DNA from: Alitta virens
Lineage: Eukaryota; Annelida; Polychaeta; Phyllodocida; Nereididae
Reading direction: 5' to 3'
DNA: 64,000 nt
Assembly: GCA_932294295.1 (NCBI GenBank)
Contig: OW028579.1
Span: forward strand, 4,125,370-4,189,369
This document shows, piece by piece, positions 1 through 64,000 of the stretch. Position numbers and translations under genes: made by a program. The notes under the pieces were generated by a model. The model had not been told where the DNA came from and did no database searches. It saw only the letters and a list, made by a program, of their open reading frames with translations. Positions within the stretch are counted from its first letter, which is position 1. Each line of letters starts with the position of its first letter.

Positions 1-365
1 TTTGCTGATAAAAAAAGCAGGAGATAAAAAAGATAGGCTAGGTCAGAGGAGGCAGTGGCATCAGTCACATCCTACTCTCCATATACCTAGCACTCCCTAA
101 GCCTAGTGCTCCCAACCATTAATTGCTCCCTATACCTAGTACTCTCTACACCTTGCTCACCCTACACCTAGTGCTCCTTACAACTAGCTTTCCATAACTA
201 GTCCTGACTTGAATGACCTCTTAGGTTAACATGTCATTAAACACAATAACGCTAATCAAAAGCCTCTCCCTCAGACACACCTATCAATCCACAAATGCCA
301 TGTGGGTTTGGCATCAAATCAGGCAATTGAAATATATACAGCATGGGACTAACCCTCTGCAGTAG

Positions 366-725
366 ATTATTGCTGTCATAAAACAGGTTCTGAGGCATCA
401 TTTTACACCTGGAACACCAATTCATCCGTGTGATGACTGTTGGTTACTGCAGCTCTCGCCTGCTGATGAGGTAGACTCCAGTGATCCTCCCCTCAGAAAC
501 ATTGAAATGGAACCAGATTATACTTCTGCTGGTGATCCTGGAATAACTCAGGCAAATTCCAACTCTGACGATGAAGAACTTAGTGATTATTCACCAGTCT
601 GTAACAATGTGGTGGAACATGACCCGGAAACTTCCCTAAAGCTGCTTGCTGATTATAATCAGACATGTGCATGCCAAATGCTTTTAACCAGATCTATCAT
701 ACCAAATAGTAATGTAGAGCCCTGA
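366..725 (+). CDS. Unrecognised acidic ORF, possibly the end of a gene or old element
   Basis: An open frame runs from after a TAG at 363 to TGA at 723-725, with the only useful ATG at 507. The product has HPCDDCWLLQLSPADEVD, NSNSDDEELSDYSPV and a hydrophilic end. It has a more balanced codon composition than the repeat DNA that follows, but no recognisable domain, and no acceptor gives a clean phase. Could be chance. Confidence 0.22.
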   Translation: MIAVIKQVLRHHFTPGTPIHPCDDCWLLQLSPADEVDSSDPPLRNIEMEPDYTSAGDPGITQANSNSDDEELSDYSPVCNNVVEHDPETSLKLLADYNQTCACQMLLTRSIIPNSNVEP

Positions 726-789
726 AGTTGTGCAACACTTTCATCACAGTGATTTGAACCCATTCCTGCTACTCCAGTCTCTCACACTG

Positions 790-1835
790 GATCCCAATCC
801 ACCAAAAGACATCCCACTTCTACCTACTGCTCGCACCAGCATCCCTCCTTCCCCCATATCATCTAATGATCTCCAAACCCAATCTAACATCCATCAAACC
901 CCAACTCTCACAACTACCTACTGCTGCTCATACCAACTTCCCCTGTGTCATCTTAACATGACGTCTCCAGTCCCAAAATCAGTCCCCAACTCCCCAAACT
1001 ACCTACTGCTGCTCACACCAGCTTCCCCCCATGTCATCCCAATATGACATCTCCAAACCCAGCATCCATGAACCCATCTTCTGCAACTACCAACCTGCTG
1101 GTCATGCCAGCAATGCAATGCATCCCTCCTTCCTCCCAGGTCATCTTATCATGACATCTCCAAATCCAATTTAACATCCATGAAACAACAACTACCTACT
1201 GCTCCTCATACCAGCCTTCCCCCACTCCCTACATCATCTCATCATCTCCAAACCCAATTTAACATCCATGAAACCCCAACTCCCACAACTACCTACTGCT
1301 CCTCATACCAGCCTTCCCCCACTCCCTACATCATCTCATCATCTCCAAACCCAATTTAACATCCATGAAACCCCAACTCCCACAACTACCTACTGCTGCT
1401 CACACCAGCTTCCCACATCATTTCATCATGACATCTCCAGTCCCAACATCAGTCTACATCTTCCATAAGTACCTACTGCTGCTTCACACCAGCTTCCCCT
1501 TCCCCCCATGTCATCTCGTCATCTCCAAATCAAACATCCATCAAATTCAAACTCCCAAAACTACCTACTGCTGCTCACACCAGCATCGCCCCTTCCCCAC
1601 ATCCTCTCATCATGACATCTGCAAAGCCAACATTAGTCTACAACTCCCCCGGATACATGCTGCTGATCACACCAGCAATCTCACTTTCCCACATCATCTC
1701 AGCAACTCCCCTTCTGCCACATCTACCTACAGCTGGTCATACCAACATCCCACCTTCTCTCCATATCATCTTATCATGACATCTCCAAACCAAATGTCCA
1801 CCAAATCCCACAACTACCTACTCAAGACGTTTTTT
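790..1835 (+). repeat. Minisatellite array 1, unit about 90 bp, pyrimidine-rich
   Basis: Imperfect tandem copies built around ACTACCTACTGCTGCTCACA, then CCAGCTTCCCC, CATGTCATCTCATCATGACA and CTCCAAACCCAACATCCATC. About eleven copies are visible, some shortened. Open frames here (rich in Pro, Thr, Ser and His) are repeat translations, not genes. Confidence 0.85.
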
Positions 1836-4800
1836 ATTTACTTATAGTAACAATAGCCAAATTTTGTTGCTTGCATTATGCCACCCCAGGAGTTACAGAG
1901 AGACCCATTCATGCTCCATTTGTCATTCATTTATAACTATTATCAGGTGATAACGGTGTTGATGATGATACATAATACGTATATATGTTGATGATGATAC
2001 ATGGTATATACATGATATGCTGATGATGATACATGATATGTATACAGATATTTAGATGAGTATGACCCTGATTTGGTTGGGTGATGATGAAAAAAGAACT
2101 GTATGACATGCTGTCTATTGGGGACAGCAGTACCCCTGCATCGAACAACAAAGAAGCAATACATTTATAAAGGTTTTATGCCCCCCCCCCAAACTTTGTT
2201 GCAGGGGCATAATTTCAATGGCCAATTATTTATCATCGATTATTCCGGCAAATGTAACAATTTTGTGTATCACAATCAGACTGATACACTGCATGCACAA
2301 TTATTATGTAAGTCACTCTTTTGAGAATATTCTAGCAATAAAGTGTCAGGGTGACTTCAAGTCATTTTTATTTACTTGTTGAAGTTGTACAGACATAATC
2401 TGTAAATGTTGTTGCTATATAAGCAGTGAATATTAGTGAATCAGAAATGACCAATAAAGTTTGATGAACATTGGAATAAAAGTAATGTATGTAACCCGGA
2501 TTTATGTAACATAACTTTGTAATATGGTGTGATAAAAAACTAATTTTGTATTATTTTCAAAATATCAATCCAATCTGTTTACAAATTCTAATGTTTCAGG
2601 AGCCTTTTGGCAATTTTTCCAATTATCTGTAGCTTTTTAAAATACAAGGCATGCTTATTATATGCTTTAATGACCCCTCATTCACTGCACATATTCATAT
2701 ATTCAGTCTGACCATAAGGTTTGGTGATCACTCGACATAATTTCAAGAATCAAATTGATCAGATTTGACTATCTATTGATATTCTACATAATGAAGTAGA
2801 TTAATTGATCTGTAGAGCAAGTGCCCATAAGTATAAAATAGACAAAAAATTACATTACCTCTCCTTATGAAGTTTAGTAAGGTTAGGAAATGGCTAATTT
2901 TGGATTGTGATAGCAGAGTTCACCTAATACATTCAAAAGGTCAATGCCGCTGTTTCAGACAAAAACATTTGTACTAATTGATCTGAAATAACATAAGTTG
3001 AAATGACCCATATACAGGGAATTACATTTAAATTTAAATGTGCTGCAAATATTCTTGCCACTGCTTGTGTGACCAGAAAAACGTATAAATATTTTAAAAT
3101 CATAGCATAGGCTCATTTTATAAATGATTACTCCGAAGTGACAAGCAAAACACCCAAAGGTCTGAAATTCATCAAAGAGGGCTGGAATTTAACCTTCCTA
3201 ATGATGGCCCCTGCAAACACGACAACTTTGAATAATATTAGCACTCACTCATTGGGACAATATTTGACAAAAAATGTTCCAAAACAGATTGTGTATATTG
3301 CCGCAAGCATTTCTAGGGTCCACACTTTCATATTGTTACATTATGCTCAAAAAATATTGCCACAAAATTATTTAACTTTGATAATGTGAATATCTGTGCC
3401 ATATTTACAAAAAAAAAGTTATTAAACACATTGCAAGTAGGATTTTATTCACCTTATGAAAATGTGTTCTGCCATTATTTCAATAATGTTTTGTTATAAT
3501 ATGATTAATGATGGTGCTGCAACTGTTTCTAGGTCCACACTATCATAATGTTACATTATGCTCAAATAATATTGTCACAACATCAGGTAAATGATAATAT
3601 GTATGTTGTGATGATGTCTGTGCAGTATTTTAAAAAATATCATTAAAAACATTGCTGCAATGTTTTTATTGACATTATGAAAATATTAATTTAAATTTAC
3701 AAGCGCCATCTAGGGTTTATATGCATCTGGTAGCCATTTTGATATGGAGAAAGTTTTCAATTCTCAGCAAAAAAATCCAGGAAAATCTGCGAAATAGGTT
3801 GGTATTTTTATTATTTTTTTGTAGCATTGTCAGTGATAAGTCATTGTAGAAACAAATGAAGATTAATTCCCTTCGAAATGTGATTTGTTTGTTGCCCAGT
3901 CAGCCCCTTAACAATTTGCAACACCATAAATGAATGACAACACAGTCACTGATGTCATGCAAATGAAAATAATATATAGCTTGCTGAGTTTCAATTCAAA
4001 CTTCTTTTTTTTTTTAATAATTTTCAAAGGTGTATACTGATGTAGAAGTGGACCTAATCATGAGCCTGGCTGACAACAAGACATGATGTGGAGAGATATA
4101 TCACTGTGAATGCTCACCAACTATTGCCATTTATATATTCAGTATTAAAAGAACTAATTGCGGTTTTGTTGAAGTTTATAACTGCCAGATACTGATCGAA
4201 TGTTCATTTGAAAATAAAGATTTTCTCTCCTTATTCCAGACATGTCGCTGTTTTTTTTTGTTTTTTTTTAAATCTAAATCATATTATAAAATATTGTCAA
4301 AATCTTTGTTCTTAATATTTGGAAAATATTGCTTTAGAGGGTTCAGGTTCCACACTTCAATCTTGTGTCAATATGTTCTGCAAGTAGTCACAGTATTTGT
4401 TCAATACAATAATATCAATGTCATGAGTATCTTCTGGCTATATTTCAGGGAAACATGTGCAATAATTTTTCTACTGTGGACACTTTAATGTGGTGACAAT
4501 ATGATCTGCAATACTCTCAAAATGTTAGTTAAACATGTCAAGGCTGTATAAATATTCTCACAATATTGTATTGGAAGAATTACTTATATAAATAATCTGA
4601 TTGTTCTAACAATATATTCATAATATTTTTGGGAATATTATAAGAAATGTTGCCGCACACTTTTCTAGGGTCCACACTTTCATACTGCAACAATGTGATC
4701 TACAATTTTGTGACAATATTATACAAATGTTGTGATGAGATTGTCACAATATGCTTGTGTTTGCAGGGGCTGTAGTGGGTCATTTCAACTTCTTAGCCCA

Positions 4801-5060
4801 AAAATGGGACTGGAAAATTCTTAGAATTACTTAATCGCACTCTGATCTGAAAAATATGCCACAGACCTGTGATAGTGGTATGATATTACTGTATATTTGA
4901 AATTTCGTTGCTGTCACAAAATGTTTTGATATATTTCAAGTATGCTTTTATATAATGTTATTCCATCGCTGTCATGCTATTCAACAAGTTATCATTCCAT
5001 TAATTGTCCAAAATATAGTGGTAAGGTGATGAGCTGGTGAGTTGCCTAATAATTATTATT
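1836..5060. other. Gene-free region with a dispersed TCCACACTTTCATA repeat
   Basis: No coding exon seen. From about 3310 to 4770 a degenerate motif, TAGGGTCCACACTTTCATA followed by a TTACATTATGCTC-like tail, recurs near 3315, 3530, 4345, 4475 and 4665, each time before AT-rich sequence with ATATTGTCACAA. Confidence 0.5.
1950..2047 (+). repeat. Short tandem repeat around TGATGATGATACATGATATG
   Basis: Three to four copies of about 28 bp beginning GTTGATGATGATACAT, followed by AT-rich GTATATA sequence. Confidence 0.65.
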
Positions 5061-5757
5061 CAAAACCTCAGCCTCCAACCCCCTTAACTACCTACTGTTA
5101 TCTCATCATAACATCTCCAAAACCAAATAATTATGCACACTAAAATTTCCTATTTTGTGCTTTATTTAACATTATACATAAGCGACGTGAATGTTTTTGT
5201 TATCACATAAAGTGTTTTCCTGGGGTAGAGCTAGATTAATTTCAGAGACTATTGCTTGTTAAATATCAGAATTATTGAAACATAACACATTTGCATAATA
5301 ATTGTGCACGCAGTTATGTGTCTAATAGAAAGTGTTTGATATATTTAATGAAACCAGAAAGACTATGTAATCAATTTTTTTCTTTTATGCAAAGTGGTAC
5401 ATGATTATAAATATATGGAATGCGGAATCTAACATTATTTACCTACTGCTGCTCACACAAGCATCCCCCTTCCCCCTTAACTACCTACAACTGCTCACAC
5501 CTGCTTCTCCCCATGTTATCTCATCATAACATCTTCAAAACCCAACATCCAACAAACGCCAACTCCCACAACTATCTACTTCTGCTCAGACCAGCATCCC
5601 TCCCTTCCCCATGTCATCTCTAAACCCAACATCAGTCCCCAACTCCCACAACTACCTAATGCTGCTCACACTAGCTACCTACTCTTGATCACACATCATC
5701 TCATCATGATATCTCCAGTCCCAGCCTCAGTCCCCACTCCAGCATCCTCCCTTTGCC
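5060..5757 (+). repeat. Minisatellite array 2, same family as array 1
   Basis: About five degraded units with the same phrases (ACTACCTACTGCTGCTCACA, CATGTCATCTCATCATGA), interrupted at 5130-5430 by unrelated AT-rich DNA. Same orientation as the array at 790-1835, 3.3 kb away. Confidence 0.75.
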
Positions 5758-7260
5758 ATGTCATATCATCTTGACACTGGGCGCTCACCTTCGTGCACTT
5801 CAGTGGAGCTGAACCCCGATCCTCAATACACACTCCTTCCATGTAAAACGCCAAGTAATATCATGCTGTATCACAGGGAATCAGTTTTTTCACTGTATTT
5901 GTTAAACAAGTCTTCAGAGAATCTAATCACTTCACTTGTTCATAGTTCTAATCAAAACGATTTTGTGATCTGGTTTATCAGGATAATTTTAGTTGTCCTG
6001 GAGCAATTGAACCAGACTTGAAGAAACCATGTCGAGGATGTTTAATAGTAGGTTTAGGTTGCATAATGAACAAAAACCTTCAAAATAAGTGTGACAGATC
6101 GATATCTGAATATATGTACATAGTAATTTACTTATTATCCCCAGATGGAGCCTTAAGCAATGTATCAATGCCATTTAAATAGATTTGAGGGCTCTGATCT
6201 CTCAAATCCTGCGAGACCATTTTTTTATGTAAATATTCATTATCAGTAGTAAATAAGATATAATATGTTTTGAGTTTAGTGTAAACATCTAACTAAACCT
6301 GTGATGAGCCAAATGTAAGCCTAGACCAATGCAAGGTTAAGTAGTTTCAATCTGTCTTGAATATCTATTTTGTAGAAATGTTAAATCAACCACATAAATG
6401 TCATGATTAATTTATTTTGAAGCTATTATTGAAACAATTACATTATGTTATTTGACATTATTGCAATAACAGTCAATGCTATTTTATTCACAGTGCTAAT
6501 CTACCATTGATTGGTGCCCCGAGGTTTTAATATATTGGAAACCTGATTTCTGCATCCTACAATGATTAAAGGTGATGGTTATGATATTGCAAATTTATAT
6601 ATATTCATACATTATTATTTTTTTATGTGTAAATTTGAGAAAATAGATCACTTTGTTAAATCCAGTCCATGGGTTATAATTTAGAAGGAACTAAGAAGCA
6701 AGTATATTGGGTGGTATTACTCATCATTGCAGAACCAGAATGTTGCATTTGCTTATTCACATGATGTGATAAAGTACATTGCCTGGCCTGACAGACCTAT
6801 ATCATTGCATATATCACAGGTGGTAGCTGTAACTCTTGAACCAACAGTTTATATTATATCATATACACGAGGTCGTTCTTAATCAATATACAGTGTAGTA
6901 TTCATCCATATTCCATGATGTCTAAGTAGGGAATGCTCTCTGGGGAAAAAAGGAGCTGTTCTAGGTTCCTATTTCATGGCATGTGTAATTATGGTGAAAA
7001 AAGGTTATACCAACTCACCCTTGACTAAGTGTCAGGCGAGGTGAATGACACGCGCCCCGAACAAGCAGCCAGTCATACCTGACTGAACACCCTTACCACC
7101 TTGTCAGGATTTGAATAAAATTTAATATCCTAACGGATATTACAATTATACTGTTAATGGAACCGTGACATACATTTTGATTAGCATACCGGTACATTTA
7201 ACAAAAATTACAAATACCTTGTCCATCCATTGAACCGTGAAGTACCCGTGAAGTACAATT
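5758..7260. other. No feature seen
   Basis: AT-rich DNA without an exon that can be supported on either strand. A possible minus-strand exon at about 7025-7085 has a donor but no homology. Confidence 0.4.
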
Positions 7261-7271
7261 ATTTAGGTCAC

Positions 7272-7415
7272 GGATACATTAGATAATTACCTATCTAATT
7301 ACCTATCTAATTAGACCCAATTATAGGTAATTAGACCCAATTATAGGTAATTAGACCCCAATTATAGGTAATTAGACCCCAATTAGACCCCTAATTAGAC
7401 CCCTAATTAGACAAT
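7272..7415 (+). repeat. Minisatellite of TAATTAGACCCAATTATAGG units
   Basis: Six to eight units of about 20-22 bp, beginning as ATCTAATTACCT and ending as shortened AATTAGACCCCT copies. AATTAGG/CCTAATT halves make it partly self-complementary. Confidence 0.85.
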
Positions 7416-7879
7416 TTCATAAGGTGTCTTATACTACTTAAAGGCATTTCCCGAGCATGGTGCTTCTGGGGATTTTTGTTCTTACAATAAGTTCATTTTA
7501 TCAACATATTTTTATATATTTATTGTTAGTTATCTTTTGGACAATAATTTGTCAATATATTGTCATCAAATGACAACAAAAACATTACTTCAAAAAATTA
7601 TGTCACTGTTATCTTCCGTGCATTTACTTTTAATGCTATCTGCAAAATTCAGTATGCCTACCTTTAAAAATGTATGAAAACTATATTTATCACTCTTAAA
7701 GTGTTAAAATTGGATTTCCTGACTCCTTACAAGCTTAGAGAACACATTTAATGCTATTTCGGGTTGGCCATTTTGAAATCCAAGATGGCATAGGAAAATT
7801 TTGAAACATTTGGTTTTTCGAACATGTCCCTAAGAGTTGCCAAAAAGAATACATCACGGCCCTGACTCGTATTGTGTAA

Positions 7880-9590
7880 AGCCCCCATCTCACTTAGCCG
7901 GTTTTACCGTAGTGAACCCGTAGTATGAAATAACGGTTACGCAACGCGCTTCCTGGCTCCAACCCGACGGCTATCCGTGGATACCCGGCGATGCCAGTCG
8001 AGTCACTCCTGGGACTTGTGGCCAAGCCGGGAGGTTCGGAGCCGCTAGCCGGGTATGCCATGCATACATGGCATACCCGTGGCAAACTCCCGGGGGTCCA
8101 AAAACCGTCATAAGTCGGCGGATTACCCGTCGAAGTTGGCGAGTTATCCGTCCCTAATTTTAGTCGTAGTAAACCCGACGGCTTGTTGAGAGTACTAGGG
8201 GTAAGTCGACGAGTAGTACGGGTGACTCGCCAACTGCTACCAGGGTCAGCATCAGCATAGGCAGGGAGGGGGGTTGCATATACTTTAAAAGGCTGCTGCT
8301 CCCTAAATATTGTCCAATTTTCGTCAAATAAAGACTGAATTGTATTATAGTTCATACTGATTCCATATGTGTTTTTGGATTGAAAATAGACTAAATATTA
8401 AGTGAGATACTTGTCTGAGAAGGCAGGTAGGCTGGCGGCGGCAAACAGGGGTGCTCCCGCAAACGTCCATGCCCAGACTGTATCAATATAGTCTATATAT
8501 GATAAGAATGTTGCAAATGAACTAATTAGATAAAAACCGCATTGTTCTATCATGTATTGAAGCCAAGTAATTGCAAGTTGAAGTTTTGCACTGTCAAACA
8601 TCTTCAGGCGAGTTAAAGATCGACGTTTTTAGTTAAAGAAAGTCAGGTGAGAAGGCCAAGGCAAAATTAGAGCAGTTTCTTAAATTAAGGCCAAAGCCAA
8701 AGGTATAGGCCAAGGCAGGAAGGGGGTTTGTATATATTTTAAAAGGCTGCTGCTCCCCTAATATTAGTCAGATTTTCGTCAAATAAAGACTAAATTGTTC
8801 AGGAAAATGTGCAGAATTTATATAATAGACAAGGTGAGGAAAATTAATAAGGTATACTGGGCAAAAACAAGAATATTCTTGTCAAAAACGCCCCCAACAT
8901 TAATCGCTGTTCTTTAATGTAGATAGTGAGATAGATAGATAGATAGATATTTAGATGTGTAGATATGTAGATATGTAGATAGATAGATAGATAGTTTAGA
9001 GAGACAGTCAGATTTATATGCCTATTATATAATATAGAATATCTTGCTTAATATTTTCGATCCGAAAACACGTATGGAATCAGTATGAACTATACTACAA
9101 TCCAGTCTTTATTTGATGAAAAGTGGACTAGTATTAGGGGAGCAGCAGCCTTTTAAAGTATATACAACCCCCTCCACTGCTGCATGTACAAAATATCATT
9201 CGACGAGTGACTCGCCGGGTTCGATGGGTGACTCGCCGGGTTCTATGGGTGACTCGCTGACTTTCCCGTCGTTATATTTTAAAATGAGACCAGGCAACGT
9301 ACACGTCGAGTTACTCGTAGAAGCCGTCGAGTTACTCGTAGAACCCGTCGAGTAACCCCTGAAAGCTGTCGAGTCTCTCCTGGAATTTGTCCACTAATTG
9401 GCCGTAACCCGTCGAGTCACCCGTAGAACCCGTTGAGTCACCCATGGAACCCGTCAAGTCATCCGTAAAACCCTTTTTGCCGCCAAAATCCGTCACCAAC
9501 CCGGCGAAAAAAGCTGTTGGATAACCGTTACGTAATACTACGGCTTCAATGGCTTCACTACGGCAAAACCGGCTATGTGAGATGGGGGCT
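7880..9590. mobile_element. Non-autonomous PIF/Harbinger-like transposon, 1711 bp, TAA target duplication
   Basis: Seen: inverted ends AGCCCCCATCTCACTTAGCC and, from the right, AGCCCCCATCTCACATAGCC. The similarity continues inward for about 60 bp (GGTTTTACCGTAGTGAA, CGGTTACG). TAA flanks both ends (7877-7879 and 9591-9593). It shares end sequence with the Harbinger copy at 18676-21428. No transposase is encoded. The ends carry many copies of a 20-bp motif such as CCCGTCGAGTTACTCGTAGA (9170-9480), likely transposase-binding repeats. Three copies of a TATA-containing module (GGGAGCAGCAGCCTTTTAAA) occur at 8265-8350 and 8715-8800 on minus and 9090-9170 on plus. Confidence 0.85.
8925..8998 (+). 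repeat. GATA/GTAGATAT microsatellite
   Basis: (GATA)n mixed with GTAGATAT units, inside the Harbinger-like element. Confidence 0.9.
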
Positions 9591-9769
9591 TAATGATGAA
9601 ATAGTATTTCTGGGTACACAGTAGACTGATGCATCAGTCAGTCCCTACATGCAGATGTAGGGACTGAATCCAACCCATAGTTTTTTCCAGCCCTTAAGTC
9701 ATTTTCAAAAAGCCACTTTGGCAAACAATCATTATTTGAAGAATAATGCCAATTTTCAGACATAATCAC

Positions 9770-10068
9770 CAGACCTGCCAAGTATTTTTTTCCGACTTGC
9801 TGGATATTTCATTAAATTTTGCTGGAGATTTGGGTCTCGATGCTTGCGATTGCAATTTTGGTTATGATGATACCAAAAATTGAAATTTGCATGCTAGCAC
9901 ACATGAAATCATGACGATTTTGTGACGTTTTTGTGTGCTAAAACCATGGAACTGTATTACAATTTATGGTAAAACATTGCGGGAGGTTTGATGGAGCTTG
10001 CTGGAGTGCGGGAGAACCTATCAAAATGCGGGACACTCCCGCGAAATGCGGGAGACTTGGCAGGTCTG
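9770..10068. mobile_element. hAT-like MITE, 299 bp
   Basis: Terminal inverted repeats CAGACCTGCCAAG and CTTGGCAGGTCTG, flanked on both sides by AATCAC as a target duplication (hAT elements usually give 8 bp, of which 6 are seen). The interior has repeated TGCGGGA words near the right end. No coding capacity. Confidence 0.8.
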
Positions 10069-10689
10069 AATCACTCAAGTCATAACTGTAGGCAATTATT
10101 TCTCTACAATTGTGTATCATAATTGACCAAAAAGATGACATAATATCCCTAAGATAACAAAAATGTGCGGCAAAGTTGTGCTAAAAAAGTTGCAATGGTC
10201 ATGCCGTCCTCAAAAATATCAACAGATTAACGAATCGGCGCCTATGGCGTCACAAGCCATTCCTTGTGATCACACAAAAATTGTCATCACAAAATCACAG
10301 TAAAGATCTTAATGTGTTCTTATTTTAACCTGCAAACATTTACATACCTTGAAACACAACTATTGCTCATTTAAAGTTGCGAATCGATAGCGTTCGATCT
10401 TGTTTACTCGCTCATGATGCAACGACGTGGTGGCACGTGTGAGAATTTAGAGATTATAAAAGTTAGGAATTTTTTCGCTTATATGAAAGAGATTATCTAT
10501 TCCCAGAGGGAGCTGCAGTGAAATGACAGGTGCGCCACCACGCATGCAATAAATATCCTGAAATATTAGATTTTTAGCTCTTAAATTTGTGCAGTAGCTC
10601 TAATATAGTGAAATAATTTTATTGTAACAATTCGAAATCAAAATAAAATGAAAACAAACAACAGCCGTCATTTAACATGTTTCATGTTA

Positions 10690-10880
10690 GACGAATTGTG
10701 TGTGGATGATTTGTACGTCAAAAATTCACGGCTTTTGCGAGGCCTGAATTTGTACTATAATCACTTTTCTCGGCTTCTATTAGTCGGGATCTTTATCAAA
10801 TTTGGTTTTTAAGTTGCACGTTTGTATCGCGGTTCTAATGGTGTGCAATTTATAGCTGTACCTCAATAACTGTACGAAAG
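10690..10880. repeat. Dispersed repeat, copy 1 of a family of about 170 bp
   Basis: The stretch from GATTTGTACGTCAAAAATTC through CTCGGCTTCTATTAGTCGG to GGTTCTAATGGTGTGCAATT is closely matched at 53370-53530. It lies in the intron after the last visible GLUT exon. Family not recognised. Confidence 0.7.
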
Positions 10881-11052
10881 CGCAAGTAAAACAGTTTTGG
10901 CAGGATTTCCCTATGTTTGAAACCGCTTTAGGTACACAGGTCACATGAGAACTATCTATATTGATGCAGTAACAGACACCATTCATAAAATATATTGATT
11001 TGACACTTAAATATTTTCTTACAAAATACATTATAAAGAACAAACTACTTAC

Positions 11053-11498
11053 AATATTAATTCCTGACAGCTGCTGACATATGTTCAGATTGTAAATGAT
11101 TATATTGTTGTCTCTTTTGGAATCCTTATTAGAAGTTGGGACTTTTTTTTCCCCTCCCTTCAATGGTTCAGTTTCGCTATGATCACCCTTCAAATTATTG
11201 TTTTCTGATGACTGTGTAGTAATTTCTTGATCCGTTATAGCATCCTCAGAAGTTTCAGCAGTACTATTTTTTATCTCTGGCTGATCATCAGTCTTCCTAG
11301 TATTGTTTACTAATGATTGTGTAGCACTGTCGTGTCCTGTTTTATCACCCTCAAAAGTTTCAGCAGTACTATTTTTGTTCTCCGGCTGATCATCACCCTC
11401 AGAAGTTTCAGCAAGAAACCCAAAGTACCAGCTTAAAATGGATACGATGCTTGGAACAGCTGTAAGTGCAAGAAGAATAGGCCAAAATCGTTCTTTAC
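11053..11498 (-). CDS. SLC2/GLUT helix-6, expanded acidic central loop and helix-7 start
   Basis: The 446-bp exon (phase 1 to 0) begins with KERFWPILLALTAVPSIV, which matches helix 6 of GLUTs, and ends in ICQQLSGINI, the helix-7 QLS motif, before a GTAAGT donor. Between them the usual PESPR motif and loop helices are missing. Instead there is a stretch of about 120 residues rich in Glu, Asp, Ser, Thr and Asn, built from imperfect repeats (AETSEGDDQPENKNST, AETFEGDKTGHDS, DDQPEIKNSTAETSEDA). The DNA repeats share the same pattern, so the loop grew by tandem duplication. The following exon (rest of helix 7) was not found at lower coordinates. Confidence 0.8.
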
Positions 11499-14400
11499 CT
11501 GAAATAAAATAAAAAATTCCTCCGTTCACCTTCACATTAAATAGAATCAGAAACAGATTGAGACAAGTATATAAATGCATTCAAATTTTGTTCCCCCTAA
11601 ATAAGAAAACAAGGATTATGAGCCCTCGCCCCATTAATGCAATTAATCATAGTGTCTGTTGTATTATCAGAAAAAACATCGAAATGCTTTACTACGAAAC
11701 AAAGATGGGTGTCAAACCACAGAATCTAATTTATTTTCTATATAAATGGGTTATTTTTGTTTATCAGTGAAGTCCATTGAAAATACCGCATTCTTTTGTC
11801 AGATTAGCAACAAATGTCAATTGACTCACGACGCTCGTCATACCTTTCTACACATCCCAAAATACCATTTAGTGACATTTTTCTTAGCTAGTCCTGGTGT
11901 CAAACATTTTTAAGCATCAAATTGTCCTTTTGTGTGGGGTAACTCCTTAAATATGTATTTCTTGGCCCCCAGTCCTCTATACTATCAATAATCGCTGGCA
12001 TTCGCCTGCCTTGGGGCATTCTAATAGTTAAACAAAGCCTTATTATCAAAAGGGGATTTTTTCCAAAGGAACTTACATACTTTACCCAGCTACCAAGTAA
12101 TTTAATAATCTTTCTATATTTTTAAACCTATTGCAAAAATGTTAAATCACGCAATAAGTGTATAGATATGTCTTGAATTTTTGTTGAGTTGTAGTTAGAG
12201 TTATCACTACTTCATGCCTGCATAATCCCGTTTTATAAATATAATAATCCCTATTTTGCGGTCACAGATGGCAAGTTGGATGAGAAACTTCGTTATTAAA
12301 CAATCAAACATATAACAACTAAATACAATGAAACAACCCAACAAAGTGAATGATTTGTCAAGCTCTGTTCTCATCATAATCGATTCATTACATCAGAAAA
12401 TGACAAATAAAAAGTAACAGCTATCTCTTAAAAGAAGCGTTCCCCAGGGGTCAGTAAATGTTTACATATAGCAAGGTCAGACCAGTCTTCAGTCAGTCTG
12501 GGTATTTTCATGGAATATTACACTGATGAATATTGTGGGTGCCTTGACCAAGTGGATAAGATGTTGGACTCGTACACGCAAGGTTGTGTGTTCAAACCCA
12601 GCCATGGCATGGAGGAACTGATCAGATCCTCCTTGAACAACTGCTTCACTCCACCCAGGTGCAAATGGGTACTTAGCTATAGGCAGTTATTGTAATTATA
12701 GAGTGCTTAGCCTGATGCGCTTACTACAGCTGCCCTGCTGTATACTTCCCCGGGAGTTGAGAAAGGCTCATGCTTGAACAGGCCTGCCAAGGATGTAATT
12801 GTAAAGTTGGTTGACTGTGACAACAGACTGTAAACCTATACATTTATACATTTTATTTCACATTAACAGTGGACCCTCCTAGTGGGAGCCCTCATGGTAT
12901 ATACGCAGTTTACGCACGTGATCGTAAACAAACCGTACACAAAAACCTCACTTTTGATCCAGAAAAAGGTAAAAGTGCATGTCCGTTGACATTCTGGATG
13001 GTCACCTAGCAACGACAATGAAAATGAGATTGAATGCAGATCAATCACTACGTCATACTGGAAAATGAGCGTCTGGATTCGTGACACATTTTCTCGGATA
13101 ACTTTCATAGTTTTTTCGATTTTCCAATTTGTGATTTTTCCAGAATGAAAAAATGCTCCTTTCCCCGAATATATAGTTTTAGCTGAAACATTGTCGCTGT
13201 AGTGTTGTTTTTTCGGCGATGAGCAACTACTTCCTTGTGCTAGTTCTTTTGCATATTTAGTGTTCTTACATTGAAATAGAATTAGACCTTTGTGTTTAAA
13301 AATCTATTACTAATATATTCAATTGTCAGATGTCCAGAACTGCCTACCAGCTCTTACCACACTTGGAACAACTGACCATGTCAGAGAGCATGCAAAGTGC
13401 ACTGGCGGATACAGCCCTGACTAAATATAGGCCTAAAGACTACTTCACCATTATGTACCTACAGACAGGCCCAAAAATGTACATGCATTTGAGCAGATCA
13501 GAAATGTCGATCCCAGCAATCTAGGAAAACATTATGTACATCTCTGGTACTATTGGGGGGGGGGGAGTAAACCATGACTTAAAGATGTCCCTCTCAGTCA
13601 TTCCATAGACATCACTTAAGTGGGGCGTGGCCAAGTGTGCCCAGTGTATATTTTAATTGCAATTAGGCGTTGTAAACAGTAAGCAACAAAGGGCCAGACC
13701 TAAACCCATGCATCTGCTAGTTATTGATTTAGCTACAAAAGTCATTAATTGTTGAAGCATTTCGAGCATGAGATCTTTAAGTCTGATCATTTCTATAATA
13801 TATTATCTTAATGCATATCATGCTATATGTATTAATGTTGGTTGGCCGCTGCACTAGACAATGTCTACATAATTATATTATTAAAGTAATCACACCTGTT
13901 TAAATGACACTAAGTTCAATTTCAATTCTAATTTCATACTTACCAAGACAAAACTGCAGGCCTATGATCTGAGAAAGGAGGATCCCACAAGTAATACCAA
14001 TCTGATGCAACACTAAAGCAGTCACTATGCCCTGGGGGATACCTTTTGCCCTTTTTTCGAGGTCTTTTAGTACAAGTCTGCAGCCAGCACCTGCAACACA
14101 ACATATAATAATTATGATTTCATGGGGTGTGGGTTATCTACAACATTTGACATGCAGGATGCACCAAAAAAAAAACTGCACACTTCAATGAATTCAAGAC
14201 ATATCTCAAACAGGAATACACATTTATCAAAGATGGATATATCAATTACAAAAGGGAGAAATAGAGAGATTATTTTTCAATGTGTCCACCTTTTGCTGCA
14301 ATAACGGCTTCTAGACGACCTCTAAAGGCAGAGCATGTACGCCGAATACAGCTGCAGTCATCTTTTGCCATATATTAGTCATTGACACTTTGAGGGCCTC

Positions 14401-17400
14401 CACCAATGTATGGGATGCTTTGCAGGCATCCTTCTTTACATTTGCCCACATGCTATAGTCCAATGCATTTAGATCAGTGGGAGCCACATTTCTTTTGTCC
14501 AAACTGCTACCATTCTTGCGTCCTTTTTTATGTGTGTGTGGGAGCCCCATCTTGCTGGAATACAAAATTCCCTTCAGGATAATGGGACTGTATCCATGGC
14601 TTGACTTTATTGCAGAGAATCTCCAAATAGACATCTAGATTGATCCTCACACCTGTGGGTATGAACACGGGGGCATCTTCAGATCGTCAGATGCCACAAG
14701 GCCAAACACCATGACTGATGCTGGGTGTTTTGTGCTGCTTTTGTATTTTACTTCATCACTGTAGTTTTCTGGATGGCTTCCTATCCATCTATCATTTCTG
14801 TTATTCATGGCAGCATCCATAGTGAAGATTTTCTCATCAGTGAAAAAGATTGTTCGCCTGGATGCAGCATGCTTCATATCATTCAGAAGAGCCTTAGCTC
14901 TTATCAGTCTAGCATATCTCTGCACCTTTATCAGTAATGGTACTTTTTTTCTTGCTCTTGACTTCATTTTTAGGTCTTCTTGCACTATTCTGCGCAAAGA
15001 TTTACGGCTAATTTTAAGCTCTGAAGCCATTTTTCTGACTGCCCTGACAGGATTTGACTTTATCCAGCGTTTGACCTTTGTGATCATGCCTTGTGTCCTC
15101 ACAGATCTTTTTCAACCAGATCCATGTTTTCTCTCATCTGTTCCTGTCCTCTCCAACTTATTTTTGATGTTATAGACTGTCCTTCTGGCTATTCCTAGCT
15201 GCTTAGCAATTGCTGTAGGACTCATCCTGGCATGTAAAAACTCTGCTACTGTTCATGTCTTCCTCATTTCTGTGACTATTGAAATGTTTTTAAGAGACAA
15301 TTAAGAGCCTTAACTGCTTTTAACCTACTTAAGGCGACCTAAACAAGCAATTAACCAACTCTGCAGTTGTTTGTTGTTGTTTTTATGTGCACCCTGTAAA
15401 AGCATGTCAAACCATATTGTACTATATTCTAAATGTGTTATCTTGTCGACTCTCCAACTTTATAATGTGGGGAGCAACAATTGTGTTTGGGTTTTATTAG
15501 CCCCTGTCTTTGGCTTTTTCGACATAGCTCAACTGAAACGAGTGAGATGGTTGCTAAAATTAAATTGACTTTTGGTAACCCTAAATTTTCATGATACTTA
15601 GCTTAATAATTCATCTCAGACAACTTACGTCTGCAGGTTGAAACTATAAATTTCAAATACCCTGTTACCAAAAAAGATAAGATTTACTAAAAGATTGTCT
15701 GAGATGTTCTCTCATTCAAGCATGATGCTAGACCTTAGTTGGTGTTGAAATGCTAAACTCCTACAACCTAACTTACTTTGTCACCTAGCCATATGGGTTT
15801 TATGATGACTTATCTTGGTATGATGATGGACACAGATAATAATAGCAAAGCTGCCCCCTTCCTTAATTCCTCAACAATCCCAAAGAAGCAGACATAATTG
15901 GTTTTACTGAATCATGGCTTAAAGACTCTTTATCTGACCCTCTATCTCCATTCCTGGCTACAAAATTGCAGCTCGGGGTGATCGAAGGTGGTGTCATCAT
16001 GTTTGTAGCTGATAATATACCATGTGACAAAGAGATGGTCATAATGGGAGCTTAAACATTGGCTGGTTTTGTCCCTCCACCATTTCTACCAGATGGACGT
16101 CTGTCATTGAATCTTTTGATCTCACTAAAATCATTCATGATGCTACTAGAACAGCTGAAACATCAAGTACATGCATTGATCATATATGTGACCCGATTGT
16201 GCAGCATGTAAAAGGTTGTTTTGGACTAAAAATGAATAAAAGCAGTGATGAGCATGTTTTTCGAGTAGTTTGGACATAGTCGATAAAACTGAAATAGGTC
16301 TGTAGTTCCCACGATCATGATTACTGCCTTTCTTGTGAAGTGGCACAACCTTGGCCACTTTCATATCATCAGGAAACATACCAGTACCTATGGATAAGTT
16401 CATTAGTCTGGTCAGTGGGGCTGCAATAGCTGATGAAGCTGTACACAATATTCTGGGTGATAAGCCATCAAGACCCACTGCTTTTCCATCTTGCAAGGAC
16501 TGTAAGTGCTTTATAACACGTTTTTCAGTGATGGAAGTGATTTCAAATCTGAGATTGCATCAGTTCTTGAGTTAATACACTTTTTCAGGACTTCATTTGC
16601 ATAGTTGGGGCTCTCAGGCATGTTTTGTACGACAGATGATGCAATGTTTGCAAAGTAGTCATTAAAACAGTCTGCAATGTTCTTAGGCTCAGATAGTGTT
16701 TCACCATTTGCCCCTGTGATGGTACTGGATTGATGGATTTATCTTTGGGTGTCACCTCTCTTAGGATGGTCCACAATTTCTTCCTATCTGCCATGTTTGC
16801 CTCAATAGTACTTCGATAGTAGTCTGATTTTGCTTTCTTTATGAGATTTTTCACCTTGTTTCTCCATAGTCGCCAGTTTGGAGTCTTTATTTTTGGCAAA
16901 CTTGTCTCTTTCCCGAATAGCTTCATCCATTTCTTCAGTGAACCATTCAGGTTGCTTTGGACGTTTTACTCGTCTTTGTTTCATGGGAGCATGGATATCA
17001 ACAGTGCCCATGAACAATTTATTTCAAGAGCTTAGCCCATCATTTGTATCATCGAAAGCTTCACAAATGCTCCAAGGTACACTTTCAAGGTCAGAGAGAA
17101 ATGCAGCTTCATCAGGTGCAATATTATTAGATCTGCGCAAAGCTTTTGACCTTATTGGTCACCAAATTCTTATCAAGAAATTGAAATTGTATAAATGCTC
17201 AGATCAAGCCATGAAGTGGTTCCAGTCTTATCTTCAAGGTCTATCCCAATCACCCCATTCAATGGCCACTCTTCTGGAAGACTACATGTGTCTGCAGGAG
17301 TACCACAAGGGTCCATATTGGGACCCTTGTTCTTCAATCTGTTTATAATGACTTGCCACTCTGTGTTCAGCACAGTGACATTGACATGTATGCGGATGAC

Positions 17401-20400
17401 AGCAGCATTACGTCTACAGCTAAAAGTGTCCCATAATTAAATGAAAGACTAATTGCGGATTTAATCAATATCGGTGCATGGTGCAATGACAACAGAATGG
17501 CTGCCAATTCATCCAAGACTAAATCCATCTTGATTACAACATGGCAGAAACGCAATTCTCTTTCTGATGATTACAAGAATCTGTCGTATTTAGAAAATGA
17601 AATCTTAGAAAACAGTGCCACTGAAAGGCTTCTAAGAGTACTCATTAGTCATAACCTTTCCTGGGATGAACATATTCAATATATTGAAAGAACAGTAAAA
17701 AAGAAGCTTGCCTTATTTCGCAGAATAAAATGCTGTCTCCCTCTTGCAGCCAGACAGCTCTTCTACAATACCCATATCTTACCCCATTTAGACTATTGTT
17801 CCCATCATCTGGGGAAGGTCTTCTTTCGTTAATCATTTACTGTTGCTTCAAAAGAAAGCTGCACAAGTTATTCTTGATATCACTGACTATGGACGCCCTA
17901 GCAGTGACATGTTCAAACAACTGAACTGGATGCCAACACACGGAAGAATCAATTTCCGTACAGCAACAATGGTTTTCAAAAGTGTGCACAATCTTGCTCC
18001 CTCTTACATGCGTGACATGTTTACGTTTTCCAGAGATATCAGCGTAAAACAAACAAGAAGTGTGAGCAGAAATTACATATTTTTACCTAGTGGCAAACTC
18101 AAAGACCTCCATATGTGAGTTTTGCTTATAGTGGTGCTCAGCTGTGGAACATACTTTGTCCTACTGTCTGCAGTGAATCTAGTCTTCGACTCTTTTAAGC
18201 TACCTGTATCAAAAATGATTTTAACAACATTGTTCTTAATCGAACATAATGGGTCCTGTTTTTAATCTATGCTTCTTATTGATTTGCTTGTATGTCTTAC
18301 TTTCATTTATCCCTCTGTATGACTCAAATTTTGTAGATTTTCCATACATGTATACTTTATATTTTATGCTAAATTTATCGTAATCATTGTTTTATTCTGC
18401 ATATTTTTGTAAATATTTTCCATATTAACATGTATTATATTTTTAAATCTCTTATCTATTTATTGTACATAGTTTTCATGGTAGTGTATTAACCTTTTAC
18501 TAACAGGAGGGCCATATGGAAGATAAGTGTTACACTTAATAGGTTTTACCCTCAAAAAATAAAGTTTATCTATCTATCTATCTTAATTAAACAACTTGTC
18601 ATATTTAAGCCTGAATTCAATTTGGTGTTGATAAATAAACTCCTGAAATATGATGTCATAATCTTATAAAACTTAAGTGGGGTCCTCACATAGCCAGTTT
18701 TACCGGTGAAACCGTATTGCTGTGGTAGAATTATGTAATATCCCATTTTGAAGACTTCACCATGGTTGTTGGAAGCAGAAAAGGGAGGCCTTAAGACGAC
18801 GGGTGAGTTGGCAGCAGTGAGGTGTGAATCACGGTCACCCGGCAGATCACACATAGGATATGTTCCAAACCCGACGGATGATGCCCGGTCTTATGCCGGG
18901 TGAGCCACGGGTAAATCACATTTACGACAGGAGACTTCACGGCATCTACGCACCACCCGCAGGCTTCTACATGTGAGGCGTATCAAGCACGTGCCAATCA
19001 TGACTGTGAAGGTTACAAGGAACGACCCGGCGAGTTAACCATGTGAGCTATGTGTACTACGTTTGAAGGCCAGCTCTCACGGTGGAGGGGCAGATGTGAA
19101 TATATAAGTGGCTGCTTGTCTGTAGCCTTCATTCTGCTCCTCGTTACCACAGAGGAAGGACCATAGCACATGTGGTAGACCAACCAACAGCCCTTGTAAA
19201 ATTGGCTCAGGCCAGCTTGGAATTAAATGTGCTACTAGCAGCTATTGCACAGGCTATTATGCACGATAAAGAACAGCCCAGAAGACCTGCAGAAAGAAAA
19301 CAAGCAGTCATTAAGAGAAGGAAAACGAAGAGATTTTGGGTGAGGCCATGGCTATTGCGAAGACCTCAGATGGGCCAATAGAAACGCATGATGAATGAAT
19401 TATTGATGGAGGATGCAACCCACTACAAGAACTTTGTGAGAATGCAGCCAGTCATTTTCCAAGAGCTGCTTGCCAAGTTTGGCCTAGAATTAGCAAGCAA
19501 GACACCTTCTGGAGGAAATCTTTGGAGCCAGGAATCAGGATTGCCATCTGGCAACTGGCAACAGCTACAAGTCATTGATGTATGGCTTCAGAGTGGCCCA
19601 CAACACCATCAGCAACATCATTCCTGCTGTTTGAGGCAAGATGGCCTCCCAAAGGAGGTTCACTCTACTATAACTACAAGGGCTTCTGTTCCATTGTACT
19701 CATGACTCTTGAGGATGCAGACTACAAGTTCATCTAGTATGTGGATTGTGGAGGAAATGGTTCTGGATCTGAGTTTTTGCTGCTGCAACCCTGAGGGAAG
19801 CTCTACAAGATGGGACCATTGGATTACCTCCACCTGAACCTATTGCTGGTGGAGGTAATCCAATGGTCCCATCTTCTAGAAAAGACTCTCCAGAGCCAGA
19901 AGAATTGTGGAAAATGCCTCTGGTATCCTGGCATCAAGGTTTAGCTGTCTGCTAACCACTATGCCCAAGAAAACCAAGACTATGGAATCTTTAATCTTTG
20001 CATGCTGCTGCCTCCACAACCTCATGAGAATCAGATATCCGACAACCCAGAACAACATGCTTGACCACGAAGATCCAGTCACCCATGAGGTCAATCCTGG
20101 GGCTTGGCGGGAAGCTGGAGAAATTCTATGCTACTCAGAGTGCCAAATTACAACGACTCAGAGGAAGGAAGTGTCCCATGGCCAGATGATATGATTTAAA
20201 GGTCCAGGTCCAGAAGACTGGTTGGTACCTGCAGGCTGGAACGTGGCAGCTGGAGAAGCTCCTGCAGGCTGTAAAGAAGCGATGTCTTGCTCATCATTGA
20301 GAGGTAGAAAAAGCTTCTCAGTCTTTCTTCTTGGCTTCTTCTGAGATGCAGCAGGAGCAGTGGTGGAGGAGGCCTGGGTGGCAGGAATTCACTGGCGTCA

Positions 20401-23400
20401 CTATCATCATCTTCTTCTTGGCTGTCTTTCTTCTCCTTCTCTACATCAAAGTCTGGATCTCTGTCGCTGTCATCCATGTCAGCATCAGAAGACTTGGCAG
20501 AAGACTTGGCAGAATACTTGGCAGAAGACTTGGCCATGGACTTGGCAGAAGACTTAGCAGAAGACCTGGCAGGATACTTGGCAGAAGACCTGGCAGGGGA
20601 CCTGGCAAGAAACCTGGTAGGAAACTTGGTAGGAGACTTGGTAGGAGACTTGGTGGGAGCGTAATAAGTAAAACTCTGCAGGAACACTGGATTCTTCAGA
20701 CTCAAATAATTCTTCCCCTCAGGCAAGTGCAGAAGGCTCTTCTTCTGTGACTTTCTTCTTTCCAAGATTGTGTCTCTTCTTGGGTCCCATGGTGAAAAGG
20801 TAAAGTTGAAACAGCAAACAGCAGCAGAGAAGAGTACGGGGAGGTAGATCAGTTTCTATCAAAGGCAGAGGAGTTTGCCTTACTGCGAATGATTATATAC
20901 TGCTGGCCGAGGTCATGTGATGATCCAACCCGCCCTGCAACCTTCTGCACCTGTTGTTAACGTAGCAGCTTACTCGTGGCACACGTGAGTCACGCGTAGC
21001 GTACATAGGTTTTGATTTTTCTATACGTAGAAACTGGTGACCTATCCGTGGTACATGTGAGAGCACACGTAGAAGCCGACGGTTTAATCGTCACGCACAT
21101 ACCTCTCCCGCTGGGTTCTTGACACCCACGTGTGCATCGGTTAACCCACCAGCTTCTACGAGTGTCTCACATGTGACTGCCACAAGTGCCTCTACCACAA
21201 CCACGGCTTCACTACATTGCTAACTGGAAGTTTTGAACATGAGCAAAACATCCGTTGATTTTGGCAGTTGTTCTTGGTTTGGGGACGGCTGCAAGGAATC
21301 AAGTAAGTGTGTTCACAGTCTTCTACGACAACCTCCCGATAACCACAGTTGTAGTACGCAATATTACATAATTCTATACGACAGCAATACGGCTTCACTG
21401 GGAAAACTGGCTATGTGAGAACCCCCCTTTACCCTCCCACACTGGGACCAAGGATGACGAAACTTTGCCAAAACACTTTCAATTATTATCTTAATTTTTA
21501 GCATATTATTTATGTAGAATATTCCAATATATGTTATAATTCAATGGCTTCAAAGATATCAATGCCTTCCATCCACTGTGCAAATATCACAATTGTAAAA
21601 ATCGTATTTGTTCCACCACTGCGAGTTGAACTGACTGAAGTTTACTTCATGGCTGTTTTGCCACAATGTGAAGAAACTATATTCAATTTTCTTGCGTGAA
21701 ATTTACAGTTTATGTTTAGCAGCCTAAATTATGCCATTTGGTCTGCCATGAAAGGGGAACCAAGAATGTTCGAGATCTGAGTAATGCTACCCCCTGTAGA
21801 TATGCCTTGAAGTAATAGACGTCTCATATCTTTTTGTAAATCCTTTAAATAACACATATCATAATCTTTTTGTAAATCCTTTAAATACACATATCATTAT
21901 CTGACACCACCATAAGATTTCATTTGAAAGCTATATAATGAGTACCAACATCAGGTATCTAAAGTTAGATTTTCAACACAATAAACCCATTATTAAAGGG
22001 TTAATTAAAAAAAAAATTTTTGAAAAATGGAAAATGATCACTTTTTAGAGTAAGATTTTTAATATCCTGTACAGTCCTCCATGGTTTTAACACTGTCAGG
22101 AGGAAAACGTTATAGGCATATTTCGAAATTATCAGCTAATTCTTGTAATATTGTTTGTAAATGAAATATGGATACTGCATTGGGCAACAGCAAAGCCATA
22201 ATTATTTTTGGCAATATACAGAACTTTGTTTCCTGTTTTCTATCAGGTCCACTTTCCTTTCTGAGCTGTGCCATAGACATTTGCCATTTTCGTTTGACAA
22301 ACTTTTGCTAAAACTGTTTTTGCTTATCATTCCAGACACATCTCCTTCGATTATTTGTAATACAGCTTGTATTACAATTGAAGCCTCAATGCATATTAAT
22401 TTTGGGAGAAAGAACCTGTAGGTGATCAGAGGTCTATAATCTTAATATAGTCAGGCAATCAGTCCAAAAATCTGAGTCATCTCTATTTCATTCCTTGACC
22501 AGGGAATATACTGTATTTGTGGTATTATCCACTATAGGACAAAAGTAGTTTTCATGGTGACGAATACAATACTACTAATATTGGTAACATCCCGATTGGA
22601 CCTTTAATCATAGCCATGTCAAAATGTATGCTCATATAGCATGTCTGAAGTATTCCTTGATCATGAAAACATAATTGTAGACACTAAATAAATTGTATGA
22701 TTTTTCATAGCTTAGGAGAACATATCTTCATTAACAGCATCCCTAATTGGTAGATAGGAATTTTTCATATAATCATGATGGAAATCGATTCTGGGGTGTA
22801 CTTAATTCTGGGGTGTACTTAATTGTCTCACACAAACTTTCAATCATTCAAACTTTGCCAAAGTGAAGAAAAATATCGGCCATTTTGACATCCAAATTGG
22901 GGGATGTAGGTCCTACAACTAGGCATGGGAATAGCAAGATCAAAATTCAGTATAAAGAAAGATTACAAATCAGCAATATTTCCAACAGGTAGTGTAGTGC
23001 CTTATGTAGCATTTTAGGCTCCCGTGGGAATGTCATGTTAGAGATTGGCACCATATATCATTTGAAAGCTTAGAATCTGTAAATTATGAAACAATATGGT
23101 GCCATTTTGGTAAAGCTTTTTGGCAGCAATCTTAAACTGTGTATTGGATGCCCTACTTGGACATGGCCTACTTGTACACTATCTTAGACATCAGAAATGA
23201 CCACGCAAACATAGGAATTGATGTAAAAGTTGAATTCGTTCCATGACCTCAACTGTGTCTGTTTTAGAAATAAAACATTTGATTGAATGCTATTGGCAGC
23301 AATCTTAGACGGCATAGTGGATGCCATATTTGGACATAGACATACAGCTTCTGCTGTTAAATAAATGAATTGAATTTTAAAAAGGAATTAAGGCAATTTT

Positions 23401-26400
23401 GTTAAATTTACTTCGTCAGACTTTTAGTGCATATCAAAAAGTTGATGCTTCAAACATGCAATTTTGAAGAGAAACCCTGAATGACCTTGCAAAATGAAAA
23501 TACACATCTAAAGTTTAAAAATGTTACTGCTTCAGTGGTGCAACTGTTCAACAGATGAAATGAGGAGCATTAATTGTAAATGGCCATATTTAGACTCTGA
23601 CCATAATAGGGCACCATCCGTTACATTTTTAAATTCTATATAATCCTTGTAATGTTAGTCATCAATGCAATTATACTACCAGGTCTGTGAGTTATATTTA
23701 CTGTACTTTGTAGGTTAAGCCTAAAAGGGAGAATGGGTTTCTTTGATATTTCCAATGAAATTTGACAATGTTTAACAATCCATACTTTATGCAGGCAAGC
23801 ATCAATCCAGTTGTCTAAGGCACTGCCATTGAAACAATCATATTTTTGTGACATAATACATTCATGAGCAATCAGGGTACCTCCTAAAATTTATATTATA
23901 ATACTTGTTGAATGTGTGTGCACTTCTTTTCTTTTCTTTTTTTCTTTTATTGTGACTGATACACTATTTAAAAAAAAAACATCCAAAAAAAACAACAATA
24001 AAAAGTAGTGTATCAGTCTTCACAAGACATGACAATTTGGTTACATAAATATTCAGGGACAAGCACATGAATAAATTTGAAAATTGAAAATAAGATTTAA
24101 AACCGTAGTACTTTGATATAATCTCTAAAGTCGTTAAAAAATCTAAACCTTTATCTGTATTTTATTTACATTGTTCAATGTTTTATTACCCCAGATATTA
24201 ACAGCATAATCCATTGTTGGTTGGACACATAAAAAGTAAATCCTACTCAAGGTGTGAAGTGGTGGTGGATTAGGGCTTTACGTCCTGTATTTCTGCACCT
24301 GATGGGCTAATTAGGACAGGCAGGAACCATGGCAATGAGATAAAGGATAAAACAGCCATCCAACTTAGGCTCGACTGGGAATTGAACCCGGGACCCAGCA
24401 GTAGGAAGCCCAGAGCACTACCGCTGAGCTAGGCCCCGCCCCGCCCAATGTGTGAAAGCTCTAATTCTCAAATGTTTTTCTACATAGTTATATTAGGAAA
24501 TTCTGTTAAAGTAATATAAAAGTAATTTAAATTTACATTTATAAATGCTCCTCTGACCTTTATTATATGCATAATGTGAATTATGAAAGGAATATAGACA
24601 TAGTATGCCATGATATGAGGAAAATTACACACACTTACAATTTATGTAAGAAATACATTATTTTTATGATACATGTGGTAAGTAGTCAGGACCTCATGCA
24701 GTGCTCCCATCTATAAGCAGTATGAAAATTAGGGTTACTGGATCACAATTTATGTTTGATGGGCTGATCCCAATAGTTTTTCAAAGTATGGGATATTTTT
24801 GTGTATTACATAAGTATATTACGATTTAGTGTATTGTCATATTGAAAATAGCATAAAGTCACTTACCACACCCAAATCCAACAATAAGACGTGCTAACAG
24901 AAGCATTTCCAATGAATGAAACATTTCACAGAAGCCGAATAAAGGAGCTGAGACCAAGCCAAATATACTGCAGACCAAAAAGGCTTTCTTCCTGCAAAAG
25001 ACAAGTATTTGGTCATTCCATGTCAAATCAACCAAGTACACTTTCTCAACTTTCACCCACAAAAGTTTCAACTTTTGCCCCACGACACTGCTTACCAGCC
25101 CCCCTAGTAGTTTTAGGTAATTAAATTCATAAATATTGACTGTACAGAGATGTTATGCATATTCAGGGATGTCCCTATCACAGAAACATCTATGCCGCAC
25201 AGAATATTGCAGTAGATGCAGTATTAATCGAGTAATTGACAAAAGACAATTTGTGGCGGGTGGTGAGCAGGCCGGGTGCCCAAATATGTATTATCTCTAG
25301 ACGTATTTTATGGTATGATCTGATCTCTTTTCTGCTCATGTTTTTCCCATTTGATTTTTTTGTATCTGTCACTGGCCAATGTAAATTGAATTTTCCAATT
25401 TATTTTGTTTGCATTGGAAATGGGGGAAAGGAGGAGGAGGAAAGGAGGAAAAGAGGAGGAGAAGGAGGAGGAGGAGGAGGAGAGGAGAGGAAAGGAGAAG
25501 GATGTGGTCACTCTTATTATAATGACCAGTGTAAATGGAAATGGAGAAAAGGAGAGGAGAGGAAGAGGAGGAAAAAAGGAGGAGAGAGGAAGAGGAGGAA
25601 GAAATGAGGAAGAGAGGAAGAGTGCAGGAAACTAGGAGGAATTCTTAGAATGACCAGTGTAAATTGAATTTTCCAATTTCTTTGTTTGCATTGGAATGGA
25701 GGAGGAAAGGAGGAGGAAAGGAGGAGGAAAGGAGGAGGAAAGGAGGAGGAAAGGAGGAGGAAAGGAGGAGGAAAGGAGGAGGAAAGGAGAAGGAAAGGAG
25801 GAGGAAAGGAAGAAAAGAGAAGGAAAGGAGGCGGAAGAGAGGAGGAAGAGGGGAGGAAGAGAGGAGGAAGAGAGGAGGAAGAGAGGAGGAAGAGGGGAGG
25901 AAGAGGGGAGGAAGAGATAAGTAGGAGAGGAGGAGGAGGATGTAGTCACTCTTAGAGGAAGAGAAGATGAGAGGAGGATGAGAGGAGGATGAGAGGAGAG
26001 ACAGAGGAGGAAGAGAGGATGAAGAGAGGAGGAAGAGAGGAGGAAGAGAATGGGAAGAAGAGGAAGAGAGGAGGAAGAGGAGGAAAGGAGGAGGAAATAA
26101 GGAGGAAAGGAGGAAAGGAGGAAAGGAGTAGAAAAGGAAGAGGAAAGGAGGATGAAAGGGGGCGGAAGATAGGAGGAAGAGAGGGGAAAGAGGGGAGGAA
26201 AAGAGGAGGAAGAGGGGAGGAACAGAGGAGGTAGAGAGGAGGAAGAGAGGAGGAAGAGAGAAGTAGGAGAGGAGGAGAGGAGGATGTAGGCACTCTAAGA
26301 GGAAGAGAGGATGAGAGGAGGAAGAGAGGAGGAGGAAGAGAGGAGGAAGAGAGGAGTAGGAGTGGAGGAGAGAAGAAGGAGGAGAGAAGAAGGAGGATGT

Positions 26401-29400
26401 AGTCATTCTTCTTACTTTCGTGGTGCAACACTGTCACTGTCAGGGTATGAAGCTAAAAATAGTGTATTCTTCAGGCATGGTGTGTTGTCGAGGCGCAAAG
26501 GTGTCTTGTGGTACAAAAGTACCAATAGTCCTCGCATGACCCTCTCAAATTTATTTTTTATTTTTTACACTTAAACACCATCTTAGATGGTTATATGCAA
26601 ACTTTGAAATGAATGTCACTAAAATTTCGGAAGTCACAACCTTTTAAAATTTAATAAATCAATGAAAAAAAAAACGTATTGTGAGTCATTTTTGGATTAG
26701 CATATTTGTAAAAAGTTTGGCAATATTGAACTAAAATCAAATTTGGACCTGTGTTAAAATCAGGCGTGCTGGGAGATCGATGTGCGACACCACCTATGCA
26801 GCATCATGAGTAGTAACCGTGAGAGAGGGTAGAGATGATGTCATTCACCTAAATTTTTGATATCTGAATTATTGTAAAACTAAACATGAGCTCAGCTGGA
26901 TAGCACAGCGGTTTAGAGTCAGGTTTGCTCTTCGGCCTGTTAGTGCACATGCTGTCTACTCATGGAATAAATTTGTAACATGGTGAGGACTCTCTCAATG
27001 GTCTTGTAAGCTCACTAAGTGACAGACCAGTGAAATTTAGAAATAATAGTTATGTATGAGTTTACCTTTATCAATTCTTGCCAACTAACCTGCCAAGCTG
27101 ACCATCCATTGCATCTGCAGCTGCTGAGCCTACACATCCACCCAATAAGTAGAGCGACACTGATGCAGCCCAAAGCCCTTCCAAGGAGTAGCTGTTTGGT
27201 TCATAATGCCATTTCTCTTCGAATGAAGTTCTGAGGAAGTCCTTGATTAGCTTTAAGAAAAGAATGCAAGAATGCAGTCATAAACTTACATCATTTATCA
27301 CCTTTGTCTTTTTCTTTCAATAAAAATGCGACTGGTAGCAATTCATTGTTCCAAAAATGTCATGCTGGAGATCAAACATCTCCATTAATGTTGCAGTTTC
27401 AAATTTTTTAAGTTGTTTTTCAGAAATCAGGCAATGAATAATCGCAAAGACAGACCGCAGTTCAAATTTGTGACTGTTATGAGTATAAACAGAACTCCTC
27501 ATATGTGATTTTCTTTGATCCCAGTACAGAATACCGTCAAGTTTTCAGAATTGATAGCAATTTTTTTTTAAATTAGACATAAATAGGATACCCCACTTTC
27601 TAAGTTTTTAGCAAATTTTCTCAAATTTAAAAACATTGTACATCTTATTTGGAGAACAGGCTATGGTACACACACAACCAAATCCTCTTCACAGTTATTT
27701 TGCCTGACTCTCAAGTTTTTGTGTGACATCATGCTTGTCGTAGAATATGCAAATCTTTTTAGCTAATTAGCGTAATCCAAGATGGCCACCATTAGGCAAA
27801 AGTTGAAAAACTGTGTGTGTGTGTGTGTGATTAGGGCTTTACATCCTGTTTTCTGCACCAGTTGGGCTAATTAGGACAGGCAGAGACCATGGCAATGAGA
27901 AGAAGGATGAAACAGCCATCCAACTTAGGCTCGACCGAGAATCGAACCCGGGACCCAGCGGTTGGAAGCCCAGAGCGCTACCTCTGAGCTAGGCCCCTGC
28001 CCTCAGAAGAACTAACTCCTCAAAATTTTTAATGAAAGTCTTTATGACTTTTTTGAAAATAATGCTATGGCCATAACTGTTGCCTGGGTACTACTTCAAG
28101 ATAAGATCTGAGAATTTTCCTTTCAAATAGTAAAAAATTATATGGGTGTCAATCCTCGGGGAAAAAACAAAAATCTTCATGATTTTTAAATCCCGAAGTA
28201 GTAGAACATATTTAAAGAATAAAGGGATTATAAAATGAACGAAGCATGGGTTTTTTTTTTATTTTGGCGTTTTTACCCCACTTTACAAAGCATGGTTGCC
28301 AAAACATGTGGCGCAAAAGCACGTGTCAATCACGACTGTGAGGGTTACAAGGAATGACCTGGCAAGTTAACTACGTGAACTATGTGTACTATGTTTGAAG
28401 TCCGGCTGTCACGGTTGAGGGGGCAGATGTGAATATATGGCTGCTTGTCTGTAGCCTTCATTTTGCTCCTCGTTACCACAGAGGAAGGACCATGGCACAT
28501 GCACTAGACCAACCAACAGCAATTGTAAAAAACACGTATGGAACACATATGGAATCAGTATGAACTATATACTACAATTCAGTCTTTATTTGACGAAAAT
28601 CGGACTAATATTATGGGAGCAGCAGCCTTTTAAAGTATATACAACCCCCCTCCCTGCCTATGCTGATGCTGACCCTGGTAGCAGTTGGCGAGTCACCCGT
28701 GGAACTCGGCGGATTACTCCTACTACCCCTCGGCTTACTCCTAGGACCCATAGAACCCGCCATAACGGTTATGCAACAGCTTTTTTTGCCGGGTTGGCGC
28801 CGGATTCTGGCTGCAAAAAGGGTTCTACGGGTGAAACGGCGGGTTCACTACGGCACAACCGGCTATGTGTGAAAGGGGCTTAACACGCTCGGTGAGTGCA
28901 TCACGCCCCTTAAGTTATGTAACACAGTTTCCCAACAGAATTTTGAGGTGACATTTTCAATAGTTTGATGTCTGATCAATACATTAAACAATTTAAAATG
29001 GTGTTTATTGTTTAGTGATTGCTATGTGTCATTTTAATGACATACAACTGAACATTTACTGAATGTTTTTTTTATTTATTATTTTCATTTGTTAAAAGGT
29101 CATGAACCTAAAGTAAAGCAAGCATGTATAGAACTCAATTATGGCATGACACTGCTAGCATGAAATTTTATGAATATTTTCTATAATTGCGTTTTGTTTT
29201 GTTCTTCTCCGAATTTGTAAAATTGGGTGTCAGGTCCACAATGTTACATATCAATTACTACAAATAATGTAGACTGGCAATGTGAATAACTACTTGGCTA
29301 AAAGCAAACACGATCCATGCAGTGTCATGTTTAAGAGTGTGCAGGGAAAACATTCTTAACTTCTACTTATTCAATTAGAAAAACTGGAGATAGTTTTCGT

Positions 29401-32400
29401 AAACTTACTTTTTGAGGGTTGTTCATGACACCTGTGTTCCATCCGTGGGGAAATGAGTTTCCAAACACTAGGATGGCTGCAGGTCCTATAAAGCCTGGTT
29501 TTTTCTAATGAAAACAAATTTGAGAATGTATTATATTAGGTTGAAAATTCATGACATCAACATATACAGCCTGAAAGGGAAAGTATTGTAGACGAAAAAA
29601 TATTTGCAGAGAGAATTAGCTTACAACATGGTATTTTGATTATACATAAGAATATTACGGTAGACTTCAAGCGGACCACTATTCTTGTGTTAGGCCCTAC
29701 TGCTGTCACAAGTTTATTTGGAGTTATCATATGAATCAATTCCATGGTGATCTGACACACCTGCTCATTCACAACTTCAAGCATCAATGTTATCACTGTT
29801 TCTGGTTCGATTTTGGTTCTGTAAAATTCTACAGAGCCTTTGTCTCTTATTCTAACTAAATAGGTAATACTATATTGCCTTAGTCCCATAGTTTTTTCAA
29901 AACTCCTTTTTCGGACCCGTTAAGATCGTGATTTGACAGTATTTGTTACATAGGTTGCCAAGCAACAAGGTCATGACTCGTGCAGTGCTGCCATAGGGGA
30001 CTGACTGCCCCTTTCCTCACGAAATTGATTTGGTGTAAAATTATGCATATGCGAAATATTTGTGCAGGAAAATACACTTACTTTTATGTCATTGCGAACT
30101 TCTACTGCCCTTTTAAAACCTGCAATGATCAAATATTGAAACATAAGTAGGATGGAGTAAGCAAAAATATTGGTTAAATCGGACACTAATGACGCAAGGA
30201 TTCGAGCAACAAAAATGTTAGTCAACTGACTATGAGGGATATCGCACTTATTTAACAATTTGTATTATTGTTTGGTTTGTTTAAGTGCTCTCATTATGCA
30301 AGTAAATCACTGTTTTGTAGAAAAGTATATTGGCTGCATAATAACTTAGAAAATCCTTCGTAGCGTTCACTTGTTCTATAAGATGATTATCAATAAAAAT
30401 GTTTATACATTACATGTAATATTGTTATTGCTAAAATGCATACAATTTTTTTTTTTTTTTTCAATTTTAATGATAGTTGATTTGATGCAAACCAATCAGA
30501 AATGTTCACCATTTCTAAATTAATTTTTTTCATAATTTCATTTAAGTTTGAGCCACGCATAAATGCATTTGTGACGTCAAGAGAAAAATATAAAATTTAA
30601 AATTGTACTGACTGAGTGTCAATCATTTAAGTATAGTAAAGACAACAGCGGACCAAGTATTGAGCCCTGGGGGACACCGCACTTTATCAATTCATAATTA
30701 GGAATAACTTTGTTTAGTATTTTACCCTGTTCATCATTAGTTGTGTCAACTGAATAATATCAATTGAGTTCTAACTTTTCATCCTTCACTCAACATAACA
30801 TTTTTAGGTGGTACTATTGAAAATAGTTATTAAATATGTTTTCGATTTAAAAAGGTTTGGGCAAACATTGTATGTTCATTAAAAACATTTTGCTAGCATG
30901 TTGTTGGCCCCCACATATGCTGTCCAAAAACGTCTAAACAGACGTTCATAAAACCTGTTACGCTTGAAAAAGTTTTTTTGTGTTGGTTGTGTATGCATAA
31001 TAGCTTTTTGGTCATGCAATAACTGTGGCTATCTCACTTCAAAGTAAAAAAACCAATACCATGCTTACTTATCGCGAATAGGATCACAAAAATGGCAGTG
31101 CAGATTCCAATGAACCAGTACAGTGGTACATCTGGAAATATTCTCAAAAATATCATTTGCAGTGAAAAAGTACAAGGTAAACAGTAATATCAGAATAAGC
31201 ATTGACATAACATGTGAAACAGAAAGAATGCAATTCTTACTATCAGTGATCATGTATACGGGTAATGGCAATTCTTCAGGCACTGCAGGAAATAACAAAG
31301 AATATAATACACATCTTTTGTTTTTGTGTGCGTTTTAAATACCAACTTAATAATTCTTTTTTTTTTCTTTCACGATTGAGCTAAGGCAACTCACCAGCCT
31401 TGAAAAGGACTATTGTACTTAGCTGGTTCATTTTTCCACCAACTTTATTATTTGCAGTACATGTCCAATTTAAAGATTGTTTACCAACCATGTCACTGGT
31501 TATATTGAGCGATCTACCTTCAACCAATTGTCCTAAGAAATAAAAATGGCAAAATTAAATTACATTTTAATCTGTAACATGAAAGCACCTTTGCAGTTTG
31601 CAAAAGCAAAAATTTTGATAGTGGAGACTGGGGCAAGATGAAACGTCACAGTAAATTTGCACAATTTACAAATTTGTTGCAGCTGCCATCTGTTGGCATT
31701 CATGTTCTTTCAGTGACCCCATAAGTCATATCATGCAAAAGCTAGAGGTTTGTCTACAAGGGCAAAGGCAAGTTTGTCTTTCCCTTACAAGAATCACCAA
31801 TGCAAAATGAATGAAAAGAAAATACTTTAAACAATTTAACGGGGGTGACACATGTTACTGTTGCATATACGAAAGGAAATTTCCACCCGTTTCCTAGTCA
31901 CAATACTGCATGAATATCACTGAGCCACATTATTGACACAAAACAGCTCTCGGATCAAGATAAGCTTGTTATTGGTTGTCAATCTAGGTGATACATTTGT
32001 TAAATTGTTGTTACATTTGCATATTCCAATTGACTTGTCAAACATTATCCAAGGCACTCATCAAAAGGTATTTGTGAAAGCATTGCAATCTGCTTAAAAG
32101 TTTTGTTTGCTATGAAATAAATGTGAAAAAAAAAGTTTATTGATATGATAGGGCAAATTACAGTATTTTATCTTGCCCAAATTGGTGTATTATCTTTCTT
32201 GTCTGTACTATTTCTAAGACGCAAAAAAAACAAGTTCAAACTATATTATTTTTATACAATTTAATGATCTGATTGCTTCAAATATCAAAGACTATTTTCA
32301 TTATAGTCTTCTTTTTTTCAACTTCGACCAGTTAATATAATGACATAAGAACTTAGCTCTACAGTGACAACTTCTTGTGATTATTACGTTAGGAATTAAT

Positions 32401-35400
32401 GGAATACCAATTCTCTATACCATACTTCTTGATAATACCCGACTTTGCAGATCAACATTTTGATTTCACTCACCTGGGGTGTCTTCATTTTGCCATTCAA
32501 ATTGTGGTTCAGGGTTGCCTTTGGCATCACAAGTGAGAATGGTTCCAACTGTGTACTCTTCTTGCAAAGGTGAGGCACTGATGTTGCGTACTGAGTCTTT
32601 CAAAGAAAAACAAAATGTTTGTAAAAAAAATACCATCTTCCATTACTTGCATATTAAATCTAACAATCTTTTGAGATTTTTGATGCGCCACCTATCACCA
32701 TATTAAGTTGAAGGTATCAGCTTTGCGTTTAGCTAATGTGGTTTATAACATGCTCATTTCAAGAGCTATTCTAAGATTTATGTAAGTTCAGTACCCTACT
32801 GCAAGAAGAAAAGACCTCAATGTTTGCATAGGCTAGTAGAGATATGAAAACATTAGGCTCAACCCGAAACAAATTCCAGCAGAAAGAATTCCAGTGACAT
32901 TTGAACCATGTTTGAAAACAAGGCCATCAGTGATCAATTGCTTGTCGACAATGTCATGGAATATGCAGCAATGCAAAATATTGCCATCAAGTAAGGATAA
33001 TGCCAAAATCTAGTCATGTGCATGAATGAACTATATCCTGAATTTCTGAAATCGCCTAACTAATTTGACATATTTAAGTTTGCAAGTTATAAAGCCATAA
33101 TTTAAGGAGAGTAAAAATATTTGTTTTATAAAGAATATGGCTACAGATACGAATTCCACATTCAAGCACTTTAATATTACGATATTGAACGAACCAAGAC
33201 ATTTAAAGTTTTATCCAGATTTTCGATTAAAAAAAGTATGAAATAATAATACGTTCAGAGAGTAAAACTGCTATTATTTAAATATTTTAGTGCAAAAATA
33301 CTCATGCCTGTAGGCATGATGCCTGTCAGATATGGAAAATTGGATAGGGCCCGTTTTGCTCCATTAACTAAGGAAACTAGAAACAAGTCAGTTAAAAAGC
33401 ATGCGATTTTCATCAAAAAACAATAATATTAAATATGATTTCGTTTATATGATTTTTTATTATTATTCTATATTTCTGTTCAACTGATAAATGTCGGTAA
33501 TTAATATTAGCATGTAAAAGAGTTCAGTGACAATAAAAAAACTTTGATTCTGTTTCTGAAATGAAAGTGTCACACAGAGCTTGGATTCTTCATGCATGAG
33601 AGATATCAACATTAGACGCGTGGTTATAAGAATAATGAATATTAAACTTACACTGTACATTCACTTCTTTAAAAGATGATAAACGCTCATCAGGATTCTT
33701 TGTAGTTATTTCACATGTAAACCTCTTGCCATCCATGCTGGCTTCTACTGCGGTTTCAAAGACCTGATGTCAGGGGATGGAAAGATGTGTATTTTAGAAG
33801 TTTTATACAGCAAAATGGATAATGTGCGTATACTAATATTAACCAATGTTACCTCAGTAGGTATTATTCCTCAGCAGATCAATGTATAACAGTTGCTTTC
33901 CATATTGCACAAAATTATTGTCAAAACATATTGCCCCAATCATGGAATTTGGTAACTTTTCCCACTAAACCTGAGGGTAAACACTCATAGACCAAAAAAT
34001 ATGATAAAATCACTCAAGCAATTTATATTATGGTTTCCAGTTCTAGAAGTCAAACATAGTATGTATGACATGTTGTTCCTGAGATATGAGAGTTCTTATA
34101 ACTTATGTAATTAGGTATTAAAAAAGCACGATTCATGAAAAAACAGTTTACCCTCATGGTTTAAGTCTCGCACAAGACTTGTTGAATATACGTTACAAAT
34201 CAATACTCTAAACATGTGATATCTACCATTGTTACAATAGGAAAGTATCCTGGACGTTGATTGATGTCTAGTGACAGATTTATTGGAAGGTTGACAAATG
34301 CCACTTGATTAGATACAATTAACTGGATTATTCAACTCTCATATCCGGAGCACCAATGCACCATCAACCATTTATAATAACTACTTACCTTGTTCATATG
34401 ATAATGATCACCATTGTACTTTTCAGATGATTGTTTTTCCAAATGATCCCCATCAAAGCCCATTGTGAGTTGTGGACGATGATCAGGAGAAATGTCTTCT
34501 TTTTTGGGCCCTCCATAATTTGCTTTACACGTGTATGTTACATTTTCACCATCTATTGGTTTGGATGCACTGGTAGTAATAACTGGGGAGCCTGAGGAAA
34601 GAAAATTAGCCTAAAGATTGAGGTCTTCTTTAATATGACATTTTCCATCAGTTCATTTTAATTCATCTGTTACACCATAACCATCATCTTATTACCATGC
34701 ACCTAAAATTTCTGAATGAACTTTAGCTTGTTTCAGAGCATTGGTTTGATGTTATCATTATCAAGCATGTCTTTGGAGATATTTGTTTTCTTTTGTGGTT
34801 TCCCTTCACGAAGTTTCCATTGAGTAAAAGTAAGGGATTTGACAACGCCACTCCAAAGCCTAAATCTTGTTTCTGACTTATTCCTTTATATCAAAATCCT
34901 GATATAATCATCGTTTTTCACTAATTCTGCTAAGCACCCCCAACCCACTGGAACAGAAGCAATACAAATGCATGATTCTTTCTCCGTTTTGCTTCACTGT
35001 AAGTTCACTAATTAGCATGTTGAAATTCGTAGGCCTGACCAACTTCCTTCCAAACATACTTAGCATCCTTATGGCTGCACAAGTCTAGTTATTTTCTCAA
35101 CGCACCATAAAACTGTCTTTCAACAATTCTCCTTTTTTTTAGGAGATTTCTTAGCCATTCACATGGCTTTTCTGTAGTGGCTTCATTCTTTCTCAGTAGC
35201 TTAGTGACCCTTATTGGCGATTCTCCTTTTAGTCATCCTGTGTTTCTTTTTTACAATTCTTTTTCTTTTTTTTTTACTAAGATTCTGCATTTTTTCGAAC
35301 ATATATAACATCAGACCAAAAATATGTTTAAAAATAAGTTAAATTGTTTTCAAATGTGTCTGAGAAAAATAAACATGCCTAGTGGCAGATAAATACATGT

Positions 35401-38400
35401 TTAATAGTGGTTATCATTTCAGTTTAAGTGTATGCAAAGTGTTTACCTTAACTGTATTTAGCTTAATTTATGTCTAAAATAGACTGCAGGAAAATATATC
35501 GCATTTTTGGTGAATGACATTTATTGAAATTATTGCATGTATTATATTCAAACTTTACCCACCTAGCACAATTAATTCAGCAGGTGAATCATCATTTACT
35601 ACTGAACAAACATATTTTCCTCCATCAGAATACTCAAGTTCCACGACCTCCAAGATGAATGTGTTGCCCTTCTGCCTGACAGTATACTTCTCGGTACCCT
35701 TGGGGTAATCCACGTCACCATTTGTGTATAAGTAAATGGGTGAGTTGTTGAATTTCCAAATCATTGATTGGACAGCATGCTCACCTAATATCACTTCACA
35801 CACAAACTTAGCCACTCCTCCAATGGTCTCTGTTGCATGATCAGGAGGAGTGATGATTGACTGCCCTTGAGCTGCCCCTGAAAATTTCAATTAGAATAAT
35901 AATCCGAAGAAGATAGTTTTTTAAGGTCATTTAACTGTCATGACCTTTCTTCTGGTTAACCACCATGGGTCTCACATGAACTTGTTCATTTCACAACTAA
36001 ATATTACAAGTGTGTTTTATCAATTCTGAAATACTGCAGTACTTTTGTATCGTATTATATATATATATATATAATATGTGTTTAAACCTCCTCGTGAGAG
36101 CAAACACTGCCTTAAATGCATGATAAGAGGAGTTAAATCAATATTCGCAATAATTAGGAAATATGTCAGGGTAGTAGTTATTTAAATCCTTCATAATCCT
36201 TTGGCGTCGGGATATAACCAACAAAAATGTTAGTTAACACCCGGTTATAATTGAAAAAACTTTTATTTTGAAGCATTGAAATAAGATATATGCCTACCAG
36301 TTCAGAATAAGGAGACTGATGGTTGATTTCAGAGCTCTGGCTCAGCGAAAAACTATCGTTGTAATCTATCTGTCTATCTATCTGTCTATCTATCTATTTA
36401 TAATGGATGTACAGAAAGAATTGTATCCAATTTATTTGATAACTCTTTGGGCATGTTGAGTGTTTAGTGAATAGCCAGAATTGGAAATACTTTTTTAATA
36501 CTAAAGTAATTGTAAGTGTCTTAAAGTAAACCAAACCCAAGATCAAGCCATCTTTGATATATAGCCTACAACTCTTGCTATACTGCTTTATGAAAGAAGA
36601 TCAAAACACATTTTTTCTGAGTTCTGTAGCTTAACTGGTTACTTACTAAGAGGATATGGATATAGAAAGTAATTGTAAATATTTAAAATCATTTCAATTT
36701 CAGGGTAAAAAAAAATGAAAGAAAGATTGATAACAAACCAGACTAACAATTATAATTAGTTTAGGAGAACCATGTTTCACCAAAACTGAATAATAAATAG
36801 ATAAAACAGAACGGAAATCCTGTTTTGTGAGTAATTGTGTACTTTCCTGAAAACCATATGTAGATAATAAAAACAACACGGGTTAAAGTACGTTTTACAC
36901 AACACGTTACAGGAAATTTCCTCATTATGAAAGATTTGTTCATGTTCACTGCCCATTTCAGTGATATAAATAAGATCATCCATTGGCTATGGCCCACAGT
37001 TCCAGTCCTCAACATGAGGGCAGTTTCATGGAAAATTGTACTACTGTTGCTATTTCTATGTACTGGAATCAACGGGAATGGCACATGCCCAGATACAGTT
37101 TCTATCGACTGCGAACCATATGATATTATCATCACAGGCATCAATGCCACATCACCTACTGTTGAGAACATCTTAATGCAGTGTAATGCTCAACCAGAAT
37201 GTGAAGTTCACAAGCCAAGCGAAGACTGCGTTTCATTAAACCACTTCTGCAGAAAATGTGAGTACCAAAAATAATAATGGTGGATGACAAGGAGAGCAAT
37301 ATAGAGATTTATTGGATGAATAAAGCTATATAGGCCCAATATTATATAAATACTCTGCATCCAATAAAACCTATATTGCACGCCTTTCTAACCACCATTT
37401 GTTATATATTTTCGAATGAAAGGTCACAGGTGATTCGAAAAGCCACGTTTTTTACAATTAATTTCTTTTAATTGGACAGTCACATGACAAGGATGTTATA
37501 CATGTATAAATTTTGTTTCTGCACAATTAATTTTTCAATCCAATAAAAATGGTTGCTGACAAATATAACTTATATTGGGCTGTCAGATAGCATGAGTGAA
37601 GAGACCTGATTGGGCAAGCACATTTCATTTGAGAATATCTTCCTATATGTATATGTTTAGCCATATGCATGGTTGGTACTCATTGATATTGCAAATATTA
37701 ATATACCAATTTAATAGAATGTTGATTTGAAAGACAACGGGGAATTGGTGGCAGTTGTTGGTCCCAATTTGTGGCATTCAGCCATTTATCTCAGAAAAAA
37801 AATCAGTTTTGCAAACACTACAAGTTTACTATGTGAACTGCATCTACGATATCGCTAAATACATTCAAATGTATTGCCAACCATGCAAGATGGATCTAAG
37901 TTAAGAGTACTTGACTGCTTTATAAAAGCAACACCGATAGGCTTAGGCCTTTTTGACATCCTATTATTTTTGTGAAATAAAAATTTGAACTGTTTTGAAT
38001 TAAAGACGTGTATTATCTTCATTTGTGTCTTCCTTAATTGATATTGAGTAACTTTGAATAGACAACCATACCATTGGGTTGAAAGTAGCTGGGTTAGTCG
38101 TGCAATCCACATATTAGAAGATGTTTCTTTTACTGTTTATTGCAAAGTGGGTATCAATTATCTATTTATCTACTTGAACGGGAAGATGAAAACTAATTTC
38201 GACATATATCAGTTAGGTGCACTATCTTAAAACAGCTTCAGATTTAATAAATCAATCTGATTATATAGACTGTTCATAACTGAACAACTTTTTTCGTCTT
38301 TTCAGCCAACAATGTACTAGAAGTCAAAGGAAATACTAATTCCTCACGGTCCGCCAAGACTTTGTTGAGCATTGTGAGCGAGGGCTACCGCCAAAGAGAG

Positions 38401-41400
38401 TGCACAAATGCGCAGAGCATCATTTGCAGCCTGCAAATTGCGGAGACAAAAGATGAACATACTTTGCAAATAACATTGAATGAGTTTTATGGAAACTCAG
38501 ATTTCTGTTTTCATGTGAAAAATTCTGGGAAGGAACCGATCTGCGCAGGAACAGAGGTGATCCACACATCATATGGCCCTTTCAAGGGCCCCACAGGCTG
38601 GCAGTTCTACATGGATTTTCTTGGTTCAACAGTTCACGTTCCAGTAATCAGATTTTGGATTGACATACGTGGTAGGTGGCGATTTATCTCGTTTTGTCTC
38701 AATTAATTACAGTCTATGTACCTCTCAGCAAAGCTGCAAGCAACATCCAACGAGTGTGATGTCTATATAAAAGCCTGCTACAACTTAGCTAGCGGGTACA
38801 TGTTGAAATTGAATTTTTGATTTTGATTACTCTTCTTACGCAACAATGTACCAGGCCCCAAAAATTACAAAGGAACATTTTGGTAAGTATCCAATATTTG
38901 GTAGAAAAACCCATATGCCAGTATTTATATTACTTTTCAAACTTTATTTTATAAACATCATGAATATTCGATTATTTTTCATTATTTGCCATGACAAAGA
39001 TAGATGATCGTGTATACTTTTATTAATGTAGTTTCTCCAGATGATTCAATGTACACTCTGGAATGCCAATCTAAACCAGGTATTTATGCATGAACAAATA
39101 AGAAACAAAAGATTTGAAAGAAATTTCTGTAATTTGGTGACATAGTATGATGCACAATACAATGTCATCAAATTACACATTGCTACACAAATAGATCTGC
39201 CAATAGTGGCAACTGGAATTAATTTGACTCGCATATCAGCAGCTTCACTATAGATCACCCTGTGCTGCCAACCAGGCTAAAAAGATTGCGATCAATGATA
39301 ATCAAATACATATTAACCATATATGTATTTATATAATCCTATTCTTGAGGATCCATAGTATGTGACTTGTGTTATTAATCTGATACTTTAACAAGTTGAA
39401 TAGGATAAGGCCAAAGGATATTTGGATAGGGATCAGTAAGTCGGATGAAACAGTCTACTGGCTACTGACAGATAAATTTGATCGGCCATACTGAAAGTTT
39501 TGTACTGTAAGATAAAAATAAAGCATGAGTATTACCACAGAGCACAGTGCATTAAGACCATGCTAAGAGGCAACTGCACGAACTGGGAAAAAAAACCAAA
39601 AACATTGCTGTAATGTTTAAAATGCAGTAATTATAGGGTTTTTTGGTTAATTCACTAATTTTAATTTGGTTTTGTCAAAAACAACTTACATAAGTGTCAT
39701 CAATGAAAAAATATAATAATATAATATGTGATGTTGGTAAATGAAATTCAAATTCGTTCCAGCGGAGAACAAAAACTATGAATGCTACTATCAGAACAAT
39801 CTTATCTTATTATGAAAGTTGCGAGAAATCTATCAATGAAATATTTTTAATGTTAAACTCGACTTCTGTTCAACAGTGTCGCTACCAGCCTTTACTGAGA
39901 GCCTCACAAGTGAAAAACAAGATGTGACCACAAGGAGTCCCAGCATGGCCATGGGTAAGCTAATACACTACTCACAATCAGTTAGGGATATTTGACTTTT
40001 GGGCAGAATTTTTGGAAAAATGTAAAAAAAATAGAAGCTATAGATACACAACGGCTTGAAAGCAGCACACTTTAGTAATAACATCAAACAGTATATATTT
40101 TACAATTTATCAATGTAAAAAATTAACAGTAATAGTGACTACCATTTCTCAAAATTATCATCTCAGGAACGTGTCATATGTACCCGAGCATGAAGCAAAG
40201 CTTTGCAATGAGCTGTTCAACAAACTATTTACAGACTGATTTGGTGTCCCCGTGCTCTCTTTCTGAAGGTTTATTCAAAGGTAATTAAGTCACAGGTGCA
40301 GGCTGACGACTTTCAAATGACAACCAAGCTGATTTAATAGATTTGTTATGGCATTTAAGTGAGGGGAGAATGCTGGTCACTCAGTCTGAGGTATTCCAGC
40401 CTCCTGTAGATGTGCAGTGAAGATGCAAATATCATGATTCTGGTATTTTGATCCTTGAACAGAGATTTGATGACCAGATCAATGATGTTGTTGAGGTAGT
40501 ACAGGCTTTTCCCAGTACCATTCATAAGACTATTTAAATTTGGCTCTACCTGCCCATATGATATCACAACCATCTCCAAATGACAGTGGTACCATTAGCA
40601 TAGTGGCCCCTTTCAAGTCTTCAACAGTGTTACTGCTCATTATTTCTGCACAGGCTGAAGAGACTTTCTTCAGAACAACACCGATGCCCACTGATTCCTC
40701 TTCCAATGCAAACGGTCTCAAACTGTGTGAGATTATGATGCCTACATGTGTCTAGCATTACTATCAGGTACCATTGCAAGTCATCTGGCATGTAGCTGTT
40801 TTTGATACAAGCAGTTCTGAATAGTCTAACATGACACTCGAGTCCCTCTCACCTCCCTCAAATGTGCCTGCAGTGGAATAACATTGGTTATCCTGTTTTG
40901 CTAGGCATTGCTAACCTTGAAATGGTTGTCATCTCAGAGGTAGAAGTAAAGTGTCCACTCCAAGGCTGTTCAGTGATCATTACAGACCTTTGGTGTCTCT
41001 GTTGCAACCTGCTAATGACACTTTTCAGCATTCCTGTTTGAAGCCTCGCAATGGTTAGGCAACGTTGCTCGATAGTCAAGTGCTGTTTTTGACTCATAAT
41101 GTTACACTGGGCTTGGAATATTATAAAATTATATTTAAATACATGAGGTCAATGAACCAGAACATTTCAGGGATCGTTAAAATCATAGACACCTGTTGTG
41201 ATTTTTACTGCTGACCCCTTTGTTAATGTTCACTCTGCTATGGGACAAACTCACTTAAAAAGTCATAGGTAGGTCGTATTAATTTCATCTAAAGCAGTTA
41301 TAAACATTTTTAACAAGAAAGTTTGAGAAAGTTAACTTTATATTCAGATTACCCTAACTTTTTGTGAGCAGTGTATGACCATTGGATATCATATTCAAAT

Positions 41401-44400
41401 TCTGAATTGGATATCTAAATTTTCAGTTGATTAATACTTTCACTTCATGGATTGAATATTACAAAACATATTTGTCTTATCTCAGGGACGTTAACAATAG
41501 TAGCAGTGCTTGGAGGCTTGCTACTACTTGCTGTGGTGGCACTTGCTGTTGGGGCGGCTCTGACTTGCAGGTAATTAATACTCCTAAACATAACATGACA
41601 ATTGCTTACTTCAGATTGCTTTAGACAAATAATTATTACTGATACCTCAGAAAGAAAAAGGTCAGGCGTAAGAGGAGTACATCGATGGCAATTGATCGGC
41701 AGTCCTGCAAAACTGACAGTGACCCTCCTTATGTTGACATTGATGTTGGACCTCTAGCTATACAGATCGAAACCACTAGGTATGAAAATGCTACCTCAAA
41801 TATCAATAATTTCAGTTATTTATATCAACTGTATTACAGATTTTTGAATGTTCAAACCATAATGCTCTTATTTGATTAGAAGAGAAAAATCACTGGAGAA
41901 CATTGCATCTTCCCGAGCTGAAATGTTTCTACTAGGCAAATCACTAGAACTGATTCCAGGTTCAAGCATTCAAGATCGGAAATTGCCATCTCCACCCAGG
42001 TAATAATTCTGGAATATTTGTTTATTTATTGTGTACAATAGTTTTAATTCACATGTATGAGTGCTGATTTCTATCTTTCAGAGAAAGACAACATTATGAT
42101 GAAGGCTCCAATATTACACAAGATGAGAATGAAAATGACATGAATGACAGGTTCATTAAAGCCTTCGAAGATGATGAATATCTTCCTCCCATGTAAGTAA
42201 GAAGATAAATGACAACCAGCTAAGCAAAATATATAATTATTAACTTATAATTTAAAAAATACAACATTCCATCTCATGTAAGTAGAGGAAAAGCTGTCGA
42301 ACCTCATTTCTTTGGATTTACGCGAAGTCTGCCTTTGCTGTTCAGAGAAGAAAAAGAGGATCGAGGAGAAGAAACTAATATAAAAATTGCTGACAAGAAA
42401 AGAACTGACATTGGGCCCGGAGAACCTTTCGGGAATGAAAATGAAAACGAAGAATCCAAGTATGTTATTCTAATCTGTATTGCTGATTGGAAAATTACCT
42501 GTTGACAAAACAAACCCAATTTTCAAAGTTGTGTCGATTTTATTATGAAGGGAGCCATTGTGCAGGGTTGTAGTGAGCAACATAGATGAGGAATGCAACA
42601 TAGTTCTGCCCAACGCTGATCAAGACAGTGAAGAGCAGGAACAAGGAGAAGAAAATGTCACTGAAAATGAATACAGCCATCTAAGCCAAGAATCACTGGT
42701 AGATGTTGGCGTTGACAGCTCACAAAACAGCACAGCATCTGCCTATGTGCGACTTCCCAAGAAAGAAGGGTATGTATTCGTCATTGCTGGATAGATTTTT
42801 TCAGGACCCGACATCATTTTCTAATTTGTATTGAATATATCTGACACTATGATAAGGACTTCTTGCAAATGTATAATTGTAACATCTGCTGCTTGTTTTA
42901 CGTGTGATACCTGCTTCTTGAGTAGACTCCATGCACTAAAGAATTCATTAATCCCAAACAATTGTTGCATCCTTATCAGCTGTTCTAACATATCTGTTAA
43001 CAGGACTGATGAAACTGACAAACAACCTGAAGATCAAAAACAGTGCAATGAGAAGACAGATGGTAACACGACTGATGGCCCAGGTGAAGTTAAACCTGAA
43101 GATGAAGTTGCTGCGAATGAAATCTTAAGTGATTCAGAAAAAATTGGAGAAATAAACGATACTGAGACTACAGAAGTTGAGCCGAAGTATCTAGTGCTGA
43201 TTGCCGGTGATGAGGAATTACAGAAAGAACTTGAGCCATGTGAGAATGATGCTTCTAATGTCTAATTTTTTAATATAACAAAAGTAGAGTAACACCGAGG
43301 TCATACCTAGACGAGGAAATCAGATCCTCGTCAAACAGGATAATGTCATATATAGATGATCTTAAAATGGTTATGACCGAAATGCACATTGCTAAAACTA
43401 ACATCATATTTATCACATGATTTGTAACGTTATTTAGCTGCAACAATGTATAACTATTTATATTTCCTTAAACAATGGACACTTAGGACGGAACTGTGTC
43501 AGAGCATGTTTCTTCATTTGTTGAATGATTATATTGAACGAGGAAGGAACTTTGGATTTTTAGAAATGTATGTAATTTACCATCATATCAGTAGTCTATT
43601 GTTGAAATATTAAAAAATGGTTGTTCAATTAACCTTGTTTTGAAATTTACTGAATGATATCTATGATCCTATCTCGCAAGTTTGGTAAACAAGAAAATTC
43701 TTGTTTTTGAGAAAGTGGCAACATGTTTACTTTGAGGAAATGTAATACAACTGCCTACCAGTCTGGACACTATTACAGTAAAGGATCTATAACTAGCTTA
43801 GGCGAAAACATAAAAAGAGTCTGTATATAGTTTGTTGTTTCAATGTAGTTAACTATGAATTTTTATGCGTATTCTCATATATGTAAAATAGCATGAACTT
43901 TCAGATATAATATAGAATTAAATAACTCATGAAATATTTCGATTTTGACGAAATTTTTAGGGTAGGCCCATTTTTTTTTCTTTTTTTCAAATGCATAGTA
44001 TAGAAAGGTCATAAGTGTCAGTATGTGAAGCATACCACTGAACTGAAACCAGACATCTACTCAGCCACAATATGTCCAGTTGAAAGAAAAGACATGATTT
44101 ATCTGCTGTTAGCCAATAAACTAAGCTAAAATGTACCAAGTCAATTAGACTGAAATGAAAGTAACCTGTGTGTATGTGGTTATTGAAATGGCAGTAATGT
44201 TTGTGTTTACAATTACATGTATAAATTTGTGTGTGTTTTATAACTATTTACCTTGAATGTCTTTGTTTATGTAAGCAAAATGCACATTTATCAGATTAAT
44301 GCATAGGATCAATGCAATTATAGTAAAATTACTGGTAGATTGTTTTAAACTTTTATTAGTTTCAGGCTTTTTTGGCGATATTTACGGAGAAAAACGATTA

Positions 44401-47400
44401 AAATTCATCAGAAATGTATAAATTAGGAATTACAAACAGGATTTAGGTTGTTGTTAATAGATTTTATACTTAGAAAATTTTTTTGTATTCTTTGTATTAT
44501 GCATATATGTAAATGTTTAAATTTGTAATGTTAATCATATGTTACATAATTATTTGCATATTAAACAACTGTTACGATAAGTCTCTTATGTAGTTATATT
44601 TACTACGCTGAAACCTTTGAAGGATATGATATAATAAATCACTTTTATAAATCACTGATTTTGTGTTTGTATCGAATGGTCCAAGAAGACAATATTATTT
44701 TAACATTCAACAAGATTCATGCTGAAATGAAACAAATGGGCAATTTGCTAAATGGGGTCTTCAAAAAACATCCCCAGGCCTCTGATTGGCCAAAGGGCCA
44801 CTGTGCCACGGTAGTAGGCAATCAGAGCTGGGTAGTAGCCAGGTAATAGTGACATAGAGTCCTATTGTCCATAGTTGCAGTTATTGCTTCTTTGTTTCCC
44901 CACTCAGGGCTCTGTAGTCTGAACTGTTATATGTGTATGATGACTTGTATTTTACTATGTTTTTTGGTTGACATTCTCTCTATAGAATAAACCTTGAAAC
45001 TGTATTTCTGGTGTTGTCACTCGTGTCTTCATTTGGCTAGTGGTCTCAAAACGTCAATCCATGGTCACCTTGCAGTCTTTAAGCAAGAACCATTACATAT
45101 GCAAGTTGCAGCAACTTCTTAGGATTGAAACTGCTCCATTACTACCTCTCTAACTCTGTTTTCTTTCAATTAGTAACAAATGTTGCCAGTCTCACATTTG
45201 CCTAACATTTAGGTAACCTAGGCAAGGGTCAACTGACCCTAAATATACTTGGTGGTCAACAACTCTATTTTTATATTATTTTTGAATAAATTGCACGAAC
45301 AAGCCAGTAGTCCTCTCATCTACCTCCCCAGCTAATGAAGAAATTATCTCAAGAAATGCTGAAACTTACAAAAAGAGTCCCCCATATAAGTTGAATTTGG
45401 CAAATGTACTTGAACAGTCCATATCGACGTGCACGTGATTGTTGACCTTGCCAGAGATTGCAGTTGATACTTACGGTCATAATTTAAATTTAATTAACAA
45501 ACATCACTATCTAAACGGCTCATAATAAGATAAATGCTGTAACTCATACACAGAACAGGACTGCATTACAATTCGCCGGAAAAATTCACCCACAATGAAC
45601 ATGGACTCCACATGTAGACAATTATGATTCGCTTATTCAATAAAGCTTGAGACAAGTTCCTATACAAATGCGATTTAATTTAATGGCATTGACCAAAACA
45701 ATTATTAATTGATAACTTCAACATAATATATCACTGTTACGTATATTTTTTATATTGGAGAAAGTAAGGAGAACTGAGCTGTTGGGAAAACGAAGCCACC
45801 CACACTACAGTTTGAGATATTTTTTTGTATTACGATTCTCAAAGCAAAGAAAAAAGTCAGATATATATTCTGATGAAGTGAAATGTATTTTTTTGTGTCA
45901 GTAAGTAAAATTTATTCAACAATGTATGCATATAACTTTTCATTGATAACAAAAGATTGAGGTCTTTTCTTTCAATCAAGTAACTGCTTCAACGAGAACT
46001 GGGACACTTCTGGTAGGGAGAACCCTGCCTGTTATCTCAATTTCCCCCTTTGAGGAAAATAAAATCATGGCAACAAAGTTTTGAATAGGAATAAAAAGAT
46101 TTTATTTTTAACCAAGGAAAAGGTGATGAACTTTCCTCTGGTGACACTATTTCAAAATGATTATGCAAAAACCATTATCTGTCAGTGGCAATCAACAAGG
46201 GTGAAAATTGGGTTTATTTGTCTATTAAATTATTTATGACATGCAGTAATTATTGCTGTTTCGTAGTTAAAGTTAAAAATGAATTAAATATGGCGCTTTC
46301 TATATTTACTATCATTAAACAAACTACCCAATTACAAATGCTGTTTTTAATCAGGTAACATTATTTAGATAAGACAATGCATGTTTATATGTTATATTTA
46401 ATATTTTATAAATGCAACCACAAATGCCTATATTTGGGTTTCTTTGTTTTGCATTACAAAATGTCATTGCTTTGTACAAGTAATTATATGCTCTACTTAC
46501 TAGAGGGGAATGCGATTAAATATGCTTGAGAAATACGCCTTTTTCCAAAATAATTACAATGAGAATGCACATGGGATGTGCGGAGCTCTGCCCATAGCTG
46601 CAGAACTCTTAGATCCCGAATGGGATCGAAACCGCGACATTTCCCGCTACTTTCGCCAGGTAATTCTGTCGACGCCCACCAGGGGCGCTGCAATCGCCAC
46701 ACCAGCGGGCTGCATTGTGGACTACGTTCTTGATTCGCGCGGAACTAGAATGGACGAGCAAGTGAGGAAAACGAGTTGTATCAGACAAAACTAAGTTGGA
46801 ATGAGTCAATAACACAAATGTAGAATGACTTATCTGCAGGTGGGAGCTTTGAAGTGGTCAATAAGGCAGCTTGTGAAAAAACGGCAACCTTGCTGACTGT
46901 GGGCTTCCCCCGTTACGGGGATCCCCTTGATGACGTCATACGGACGTCTCGGGCAATGGCGAGAGCTGGGACAAAGTGGAGGGCAAAATGGGTGTAGAAA
47001 GTGGTTGTGCGTAGAATAATGGAGCCACGAAACACGCTGAACAGATAAAGGAACCTGTAAAAGGGGAATATGTAGCGTTAAACCAAGGGATGTAGCGGAA
47101 GAACATTAATTTTAAGCGTATTTGTGAAATTAGTTTGTTCTTGATGGTGTTTGACTGATTAAGATATTAATATTCCCATCACATTTATTTTTGTATTATT
47201 AGTAGGCACAATCTAGCAGTGATGCAATGTACAGTACAAATAATCAGCTCAGATGCAGAAGGCTCTAGCTGGACACGAAAGGCAAGACCTATGAATCAGT
47301 AAAAAAAAAAATTTAATAGCTTTCAAATATAAATTTATTTCAATTATGGAGAAACATAGTGTTGAAGTTTAGCAACCTATCATATGCTTATTGTCAGAAA

Positions 47401-50400
47401 TTTGTGGCTAAGCGCTATATTCATCTTTATGTGGATATTTTTTATGTAATGCAATCATGTACTTGGATCTCGTAGAATTACATGATTTGTGAAACAAGAA
47501 TGCAAAATTGTGTTTGGTGAAATTATGATAAGATAATGCAAGCCTTCAGGAACTTTAGGTAACTAATGGTCACTTTTGTAATATATCGTATGATGATAAG
47601 ATAAATTGGGACAGACTTTCAAGTGTTATTTTTACTAATTGCACAAATTCACTTAAATTTATAAATAAATCACTATATTTGCACATTTACTAGGTGATTT
47701 CTTTTTTTTTTTTTTGCGTTCTGAATACACTGTCAGTAGTATTTCAGGTCCAAGGGTGCAAGTGATTTTAACATAAGAAACATAATATGTACCCACAAAA
47801 TCGATAATAAATGAGACTTTACTTGTAGGGATCTTTGGCTTTTAATTTTTTAAATCTACATAATAAGAATGAACTTTGCATAGATTTATCTCTATGTGAG
47901 TGTATGAAATATAAAATAAATCTACAAGGTCCATCCATTGATCTGACATGCAATGATCTTGACGAAAGTAAACTTTCTAATGTATAGGGAGGTACTCTTG
48001 ATAAGCCATATAGCTTTACATGAATAAACTACCATGTTTTTAACATGAACATTAGTGAATCTTCTGTATAGTCTAAATTGTTGAAACTGTTCTAACTGAA
48101 GATGTCAAGTAAACATATGACAAAATCGAGCAAGAAAAATCAATCTAATCTTGGTGTCTTCTGACCTTAATATTTTATCTCCTGAAGGTAAATTCATTGA
48201 TTGTTATGAATCTTGGGAAAGCAAATGATAAAATTAAATATTCATAATCCATTTGGTGATAAGGCAGCTTTTTGGAAAGTCAGTTCTCCTTATTTGTTAC
48301 TTGACCAACTTTCTAAGACTGATAAGGCGCTGTCATCAGCTTGTAATTTCAGAAAATCCAGAATTTAACTGTATTAACTGGTTTCAACAACGATTTATTC
48401 ACTAGCTGAAATGCCACTTTGCGTTATCTCTGCAATAATTGATTCTCACTCTCCTATCAACCACTGTCTTGTCAATGAAAGTGTCACTCTTGTAATAAAC
48501 TGAAAACACAACATAATAAATTGAAACAGTAAATGTCTAGTGTTGTAATGTTATTTTGGGAAAGTGCAGCATGCCAAATAGTCATGATGTAAACTTATTA
48601 AACATTATAACCTAATATAGCAGTGATCGATGAGCAGGTCCCTGGGAGATAAGCAATGAGATCAACAGGAAGCCAAACTATAACTTTCAGAATATATTTC
48701 CAATGTATAACGGTACTAATAAACATTTGAAAAAAAAACGCCCAATTGTCAAATTATTTTACAAATCATTTTCTTTAAAAGTGAGCATTTTCACAAAAGA
48801 AGCCATGCAGATATACTATTTAGCTGTAACACACTTATATTACCTTTAATCAAAACCTGAACTTGTAATTCATATGGGTTGTTGACAAGCAAAAGCTATT
48901 AGGGTCTAAATTAATGGTACACTAGACATTTAAATGTCACCATCTACTAGTACATGGAATGAACATATTTATAATATAATATTGGGGTTTTTTCATTATT
49001 GAATTTTTGAAATAATCCACGTCCATATGAAAGACAGTTCGACATGACTTGAATTTTATCCTGAAGGTTATTACTCAAAACTCATATGTATTGTTATTTT
49101 GTTAGCAACTGATTCAGCAACTCTTACCTGTCAGTATAAACAAGATGAAGACCAAACCTTCCATTGTAGCAGACCAAGAAATGACACTTCAAAGAATCAT
49201 GGAACAAGTATGAAGTAGCAAATCTGCAGAAATTGTGCCCTCTAAATAGATATTGAAACTTCCAAATATATCAAGAATCTATCTGAATAGATAATCAAGC
49301 ATCAAACAGAAAGTATTGGAGTCTTAATGTATGAAACTATAAATCAGTTTTAACATTGATAACATTTGCTAAAGAAAAAAGAAGACAAATTAGGTCAGAA
49401 GCTAGTAGCTATATAATCATTAATTTGACATATTTAACTAGTGCAAACCGATACTACAGTAGGATTGTTGTTCGGTCATATTTGTGCAACAAATGGCATG
49501 GAGCAGACAGAAATGTTAGCAACAATGCAAATCCCAACTTTCTATAATTGTACAGAGAGGGGTTTTTATGGGTTAGAAAGTTGGGCTATATCTATTTTGT
49601 GCTTCTCCATGAAATGTATGTAAAAAATAAGATTTAAAAAACAAGTGGATATTTATTTTTGTTTACGCTATACACACATTGACAGATAGCTAGGAGAGGA
49701 ACGTTTATTAATCATAGATATGGGACGGTGTCATACATCAGAGTAGTTGGGGGATTTTTCTGCAGTCACCCACTTATGTGATAAAGCTCTTCTGCTACAA
49801 TACAAATCTAGATTTGTCAACGATACAATTTCCATATAGGCCAATGTTATCAACCGTCGATGTTAAGTGAATTAAACAGTATTTTTATTTTTTTGCTTTT
49901 GGAGACAATACACTTATCACATACTACCCAATGTAGTACCCATACATGCTAGATCGCGGCTCCACATCAGCTCAATGTCAGCCAACGTTGACCAACATTG
50001 AAATGATGTAGTCAATTTGGGTATATTTATTAAAAAAAAAGTTTCAGTTTCCGTTGCTAACAGCGTCAACAACCATTCTTTTCCTGCAAACTGAACATAA
50101 TGTACATCGAAAATTGTATTACAAGCATGATAATTTACTCAAATTATTATTATTTTTCTTTTTTAAAGAAAACTTAGCAAGGAAAATGAAGAACCACTGA
50201 GCATAATTTTTGCTATATATGACTTTATTATGGTGGCCGAACAGTTCATTTCGCATTCTCATGGTTTCGTGGGGAGACAGTAACTTCCGTACCACGACAG
50301 TCCACGAACTACCAAAATTACCAACTTTTGTACCATGAAGTTAGTACTTTCATACCACAAAAGTACCAACTTTTGTACCACAAAACTTGCCCCACTCACG

Positions 50401-52533
50401 ACAAGTTTTAGCTAATTATCTCCGTAAATTTAATGCAGATCCACGGATGCCTCTGTCATAGGTACATCTTATAAGACCAAGAACAATACTATAGATACAA
50501 TATTAATCATGTTAATGACAAAAAACTATCAGCAAGAGGGGCGAGCCGGCCGGTTGCCCAAGTCCCCTCTCGTGCAGCCTGGGAGACTGTGTCAAGGCGC
50601 AATTATCTCTGGATGTACTTTATGAAGAATACTGAATAATACCTTTTTGGATATTTTTTTTCTTACTATCTAAGGTGTTTTAATATCGTATTTCTTCAGC
50701 TTTAATTTGTGCACAAATCTTGAGTTGAAAACGACGCAAAATGCAACTAATCTTGTAAGTTATACAAATCGCGTTTTGCACCGTTTTCAACTCAAAATTG
50801 TACTGAAACTAAAGACTAGAAATATGATATTACCACAACTAAAGGAGCTAAACATCACCTTCTACTAAGGAATTACCCAGTATACTAGATAAAATAGATC
50901 TATAGATATGGTCGCGTTAAAATAGGTTTCAATTAGTCGCTGGTTTAATTATTTGATACCATACATAACGCACATCTAAAATGTTTCTTATAGATGTGAA
51001 AATTAGTGCATTGGTTAATGGAAGGAGGAAGAGAAGGAGGAGGAGGCAGAGGAGGAAGATTTATATCATATAATTCTTGTTGTCTGGGAGATACAAGAAA
51101 TTGAAGAGTAATTATTATATTTTACTAGATCATGCAAATTAATGTCGGTTAGGTGAAGTTTGCCTTCAGACAAATGGGAAAACATCACATCTTTGAAGTT
51201 GAAGTTCTTTGCTTTTTTTAAAAAATGTCAAAATATAAATATTTTACCAGAAAACCTAATGATTGGCTTAACGGTATTTAATAACTAATGCATAATACAA
51301 GCCATCCCAATTGACCTACAAATATATTCAATTAGCTTCATAACCCATAATAAGGAAATTGCCCTGAATATGACTACATGTCACACACAAGGAAATATTT
51401 TTCTTTTTTTTATCGTGCATAACAGACAGCAAGATATGACATTTTAAACATGTTTTAATTAAGATGATTAGCTCTGAAACTTTGCACATTTATTGACGGG
51501 GGTCAATACCATCATTTTTTTTAGATGGACCGACCTGCAAAAACTAACTGTTATGGAAGTGTTGATAAGAATATGTAAAATAAAGAGTTACAAACATTTG
51601 AAAGTGTACACCTGGATAGACTGGACAGTGTTTACATTGTAGGCCTAGTGCTGCTGTATCTTTTTTTTTTAAAGAATATTCTTGTTTTTTTATTTCCCGA
51701 ATAAACTTTGCTGAAGTGGCATAACATGACTCGTTATATGTCCAGGGCATGATGCAGTGAAAACAGATAATTTATAACTCAGTATTCAGTATTCATACTC
51801 CTTTCCGCACTGCATATTTGTCCAAGGGTATCTAGAAACAAATTTGTGGGAAATTTCCATTGTCCAGTTTCATGTTTATTATAAAGCGCCTATGTATTAT
51901 GAAATTTGTCACGAAACTTGTGCACTTCAAAGCCGGCATTGACTTATTACTCTACAAGTACAAAGGCCTATCTCAAAGTTTTCGAGTAATAGACTTCTAC
52001 TTCTTAGGAAGAATAATAAAAATAAGAAAACAATAATACCTTCCTACGGAAAGTTTAAAACAACCAATCTCTCACAGCAATACATAATATTACAGCTGTA
52101 TGAATAAAATTAATTGATCAAGAAACACACGGACTGGACAAAAATGAAGATCAAAAAAGAGGTCGAGAGATAGTAAAATTTATATGATTTGCATCCACGT
52201 GGAGAACTTTGGACCTATAATTGTACCGTAAGATGAGTTAATGTCAGATGACCAGCTCCAAAATCCATGGATAGTCCCTCAATCTTTGAAGAATACATAA
52301 ACGACCTTATCTATTTTTGGTAACAATAACACCACAAAATTAGGCAGACATTTTTCAACTTCAAGTGACCCACTTCAGCTATACACGGCAGCTTGTGCAC
52401 TGGTACACCCTGTCTGCTATAATATGATTTGCACCTATCCAATCTGCTAAGATCATTTTATTTGTAATAATTTGTGAGAACCGAAATTCTTACCTGTCAG
52501 TAAAACCAAAATAATGAAGATCCGGCCCTCCAT
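11053..52533 (-). CDS. Chimeric Ig-domain / single TM / SLC2 (GLUT)-like transporter gene, 14 exons, 3' part outside window
   Basis: Seen: coding exons on the minus strand at 52494-52533 (or alternative 49128-49164), 35563-35877, 34389-34591, 33652-33763, 32474-32596, 31395-31532, 31241-31282, 31069-31131, 30082-30119, 29409-29504, 27090-27250, 24867-24991, 13944-14090 and 11053-11498. All have GT donors and AG acceptors, all junction phases agree, and together they give 683 codons without a stop. Order in the protein: signal peptide (1-17), Ig V-like domain (20-118), second Ig (119-223), third Ig (224-310), short stalk, TM helix (326-345), basic linker, then GLUT helices 1-6, the central loop and the helix-7 motif QQLSGIN. 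Known: GLUT proteins are 12-helix hexose or urate carriers with a cytosolic amino terminus, which fits an Ig-TM part ending in the cytosol. Inferred: one fused protein. The alternative is two genes joined by read-through. The carboxy half was not found in 1-11052. Confidence 0.75.
12536..12790 (+). mobile_element. tRNA-derived SINE
   Basis: A-box-like CTTGACCAAGTGGATAAGA and B-box GGTTGTGTGTTCAAACCC at 12582-12599 in tRNA spacing, followed by the core CACCCAGGTGCAAATGGGTA, common in invertebrate SINE bodies. Lies in the intron between the exons at 13944 and 11498. Confidence 0.7.
13944..14090 (-). CDS. SLC2/GLUT helix-5 exon with a degenerate helix-4/5 motif
   Basis: The 147-bp exon (phase 1 to 1) encodes GAGCRLVLKDLEKRAKGI followed by LHQIGITCGILLSQIIGL and then QFCLG. 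The helix-5 part matches GLUTs well (HQLGI..GIL.AQ..GL). The preceding segment, where GLUTs have the conserved PMY..E..P...RG signature, is instead a basic/charged stretch. That loss is unusual for an active transporter. Confidence 0.82.
14155..15396 (-). mobile_element. mariner/Tc1-superfamily transposon, degraded, 1242 bp
   Basis: Terminal inverted repeats CAGGATGCAC (left) and CAGGGTGCAC (right, reverse strand). The right end is followed by TA; the left TA has decayed to TG. The internal transposase on minus is broken. Inserted in the GLUT-gene intron between 24867 and 14090. Confidence 0.85.
14311..15270 (-). pseudogene. mariner/Tc1 transposase pseudogene
   Basis: Reads on minus: a helix-turn-helix (SPTAIAKQLGIARRTVYNIK) near 15230-15160, a stop, a second DNA-binding part (WIKSNPVRAVRKMASEL), the first catalytic Asp in TDEKIFTMDA near 14835, a second motif (QDGAPTH) in another frame near 14555, and DLNALDYSMW near 14460 carrying the third acidic residue. 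Several frameshifts and stops show it is inactive. Known role: cut-and-paste transposition at TA. Confidence 0.85.
16195..17110 (-). pseudogene. Inverted middle block of the LINE (linker and RT fingers)
   Basis: On minus, the order from 17110 to 16195 is endonuclease end, WFTEEMDEAIRERDKFAK linker, GLDGLSP, VVPLHKKG, NYRPISVLS, LLHAAQSG. It stops exactly where plus-strand endonuclease sequence (reverse of CIDHIC) begins, which marks the left breakpoint near 16193. About 40-60 codons expected at each breakpoint are missing. Confidence 0.75.
17110..18118 (+). pseudogene. LINE reverse-transcriptase core and carboxy end
   Basis: RT motifs in order: AILLDLRKAFDLIGHQIL, GVPQGSILGPLFF (about 17300-17340), YADDSS (about 17390), HLDYCS and then KKAAQVILDI, WMPTHGRINFRT, the common CR1/L2 carboxy pattern. 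The frame changes near 17350 and 17835, so no intact protein. Confidence 0.82.
19155..20194 (+). pseudogene. PIF/Harbinger transposase pseudogene
   Basis: Motifs in order: FWVRPWLLRRPQMGQ, an in-frame TAG at 19379-19381, MNELLMEDATHYKNFVRM, FQELLAKFGLELASKT, then in shifted frames YNYKGF, FAAATLREALQDGTIGLPP and ARRIVENASGILASRF with ESLIFACCCLHNLMR. This is the known Harbinger nuclease order. A 26-bp inverted duplication (GGAGGTAATCCAATGGTCCC and its reverse) sits at about 19812-19875. Inactive. Confidence 0.82.
20196..20787 (-). CDS. Second Harbinger ORF with Ser/Lys/Ala/Pro repeats (possible partner protein, degraded)
   Basis: On minus, a first frame reads MGPKKRHNLGKKKVTEEEPS from 20789 and stops; another frame opens at 20765. 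The middle is a repeat of KSSA/KSPT/RSSA units followed by an acidic segment (DADMDDSDRDPDFDVEKE). Harbingers usually carry a Myb/SANT-like second protein; no Myb helix is visible here, so the assignment rests on position. Confidence 0.5.
20485..20655 (+). repeat. 12-bp coding minisatellite GCAGAAGACTTG
   Basis: About fourteen units of 12 bp (GACTTGGCAGAA and variants GACCTGGCAGGG, GACTTGGTAGGA). Being a multiple of three, it keeps all frames open on both strands, which explains the several overlapping ORFs here. Confidence 0.9.
21432..24250. other. Intronic DNA of the Ig-GLUT gene without genes
   Basis: AT-rich; no exon supported. Two related segments (TTGGCAGCAATCTTA...GGATGCC) at about 23118-23170 and 23295-23345 are a direct repeat. 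A doubled ATTCTGGGGTGTACTTAATT occurs at 22791-22822. Confidence 0.5.
23951..24026. repeat. Inverted repeat, hairpin or small TIR pair
   Basis: GTGACTGATACACTATTT and AGTAGTGTATCAGTCTTCAC are near-complementary, separated by about 35 bp of A-rich DNA. Confidence 0.6.
24262..24447 (-). mobile_element. tRNA-derived SINE family B, copy 1
   Basis: On minus: GGCCTAGCTCAGCGGTAGTG (A box) and GGGTTCAATTCCCAGTCGAG (B box) in tRNA spacing, then CTAAGTTGGATGGCTGTTTT and a body that ends GTAAAGCCCTAATCCACC. Nearly the same sequence recurs at 27831-28001 in the same orientation. Confidence 0.8.
24867..24991 (-). CDS. SLC2/GLUT helix-3/4 exon
   Basis: The 125-bp exon (phase 2 to 1) encodes RKKAFLVCSIFGLVSAPL for helix 3 and SLEMLLLARLIVGFGCG for helix 4, matching the GLUT pattern SFE(M/L)LILGR(F/L)IVG. 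Acceptor TTTTGCAG, donor GTAAGT. Acid and aromatic positions look like class II GLUTs, but the subclass is uncertain. Confidence 0.87.
25415..26405 (+). repeat. Purine tract of about 1 kb, (GGA/GGAA)n
   Basis: Almost only G and A on plus from 25420 to 26400, broken by short islands at about 25502-25545 and 25622-25695 that share TGACCAGTGTAAATTGAATT and TTGTTTGCATTGGAA with the left border at 25370. GGATGT(A/G)GTCACTCTT recurs at about 25500, 25938, 26282 and 26394, giving a higher-order repeat. It lies in the intron between the GLUT exons 27090 and 24991. The K/E/R- and S/L/P-rich ORFs are artefacts. Confidence 0.92.
27090..27250 (-). CDS. SLC2/GLUT loop and helix-2 exon
   Basis: The 161-bp exon (phase 0 to 2) encodes the extracellular loop (LIKDFLRTSFEEKWHYEP) and helix 2 (LWAASVSLYLLGGCVGS), ending in DGQLGR, the start of the major-facilitator motif A (D-x-x-G-R). 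The next exon completes it as GRKK. The GG(C/F/M)(V/I)GS pattern is typical for GLUT helix 2. Confidence 0.85.
27831..28001 (-). mobile_element. tRNA-derived SINE family B, copy 2
   Basis: Same family as 24262-24447. On minus: GGCCTAGCTCAGAGGTAGCG, then CGGGTTCGATTCTCGGTCGA. Here the 3' tail abuts a (GT)n run at 27813-27830. Confidence 0.82.
28317..28880 (+). mobile_element. Recombinant Harbinger fragment
   Basis: 28317-28530 matches the 5' part of the 2.75-kb Harbinger (18985-19200: TGGCTGCTTGTCTGTAGCCT, CTCGTTACCACAGAGGAAGG). 28531-28880 matches the right part of the 1.7-kb family (9065-9165: GGGAGCAGCAGCCTTTTAAA), down to the terminal repeat CCGGCTATGTGTGAAAGGGG at the right end, followed by TAA. 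No left terminus found. Confidence 0.75.
29409..29504 (-). CDS. SLC2/GLUT helix-1 exon
   Basis: The 96-bp phase 0/0 exon encodes KKPGFIG, a hydrophobic stretch, and then HGWNTGVMNNPQK. This matches the amino-terminal GLUT signature in which helix 1 ends in GYNTGVINAPQK. From memory, vertebrate SLC2A genes also have an exon of about this size ending at the same PQK; that is to be checked. The exon has no useful internal start codon, which argues for a coding exon upstream. Confidence 0.8.
29971..30081 (-). other. Possible retained-intron end of a short Ig-only isoform
   Basis: If the donor at 30082 is not used, the frame adds VSVFSCTNISHMHNFTPNQF and about 16 more residues, then stops at 29971. 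A minus-strand AATAAA is present at 29711-29716. This would give a plain Ig-TM receptor. Confidence 0.3.
30082..30119 (-). CDS. Cytosolic linker mini-exon joining the Ig-TM and GLUT parts
   Basis: The 38-bp exon encodes SFKRAVEVRNDIK. It enters in phase 1 from the TM exon and leaves in phase 0, exactly the phase of the first GLUT exon (29504). Without splicing at its GTAAGT donor, the frame continues to a stop at 29971, giving a possible Ig-only isoform. This exon is the physical bridge of the chimera, so its splicing is the key point to test. Confidence 0.65.
30465..30860 (-). pseudogene. CR1/L2-like LINE reverse-transcriptase fragment
   Basis: On minus: CGVPQGSILGPLLSLLYLND near 30690-30640, then, through frame breaks, a remnant of the catalytic region and MVNISDWFASNQLS near 30500. 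It lies in the intron between the TM exon and the linker exon of the Ig-GLUT gene. Confidence 0.75.
31069..31131 (-). CDS. Single transmembrane-helix exon of the Ig part
   Basis: The 63-bp exon encodes VPLYWFIGICTAIFVILF and then AIS, about 20 uncharged residues flanked by the stalk and by a basic stretch (FKRAVEVR) in the next exon, as expected for a type I helix followed by cytosolic residues. Phase 1 at both ends; acceptor TTTCCAG, donor GTAAGC. Confidence 0.8.
31241..31282 (-). CDS. Juxtamembrane stalk mini-exon
   Basis: The 42-bp exon encodes VPEELPLPVYMITDN across its junctions, a short acidic/proline stalk between the third Ig domain and the membrane helix. It has a strong TTTCCTGCAG acceptor, a GTAAGA donor, and is phase 1 on both sides, so skipping it would keep the frame. 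Confidence 0.7.
31395..31532 (-). CDS. Third Ig domain, second half
   Basis: The exon continues the third Ig domain with SLNWTCTANNKVGG, which contains the second Ig Cys followed by the A-N-x-x-G pattern seen in cell-adhesion Ig domains. NIT and NWT sequons are present. Acceptor TTTCTTAG, donor GTGAGT, phase 1 at both ends. Confidence 0.85.
32474..32596 (-). CDS. Third Ig domain, first half
   Basis: The exon encodes a textbook I/C2-type Ig start: VGTILTCDAKGNPEPQFEW, with Cys and Trp in place and an NIS sequon before it. Two in-frame acceptors 6 bp apart (AAAG|ACTCAG|TACGC) would give YSVRN or LRN at the junction. The donor is GTGAGT, phase 1. Confidence 0.85.
33652..33763 (-). CDS. Second Ig domain, second half
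   Basis: This 112-bp exon (phase 0 to phase 1) carries the second Ig Cys in KRFTCEITTKN and ends in KEVNVQ, the common linker pattern between Ig domains of nectin/CADM-type adhesion receptors. The acceptor is ACATCAG and the donor GTAAGT. Confidence 0.8.
34389..34591 (-). CDS. Second Ig domain, first half
   Basis: The exon encodes SPVITTS followed by an Ig strand with the first Cys (ENVTYTCKANYGG) and an NVT glycosylation sequon. It starts in phase 1 after the Ig1 linker and ends in phase 0 with a GTAAGT donor. The usual core Trp after the Cys is not obvious, so this is a divergent Ig domain. It is split by an intron from its second half at 33652-33763. Confidence 0.8.
35563..35877 (-). CDS. 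Ig V-set-like domain exon (Ig1)
   Basis: The 315-bp exon, phase 1 to phase 1, encodes a complete V-type Ig fold: first Cys in VAKFVCEV, core Trp in SMIWKFN, and second Cys in the YSDGGKYVCSV motif (D-x-G-x-Y-x-C pattern). It starts with AAQGQS, which would complete the signal peptide, and ends in LIVLG, a typical inter-domain linker. The acceptor is TTTTCAG at 35878-35880 and the donor GTGGGT. It is a surface-recognition domain with unknown ligand. Confidence 0.85.
36058..36076 (+). repeat. (AT)n microsatellite
   Basis: About nine AT units upstream of the first Ig exon. Confidence 0.8.
36366..36398 (+). repeat. (TCTG/TCTA)n microsatellite
   Basis: Eight tetranucleotide units, similar to the (TATC)n LINE tail at 18566, so it may mark an old LINE end. 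Confidence 0.75.
37014..37257 (+). CDS. Nested gene exon 1: signal peptide and Cys-rich segment
   Basis: It encodes the signal peptide and then GTCPDTVSIDCEPYDIII, continuing with Cys at QCNAQPEC, EDC and FCRK. The pattern of Cys, an 'I-x-C' strand and 'DIIITGINAT' weakly resembles a SUEL/galactose-binding-lectin domain, but the diagnostic YGR is absent. The donor is GTGAGT in phase 1. Confidence 0.72.
37014..43265 (+). CDS. Nested type I receptor-like gene: Cys-rich/CUB-like ectodomain, TM helix, acidic Tyr-motif tail
   Basis: Seen: ten coding exons, 37014-37257, 38306-38671, 39877-39954, 41486-41570, 41651-41779, 41880-41999, 42082-42192, 42286-42459, 42566-42769 and 43004-43265, with GT/AG sites and consistent phases; 1773 nt, about 590 residues. 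The start at 37014 gives a good signal peptide (KIVLLLLFLCTGING); an in-frame ATG at 36927 would bury it. The ectodomain (about 25-230) has a Cys-rich segment and a CUB-like domain; the TM helix is at about 231-256; the tail of about 330 residues is acidic. Tail motifs: YVDI, EYLPP, EYSHL, SAYVRL (fits the ITIM consensus) and KYLVL. It lies wholly within the first intron of the minus-strand Ig-GLUT gene. I do not recognise a named family; receptor function is inferred from architecture only. Confidence 0.75.
38306..38671 (+). CDS. Nested gene exon 2: divergent CUB-like domain
   Basis: A 366-bp phase 1/1 exon after a TTTTCAG acceptor. Its layout resembles a CUB domain: SEGYRQRECTNAQSIICSLQI, then HTLQITLNEF, then SDFCFHV, ICAG, and finally GWQFYMDF and IRFWIDIR near the end. 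The four-Cys spacing and alternating hydrophobic strands fit, but the fold call needs a profile or structure search. Confidence 0.7.
39877..39954 (+). CDS. Nested gene exon 3: Ser/Thr-rich stalk
   Basis: A 78-bp phase 1/1 exon encodes VSLPAFTESLTSEKQDVT and TRSPSMAM, a Ser/Thr-rich stalk before the membrane. Acceptor TTCAACAG, donor GTAAGC. A Tc1-type transposon starts 11 bp after the exon end. Confidence 0.62.
39966..41373 (-). mobile_element. Tc1-like transposon in an intron of the nested gene, 1408 bp
   Basis: Ends CACTACTCACAATCAGTTAG and, from the right, CACTGCTCACAAAAAGTTAG; TA on both sides (39964-39965 and 41374-41375). It is inserted 11 bp downstream of the exon at 39877-39954, on the opposite strand to the host gene. 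Confidence 0.88.
40290..41097 (-). pseudogene. Tc1-like transposase pseudogene
   Basis: On minus: MSQKQHLTIEQRCLTIARLQ (first helix-turn-helix) from 41097, later DGCDIIWAGRAKF near 40545-40585, LEYLRLSDQHSP near 40385, and a degraded DLNAITNLLNQLG near 40330-40350 at the place of the third catalytic residue. Many frameshifts; inactive. Confidence 0.75.
41486..41570 (+). CDS. Nested gene exon 4: transmembrane helix
   Basis: It encodes GTLTIVAVLGGLLLLAVV and then ALAVGAALTCR, an uninterrupted hydrophobic helix followed by RKKKVRRKR in the next exon. That gives a clear stop-transfer sequence and a type I orientation. It enters in phase 1 and leaves in phase 2. Confidence 0.82.
41651..42769 (+). 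CDS. Nested gene exons 5-9: phase-2 exon train of the cytoplasmic tail
   Basis: Exons 41651-41779, 41880-41999, 42082-42192, 42286-42459 and 42566-42769 are all flanked by phase-2 introns of only about 80-110 bp, so any of them can be skipped in frame. They encode RKKKVRRKRSTSMAIDRQ with YVDIDVGPL, then a Ser/Leu-rich segment, DDEYLPP, an E/D/N-rich segment, and EYSHLSQESL with SAYVRLPKK. The fourth exon has a double acceptor (AAG/TAG, 3 bp apart). Confidence 0.72.
43004..43265 (+). CDS. Nested gene last coding exon
   Basis: Starts after TGTTAACAG in phase 2 and ends in TAA at 43265. It encodes an acidic end rich in Glu, Asp and Thr with one more Tyr motif, EPKYLVLIAGDEE, near the carboxy terminus. 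The preceding exon's last motif and this one are the closest to the tail end, as in many signalling receptors. Confidence 0.75.
43266..44990 (+). other. Probable 3' untranslated region of the nested gene
   Basis: AT-rich, no exon-like ORF, and plus-strand AATAAA signals at about 44109 (gccaataaac), 44630 and 44986 (gaataaacc). The true cleavage site cannot be chosen from sequence alone. Confidence 0.4.
44991..46499. other. No feature seen
   Basis: AT-rich intronic or intergenic DNA. Nothing coding or repeated that I can support. Confidence 0.4.
46500..47050. promoter_or_regulatory. CpG-rich segment with a CRE, candidate promoter or regulatory element
   Basis: CpG density is far higher than in the surrounding AT-rich DNA (e.g. 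GATCGAAACCGCGACATTTC and CTTGATTCGCGCGGAACT). A palindromic TGACGTCA is at 46931. CCACCAGGGGCGCTG at 46676-46690 resembles a CTCF-type site. A strong minus-strand donor (CTCTA|GTAAGT) is at 46502-46497, in phase 1 with the first Ig exon. It could be an alternative first exon and promoter of the Ig-GLUT gene. Confidence 0.4.
47051..49127. other. No feature seen
   Basis: AT-rich intronic DNA; short ORFs only. Confidence 0.4.
49128..49164 (-). CDS. Signal-peptide exon 1b of the Ig-GLUT gene
   Basis: The reading MEGLVFILFILTG starts at 49164 and ends at a GTAAGAG donor, again in phase 1. It shares the ATG-GAG/GAA-GG start, hydrophobic core and CTGACAG|GTAAGA end with exon 1a at 52494-52533. The intron down to 35877 is about 13.2 kb and contains the complete plus-strand nested gene. 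It is closer to the Ig exons than exon 1a and is the more economical first exon. Confidence 0.65.
50296..50395. repeat. Short repeat and palindrome around TACCAACTTTTGTACCA
   Basis: GTACCAACTTTTGTACCACA occurs in tandem with TACCACAAAAG, its near-inverse, making overlapping direct and inverted copies. Confidence 0.65.
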
Positions 52534-53180
52534 TGAGCCTAAAGTATGCTTCACATGAAAAGGTAAAGTGAACAGTATAACCCACGTACAAATAGAAACT
52601 ACTAGGCCTATCTTGAACACTGATAAGACATAAAAAAATTAAGAGACATGATGAAAAGTAGATCTGACATACTTATTTATTCACACAGGTTAGCATGTTA
52701 CATAATATTATGTTATGATTTCATCTGATTATTATGGTGAATTTAGAATAAATTCATTATTAGATCACCTTGGTCTAAATTAATTATTACCGTGACGGAG
52801 GTTTTGATGGACACAAAAAAAAAACACAAGAATGTGAAAAATATTAAATTCAATATAGGATTTTAGCTCACCTGCATGCCCGCAAAGAATATTAATAAAA
52901 CGTTATTTGAAATGACTTTTTATGACAATGCAATTACTTGGTACTAGTTCCGATGATTTGTTTTTGACAAACTTTCATAAAACAACCTAATTATTTAAAG
53001 CTAAGGCAGTGTATGCACTATGCAGCTCCTTAATTTCCTGATGCTAGCCTTGGATTTCTGGCCAGAATAACAAGAAAGACCTCTTTTACAAGAATATTCT
53101 TTTTCAAAAAAACGAATCGATACCTGGTGTTGTGTGTAGAATGCCAGCACTAGGCCTACAGTGTAAACACTTTAGTACAG
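51595..53180. repeat. Long inverted repeat flanking the exon 1a region
   Basis: 51600-51690, read on minus (AAGAATATTC, GCACTAGGCCTACAATGTAA, ACACTGTCC), matches 53092-53175 on plus (AAGAATATTC, GCACTAGGCCTACAGTGTAA, ACACTTT). The two arms lie either side of the signal-peptide exon 1a at 52494-52533. Confidence 0.55.
52494..52533 (-). CDS. Signal-peptide exon 1a of the Ig-GLUT gene
   Basis: The reading MEGRIFIILVLLTG starts at 52533 and is followed by a strong GTAAGA donor in phase 1, the phase required by the first Ig exon at 35877. The joined amino terminus has a hydrophobic core and small residues (GAAQG) suited to signal peptidase. The exon closely resembles the one at 49128-49164, so it is either an alternative first exon or the first exon of a lost duplicate. 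The intron to the Ig exon would be about 16.6 kb. Confidence 0.65.
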
Positions 53181-53254
53181 TATGATGGCTACTGCCTCAT
53201 TAAGACTAGTTTTTGGACTCCATTCTTTACTCAGAATTTTAAATGCATTTATCT

Positions 53255-53535
53255 ATTAGGGGAGCAGCAGCCTTTTAAAGTATATATAATAGCGTAGGCA
53301 ACCCCTTCCATGATTACGCTAGCTACGTTGCTGCTTGCGCTTCAGTGTTTTAGGCGATCCCGTTGACGATTTGTACAACGTCAAAAAATCACGGATTTTG
53401 ACAGGCTTGAAGTTATACTATGACCAAACTTTGCTCGGCTTCTACTGGTCGGATCTTCGTCAAATTTGTTTTGTAAGTTGCGCTTTTGTATTATGGTTCT
53501 AATGGTTTGCAATTTACAGCTTTAACCCCAACCAA
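53255..53535 (+). repeat. Dispersed repeat: Harbinger module joined to the 170-bp family, copy 2
   Basis: 53258-53290 carries the TATA module GGGGAGCAGCAGCCTTTTAA as in the Harbinger-like elements. 53370-53530 matches 10690-10880 (CTCGGCTTCTACTGGTCGG; GGTTCTAATGGTTTGCAATT). Confidence 0.65.
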
Positions 53536-53746
53536 CAGTTATTCCCTATTATGTGAAACTGCGCTATCCCCCTCCCTGCATTCGCTGCTGCTGCGTTGAC
53601 CCAAATATTTTCAGCCCTCAGACAGTTAGTTTCGTATGTCATGTAGACTGCATAAGCTGACCTATTAAGGTAATAAATGTTATAAATGGTATAAAGTAAT
53701 TAATGAACTACATCATATAGTAGCAAAACACTGAATTGAATGAACA

Positions 53747-56204
53747 ATGTACAGCTGTCCATGGAACAGGACCCCTACAACCCAAGAGGTGGCAGCACCA
53801 AGCAAGGAGGAGGGATAGCCACCTACTGACAAACTCAATGGACAAATGACCAGCCAAATGAAGACCCAGATGACCACACAACAGAATTATAAATAGAGAG
53901 ACCTAAGGAACTGCTATTATTGTGAATGATATATATATGTATGTAGATATTTAGAAACAATAGACAAAAACCTGTATTAATTTGAAATATAAATGTAAGC
54001 AGAGTCCACATGAGCAAGGACACTGGAAAATGCATGAGTTATGAATATATACAAATAGGAATTAGATAAAGAATAAACAATCATGATGAGAGAGGAAAAT
54101 AAGTAGAAATTAACCAATTAATAAGAAAAGGAACTTAGATGATGACATGAATAAAAACCACCAAGCATTAGCGAATAGAACACTATTTAGACAGGAATTG
54201 ATGAACTATAGAAACACACTAGGCAGGCTATGGACTATAGAGAGCTACCTGACAAAACCTGAAGCCAAGTAAGGAATGGTTGTGGGAATAGCTGAGACTC
54301 TAGCCTAGAGGGAATGCTAAGCTAGCAGAGACATACTAGAATAGAGGGGAGGAGGGGCATCTAACACAGTCAGAAACTGGCACCAGGGTGTACCCCAGTA
54401 TAGGAACCCTGGCCAGAGTTTGCATAAAAGCAGAGGACAACTGATGGTTCTTGGTCAGAGCAATTTTTGTGGATCCTGAACCAGGTTGATCAGAGCAGAC
54501 TGTGGAAGATTCAACACCTCGAAGTCAGCAAGTCATAGGGAGCCTGCAGTGTCTTCAGCCTAACTGAGTCCTGTCAAATCCTTTAGGATAAAGTAAGTGC
54601 AGTTTTCTTTTCAACTATAATCTGATAAGTTAGTGCATTTGGTGAATCAATATTGAGTTTGTTTAAAGTGTTTTGTCTTGGAAAGGAGTAGCAATAGGCT
54701 AGGTCCTTACCATAAATGTGTAAGGAACAATTAGTTTAGTGGCTACTTACGTCAATGAATTATTTCAAGAAGGTTTAGAGCATATGAATTCTGAGACCTT
54801 GCTATAAACATATGGGGAACAATCTATATTGATACCTTTGTAATAGGAAATTATCTTAAGAGAGTATAGTTCGAGTGCTAAGGCTTTGTCGGTGTGTATG
54901 AGGAACATTAGTTGAACTCCTAAGAAAGTTTGGAGTATTGTTTCAGGAAGGTACGGCCTTGTCATACACATACGAAAGATAATTGTTAGCTAAACTGTTA
55001 CAACCAGGTACATTGTTCTAAGAGAGTATGACTCTGGGAGATCAAGGCTTTGCCGTATGTTTATAGGGAATAATAAGTATATATCCTTGATGGAAAAAGG
55101 GCCTTGTTTCAAGAGAGTGCAGCCAACTACTGGGGCTCTGTTACATGTTTTTGGGGGAAAGACACTAGTGTATTTTTCACTCGTGCATTGTTATGAAATT
55201 CATGTATGTCTAATTGAAACCTAGGTATTTACTATTTTAATATAAATTTCCCACTATACCAAATTATAAGGTGTAGACACTGTTTAAATTTACTATCAGC
55301 ATCTCGAGTATATATATAGCAGACTAACCTCCAATCATGTGTGATTAAACCCAGGTGCTAATGACTTTTGGTCACTTGGTTAATGATGCATTTTTGGCTT
55401 AGCTATTAGGGGTGAGTGTGTGACTTTCTGGCCATAGAATCTACCATTAAGTGGGTGATCAACCATTTGGGGTATCAGATTTGAATGTATAAATGTCCAG
55501 AAACTGTACAATGAAAATGTGCTATTAATTAGTTTCTAGCTGAAGATAGCTAATCAGAGAGTAGGATTGATGGAACCAGAAATCAATCATTGCCTGTATG
55601 AAGTGTATTAGATGTTCAAGAATTGTGTGTTGAATTTATGATACCAAGTTAATGATTAGTTGAAAACAATGTAATCAAGATCCAAATTGATGGAATTTAA
55701 CATCAATTTTGTAGGAATATTGAACTTTAGAGGTTGTATGGTTATCTTTGAAAATACATATTGAAAACTCATAACCAAGCTTGTTTCTCCATGTGTTTCA
55801 AATGACCACCAATGTAACTTCATATGAATAATGCAACAAAACCTCAAGAACAGGCAAGCGAGAATAATTACCCCAGTGCATGACTAGATAGAAGGAAGAT
55901 TAAGGATATTTGCAAAGACCCTTGGCAGAGTTCGAAATCTGTGCAGTTACTATAACTGATGAGGGACACCTGCATATAGACTGTTACAAATTAGATCTAT
56001 TTCATGCAGAAACAGTTATCAAGGTATTGATACAGAAGCAACAGACAAATCTCTGTGGCTTTCAGACTAGCCGGTAGCTAAGCTGAACAATTAAACTAGA
56101 ACCACTAATTTATTATTGCTAAGTACCTGGACCACACCTTGGTTCTAATCCTGAAATCAAAAGCACACCTAGACCGGTACAAGGACAACAGTAGTCTTAT
56201 CACA
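53747..56204 (+). repeat. Putative 5' LTR (limits uncertain)
   Basis: The suggested right limit is ATCACA at 56204, directly followed by the putative primer-binding site. The left limit TGTACAGCTG at 53747 is a guess from the TG...CA rule. It contains a TATA-like GCATAAAAG at about 54423. A degenerate tandem repeat of about 85-95 bp, with phrases like AAGGCTTTGCCGTATGTTTA and TCTAAGAGAGTATGACTC, runs from about 54690 to 55165 in five to six units. Confidence 0.35.
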
Positions 56205-56223
56205 TGGTGGAGTTAATCCGGGC
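56205..56223 (+). promoter_or_regulatory. Putative tRNA primer-binding site
   Basis: TGGTGGAGTTAATCCGGGC begins with TGG, and its first 8 bases equal the complement of the 3' end of tRNA-Ala (CTCCACCA). Matching beyond 8 bases is weak. Confidence 0.4.
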
Positions 56224-56309
56224 ATTTAACAGCGTAAAGCAATAAGTTAAATTAAAGATCAAAATCTAGGTGTGCAAGCAACAGGAAAGGTACTATATGA
56301 TAAAATGCA

Positions 56310-56412
56310 AAGAGATTAAATTGAGAATAGACTGACGCTAGTGAGGGCGCCGGAGATAAGAGGGTTTAAATTAGGAATAGACTCACGCTGGCAAGAGCGC
56401 CAGAAATAACTA
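56310..56412 (+). repeat. Direct repeat of about 50 bp in the retrotransposon leader
   Basis: Two copies: TAAATTGAGAATAGACTGAC with AGGGCGCCGGAGATAA, and TAAATTAGGAATAGACTCAC with AGAGCGCCAGAAATAA. Confidence 0.7.
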
Positions 56413-56794
56413 GCATACAAGCCACAAGGGCAAAGTAATGAGCAACTGAATGAGAAAACCCCGGGAGAGAAACCAATCAGACAGATCAGATAACTAAGTG
56501 AGAAGATAGAAGGTGACAGCTGAGCGATAGGTAGTGAGAATAGCTAGGCAAGGCGGTAGGGAAAACGCACACCGCACAGAAAGGGCGATTAAGACCAAAA
56601 TAGAGTAAACTAATTAGCAAGAAATAAGAAAGTTATAGAAGAACTAAGAAAACACATTAGACTATTACGGAAACAGAGCACTTATGAACAAACCTGGGAA
56701 TTAAAACGAAGGTATTAGAAAGGGAATTAAGCACTAGAAAAAAATAAATAAATAAATTTCCTTTTTTCAAAGATAGACAAGGGAATCACTAGAT

Positions 56795-58021
56795 ATGGAG
56801 AGTGCGATGGATATAACCACAGCCTCGGGGCCTAATATTACAGCGACATTACCTAGACAAAGAGACATAGAATATTTTACGTCAAACGACCTGAAAGAAG
56901 CGGAATTAGCGATAGCTAGTACATTTGGGGAAACTATAGCAAGTTGTTTCTCAGCGAGTGCCAACGCACATTGGAATGCAGTTGACACAAGCTTTATTCA
57001 CCCAATACACAGAGTAATTTTTGAAAGAACTTCGCATAGAAAGATAGAGGCAGGGGAAGCGGCGAAGATACAAGCCACTGCTTATGCAGCCAAATTCATA
57101 AAGGGCCAAGACGTGAGAAAAGCTTTGGCCATGAGTTGGGAAGTACTAATTGGTATGAAACCACCAATGGGGGGCTTTACTCAAGGAGATCATGACACTT
57201 TCCACAGAAACTTAGCGGGGCCAACACTAGCATCAGGAGATAGTGATAGACTATGGAAGATAGCTAGTAAAATACACATGCTGGCTCAAAGAGAAATGAA
57301 TATACCAAACTTAACTAATTTGATGAGAAATGCATTCAGAAACCAATTTGGATTTGACCCAGACGACCGACATGTTACACAGCAGACTCCGAAGAAAATC
57401 ACAGGGGCCGCAGCCATCTCAACGGGGGGGCCGTTTGAGAACACCTCAACTGGTTGGAAGCCGTATGTACAAAGAATCACCTCAGAGGGCGCTGCCCACA
57501 AGCCGCCCACTGGCCCTACAGCAACTGGAATGCCTCACAACCCAGCAGCAACCAACCAAGCGACAACCGCCAGAAGTAGCCTCCAGGGATACATCCAGAC
57601 AACAGAACCCACAATGAAGTACAATAGACAATTACCCAATGCACCCATAACAAAGAATACAGAAAAATTAAAATCACCCCTAAAAAATAAACAATCCCAT
57701 GTTTCTGGATCTCCGGACCTAGAAGATCCACATGACCCTCCCTCTAAACCAGGTGCACATCCCTCGGGCGCTACACCAAAATTGTATAATTTCAAGAATG
57801 TTGTTTCAGCTATAAAAAGTCTCCAGGCATCGCTTGGCGGCCCGCTAGCCACATCGACCCCCGCTCATCAGACCAAAGCGCAGTCACATGAGGCCCCCTA
57901 CCTTGACCAAAACATGCAAACCCCAGAAGGGTCTTCCCCTTTGGTAACAGGGGGCCAGGGCAAAGGAGGGCAACAAAAATTCATGAAAAAGATGAGTCCA
58001 AGAAACCGAAGGATGAGATGA
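56795..58021 (+). CDS. Retrotransposon first ORF, 408 aa, unknown function
   Basis: It starts MESAMDITTASGPNITAT; the first ~200 residues look globular, with a helical composition, and the rest is Pro/Thr/Ser-rich and ends basic. No Cys knuckle or catalytic motif. It ends TGA overlapping the next start (ATGA at 58018-58021), as in stop-start coupling. Extra ORFs before gag are unusual in Ty3 elements. It might be the amino part of a split gag. Confidence 0.65.
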   Translation: MESAMDITTASGPNITATLPRQRDIEYFTSNDLKEAELAIASTFGETIASCFSASANAHWNAVDTSFIHPIHRVIFERTSHRKIEAGEAAKIQATAYAAKFIKGQDVRKALAMSWEVLIGMKPPMGGFTQGDHDTFHRNLAGPTLASGDSDRLWKIASKIHMLAQREMNIPNLTNLMRNAFRNQFGFDPDDRHVTQQTPKKITGAAAISTGGPFENTSTGWKPYVQRITSEGAAHKPPTGPTATGMPHNPAATNQATTARSSLQGYIQTTEPTMKYNRQLPNAPITKNTEKLKSPLKNKQSHVSGSPDLEDPHDPPSKPGAHPSGATPKLYNFKNVVSAIKSLQASLGGPLATSTPAHQTKAQSHEAPYLDQNMQTPEGSSPLVTGGQGKGGQQKFMKKMSPRNRRMR

Positions 58022-58911
58022 TACCAGCATACACGGCAGCGGAGCCGGGACCAGGTGTACCTAGATATCAACCCATGCCGCCTATTCCACCCCGTCCTAC
58101 CACCAGTGACCCGACGCTGGTGATCCAACCTCAATCTCAGCTGGCCACCCCATCAGCACCCTATGGACCCACAGCATACAGCAAACCCGACATTCCTCAG
58201 AACATTGCAGCATCAGGGAGTGACCAAGCAGGGGGGAATGATCTACTAGCCAAGGGGGGCCAACATATTAATCAGTTCATGACAAAGCCCATGATGGAAG
58301 CACAAAATGACCAAATAATTGGCCTGGCTTGTGACCCAGGGGGCATACCCACAGAAGTCAACAACTCACTTTTGCCTATTTCCAGAGCTAACTATCAGCC
58401 CACACAGAGCCCACCCAGGGCAGAGGCCGCGATTCAAAGGCTAATTACAACGTTGAGACCCAGCCAGGAGCTGACTGAACGCCATGTGAGGACCACAGAT
58501 CACCAAGCAAGTATGATGGAACAATACCAGACTAACCCATGTAACGGGAATGCCCCATCAGATCAGACTAACAATAGTGACCTGATCCAATTCCACGAGG
58601 TTCCACCTGTGACTCAAGTTGGGCGATCAATGCATACACAAACTAGCCCCATGGAGGATGAGAGCCAAGCGGCGTATGGACGAAATATGTCAAATTCAAG
58701 CTGGGGACAGTCAACAGTAAACGCTGCTTATGGTAAAACAGAAGCCGCTAGTATGGAATCAGAGGAAAGAAACGCCAGGAAGGTCACGCGCCCTGACCTC
58801 ACCAAGGTCACCCAATTCTTTCCCAAATCATATGATGGTGAAGGTAGCGAGGGCCGAGCCAAGGGGCATTGGTTGCTGTTTGAAAAATTTCTTAGAGTAT
58901 CATGTTATTGA
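58018..58911 (+). CDS. Retrotransposon second ORF (Pro/Gln-rich, runs into the capsid start)
   Basis: 297 aa, low complexity, rich in Pro, Gln, Thr and Ser. The last 40 residues resemble the start of a Ty3-type gag capsid domain (FFPKSYDGEGS, HWLLFEKFL). The capsid similarity then continues in the other frame, so the ORF probably ends by a frame change near 58890. Confidence 0.65.
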   Translation: MIPAYTAAEPGPGVPRYQPMPPIPPRPTTSDPTLVIQPQSQLATPSAPYGPTAYSKPDIPQNIAASGSDQAGGNDLLAKGGQHINQFMTKPMMEAQNDQIIGLACDPGGIPTEVNNSLLPISRANYQPTQSPPRAEAAIQRLITTLRPSQELTERHVRTTDHQASMMEQYQTNPCNGNAPSDQTNNSDLIQFHEVPPVTQVGRSMHTQTSPMEDESQAAYGRNMSNSSWGQSTVNAAYGKTEAASMESEERNARKVTRPDLTKVTQFFPKSYDGEGSEGRAKGHWLLFEKFLRVSCY

Positions 58912-59872
58912 GGATGATGAAACAGCAATTAAGTTCTTTAAGAAGGCGCTGTCAGGTGAAGCTAGAAATTGGTTTGCTGGGTTAATGGGGTGTGAAACAT
59001 TAGGGGAACTAAAAGAGGAGTTCCTAAACCGGTTTGCAGGTGGATTGGGATCGAGGCATGCAGCTAGCCAGAGTTTCTATGACCTTAAGAGAAAGGACAA
59101 TGAATCTTGGAATGAAGTGGTACAAAGAATTATGGAATTGAATAGAGTCTTGGGGTACAATGAATCGGCGCTGGTGGATAAATTAATGAAGGTAACACCA
59201 GCCGCCATAAGATTGAGAATAAAAGAACGAGGAGCCTCTAAATTTAAGGAAGTTGTTGAAATGTTGAAATTTTATGACAGGGAGGGCGAGGACGAAACCA
59301 AAGGTCACCTATTGGCTGGCAAGGCCACCACCTGCAAAGCAATAAGCCACATAAACGTGCAGCCAGCGACACAACAGCTAAACCAACAGTTGCAGGAGAT
59401 GTATGGAATAAACGAAGAGACTGGTAATTCATGGCAAGATGTCAGGTATGAGAATAAAGGAAGTACCCAACCAAGGCCACCGCAGAATAAGTCCAACTAC
59501 CAGCCCCCACAACATGACTACAATCCAATGACGCCACAATGGGACAACCCGCATGGTCCACCACGCTCAAACTACATGAGAGACGTCAGATGCTACTCAT
59601 GCCGCGAGTTGGGACATTTCGCCAGGACCTGCACACACAAGCCTATGCAGCAGGGACGTCACCCACAGAGTAACTACAGTCAGGACTACAGAGTGACCAG
59701 CCACAGCAACCAGGGAAATTACCCTCCACCACAGCCGAGGGGACCACCCACTAGCTATAGACAGCAGGGCATGAGACATCAAAACCGGCCACCTAGCCAA
59801 CACCAAGGGGGACCAGCAACCGGGGAATCATATTATCATAGAGGAGACTATCAGGATCAGCCGCATTTTTAG
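58730..59872 (+). CDS. Gag-like ORF with capsid and zinc knuckle
   Basis: From about 58900 it shows the retrotransposon gag pattern (FFKKALSGEARNWFAGL; ELKEEFLNRF; YDLKRKDNESWNEVVQRI). Near 59588-59631 it has a CCHC knuckle, CYSCRELGHFARTC, in a Gln/Pro/Arg-rich nucleocapsid tail. Gag binds and packages the element RNA. The first ~55 codons overlap the second ORF and are likely not used. Confidence 0.8.
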   Translation: MVKQKPLVWNQRKETPGRSRALTSPRSPNSFPNHMMVKVARAEPRGIGCCLKNFLEYHVIEDDETAIKFFKKALSGEARNWFAGLMGCETLGELKEEFLNRFAGGLGSRHAASQSFYDLKRKDNESWNEVVQRIMELNRVLGYNESALVDKLMKVTPAAIRLRIKERGASKFKEVVEMLKFYDREGEDETKGHLLAGKATTCKAISHINVQPATQQLNQQLQEMYGINEETGNSWQDVRYENKGSTQPRPPQNKSNYQPPQHDYNPMTPQWDNPHGPPRSNYMRDVRCYSCRELGHFARTCTHKPMQQGRHPQSNYSQDYRVTSHSNQGNYPPPQPRGPPTSYRQQGMRHQNRPPSQHQGGPATGESYYHRGDYQDQPHF

Positions 59873-59892
59873 AAAGGGGATCAGAGTGTAAA

Positions 59893-61626
59893 GTGCCAAC
59901 TGATACCCCTAATTCTGAGATAGGCACTAATGAGATAAACCCCATGGGATTTGAATCAGAAGATAGGAGAGTGAAATTTAATGAAAATGTGGCAGTTAGG
60001 GAAATTTTAGCAGACCCAGTAGATTGGGAGAATGAAATGGCTATAGAAGTAGGATCAATGAATGATGCAGTTTTTTCAATAGGTGAAGGCATGGAGAAAG
60101 TCAGGGTGATTTTTGACACAGGGGCAATTAGGACACTCATGTCAAGTGACACAGTGGCCGAGAGCAAATACCTTTCAGAACTTCCCAAAGAAGAAACAAA
60201 GCCGATGGTGTTTGTGGCTGGCGATGATGGAGAATTGCACTCGAATTATGTAATTAGAGTGCACCTTACATCGCCACAAGGCGTCATGCTGAGCCTGCCA
60301 GTGCACGTGGCAACTAATATGACACGTGACCTAATCCTGGTGGGAAATGACGTAATGACACAGGTGGCGGCTGTGGTGAACGTGGGGTTAAAACAAGTGG
60401 TGATACACAGGCCTGTCTATAGAATAGTGGCCATGAATAATTGCTCAATGAAGAATTGTGACAAGTATGTAGTGCTGGCGCATGTGAAACGTCCCTACAC
60501 TAACATGCCCAGTACTGAAGTATTTATGCTCAACCCAGTAAAAAATCTCAGTGGAGTCATAAAGAGCAACACAATAACATTTGTGGGTAATGTAGGCCTT
60601 GTACTTTGTGAGAACTTAAATGAACAAGAAGTAGAAATAAAGAAGGGAATGACGCTAGCTTATCTTGAATCAGTGGGGACGGTATTCATTGGCAGTGATA
60701 CCGCAGGATGGCCAGAAGGTAGGGAAAAGCTGATCCCTGCAGGAAGCGCCGCACTGCTGAAACTGATCACGAAGGTGGCTGGACAACCCAAACAGGGCCC
60801 CCAGCCAGACCACCGATCAAATGTTGTACTAAGCATGCCTAGCGAAGAACTTGAGAGACAGGGCATAGGGTCAATGGTGCAGAATGTGCAATCTAGCGAG
60901 CTCATGGCAGTAAGGTCAGAGAACTTGAGACTTTACCCATGGATGGATCCCGACGACGAAAGAGCTGATAAAACAAGAATGGAACTAATCAGCGAATCAC
61001 TACAATTCACGGACTCTATGCTGGATGAGGAAGAAAGAAACCAAGTGAAAACAATGGTGAGGAATCACGCCGACGCATTCGCATGTTATGACGAGGTGGG
61101 GCTATTGAAGGGCTACAAAGCAAGCATCCAGGTGACGGATGACTTCAAGCCATTTATACTGCGCCCATACCCCGTGTCACCATCACTCATCAAAGCCATG
61201 ACAAGCGAGGTGAAGAAATTAATGTTGCATAACATAGTGGAGCAGGGAAAAGCCATTTGCTACTCGCCAGTGTTTGTCCGAGAAAAACCCAATACCACCA
61301 AAGTGCGACTTATATTGGACGGACGACACATTAATTCCATGTCCGAATCAAAGCACCACCCCCTCCTCACAAAACCTGAGCTTCACACCAAACTGGCGTG
61401 CCTTGGAAACGTGAAGTATATCACGGCGATGGACATATCACAAGCATTCTACTCGATCGAATTGGACGAAAAAAGCAAACAATTGTATGGACTGTCTTTC
61501 TACTCATTATCCCAAAGCTACCGTTTATCGAGAATAGCCATTGGAGCCAAACCCTCTTTATCGCTCTGGAGTGAAGCTTTGGCGCAAGTCCTGCAAGGTC
61601 TCAAGTGGGGAGACGAGACAATGTAG
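59893..61626 (+). CDS. Pol part 1: aspartic protease and first half of reverse transcriptase
   Basis: The protease active site DTGA with the flap-like region is at about 60114-60125. RT fingers and palm follow: KLMLHNIVEQGKA, then VRLILDGRHIN, and AMDISQAFYSIELD as motif A with the catalytic Asp. The frame ends at 61626, a few codons before the YADD motif. A 5-bp direct repeat GAGAC-GAGAC at 61610-61619 lies at the break. Confidence 0.85.
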   Translation: MPTDTPNSEIGTNEINPMGFESEDRRVKFNENVAVREILADPVDWENEMAIEVGSMNDAVFSIGEGMEKVRVIFDTGAIRTLMSSDTVAESKYLSELPKEETKPMVFVAGDDGELHSNYVIRVHLTSPQGVMLSLPVHVATNMTRDLILVGNDVMTQVAAVVNVGLKQVVIHRPVYRIVAMNNCSMKNCDKYVVLAHVKRPYTNMPSTEVFMLNPVKNLSGVIKSNTITFVGNVGLVLCENLNEQEVEIKKGMTLAYLESVGTVFIGSDTAGWPEGREKLIPAGSAALLKLITKVAGQPKQGPQPDHRSNVVLSMPSEELERQGIGSMVQNVQSSELMAVRSENLRLYPWMDPDDERADKTRMELISESLQFTDSMLDEEERNQVKTMVRNHADAFACYDEVGLLKGYKASIQVTDDFKPFILRPYPVSPSLIKAMTSEVKKLMLHNIVEQGKAICYSPVFVREKPNTTKVRLILDGRHINSMSESKHHPLLTKPELHTKLACLGNVKYITAMDISQAFYSIELDEKSKQLYGLSFYSLSQSYRLSRIAIGAKPSLSLWSEALAQVLQGLKWGDETM

Positions 61627-62954
61627 CCTTTTACGCTGACGACGTATATGTTTTTACAGAGACCTTCGAAGAACACTTGGCCGCCCTGGAGGAGGTGCTG
61701 AGCCGTATCGAAGACCATGGTTTGAAGCTAAATCTCAAAAAGACACAATGGTCAGCTAAGTCTACTACAATATTGGGTTTTAATTATGTAGTAGTAAGCG
61801 GAGGACTGAAGGTAGAAGTGCCAAATAGCAAACGACAAGCGGCCGAGAAATTTAAAGAGCCAACGTCCAGAAAAGGGGTTAGAAAACTTTTGGGCTTTGC
61901 TACATTCCTGGCCTCTCATTTGCCAAATTTTCAGAGAATAGCCGGTCCCCTATATGACTTAACTAGTAGCAAGGTCAAGTTCACTTGGGGAGACAAAGAA
62001 CAAACTGCATTTGACGAGATTAAAGCATTACTAGTCAGCCCCGAGGTCTTGAAAGTACCAGTGTGTGGGTTCGATTTCGTGCTGAGAGTGGACGCATCAC
62101 ATGAGGGGATTGGTTGTGTCCTATCACAGGTCGCGCCAGGCGATGACATAGGTTCAAAATCAGAAAGGATAATCTCCTTTCAAGCAAAAAGGTTACAAAA
62201 TCTTCCCAAAATTAGCTCATCAGCTGAGCTCGAATTGAAGGGCATCTATGTGGCCATCTCCATGTATAGGCACTATTTGAGTGGGGAAACATTCAAGGTA
62301 ATCACCGACTCAAGCGGAGCTATAGGGATAATCCGACCCACTACTCAACAATCCAAAGCCACACCCAACTTAACCATCAAGTTGCTAGAACGACTCTCAC
62401 CTTTCAATTTCACAATAGAACATAGATCAGGTAAATCTTTGATTGATAGTGCCGATTTCTTGTCTAGAGAGGTAGTGCCGAGTGTGACAGAAGTAGATTT
62501 GACTGTCCCCTTGCCAAGGGAAGATGATATTTGGGAAGGCTTATGGAGAGGAGAGGAATCACTGATTGGAGGAATATTTGAATCACATGAAAGCGAACCA
62601 GAACCTAGGTATGGGCTGAGACAAAGAAGCAAGTTACAGAAGCCAGCCAGGTTCCAAGATGAAGGGACTGATGAGGTAACACTGAATGAACACGACAGGA
62701 AAGAAAATGTCGAAAGCGAGACAGAAGAAAGAAAGAGCACACCAGATGAACACCATGAAGTAAATGAAGACAGCGTAGCCGATGAACCATGCCCAGACCC
62801 CATCCCAATTGATCCAGATGATAGCGAAGCTGAATCACAAACGAATACGACACCAGAGGGCAGCAGCACTCAGGAGGGGGCCAAAACCCATATTGGCCGC
62901 AAGGGGAGCCACTGGTCCACATGGACGACGCCGGAAGGTTCATCATTACTCTAG
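61605..62954 (+). CDS. Pol part 2: RT catalytic YADD, RNase H, acidic linker
   Basis: FYADD at about 61628-61642 is the RT motif C. Then LKLNLKKTQW, ILGFNYVV and KLLGFATFLASHLPNFQR as in Ty3 RTs, RNase H with RVDASHEGIG (about 62090) and ITDSSGAIGI (about 62302), and HRSGKSLIDSADFLSR. A chromovirus chromodomain is not present here. The last 120 residues are acidic and unordered. The frame breaks near 62890. Confidence 0.85.
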   Translation: MGRRDNVAFYADDVYVFTETFEEHLAALEEVLSRIEDHGLKLNLKKTQWSAKSTTILGFNYVVVSGGLKVEVPNSKRQAAEKFKEPTSRKGVRKLLGFATFLASHLPNFQRIAGPLYDLTSSKVKFTWGDKEQTAFDEIKALLVSPEVLKVPVCGFDFVLRVDASHEGIGCVLSQVAPGDDIGSKSERIISFQAKRLQNLPKISSSAELELKGIYVAISMYRHYLSGETFKVITDSSGAIGIIRPTTQQSKATPNLTIKLLERLSPFNFTIEHRSGKSLIDSADFLSREVVPSVTEVDLTVPLPREDDIWEGLWRGEESLIGGIFESHESEPEPRYGLRQRSKLQKPARFQDEGTDEVTLNEHDRKENVESETEERKSTPDEHHEVNEDSVADEPCPDPIPIDPDDSEAESQTNTTPEGSSTQEGAKTHIGRKGSHWSTWTTPEGSSLL

Positions 62955-63820
62955 ACGACATAACAAAGATACCTGAGGAAGAAATCAGGCCAGGTAAATT
63001 TGTATGGTCAGATATAGTGAAGAGTGAGATAAAAATCAAACACTTGCCCAACCAATCAAGTATAGATAATTACTTTGATAGGATATCACAGGCCTGTGAC
63101 CAAGGACTGCTACTGCCCCTGTCAAAAAGAGACATGATAAGAAATCAGAGATTATCAGTGACTTACGGGGGTCTGTATAATTTCTTGCACAATGGAGTAT
63201 TACCCTCAGAGCAAAGGTGCAGCAAGAAAATTTTGGCTATGAGCGAAACTTTCGCGTTAGTGCATGACGTGTTGGTTCATATCTCCGAGAAAGACGAAGA
63301 TCAATTAGTGGTGAGGCCAGTATTGGATGAGAGCGACACATCCAAAGTGGTCACTAGGTCACACCTTGACCTCAAAAGTCACCACATTGGAATGCAACGG
63401 TTGTACACAATGCTAAGAACCCAGGTCTACGGCACCAAACTGTATCAAATAATTAAGGATGTGGTAGGGAACTGCCCAATTTGCATCCAGAAGTCGCCCG
63501 GTCCGGGGGATTGTGTGGGTTTTGATTTTTCAGAAGATCCTACTTTAGAAAGTAGAGGGCCAATGGATATAGTGTACATCGATTTGAAGTATATGCCAAC
63601 CGCAGCAGATGGGTACAAATACATTGTAGTATTAGCTGATGATTTCTCACGTTATGTCATGGCCGAGCCAATCAAAAATCGAACAAGCAATGAGATTTTG
63701 AATGTGATACTGCGATATGTTGCCATTGTGGGCTCACCTAAGACACTGGTAGCTGATCAAGATGGGAGCATGAGTGGGAAACAATTTGAAGCGGCATGCA
63801 AATTACTTGACATAAATTGA
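62921..63820 (+). CDS. Pol part 3: integrase, interrupted by a stop
   Basis: His-His-Cys-Cys zinc domain (SHLDLKSHHIGMQRL ... NCPICIQ) at about 63360-63490, first catalytic Asp in YIDLKYMP at about 63580, second in LVADQDGS at about 63755. A TGA at 63818-63820 interrupts it. Confidence 0.82.
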   Translation: MDDAGRFIITLDDITKIPEEEIRPGKFVWSDIVKSEIKIKHLPNQSSIDNYFDRISQACDQGLLLPLSKRDMIRNQRLSVTYGGLYNFLHNGVLPSEQRCSKKILAMSETFALVHDVLVHISEKDEDQLVVRPVLDESDTSKVVTRSHLDLKSHHIGMQRLYTMLRTQVYGTKLYQIIKDVVGNCPICIQKSPGPGDCVGFDFSEDPTLESRGPMDIVYIDLKYMPTAADGYKYIVVLADDFSRYVMAEPIKNRTSNEILNVILRYVAIVGSPKTLVADQDGSMSGKQFEAACKLLDIN

Positions 63821-64000
63821 AGATTTGTGCCAAACTTTTGCCATTTTTTCTCATTCGCTGAAAGGGCCATTGGGTCCATACAGCAGAGATTAGTAACCCT
63901 TACGGCCGAGGACTGTGAACAACATTGGGTGAATGGTGTTTATTTTGCAGTCTGGGCCACAAATAACATGACCACCTCAGAGGGCATTACTCCATTTGAA
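63821..64000 (+). pseudogene. Integrase continuation after the stop
   Basis: Downstream of the stop the same frame stays open to the window end and contains FAERAIGSIQQRL, the expected place of the third catalytic acid (Glu), and later TTSEGITPFE, a pattern usual in integrase carboxy parts. Confidence 0.75.

Follow-up and report, generated by a model that had tools for sequence, protein, structure and literature searches.

A probable chimeric Ig-receptor/GLUT-like gene

The stretch of DNA analysed here (the window, 64 kb in length) very probably carries a member of one predicted family of chimeric Ig-receptor/GLUT-like genes that goes back to a single fusion. The family appears to be small and fast-evolving in this genome. 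One gene would encode one membrane protein, consisting of a signal peptide (not found), three extracellular Ig domains, one membrane helix, a cytosolic linker some 18 residues long and a GLUT-like carrier of 12 helices. A single chain had already been proposed in the first-pass annotation; we support it on other grounds, namely the recurrence of the arrangement at four loci, the grouping of the GLUT parts in a single clade and the clustering of coding changes across the junction.

The 13 exons proposed previously on the minus strand proved sound, with AG acceptors and GT donors in 13/13 cases and consistent phases (Table 1). The joined frame contains no stop in 669 codons, while the other two frames contain 43 and 61. 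An upstream signal-peptide exon, which had also been claimed, could not be recovered: scanning positions 35878-42000 for an ATG exon that encodes a hydrophobic stretch and ends on a phase-1 donor returned four candidates, two of them representing one frame and none convincing. The description of the product as three Ig domains, a transmembrane helix and GLUT helices 1-7 was correct for the Ig, membrane and carrier parts, but not in its limit to helices 1-7, since the carrier continues beyond the window. A search for the C-terminal GLUT exons inside the window gave no result; exons G6-G10 and the stop are located just outside it, at C7:4116663-4110749 (window coordinates -8706 to -14620). With these five extra exons the full model comprises 856 codons including the stop, without the signal-peptide exon. 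A GLUT part ending inside the window, where the frame is open past 11053 and reaches a stop at 10780, was dropped once G6-G10 were found. A first exon reading MMNR at about 30740 was also rejected; it lies inside an apparent reverse-transcriptase fragment (read by eye).

Table 1. Exons of the predicted gene and competing features in the window.
Feature	Position	Strand	Support or remark
E1, V-set Ig domain exon, phase 1-1	35563..35877	-	V-set profile match
E2, second Ig domain, first half	34389..34591	-	conserved in C6 paralogue
E3, second Ig domain, second half	33652..33763	-	exon model; C6 paralogue compared
E4, third Ig domain, part 1	32474..32596	-	exon model and Pfam
E5, third Ig domain, part 2	31395..31532	-	exon model and Pfam
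E6, membrane-proximal stem	31241..31282	-	copy B has 3 changes in 42 bases, all nonsynonymous
E7, transmembrane helix exon of 63 nt	31069..31131	-	same length in all five copies read
E8, exon of 38 nt for the cytosolic linker, phase 1 to 0, FKRAVEVRNDIK	30082..30119	-	38 nt and equal phases at four separate loci
G1, exon for GLUT helix 1, phase 0-0, without start codon	29409..29504	-	
G2, GLUT helix 2 exon	27090..27250	-	
G3, GLUT helices 3-4 exon	24867..24991	-	
G4, exon for GLUT loop 4-5 and helix 5; loop motif of sugar porters lost	13944..14090	-	
G5, helix 6, acidic repeat loop replacing PESPR, helix 7 with QQLSGIN kept	11053..11498	-	
Competing feature: ATG frame on strong phase-0 donor, possible first exon of the GLUT itself	29761..29889	-	overlaps dispersed repeat; absent at other three loci
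Competing feature: strongest acceptor of the interval, leading to a 21-aa Ig tail and stop	29505..29570	-	

Domains and carrier motifs

Pfam analysis of the joined frame detected Sugar_tr with an E value of 2.3e-24 (86.5 bits, cut-off 22.3) and Ig_3 in three stretches, and E1 alone matched the V-set profile with 29.0 bits (cut-off 26). Residues C26, C90 and W40 are invariant across the three V exons aligned. The domains are of V-set and I-set type with paired cysteines, which places this part in the Ig superfamily. The best solved relative of the carrier part is GLUT3 (5c65, E 1.1e-33). Exons G1-G8 align to residues 35-448 of P0001, and G9-G10 with the last helix were assigned by eye.

SLC2 proteins carry PESPR after helix 6, E-x6-R in loop 4-5, GRR in loop 8-9 and PETKG at the C-terminus. 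The window copy has AETSEG, KDLEKRAKGIPQG and VATWR at the places of the first three and is also without PETKG; some transporter motifs are kept at other Ig-linked loci, for example as PESPRY and PDSPRS, and the C6:26.9 Mb form retains most of them. Since the cytosolic motifs are mostly gone and several sugar-site residues are left, the window copy may sense or bind instead of transporting normally.

The arrangement recurs at four loci

Four separate loci (C7, which contains the window, C6:26.9 Mb, C6:21.95 Mb and C11:17.8 Mb) contain, in succession, a transmembrane exon of 63 nt, an exon of 38 nt that shifts phase 1 to 0, and a GLUT exon in phase 0. The distance between the 38-nt exon and the GLUT exon is 577, 1840, 397 and 655 bp, respectively. 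A scan for stop-free 38-nt exons (acceptor at least 2, donor at least 4; limits set after the exons were known) yielded exactly one match in each of the four loci and none in four control stretches. The equivalent scan for the 63-nt exon was positive in three of the four loci and in no control stretch.

Matches to the V exon occur at no fewer than 103 places in the genome, at least 91 of them on C4 (117 of 388 candidates scored). Outside C4, 8 of the 12 V-exon loci among the matches listed are followed on the same strand by GLUT exons some 3-14 kb downstream. For the GLUT matches, 77 of 139 candidates were scored. The GLUT at C14:9.16 Mb is nearly identical to that of C11 and has no V-exon match among the matches listed, and the 7.8 kb preceding the C4 GLUT yielded neither an Ig exon nor an E8 exon.

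Phylogenetic analysis placed the window carrier inside the GLUTs. The Ig-linked GLUT parts form one clade (UFBoot 98), which groups with the canonical GLUT of the same genome (95). The tree does not include the GLUT loci on C5, C2 and C8, nor those at C6:21.92 Mb and C11:0.1 Mb, each of which covered 60 of the 239 columns (cut-off 85). The chimeric gene would have originated in a single event in which a receptor from the large V-set Ig family contributed its exons 1-8 in place of the initial, ATG-bearing exon of a GLUT1-type gene; the borders of the exons, together with the tree, suggest that this replacement joined phase 0 to phase 0. The fused gene would afterwards have been copied to several chromosomes and would have evolved fast since then.

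Searching a protein database gave 33 matches among 8000 scored, and the Pfam domains of all 33 were carrier only. Searches with the Ig part and the junction among 5.8 billion proteins returned no fused relatives (0/1393 and 0/806); the search with 806 matches was insensitive, because even plain GLUTs were missed. The first-pass annotation knew of no described family that combines an Ig ectodomain and an SLC2 carrier in a single chain, and this agrees with the accessible portions of the open-licence literature on such chains and on Ig-carrier fusions. The accessible portions of that on Ig partners of carriers likewise describe no covalent Ig-carrier chain.

The junction between the Ig part and the carrier

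E8 is the sole stop-free candidate of 12-300 nt between E7 and G1 that converts phase 1 to phase 0 (acceptor at least 4, donor at least 3 on our own splice matrices). In the comparison with the C6 paralogue it is the top segment between the transmembrane exon and G1, with a score of 52 (next segment 33); 19 of 20 shuffles gave 32-42 and one reached 52.

It had been argued that the missing ATG of G1 and the match of its phase-0 edge speak for a fusion. Both features are present, but the missing ATG has to be rejected as fusion evidence and the argument has little weight, because the canonical GLUT of the same genome is alike: its first exon is also without ATG and has a phase-0 edge, with an in-frame stop seven codons upstream and no ATG between. 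This similarity would also suit a pair of adjacent or interleaved genes whose phases match by chance (one in three): the Ig receptor would finish in a tail exon of its own, and the GLUT would begin at a separate first exon or at an ATG shortly before G1. Two genes would be served at C7 by the strong acceptor at 29570 (10.7), which leads to NDIK-AVYVDVMNFQPNIIHSQICFH-stop, and by the ATG frame at 29889-29761, which has 43 codons. ATG frames of at least 35 codons on a donor of at least 9 occur six times on both strands of the 64-kb window, three of them in retroelement frames. At each of the other three loci an in-frame ATG precedes G1 by 12-22 codons without an intervening stop, which makes an unspliced GLUT-only start possible there. 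However, no solution recurs: the other three junction introns offer MKKK, ME or nothing as ATG exon, a stop is located directly before G1 at C7, the 29570 tail scores 29 against the C6 intron, which is below all 20 shuffle maxima, and the repeat overlapped by the C7 ATG frame matches C5, C6 and C12. Furthermore, two genes would have to be duplicated together and kept at four loci, at one of them 397 bp apart, with a constant length of the 38-nt exon. We regard this explanation as improbable.

A fused gene could also give short products in addition to the chimera, namely an Ig-only form with the 29570 tail and a GLUT-only form starting from 29889; this possibility overlaps with the preferred one of a single chimeric gene. 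At C7 the interval's best acceptor and its best donor can each be used in phase and the G1 acceptor is weak (1.5), but alternative ends were seen at C7 only, making short products rather unlikely.

Amino acid changes cluster at the junction

Copy B is 96-99% identical to the window's copy A in the main blocks. When G5 is excluded, the copies differ by 45 coding substitutions, 44 of which are nonsynonymous (p 8e-6 to 9e-5), and exons (1.83%) diverge more than introns (1.04%; p 5e-4). Codons 303-352, spanning the Ig/GLUT junction, contain 15 of the 41 changed codons, a density reached in 0 of 5000 shuffles. The stretch of the 29570 tail shows 0/66 differences between the copies and its flanking exons show many, which speaks neither for nor against short products.

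In G5 two nonsynonymous differences were found, together with a 5-bp deletion in copy B that breaks the frame. Such a frameshift, like the absence of PESPR, the loop 4-5 motif and the loop 8-9 GRR from C7, would be expected of a decaying pseudogene cluster in which the C7 GLUT motifs were lost for want of selection. Copy A is nevertheless open across all 856 codons, and the 44:1 ratio of nonsynonymous to synonymous changes and the faster divergence of exons point to selection for change and not to an absence of selection; decay is thus very unlikely. For the chimeric gene, the near-exclusively amino-acid-changing evolution at the junction suggests a microbial contest or a recognition role. This would link a sugar-carrier fold to recognition.

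Comparison with known systems

The carrier part resembles SLC2 class I (GLUT1/3) in its Sugar_tr match, in the retained QQLSGIN and in the position of the Ig-linked clade as sister to the GLUT of the same genome; unlike class I proteins, the predicted window protein is extended at the amino end by three Ig domains and one more helix. The Ig part is similar to the V-set Ig receptors of C4, one member of which (L058, 3 kb read) has the same E1-E5 exon plan, and the V exon of a C4 receptor is 42% identical to that of the window. Unlike at the window locus, the GLUT matches of C4 are confined to 31.2-31.3 Mb, a long way from almost all C4 V exons (among the matches listed). CD47 differs from the window protein in having five helices, and the V-set_CD47 profile of Pfam gave no match for the window V exon; we know of no carrier homology of CD47.

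The membrane helix of basigin has a charged residue, which is absent from the window helix VPLYWFIGICTAIFVILFAI. As with basigin and embigin and their MCT carriers, an Ig ectodomain and one membrane helix stand alongside an MFS carrier. Those proteins, however, are separate chains with an SLC16 partner, whereas here the predicted gene structure joins Ig to SLC2. Basigin and embigin are described as boosting trafficking and modulating transport of the carrier (PMC12894981). By analogy, the Ig head would most probably be a built-in ancillary subunit performing covalently what basigin does for MCT carriers; it would place the carrier at the surface and let an extracellular ligand influence it.

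Tentatively, these genes could be the first Ig-SLC2 chimeras, lineage-specific receptor-carriers born once when the GLUT start exon was swapped for an Ig receptor. Their carriers might have turned into sensors or ligand-controlled gates, with positive selection across the membrane-linker-carrier junction, like immune or self/non-self molecules. If true, exon replacement would have created a new type of surface molecule. MCT-type carriers need Ig partners that are held solely by membrane contacts, and a covalent Ig-carrier would offer a natural experiment on the role of such partners.

Structure of the proposed joined gene

All 13 exons joined across the window (E1-E8 on the Ig side, G1-G5 on the GLUT side) have AG/GT borders and consistent phases, and 669 codons stay open, bearing out the in-phase, stop-free join proposed in the first-pass annotation. 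The two alternative frames of this join contain 43 and 61 stops. E1 to E8 code for the three Ig domains, then a stem, a membrane helix (E7) and a short cytosolic linker (E8), and G1 to G5 code for GLUT helices 1-7; among solved structures, GLUT3 (5c65) is the best match to the carrier part (E 1.1e-33). The genome comprises 671 Mb in 23 contigs, with the window at C7:4125370-4189369. The annotation's helices 1-7 were located in the window, and the remaining GLUT exons (G6-G10), ending in a stop, lie outside it. G6-G8 were placed by alignment to a canonical GLUT, G9 and G10 by eye. The full chain has 856 codons including the stop and excluding a signal-peptide exon; such an exon, claimed upstream, was looked for and not found.

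Features in the window and at related loci (plain numbers are window positions)
Feature	Position	Strand	Basis or remark
Ig-GLUT exons (13)	35877 to 11053	-	joined frame, splice borders
G6-G10	C7:4116663-4110749		neighbouring DNA
G5 frame beyond donor	10780-11052		90 codons open to stop; possible short alternative end
Tc1/mariner-type transposase-like stretch	14300-15300	-	G3-G4 intron; by eye
Long CT-rich repeat	25400-26430		between G2 and G3
Candidate ATG frame	29889-29761		43 codons
Head-to-head neighbour gene	37014-43262	+	read by eye
Ty3/gypsy-type retroelement-like long frames	56777-63820	+	near window edge; by eye
Copy B, G5	C7:4015476-4015916		5-bp deletion
C14 GLUT	C14:9157394-9160369		
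Canonical GLUT of this genome	C6:20.95-20.97 Mb

The neighbour gene shows a signal peptide (MRAVSWKIVLLLLFLCTGINGNG) and a long acidic tail with PYVDIDVG, and a membrane stretch lies near 41500; none of its three exons tested gave a Pfam match above cut-off.

The exon order recurs at four loci

The proposed Ig-GLUT fusion is very probably correct, since the exon order recurs, V-exons (E1 type) are linked to GLUT exons and the carriers form one clade; changes between two C7 copies add support. Sequence comparison suggests, with high confidence, a multigene family of one origin and no single oddity.

E8 was read at four loci, C7, C6:26.9, C11:17.8 and C6:21.95 Mb, which share the order 63-nt TM exon, 38-nt exon (phase 1 in, phase 0 out) and phase-0 GLUT exon. 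At C6:26.9 Mb the Ig exons precede the GLUT exon on its strand, and their V domain has 57-58% identity to that of the window. With limits set once the exons were already known, a scan for stop-free 38-nt exons with usable sites gave exactly one match per locus at these four. Four control stretches gave no match: 7.8 kb preceding a C4 GLUT, 1.5 kb preceding another GLUT on C4, 2.6 kb preceding the canonical GLUT of this genome and 3.0 kb of a C4 Ig gene. A scan for the 63-nt TM exon matched in three of the four. Aligned to the C6 intron, E8 scored 52 (next segment 33); 19 of 20 shuffles scored 32-42 and one 52.

Linker region and PESPR counterpart by locus
Locus	Intron from 38-nt exon to GLUT exon (bp)	GLUT exon (nt)	Linker	PESPR counterpart
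C7	577	96	FKRAVEVRNDIK	AETSEG
C6:26.9	1840	102	YKRAVAIKDSFK	PDSPR
C11:17.8	655	102	LRRVIGITSEFK	PESPQ
C6:21.95	397	102	FKNASTILTKYQ	PESPR
C14				PESPK
C6:21.89				PESPK
C4:31.2				PKSPA

Two arguments of the annotation carry little weight. A phase match at one junction arises by chance in one of three cases, and the missing start codon of G1 is a family trait, weak as an argument because the canonical GLUT of this genome lacks one too: its homologous exon opens GRVTLPLAV directly after the acceptor, and the frame read upstream meets a stop after 7 codons without passing an ATG. In vertebrate class I GLUT genes, too, the homologous exon has no start codon of its own.

Linkage and carrier phylogeny

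Searching the genome with the Ig part yielded at least 129 matches (117 scored of 388 candidates). Among the matches listed were 103 V-exons, 91 of them on C4 (0.7-48.7 Mb); this C4 set related to E1 makes up an Ig receptor family of very large size, which may be immune in role. Eight of the 12 listed V-exon loci outside C4 lie about 3-14 kb upstream of listed GLUT exons of the same strand (both C7 copies; C6:21.88, 21.92, 21.96 and 26.92 Mb; C11; C14), counts that share ancestry and hence are not independent. At C6:21.92 neither the V-exon match nor the GLUT set is complete, and the other four listed loci, all on C6, are not placed in this way relative to the GLUT exons listed. The best six by E-value among the matches listed are both C7 copies, C6:26.9, C11, C4:31.17 and C14; the link between the C4:31.17 V-exon and its GLUT, 46 kb away, is only putative.

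In the carrier tree (239 columns) the Ig-linked loci form a single clade (UFBoot 98, FastTree 0.948) with the canonical GLUT of this genome as sister (95 and 0.933). The clade also takes in C4:31.2, whose link is putative, and the C14:9.16 Mb GLUT; internal support is poor (35-46) except for two near-identical pairs. The C14 GLUT is nearly identical to the Ig-linked GLUT on C11, and no V-exon lies near it among the matches listed; it is perhaps a recent copy that left its Ig part behind.

Changes between the two C7 copies

The whole gene is present a second time (copy B), about 120 kb from the copy in the window (copy A). The duplicated block is about 53 kb long and ends near 38057, within the neighbour gene. 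The main aligned blocks are 96-99% identical. Exons differ at 47 of 2565 bases (1.83%) and introns at 489 of 46899 (1.04%; Fisher p 5e-4), and outside G5, 44 of 45 substitutions change an amino acid (p 9e-5 to 8e-6, kappa 1 to 3). Codons 303-352, spanning stem, TM exon, linker and G1 up to its eighth codon, hold 15 of the 41 changed codons, a density equalled in none of 5000 shuffles. This hot spot crosses the Ig/GLUT border, mostly on the Ig side (13 of 16 changed codons of 302-352). E8 behaves as a coding exon, since its six differences in 38 bases are all nonsynonymous and its flanking introns are nearly identical. The deletion in copy B disrupts the reading frame within the acidic loop, and its protein is probably truncated. 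The copies may be paralogues, or the assembly may have retained one haplotype twice; the pattern of substitutions holds in both cases.

The Ig and GLUT parts might instead have separate ends. The Ig part would end at its own tail if the acceptor at 29570 were used, which would extend E8 in phase by AVYVDVMNFQPNIIHSQICFH and a stop; this is the strongest acceptor of the C7 junction intron (10.7, against 1.5 for G1). A GLUT with its own start could begin in the candidate ATG frame, which has a phase-0 donor scoring 10.1 at its end and contains three of the intron's four A/B differences, amino-acid changing as expected of a real exon. However, part of this frame coincides with a dispersed repeat that has matches on C5, C6 and C12. 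The window holds six ATG frames of at least 35 codons on donors of at least 9 (both strands), three in retroelement frames. At C6:26.9, C11 and C6:21.95 a transcript starting in the junction intron could yield GLUT alone, from an in-frame ATG 12-22 codons upstream of G1 that no stop separates from it; at C7 a stop directly precedes G1. No one solution is common to the four loci, which lessens the weight of these alternatives. Protein-database searches, one so insensitive that it missed even plain GLUTs, gave no fused or Ig relative.

Possible working and comparison with known families

In the fused chain the Ig part would lie outside, followed by the helix, the cytosolic linker and a carrier with a cytosolic amino end, an order compatible with the membrane. 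Of the residues lining the GLUT sugar site (Q161, Q282, Q283, N288, N317 and N411), several are matched in the copy of the window (SQ of helix 5, QQLSGIN, GIIN, LLNW); some other loci depart from them (CQELSGIR at C6:21.89, GLIY for GIIN at C11). The cytosolic gate-forming motifs are gone in C7 and partly gone elsewhere. The cytosolic loop that bears the acidic repeat of C7 contains a different repeat expansion, NSATGKDNASDKMINDAPEKET, in the C6 paralogue (L054 1500-1740). Because sugar-site residues are partly kept and gate motifs lost, we tentatively suggest that the Ig head might serve the carrier as a partner within the same chain, and that the C7 copy might have shifted away from transport to sensing or binding. 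In a combination not met in the open-licence literature searched, the proposed chain joins an Ig part and a GLUT part that each belong to a known family.
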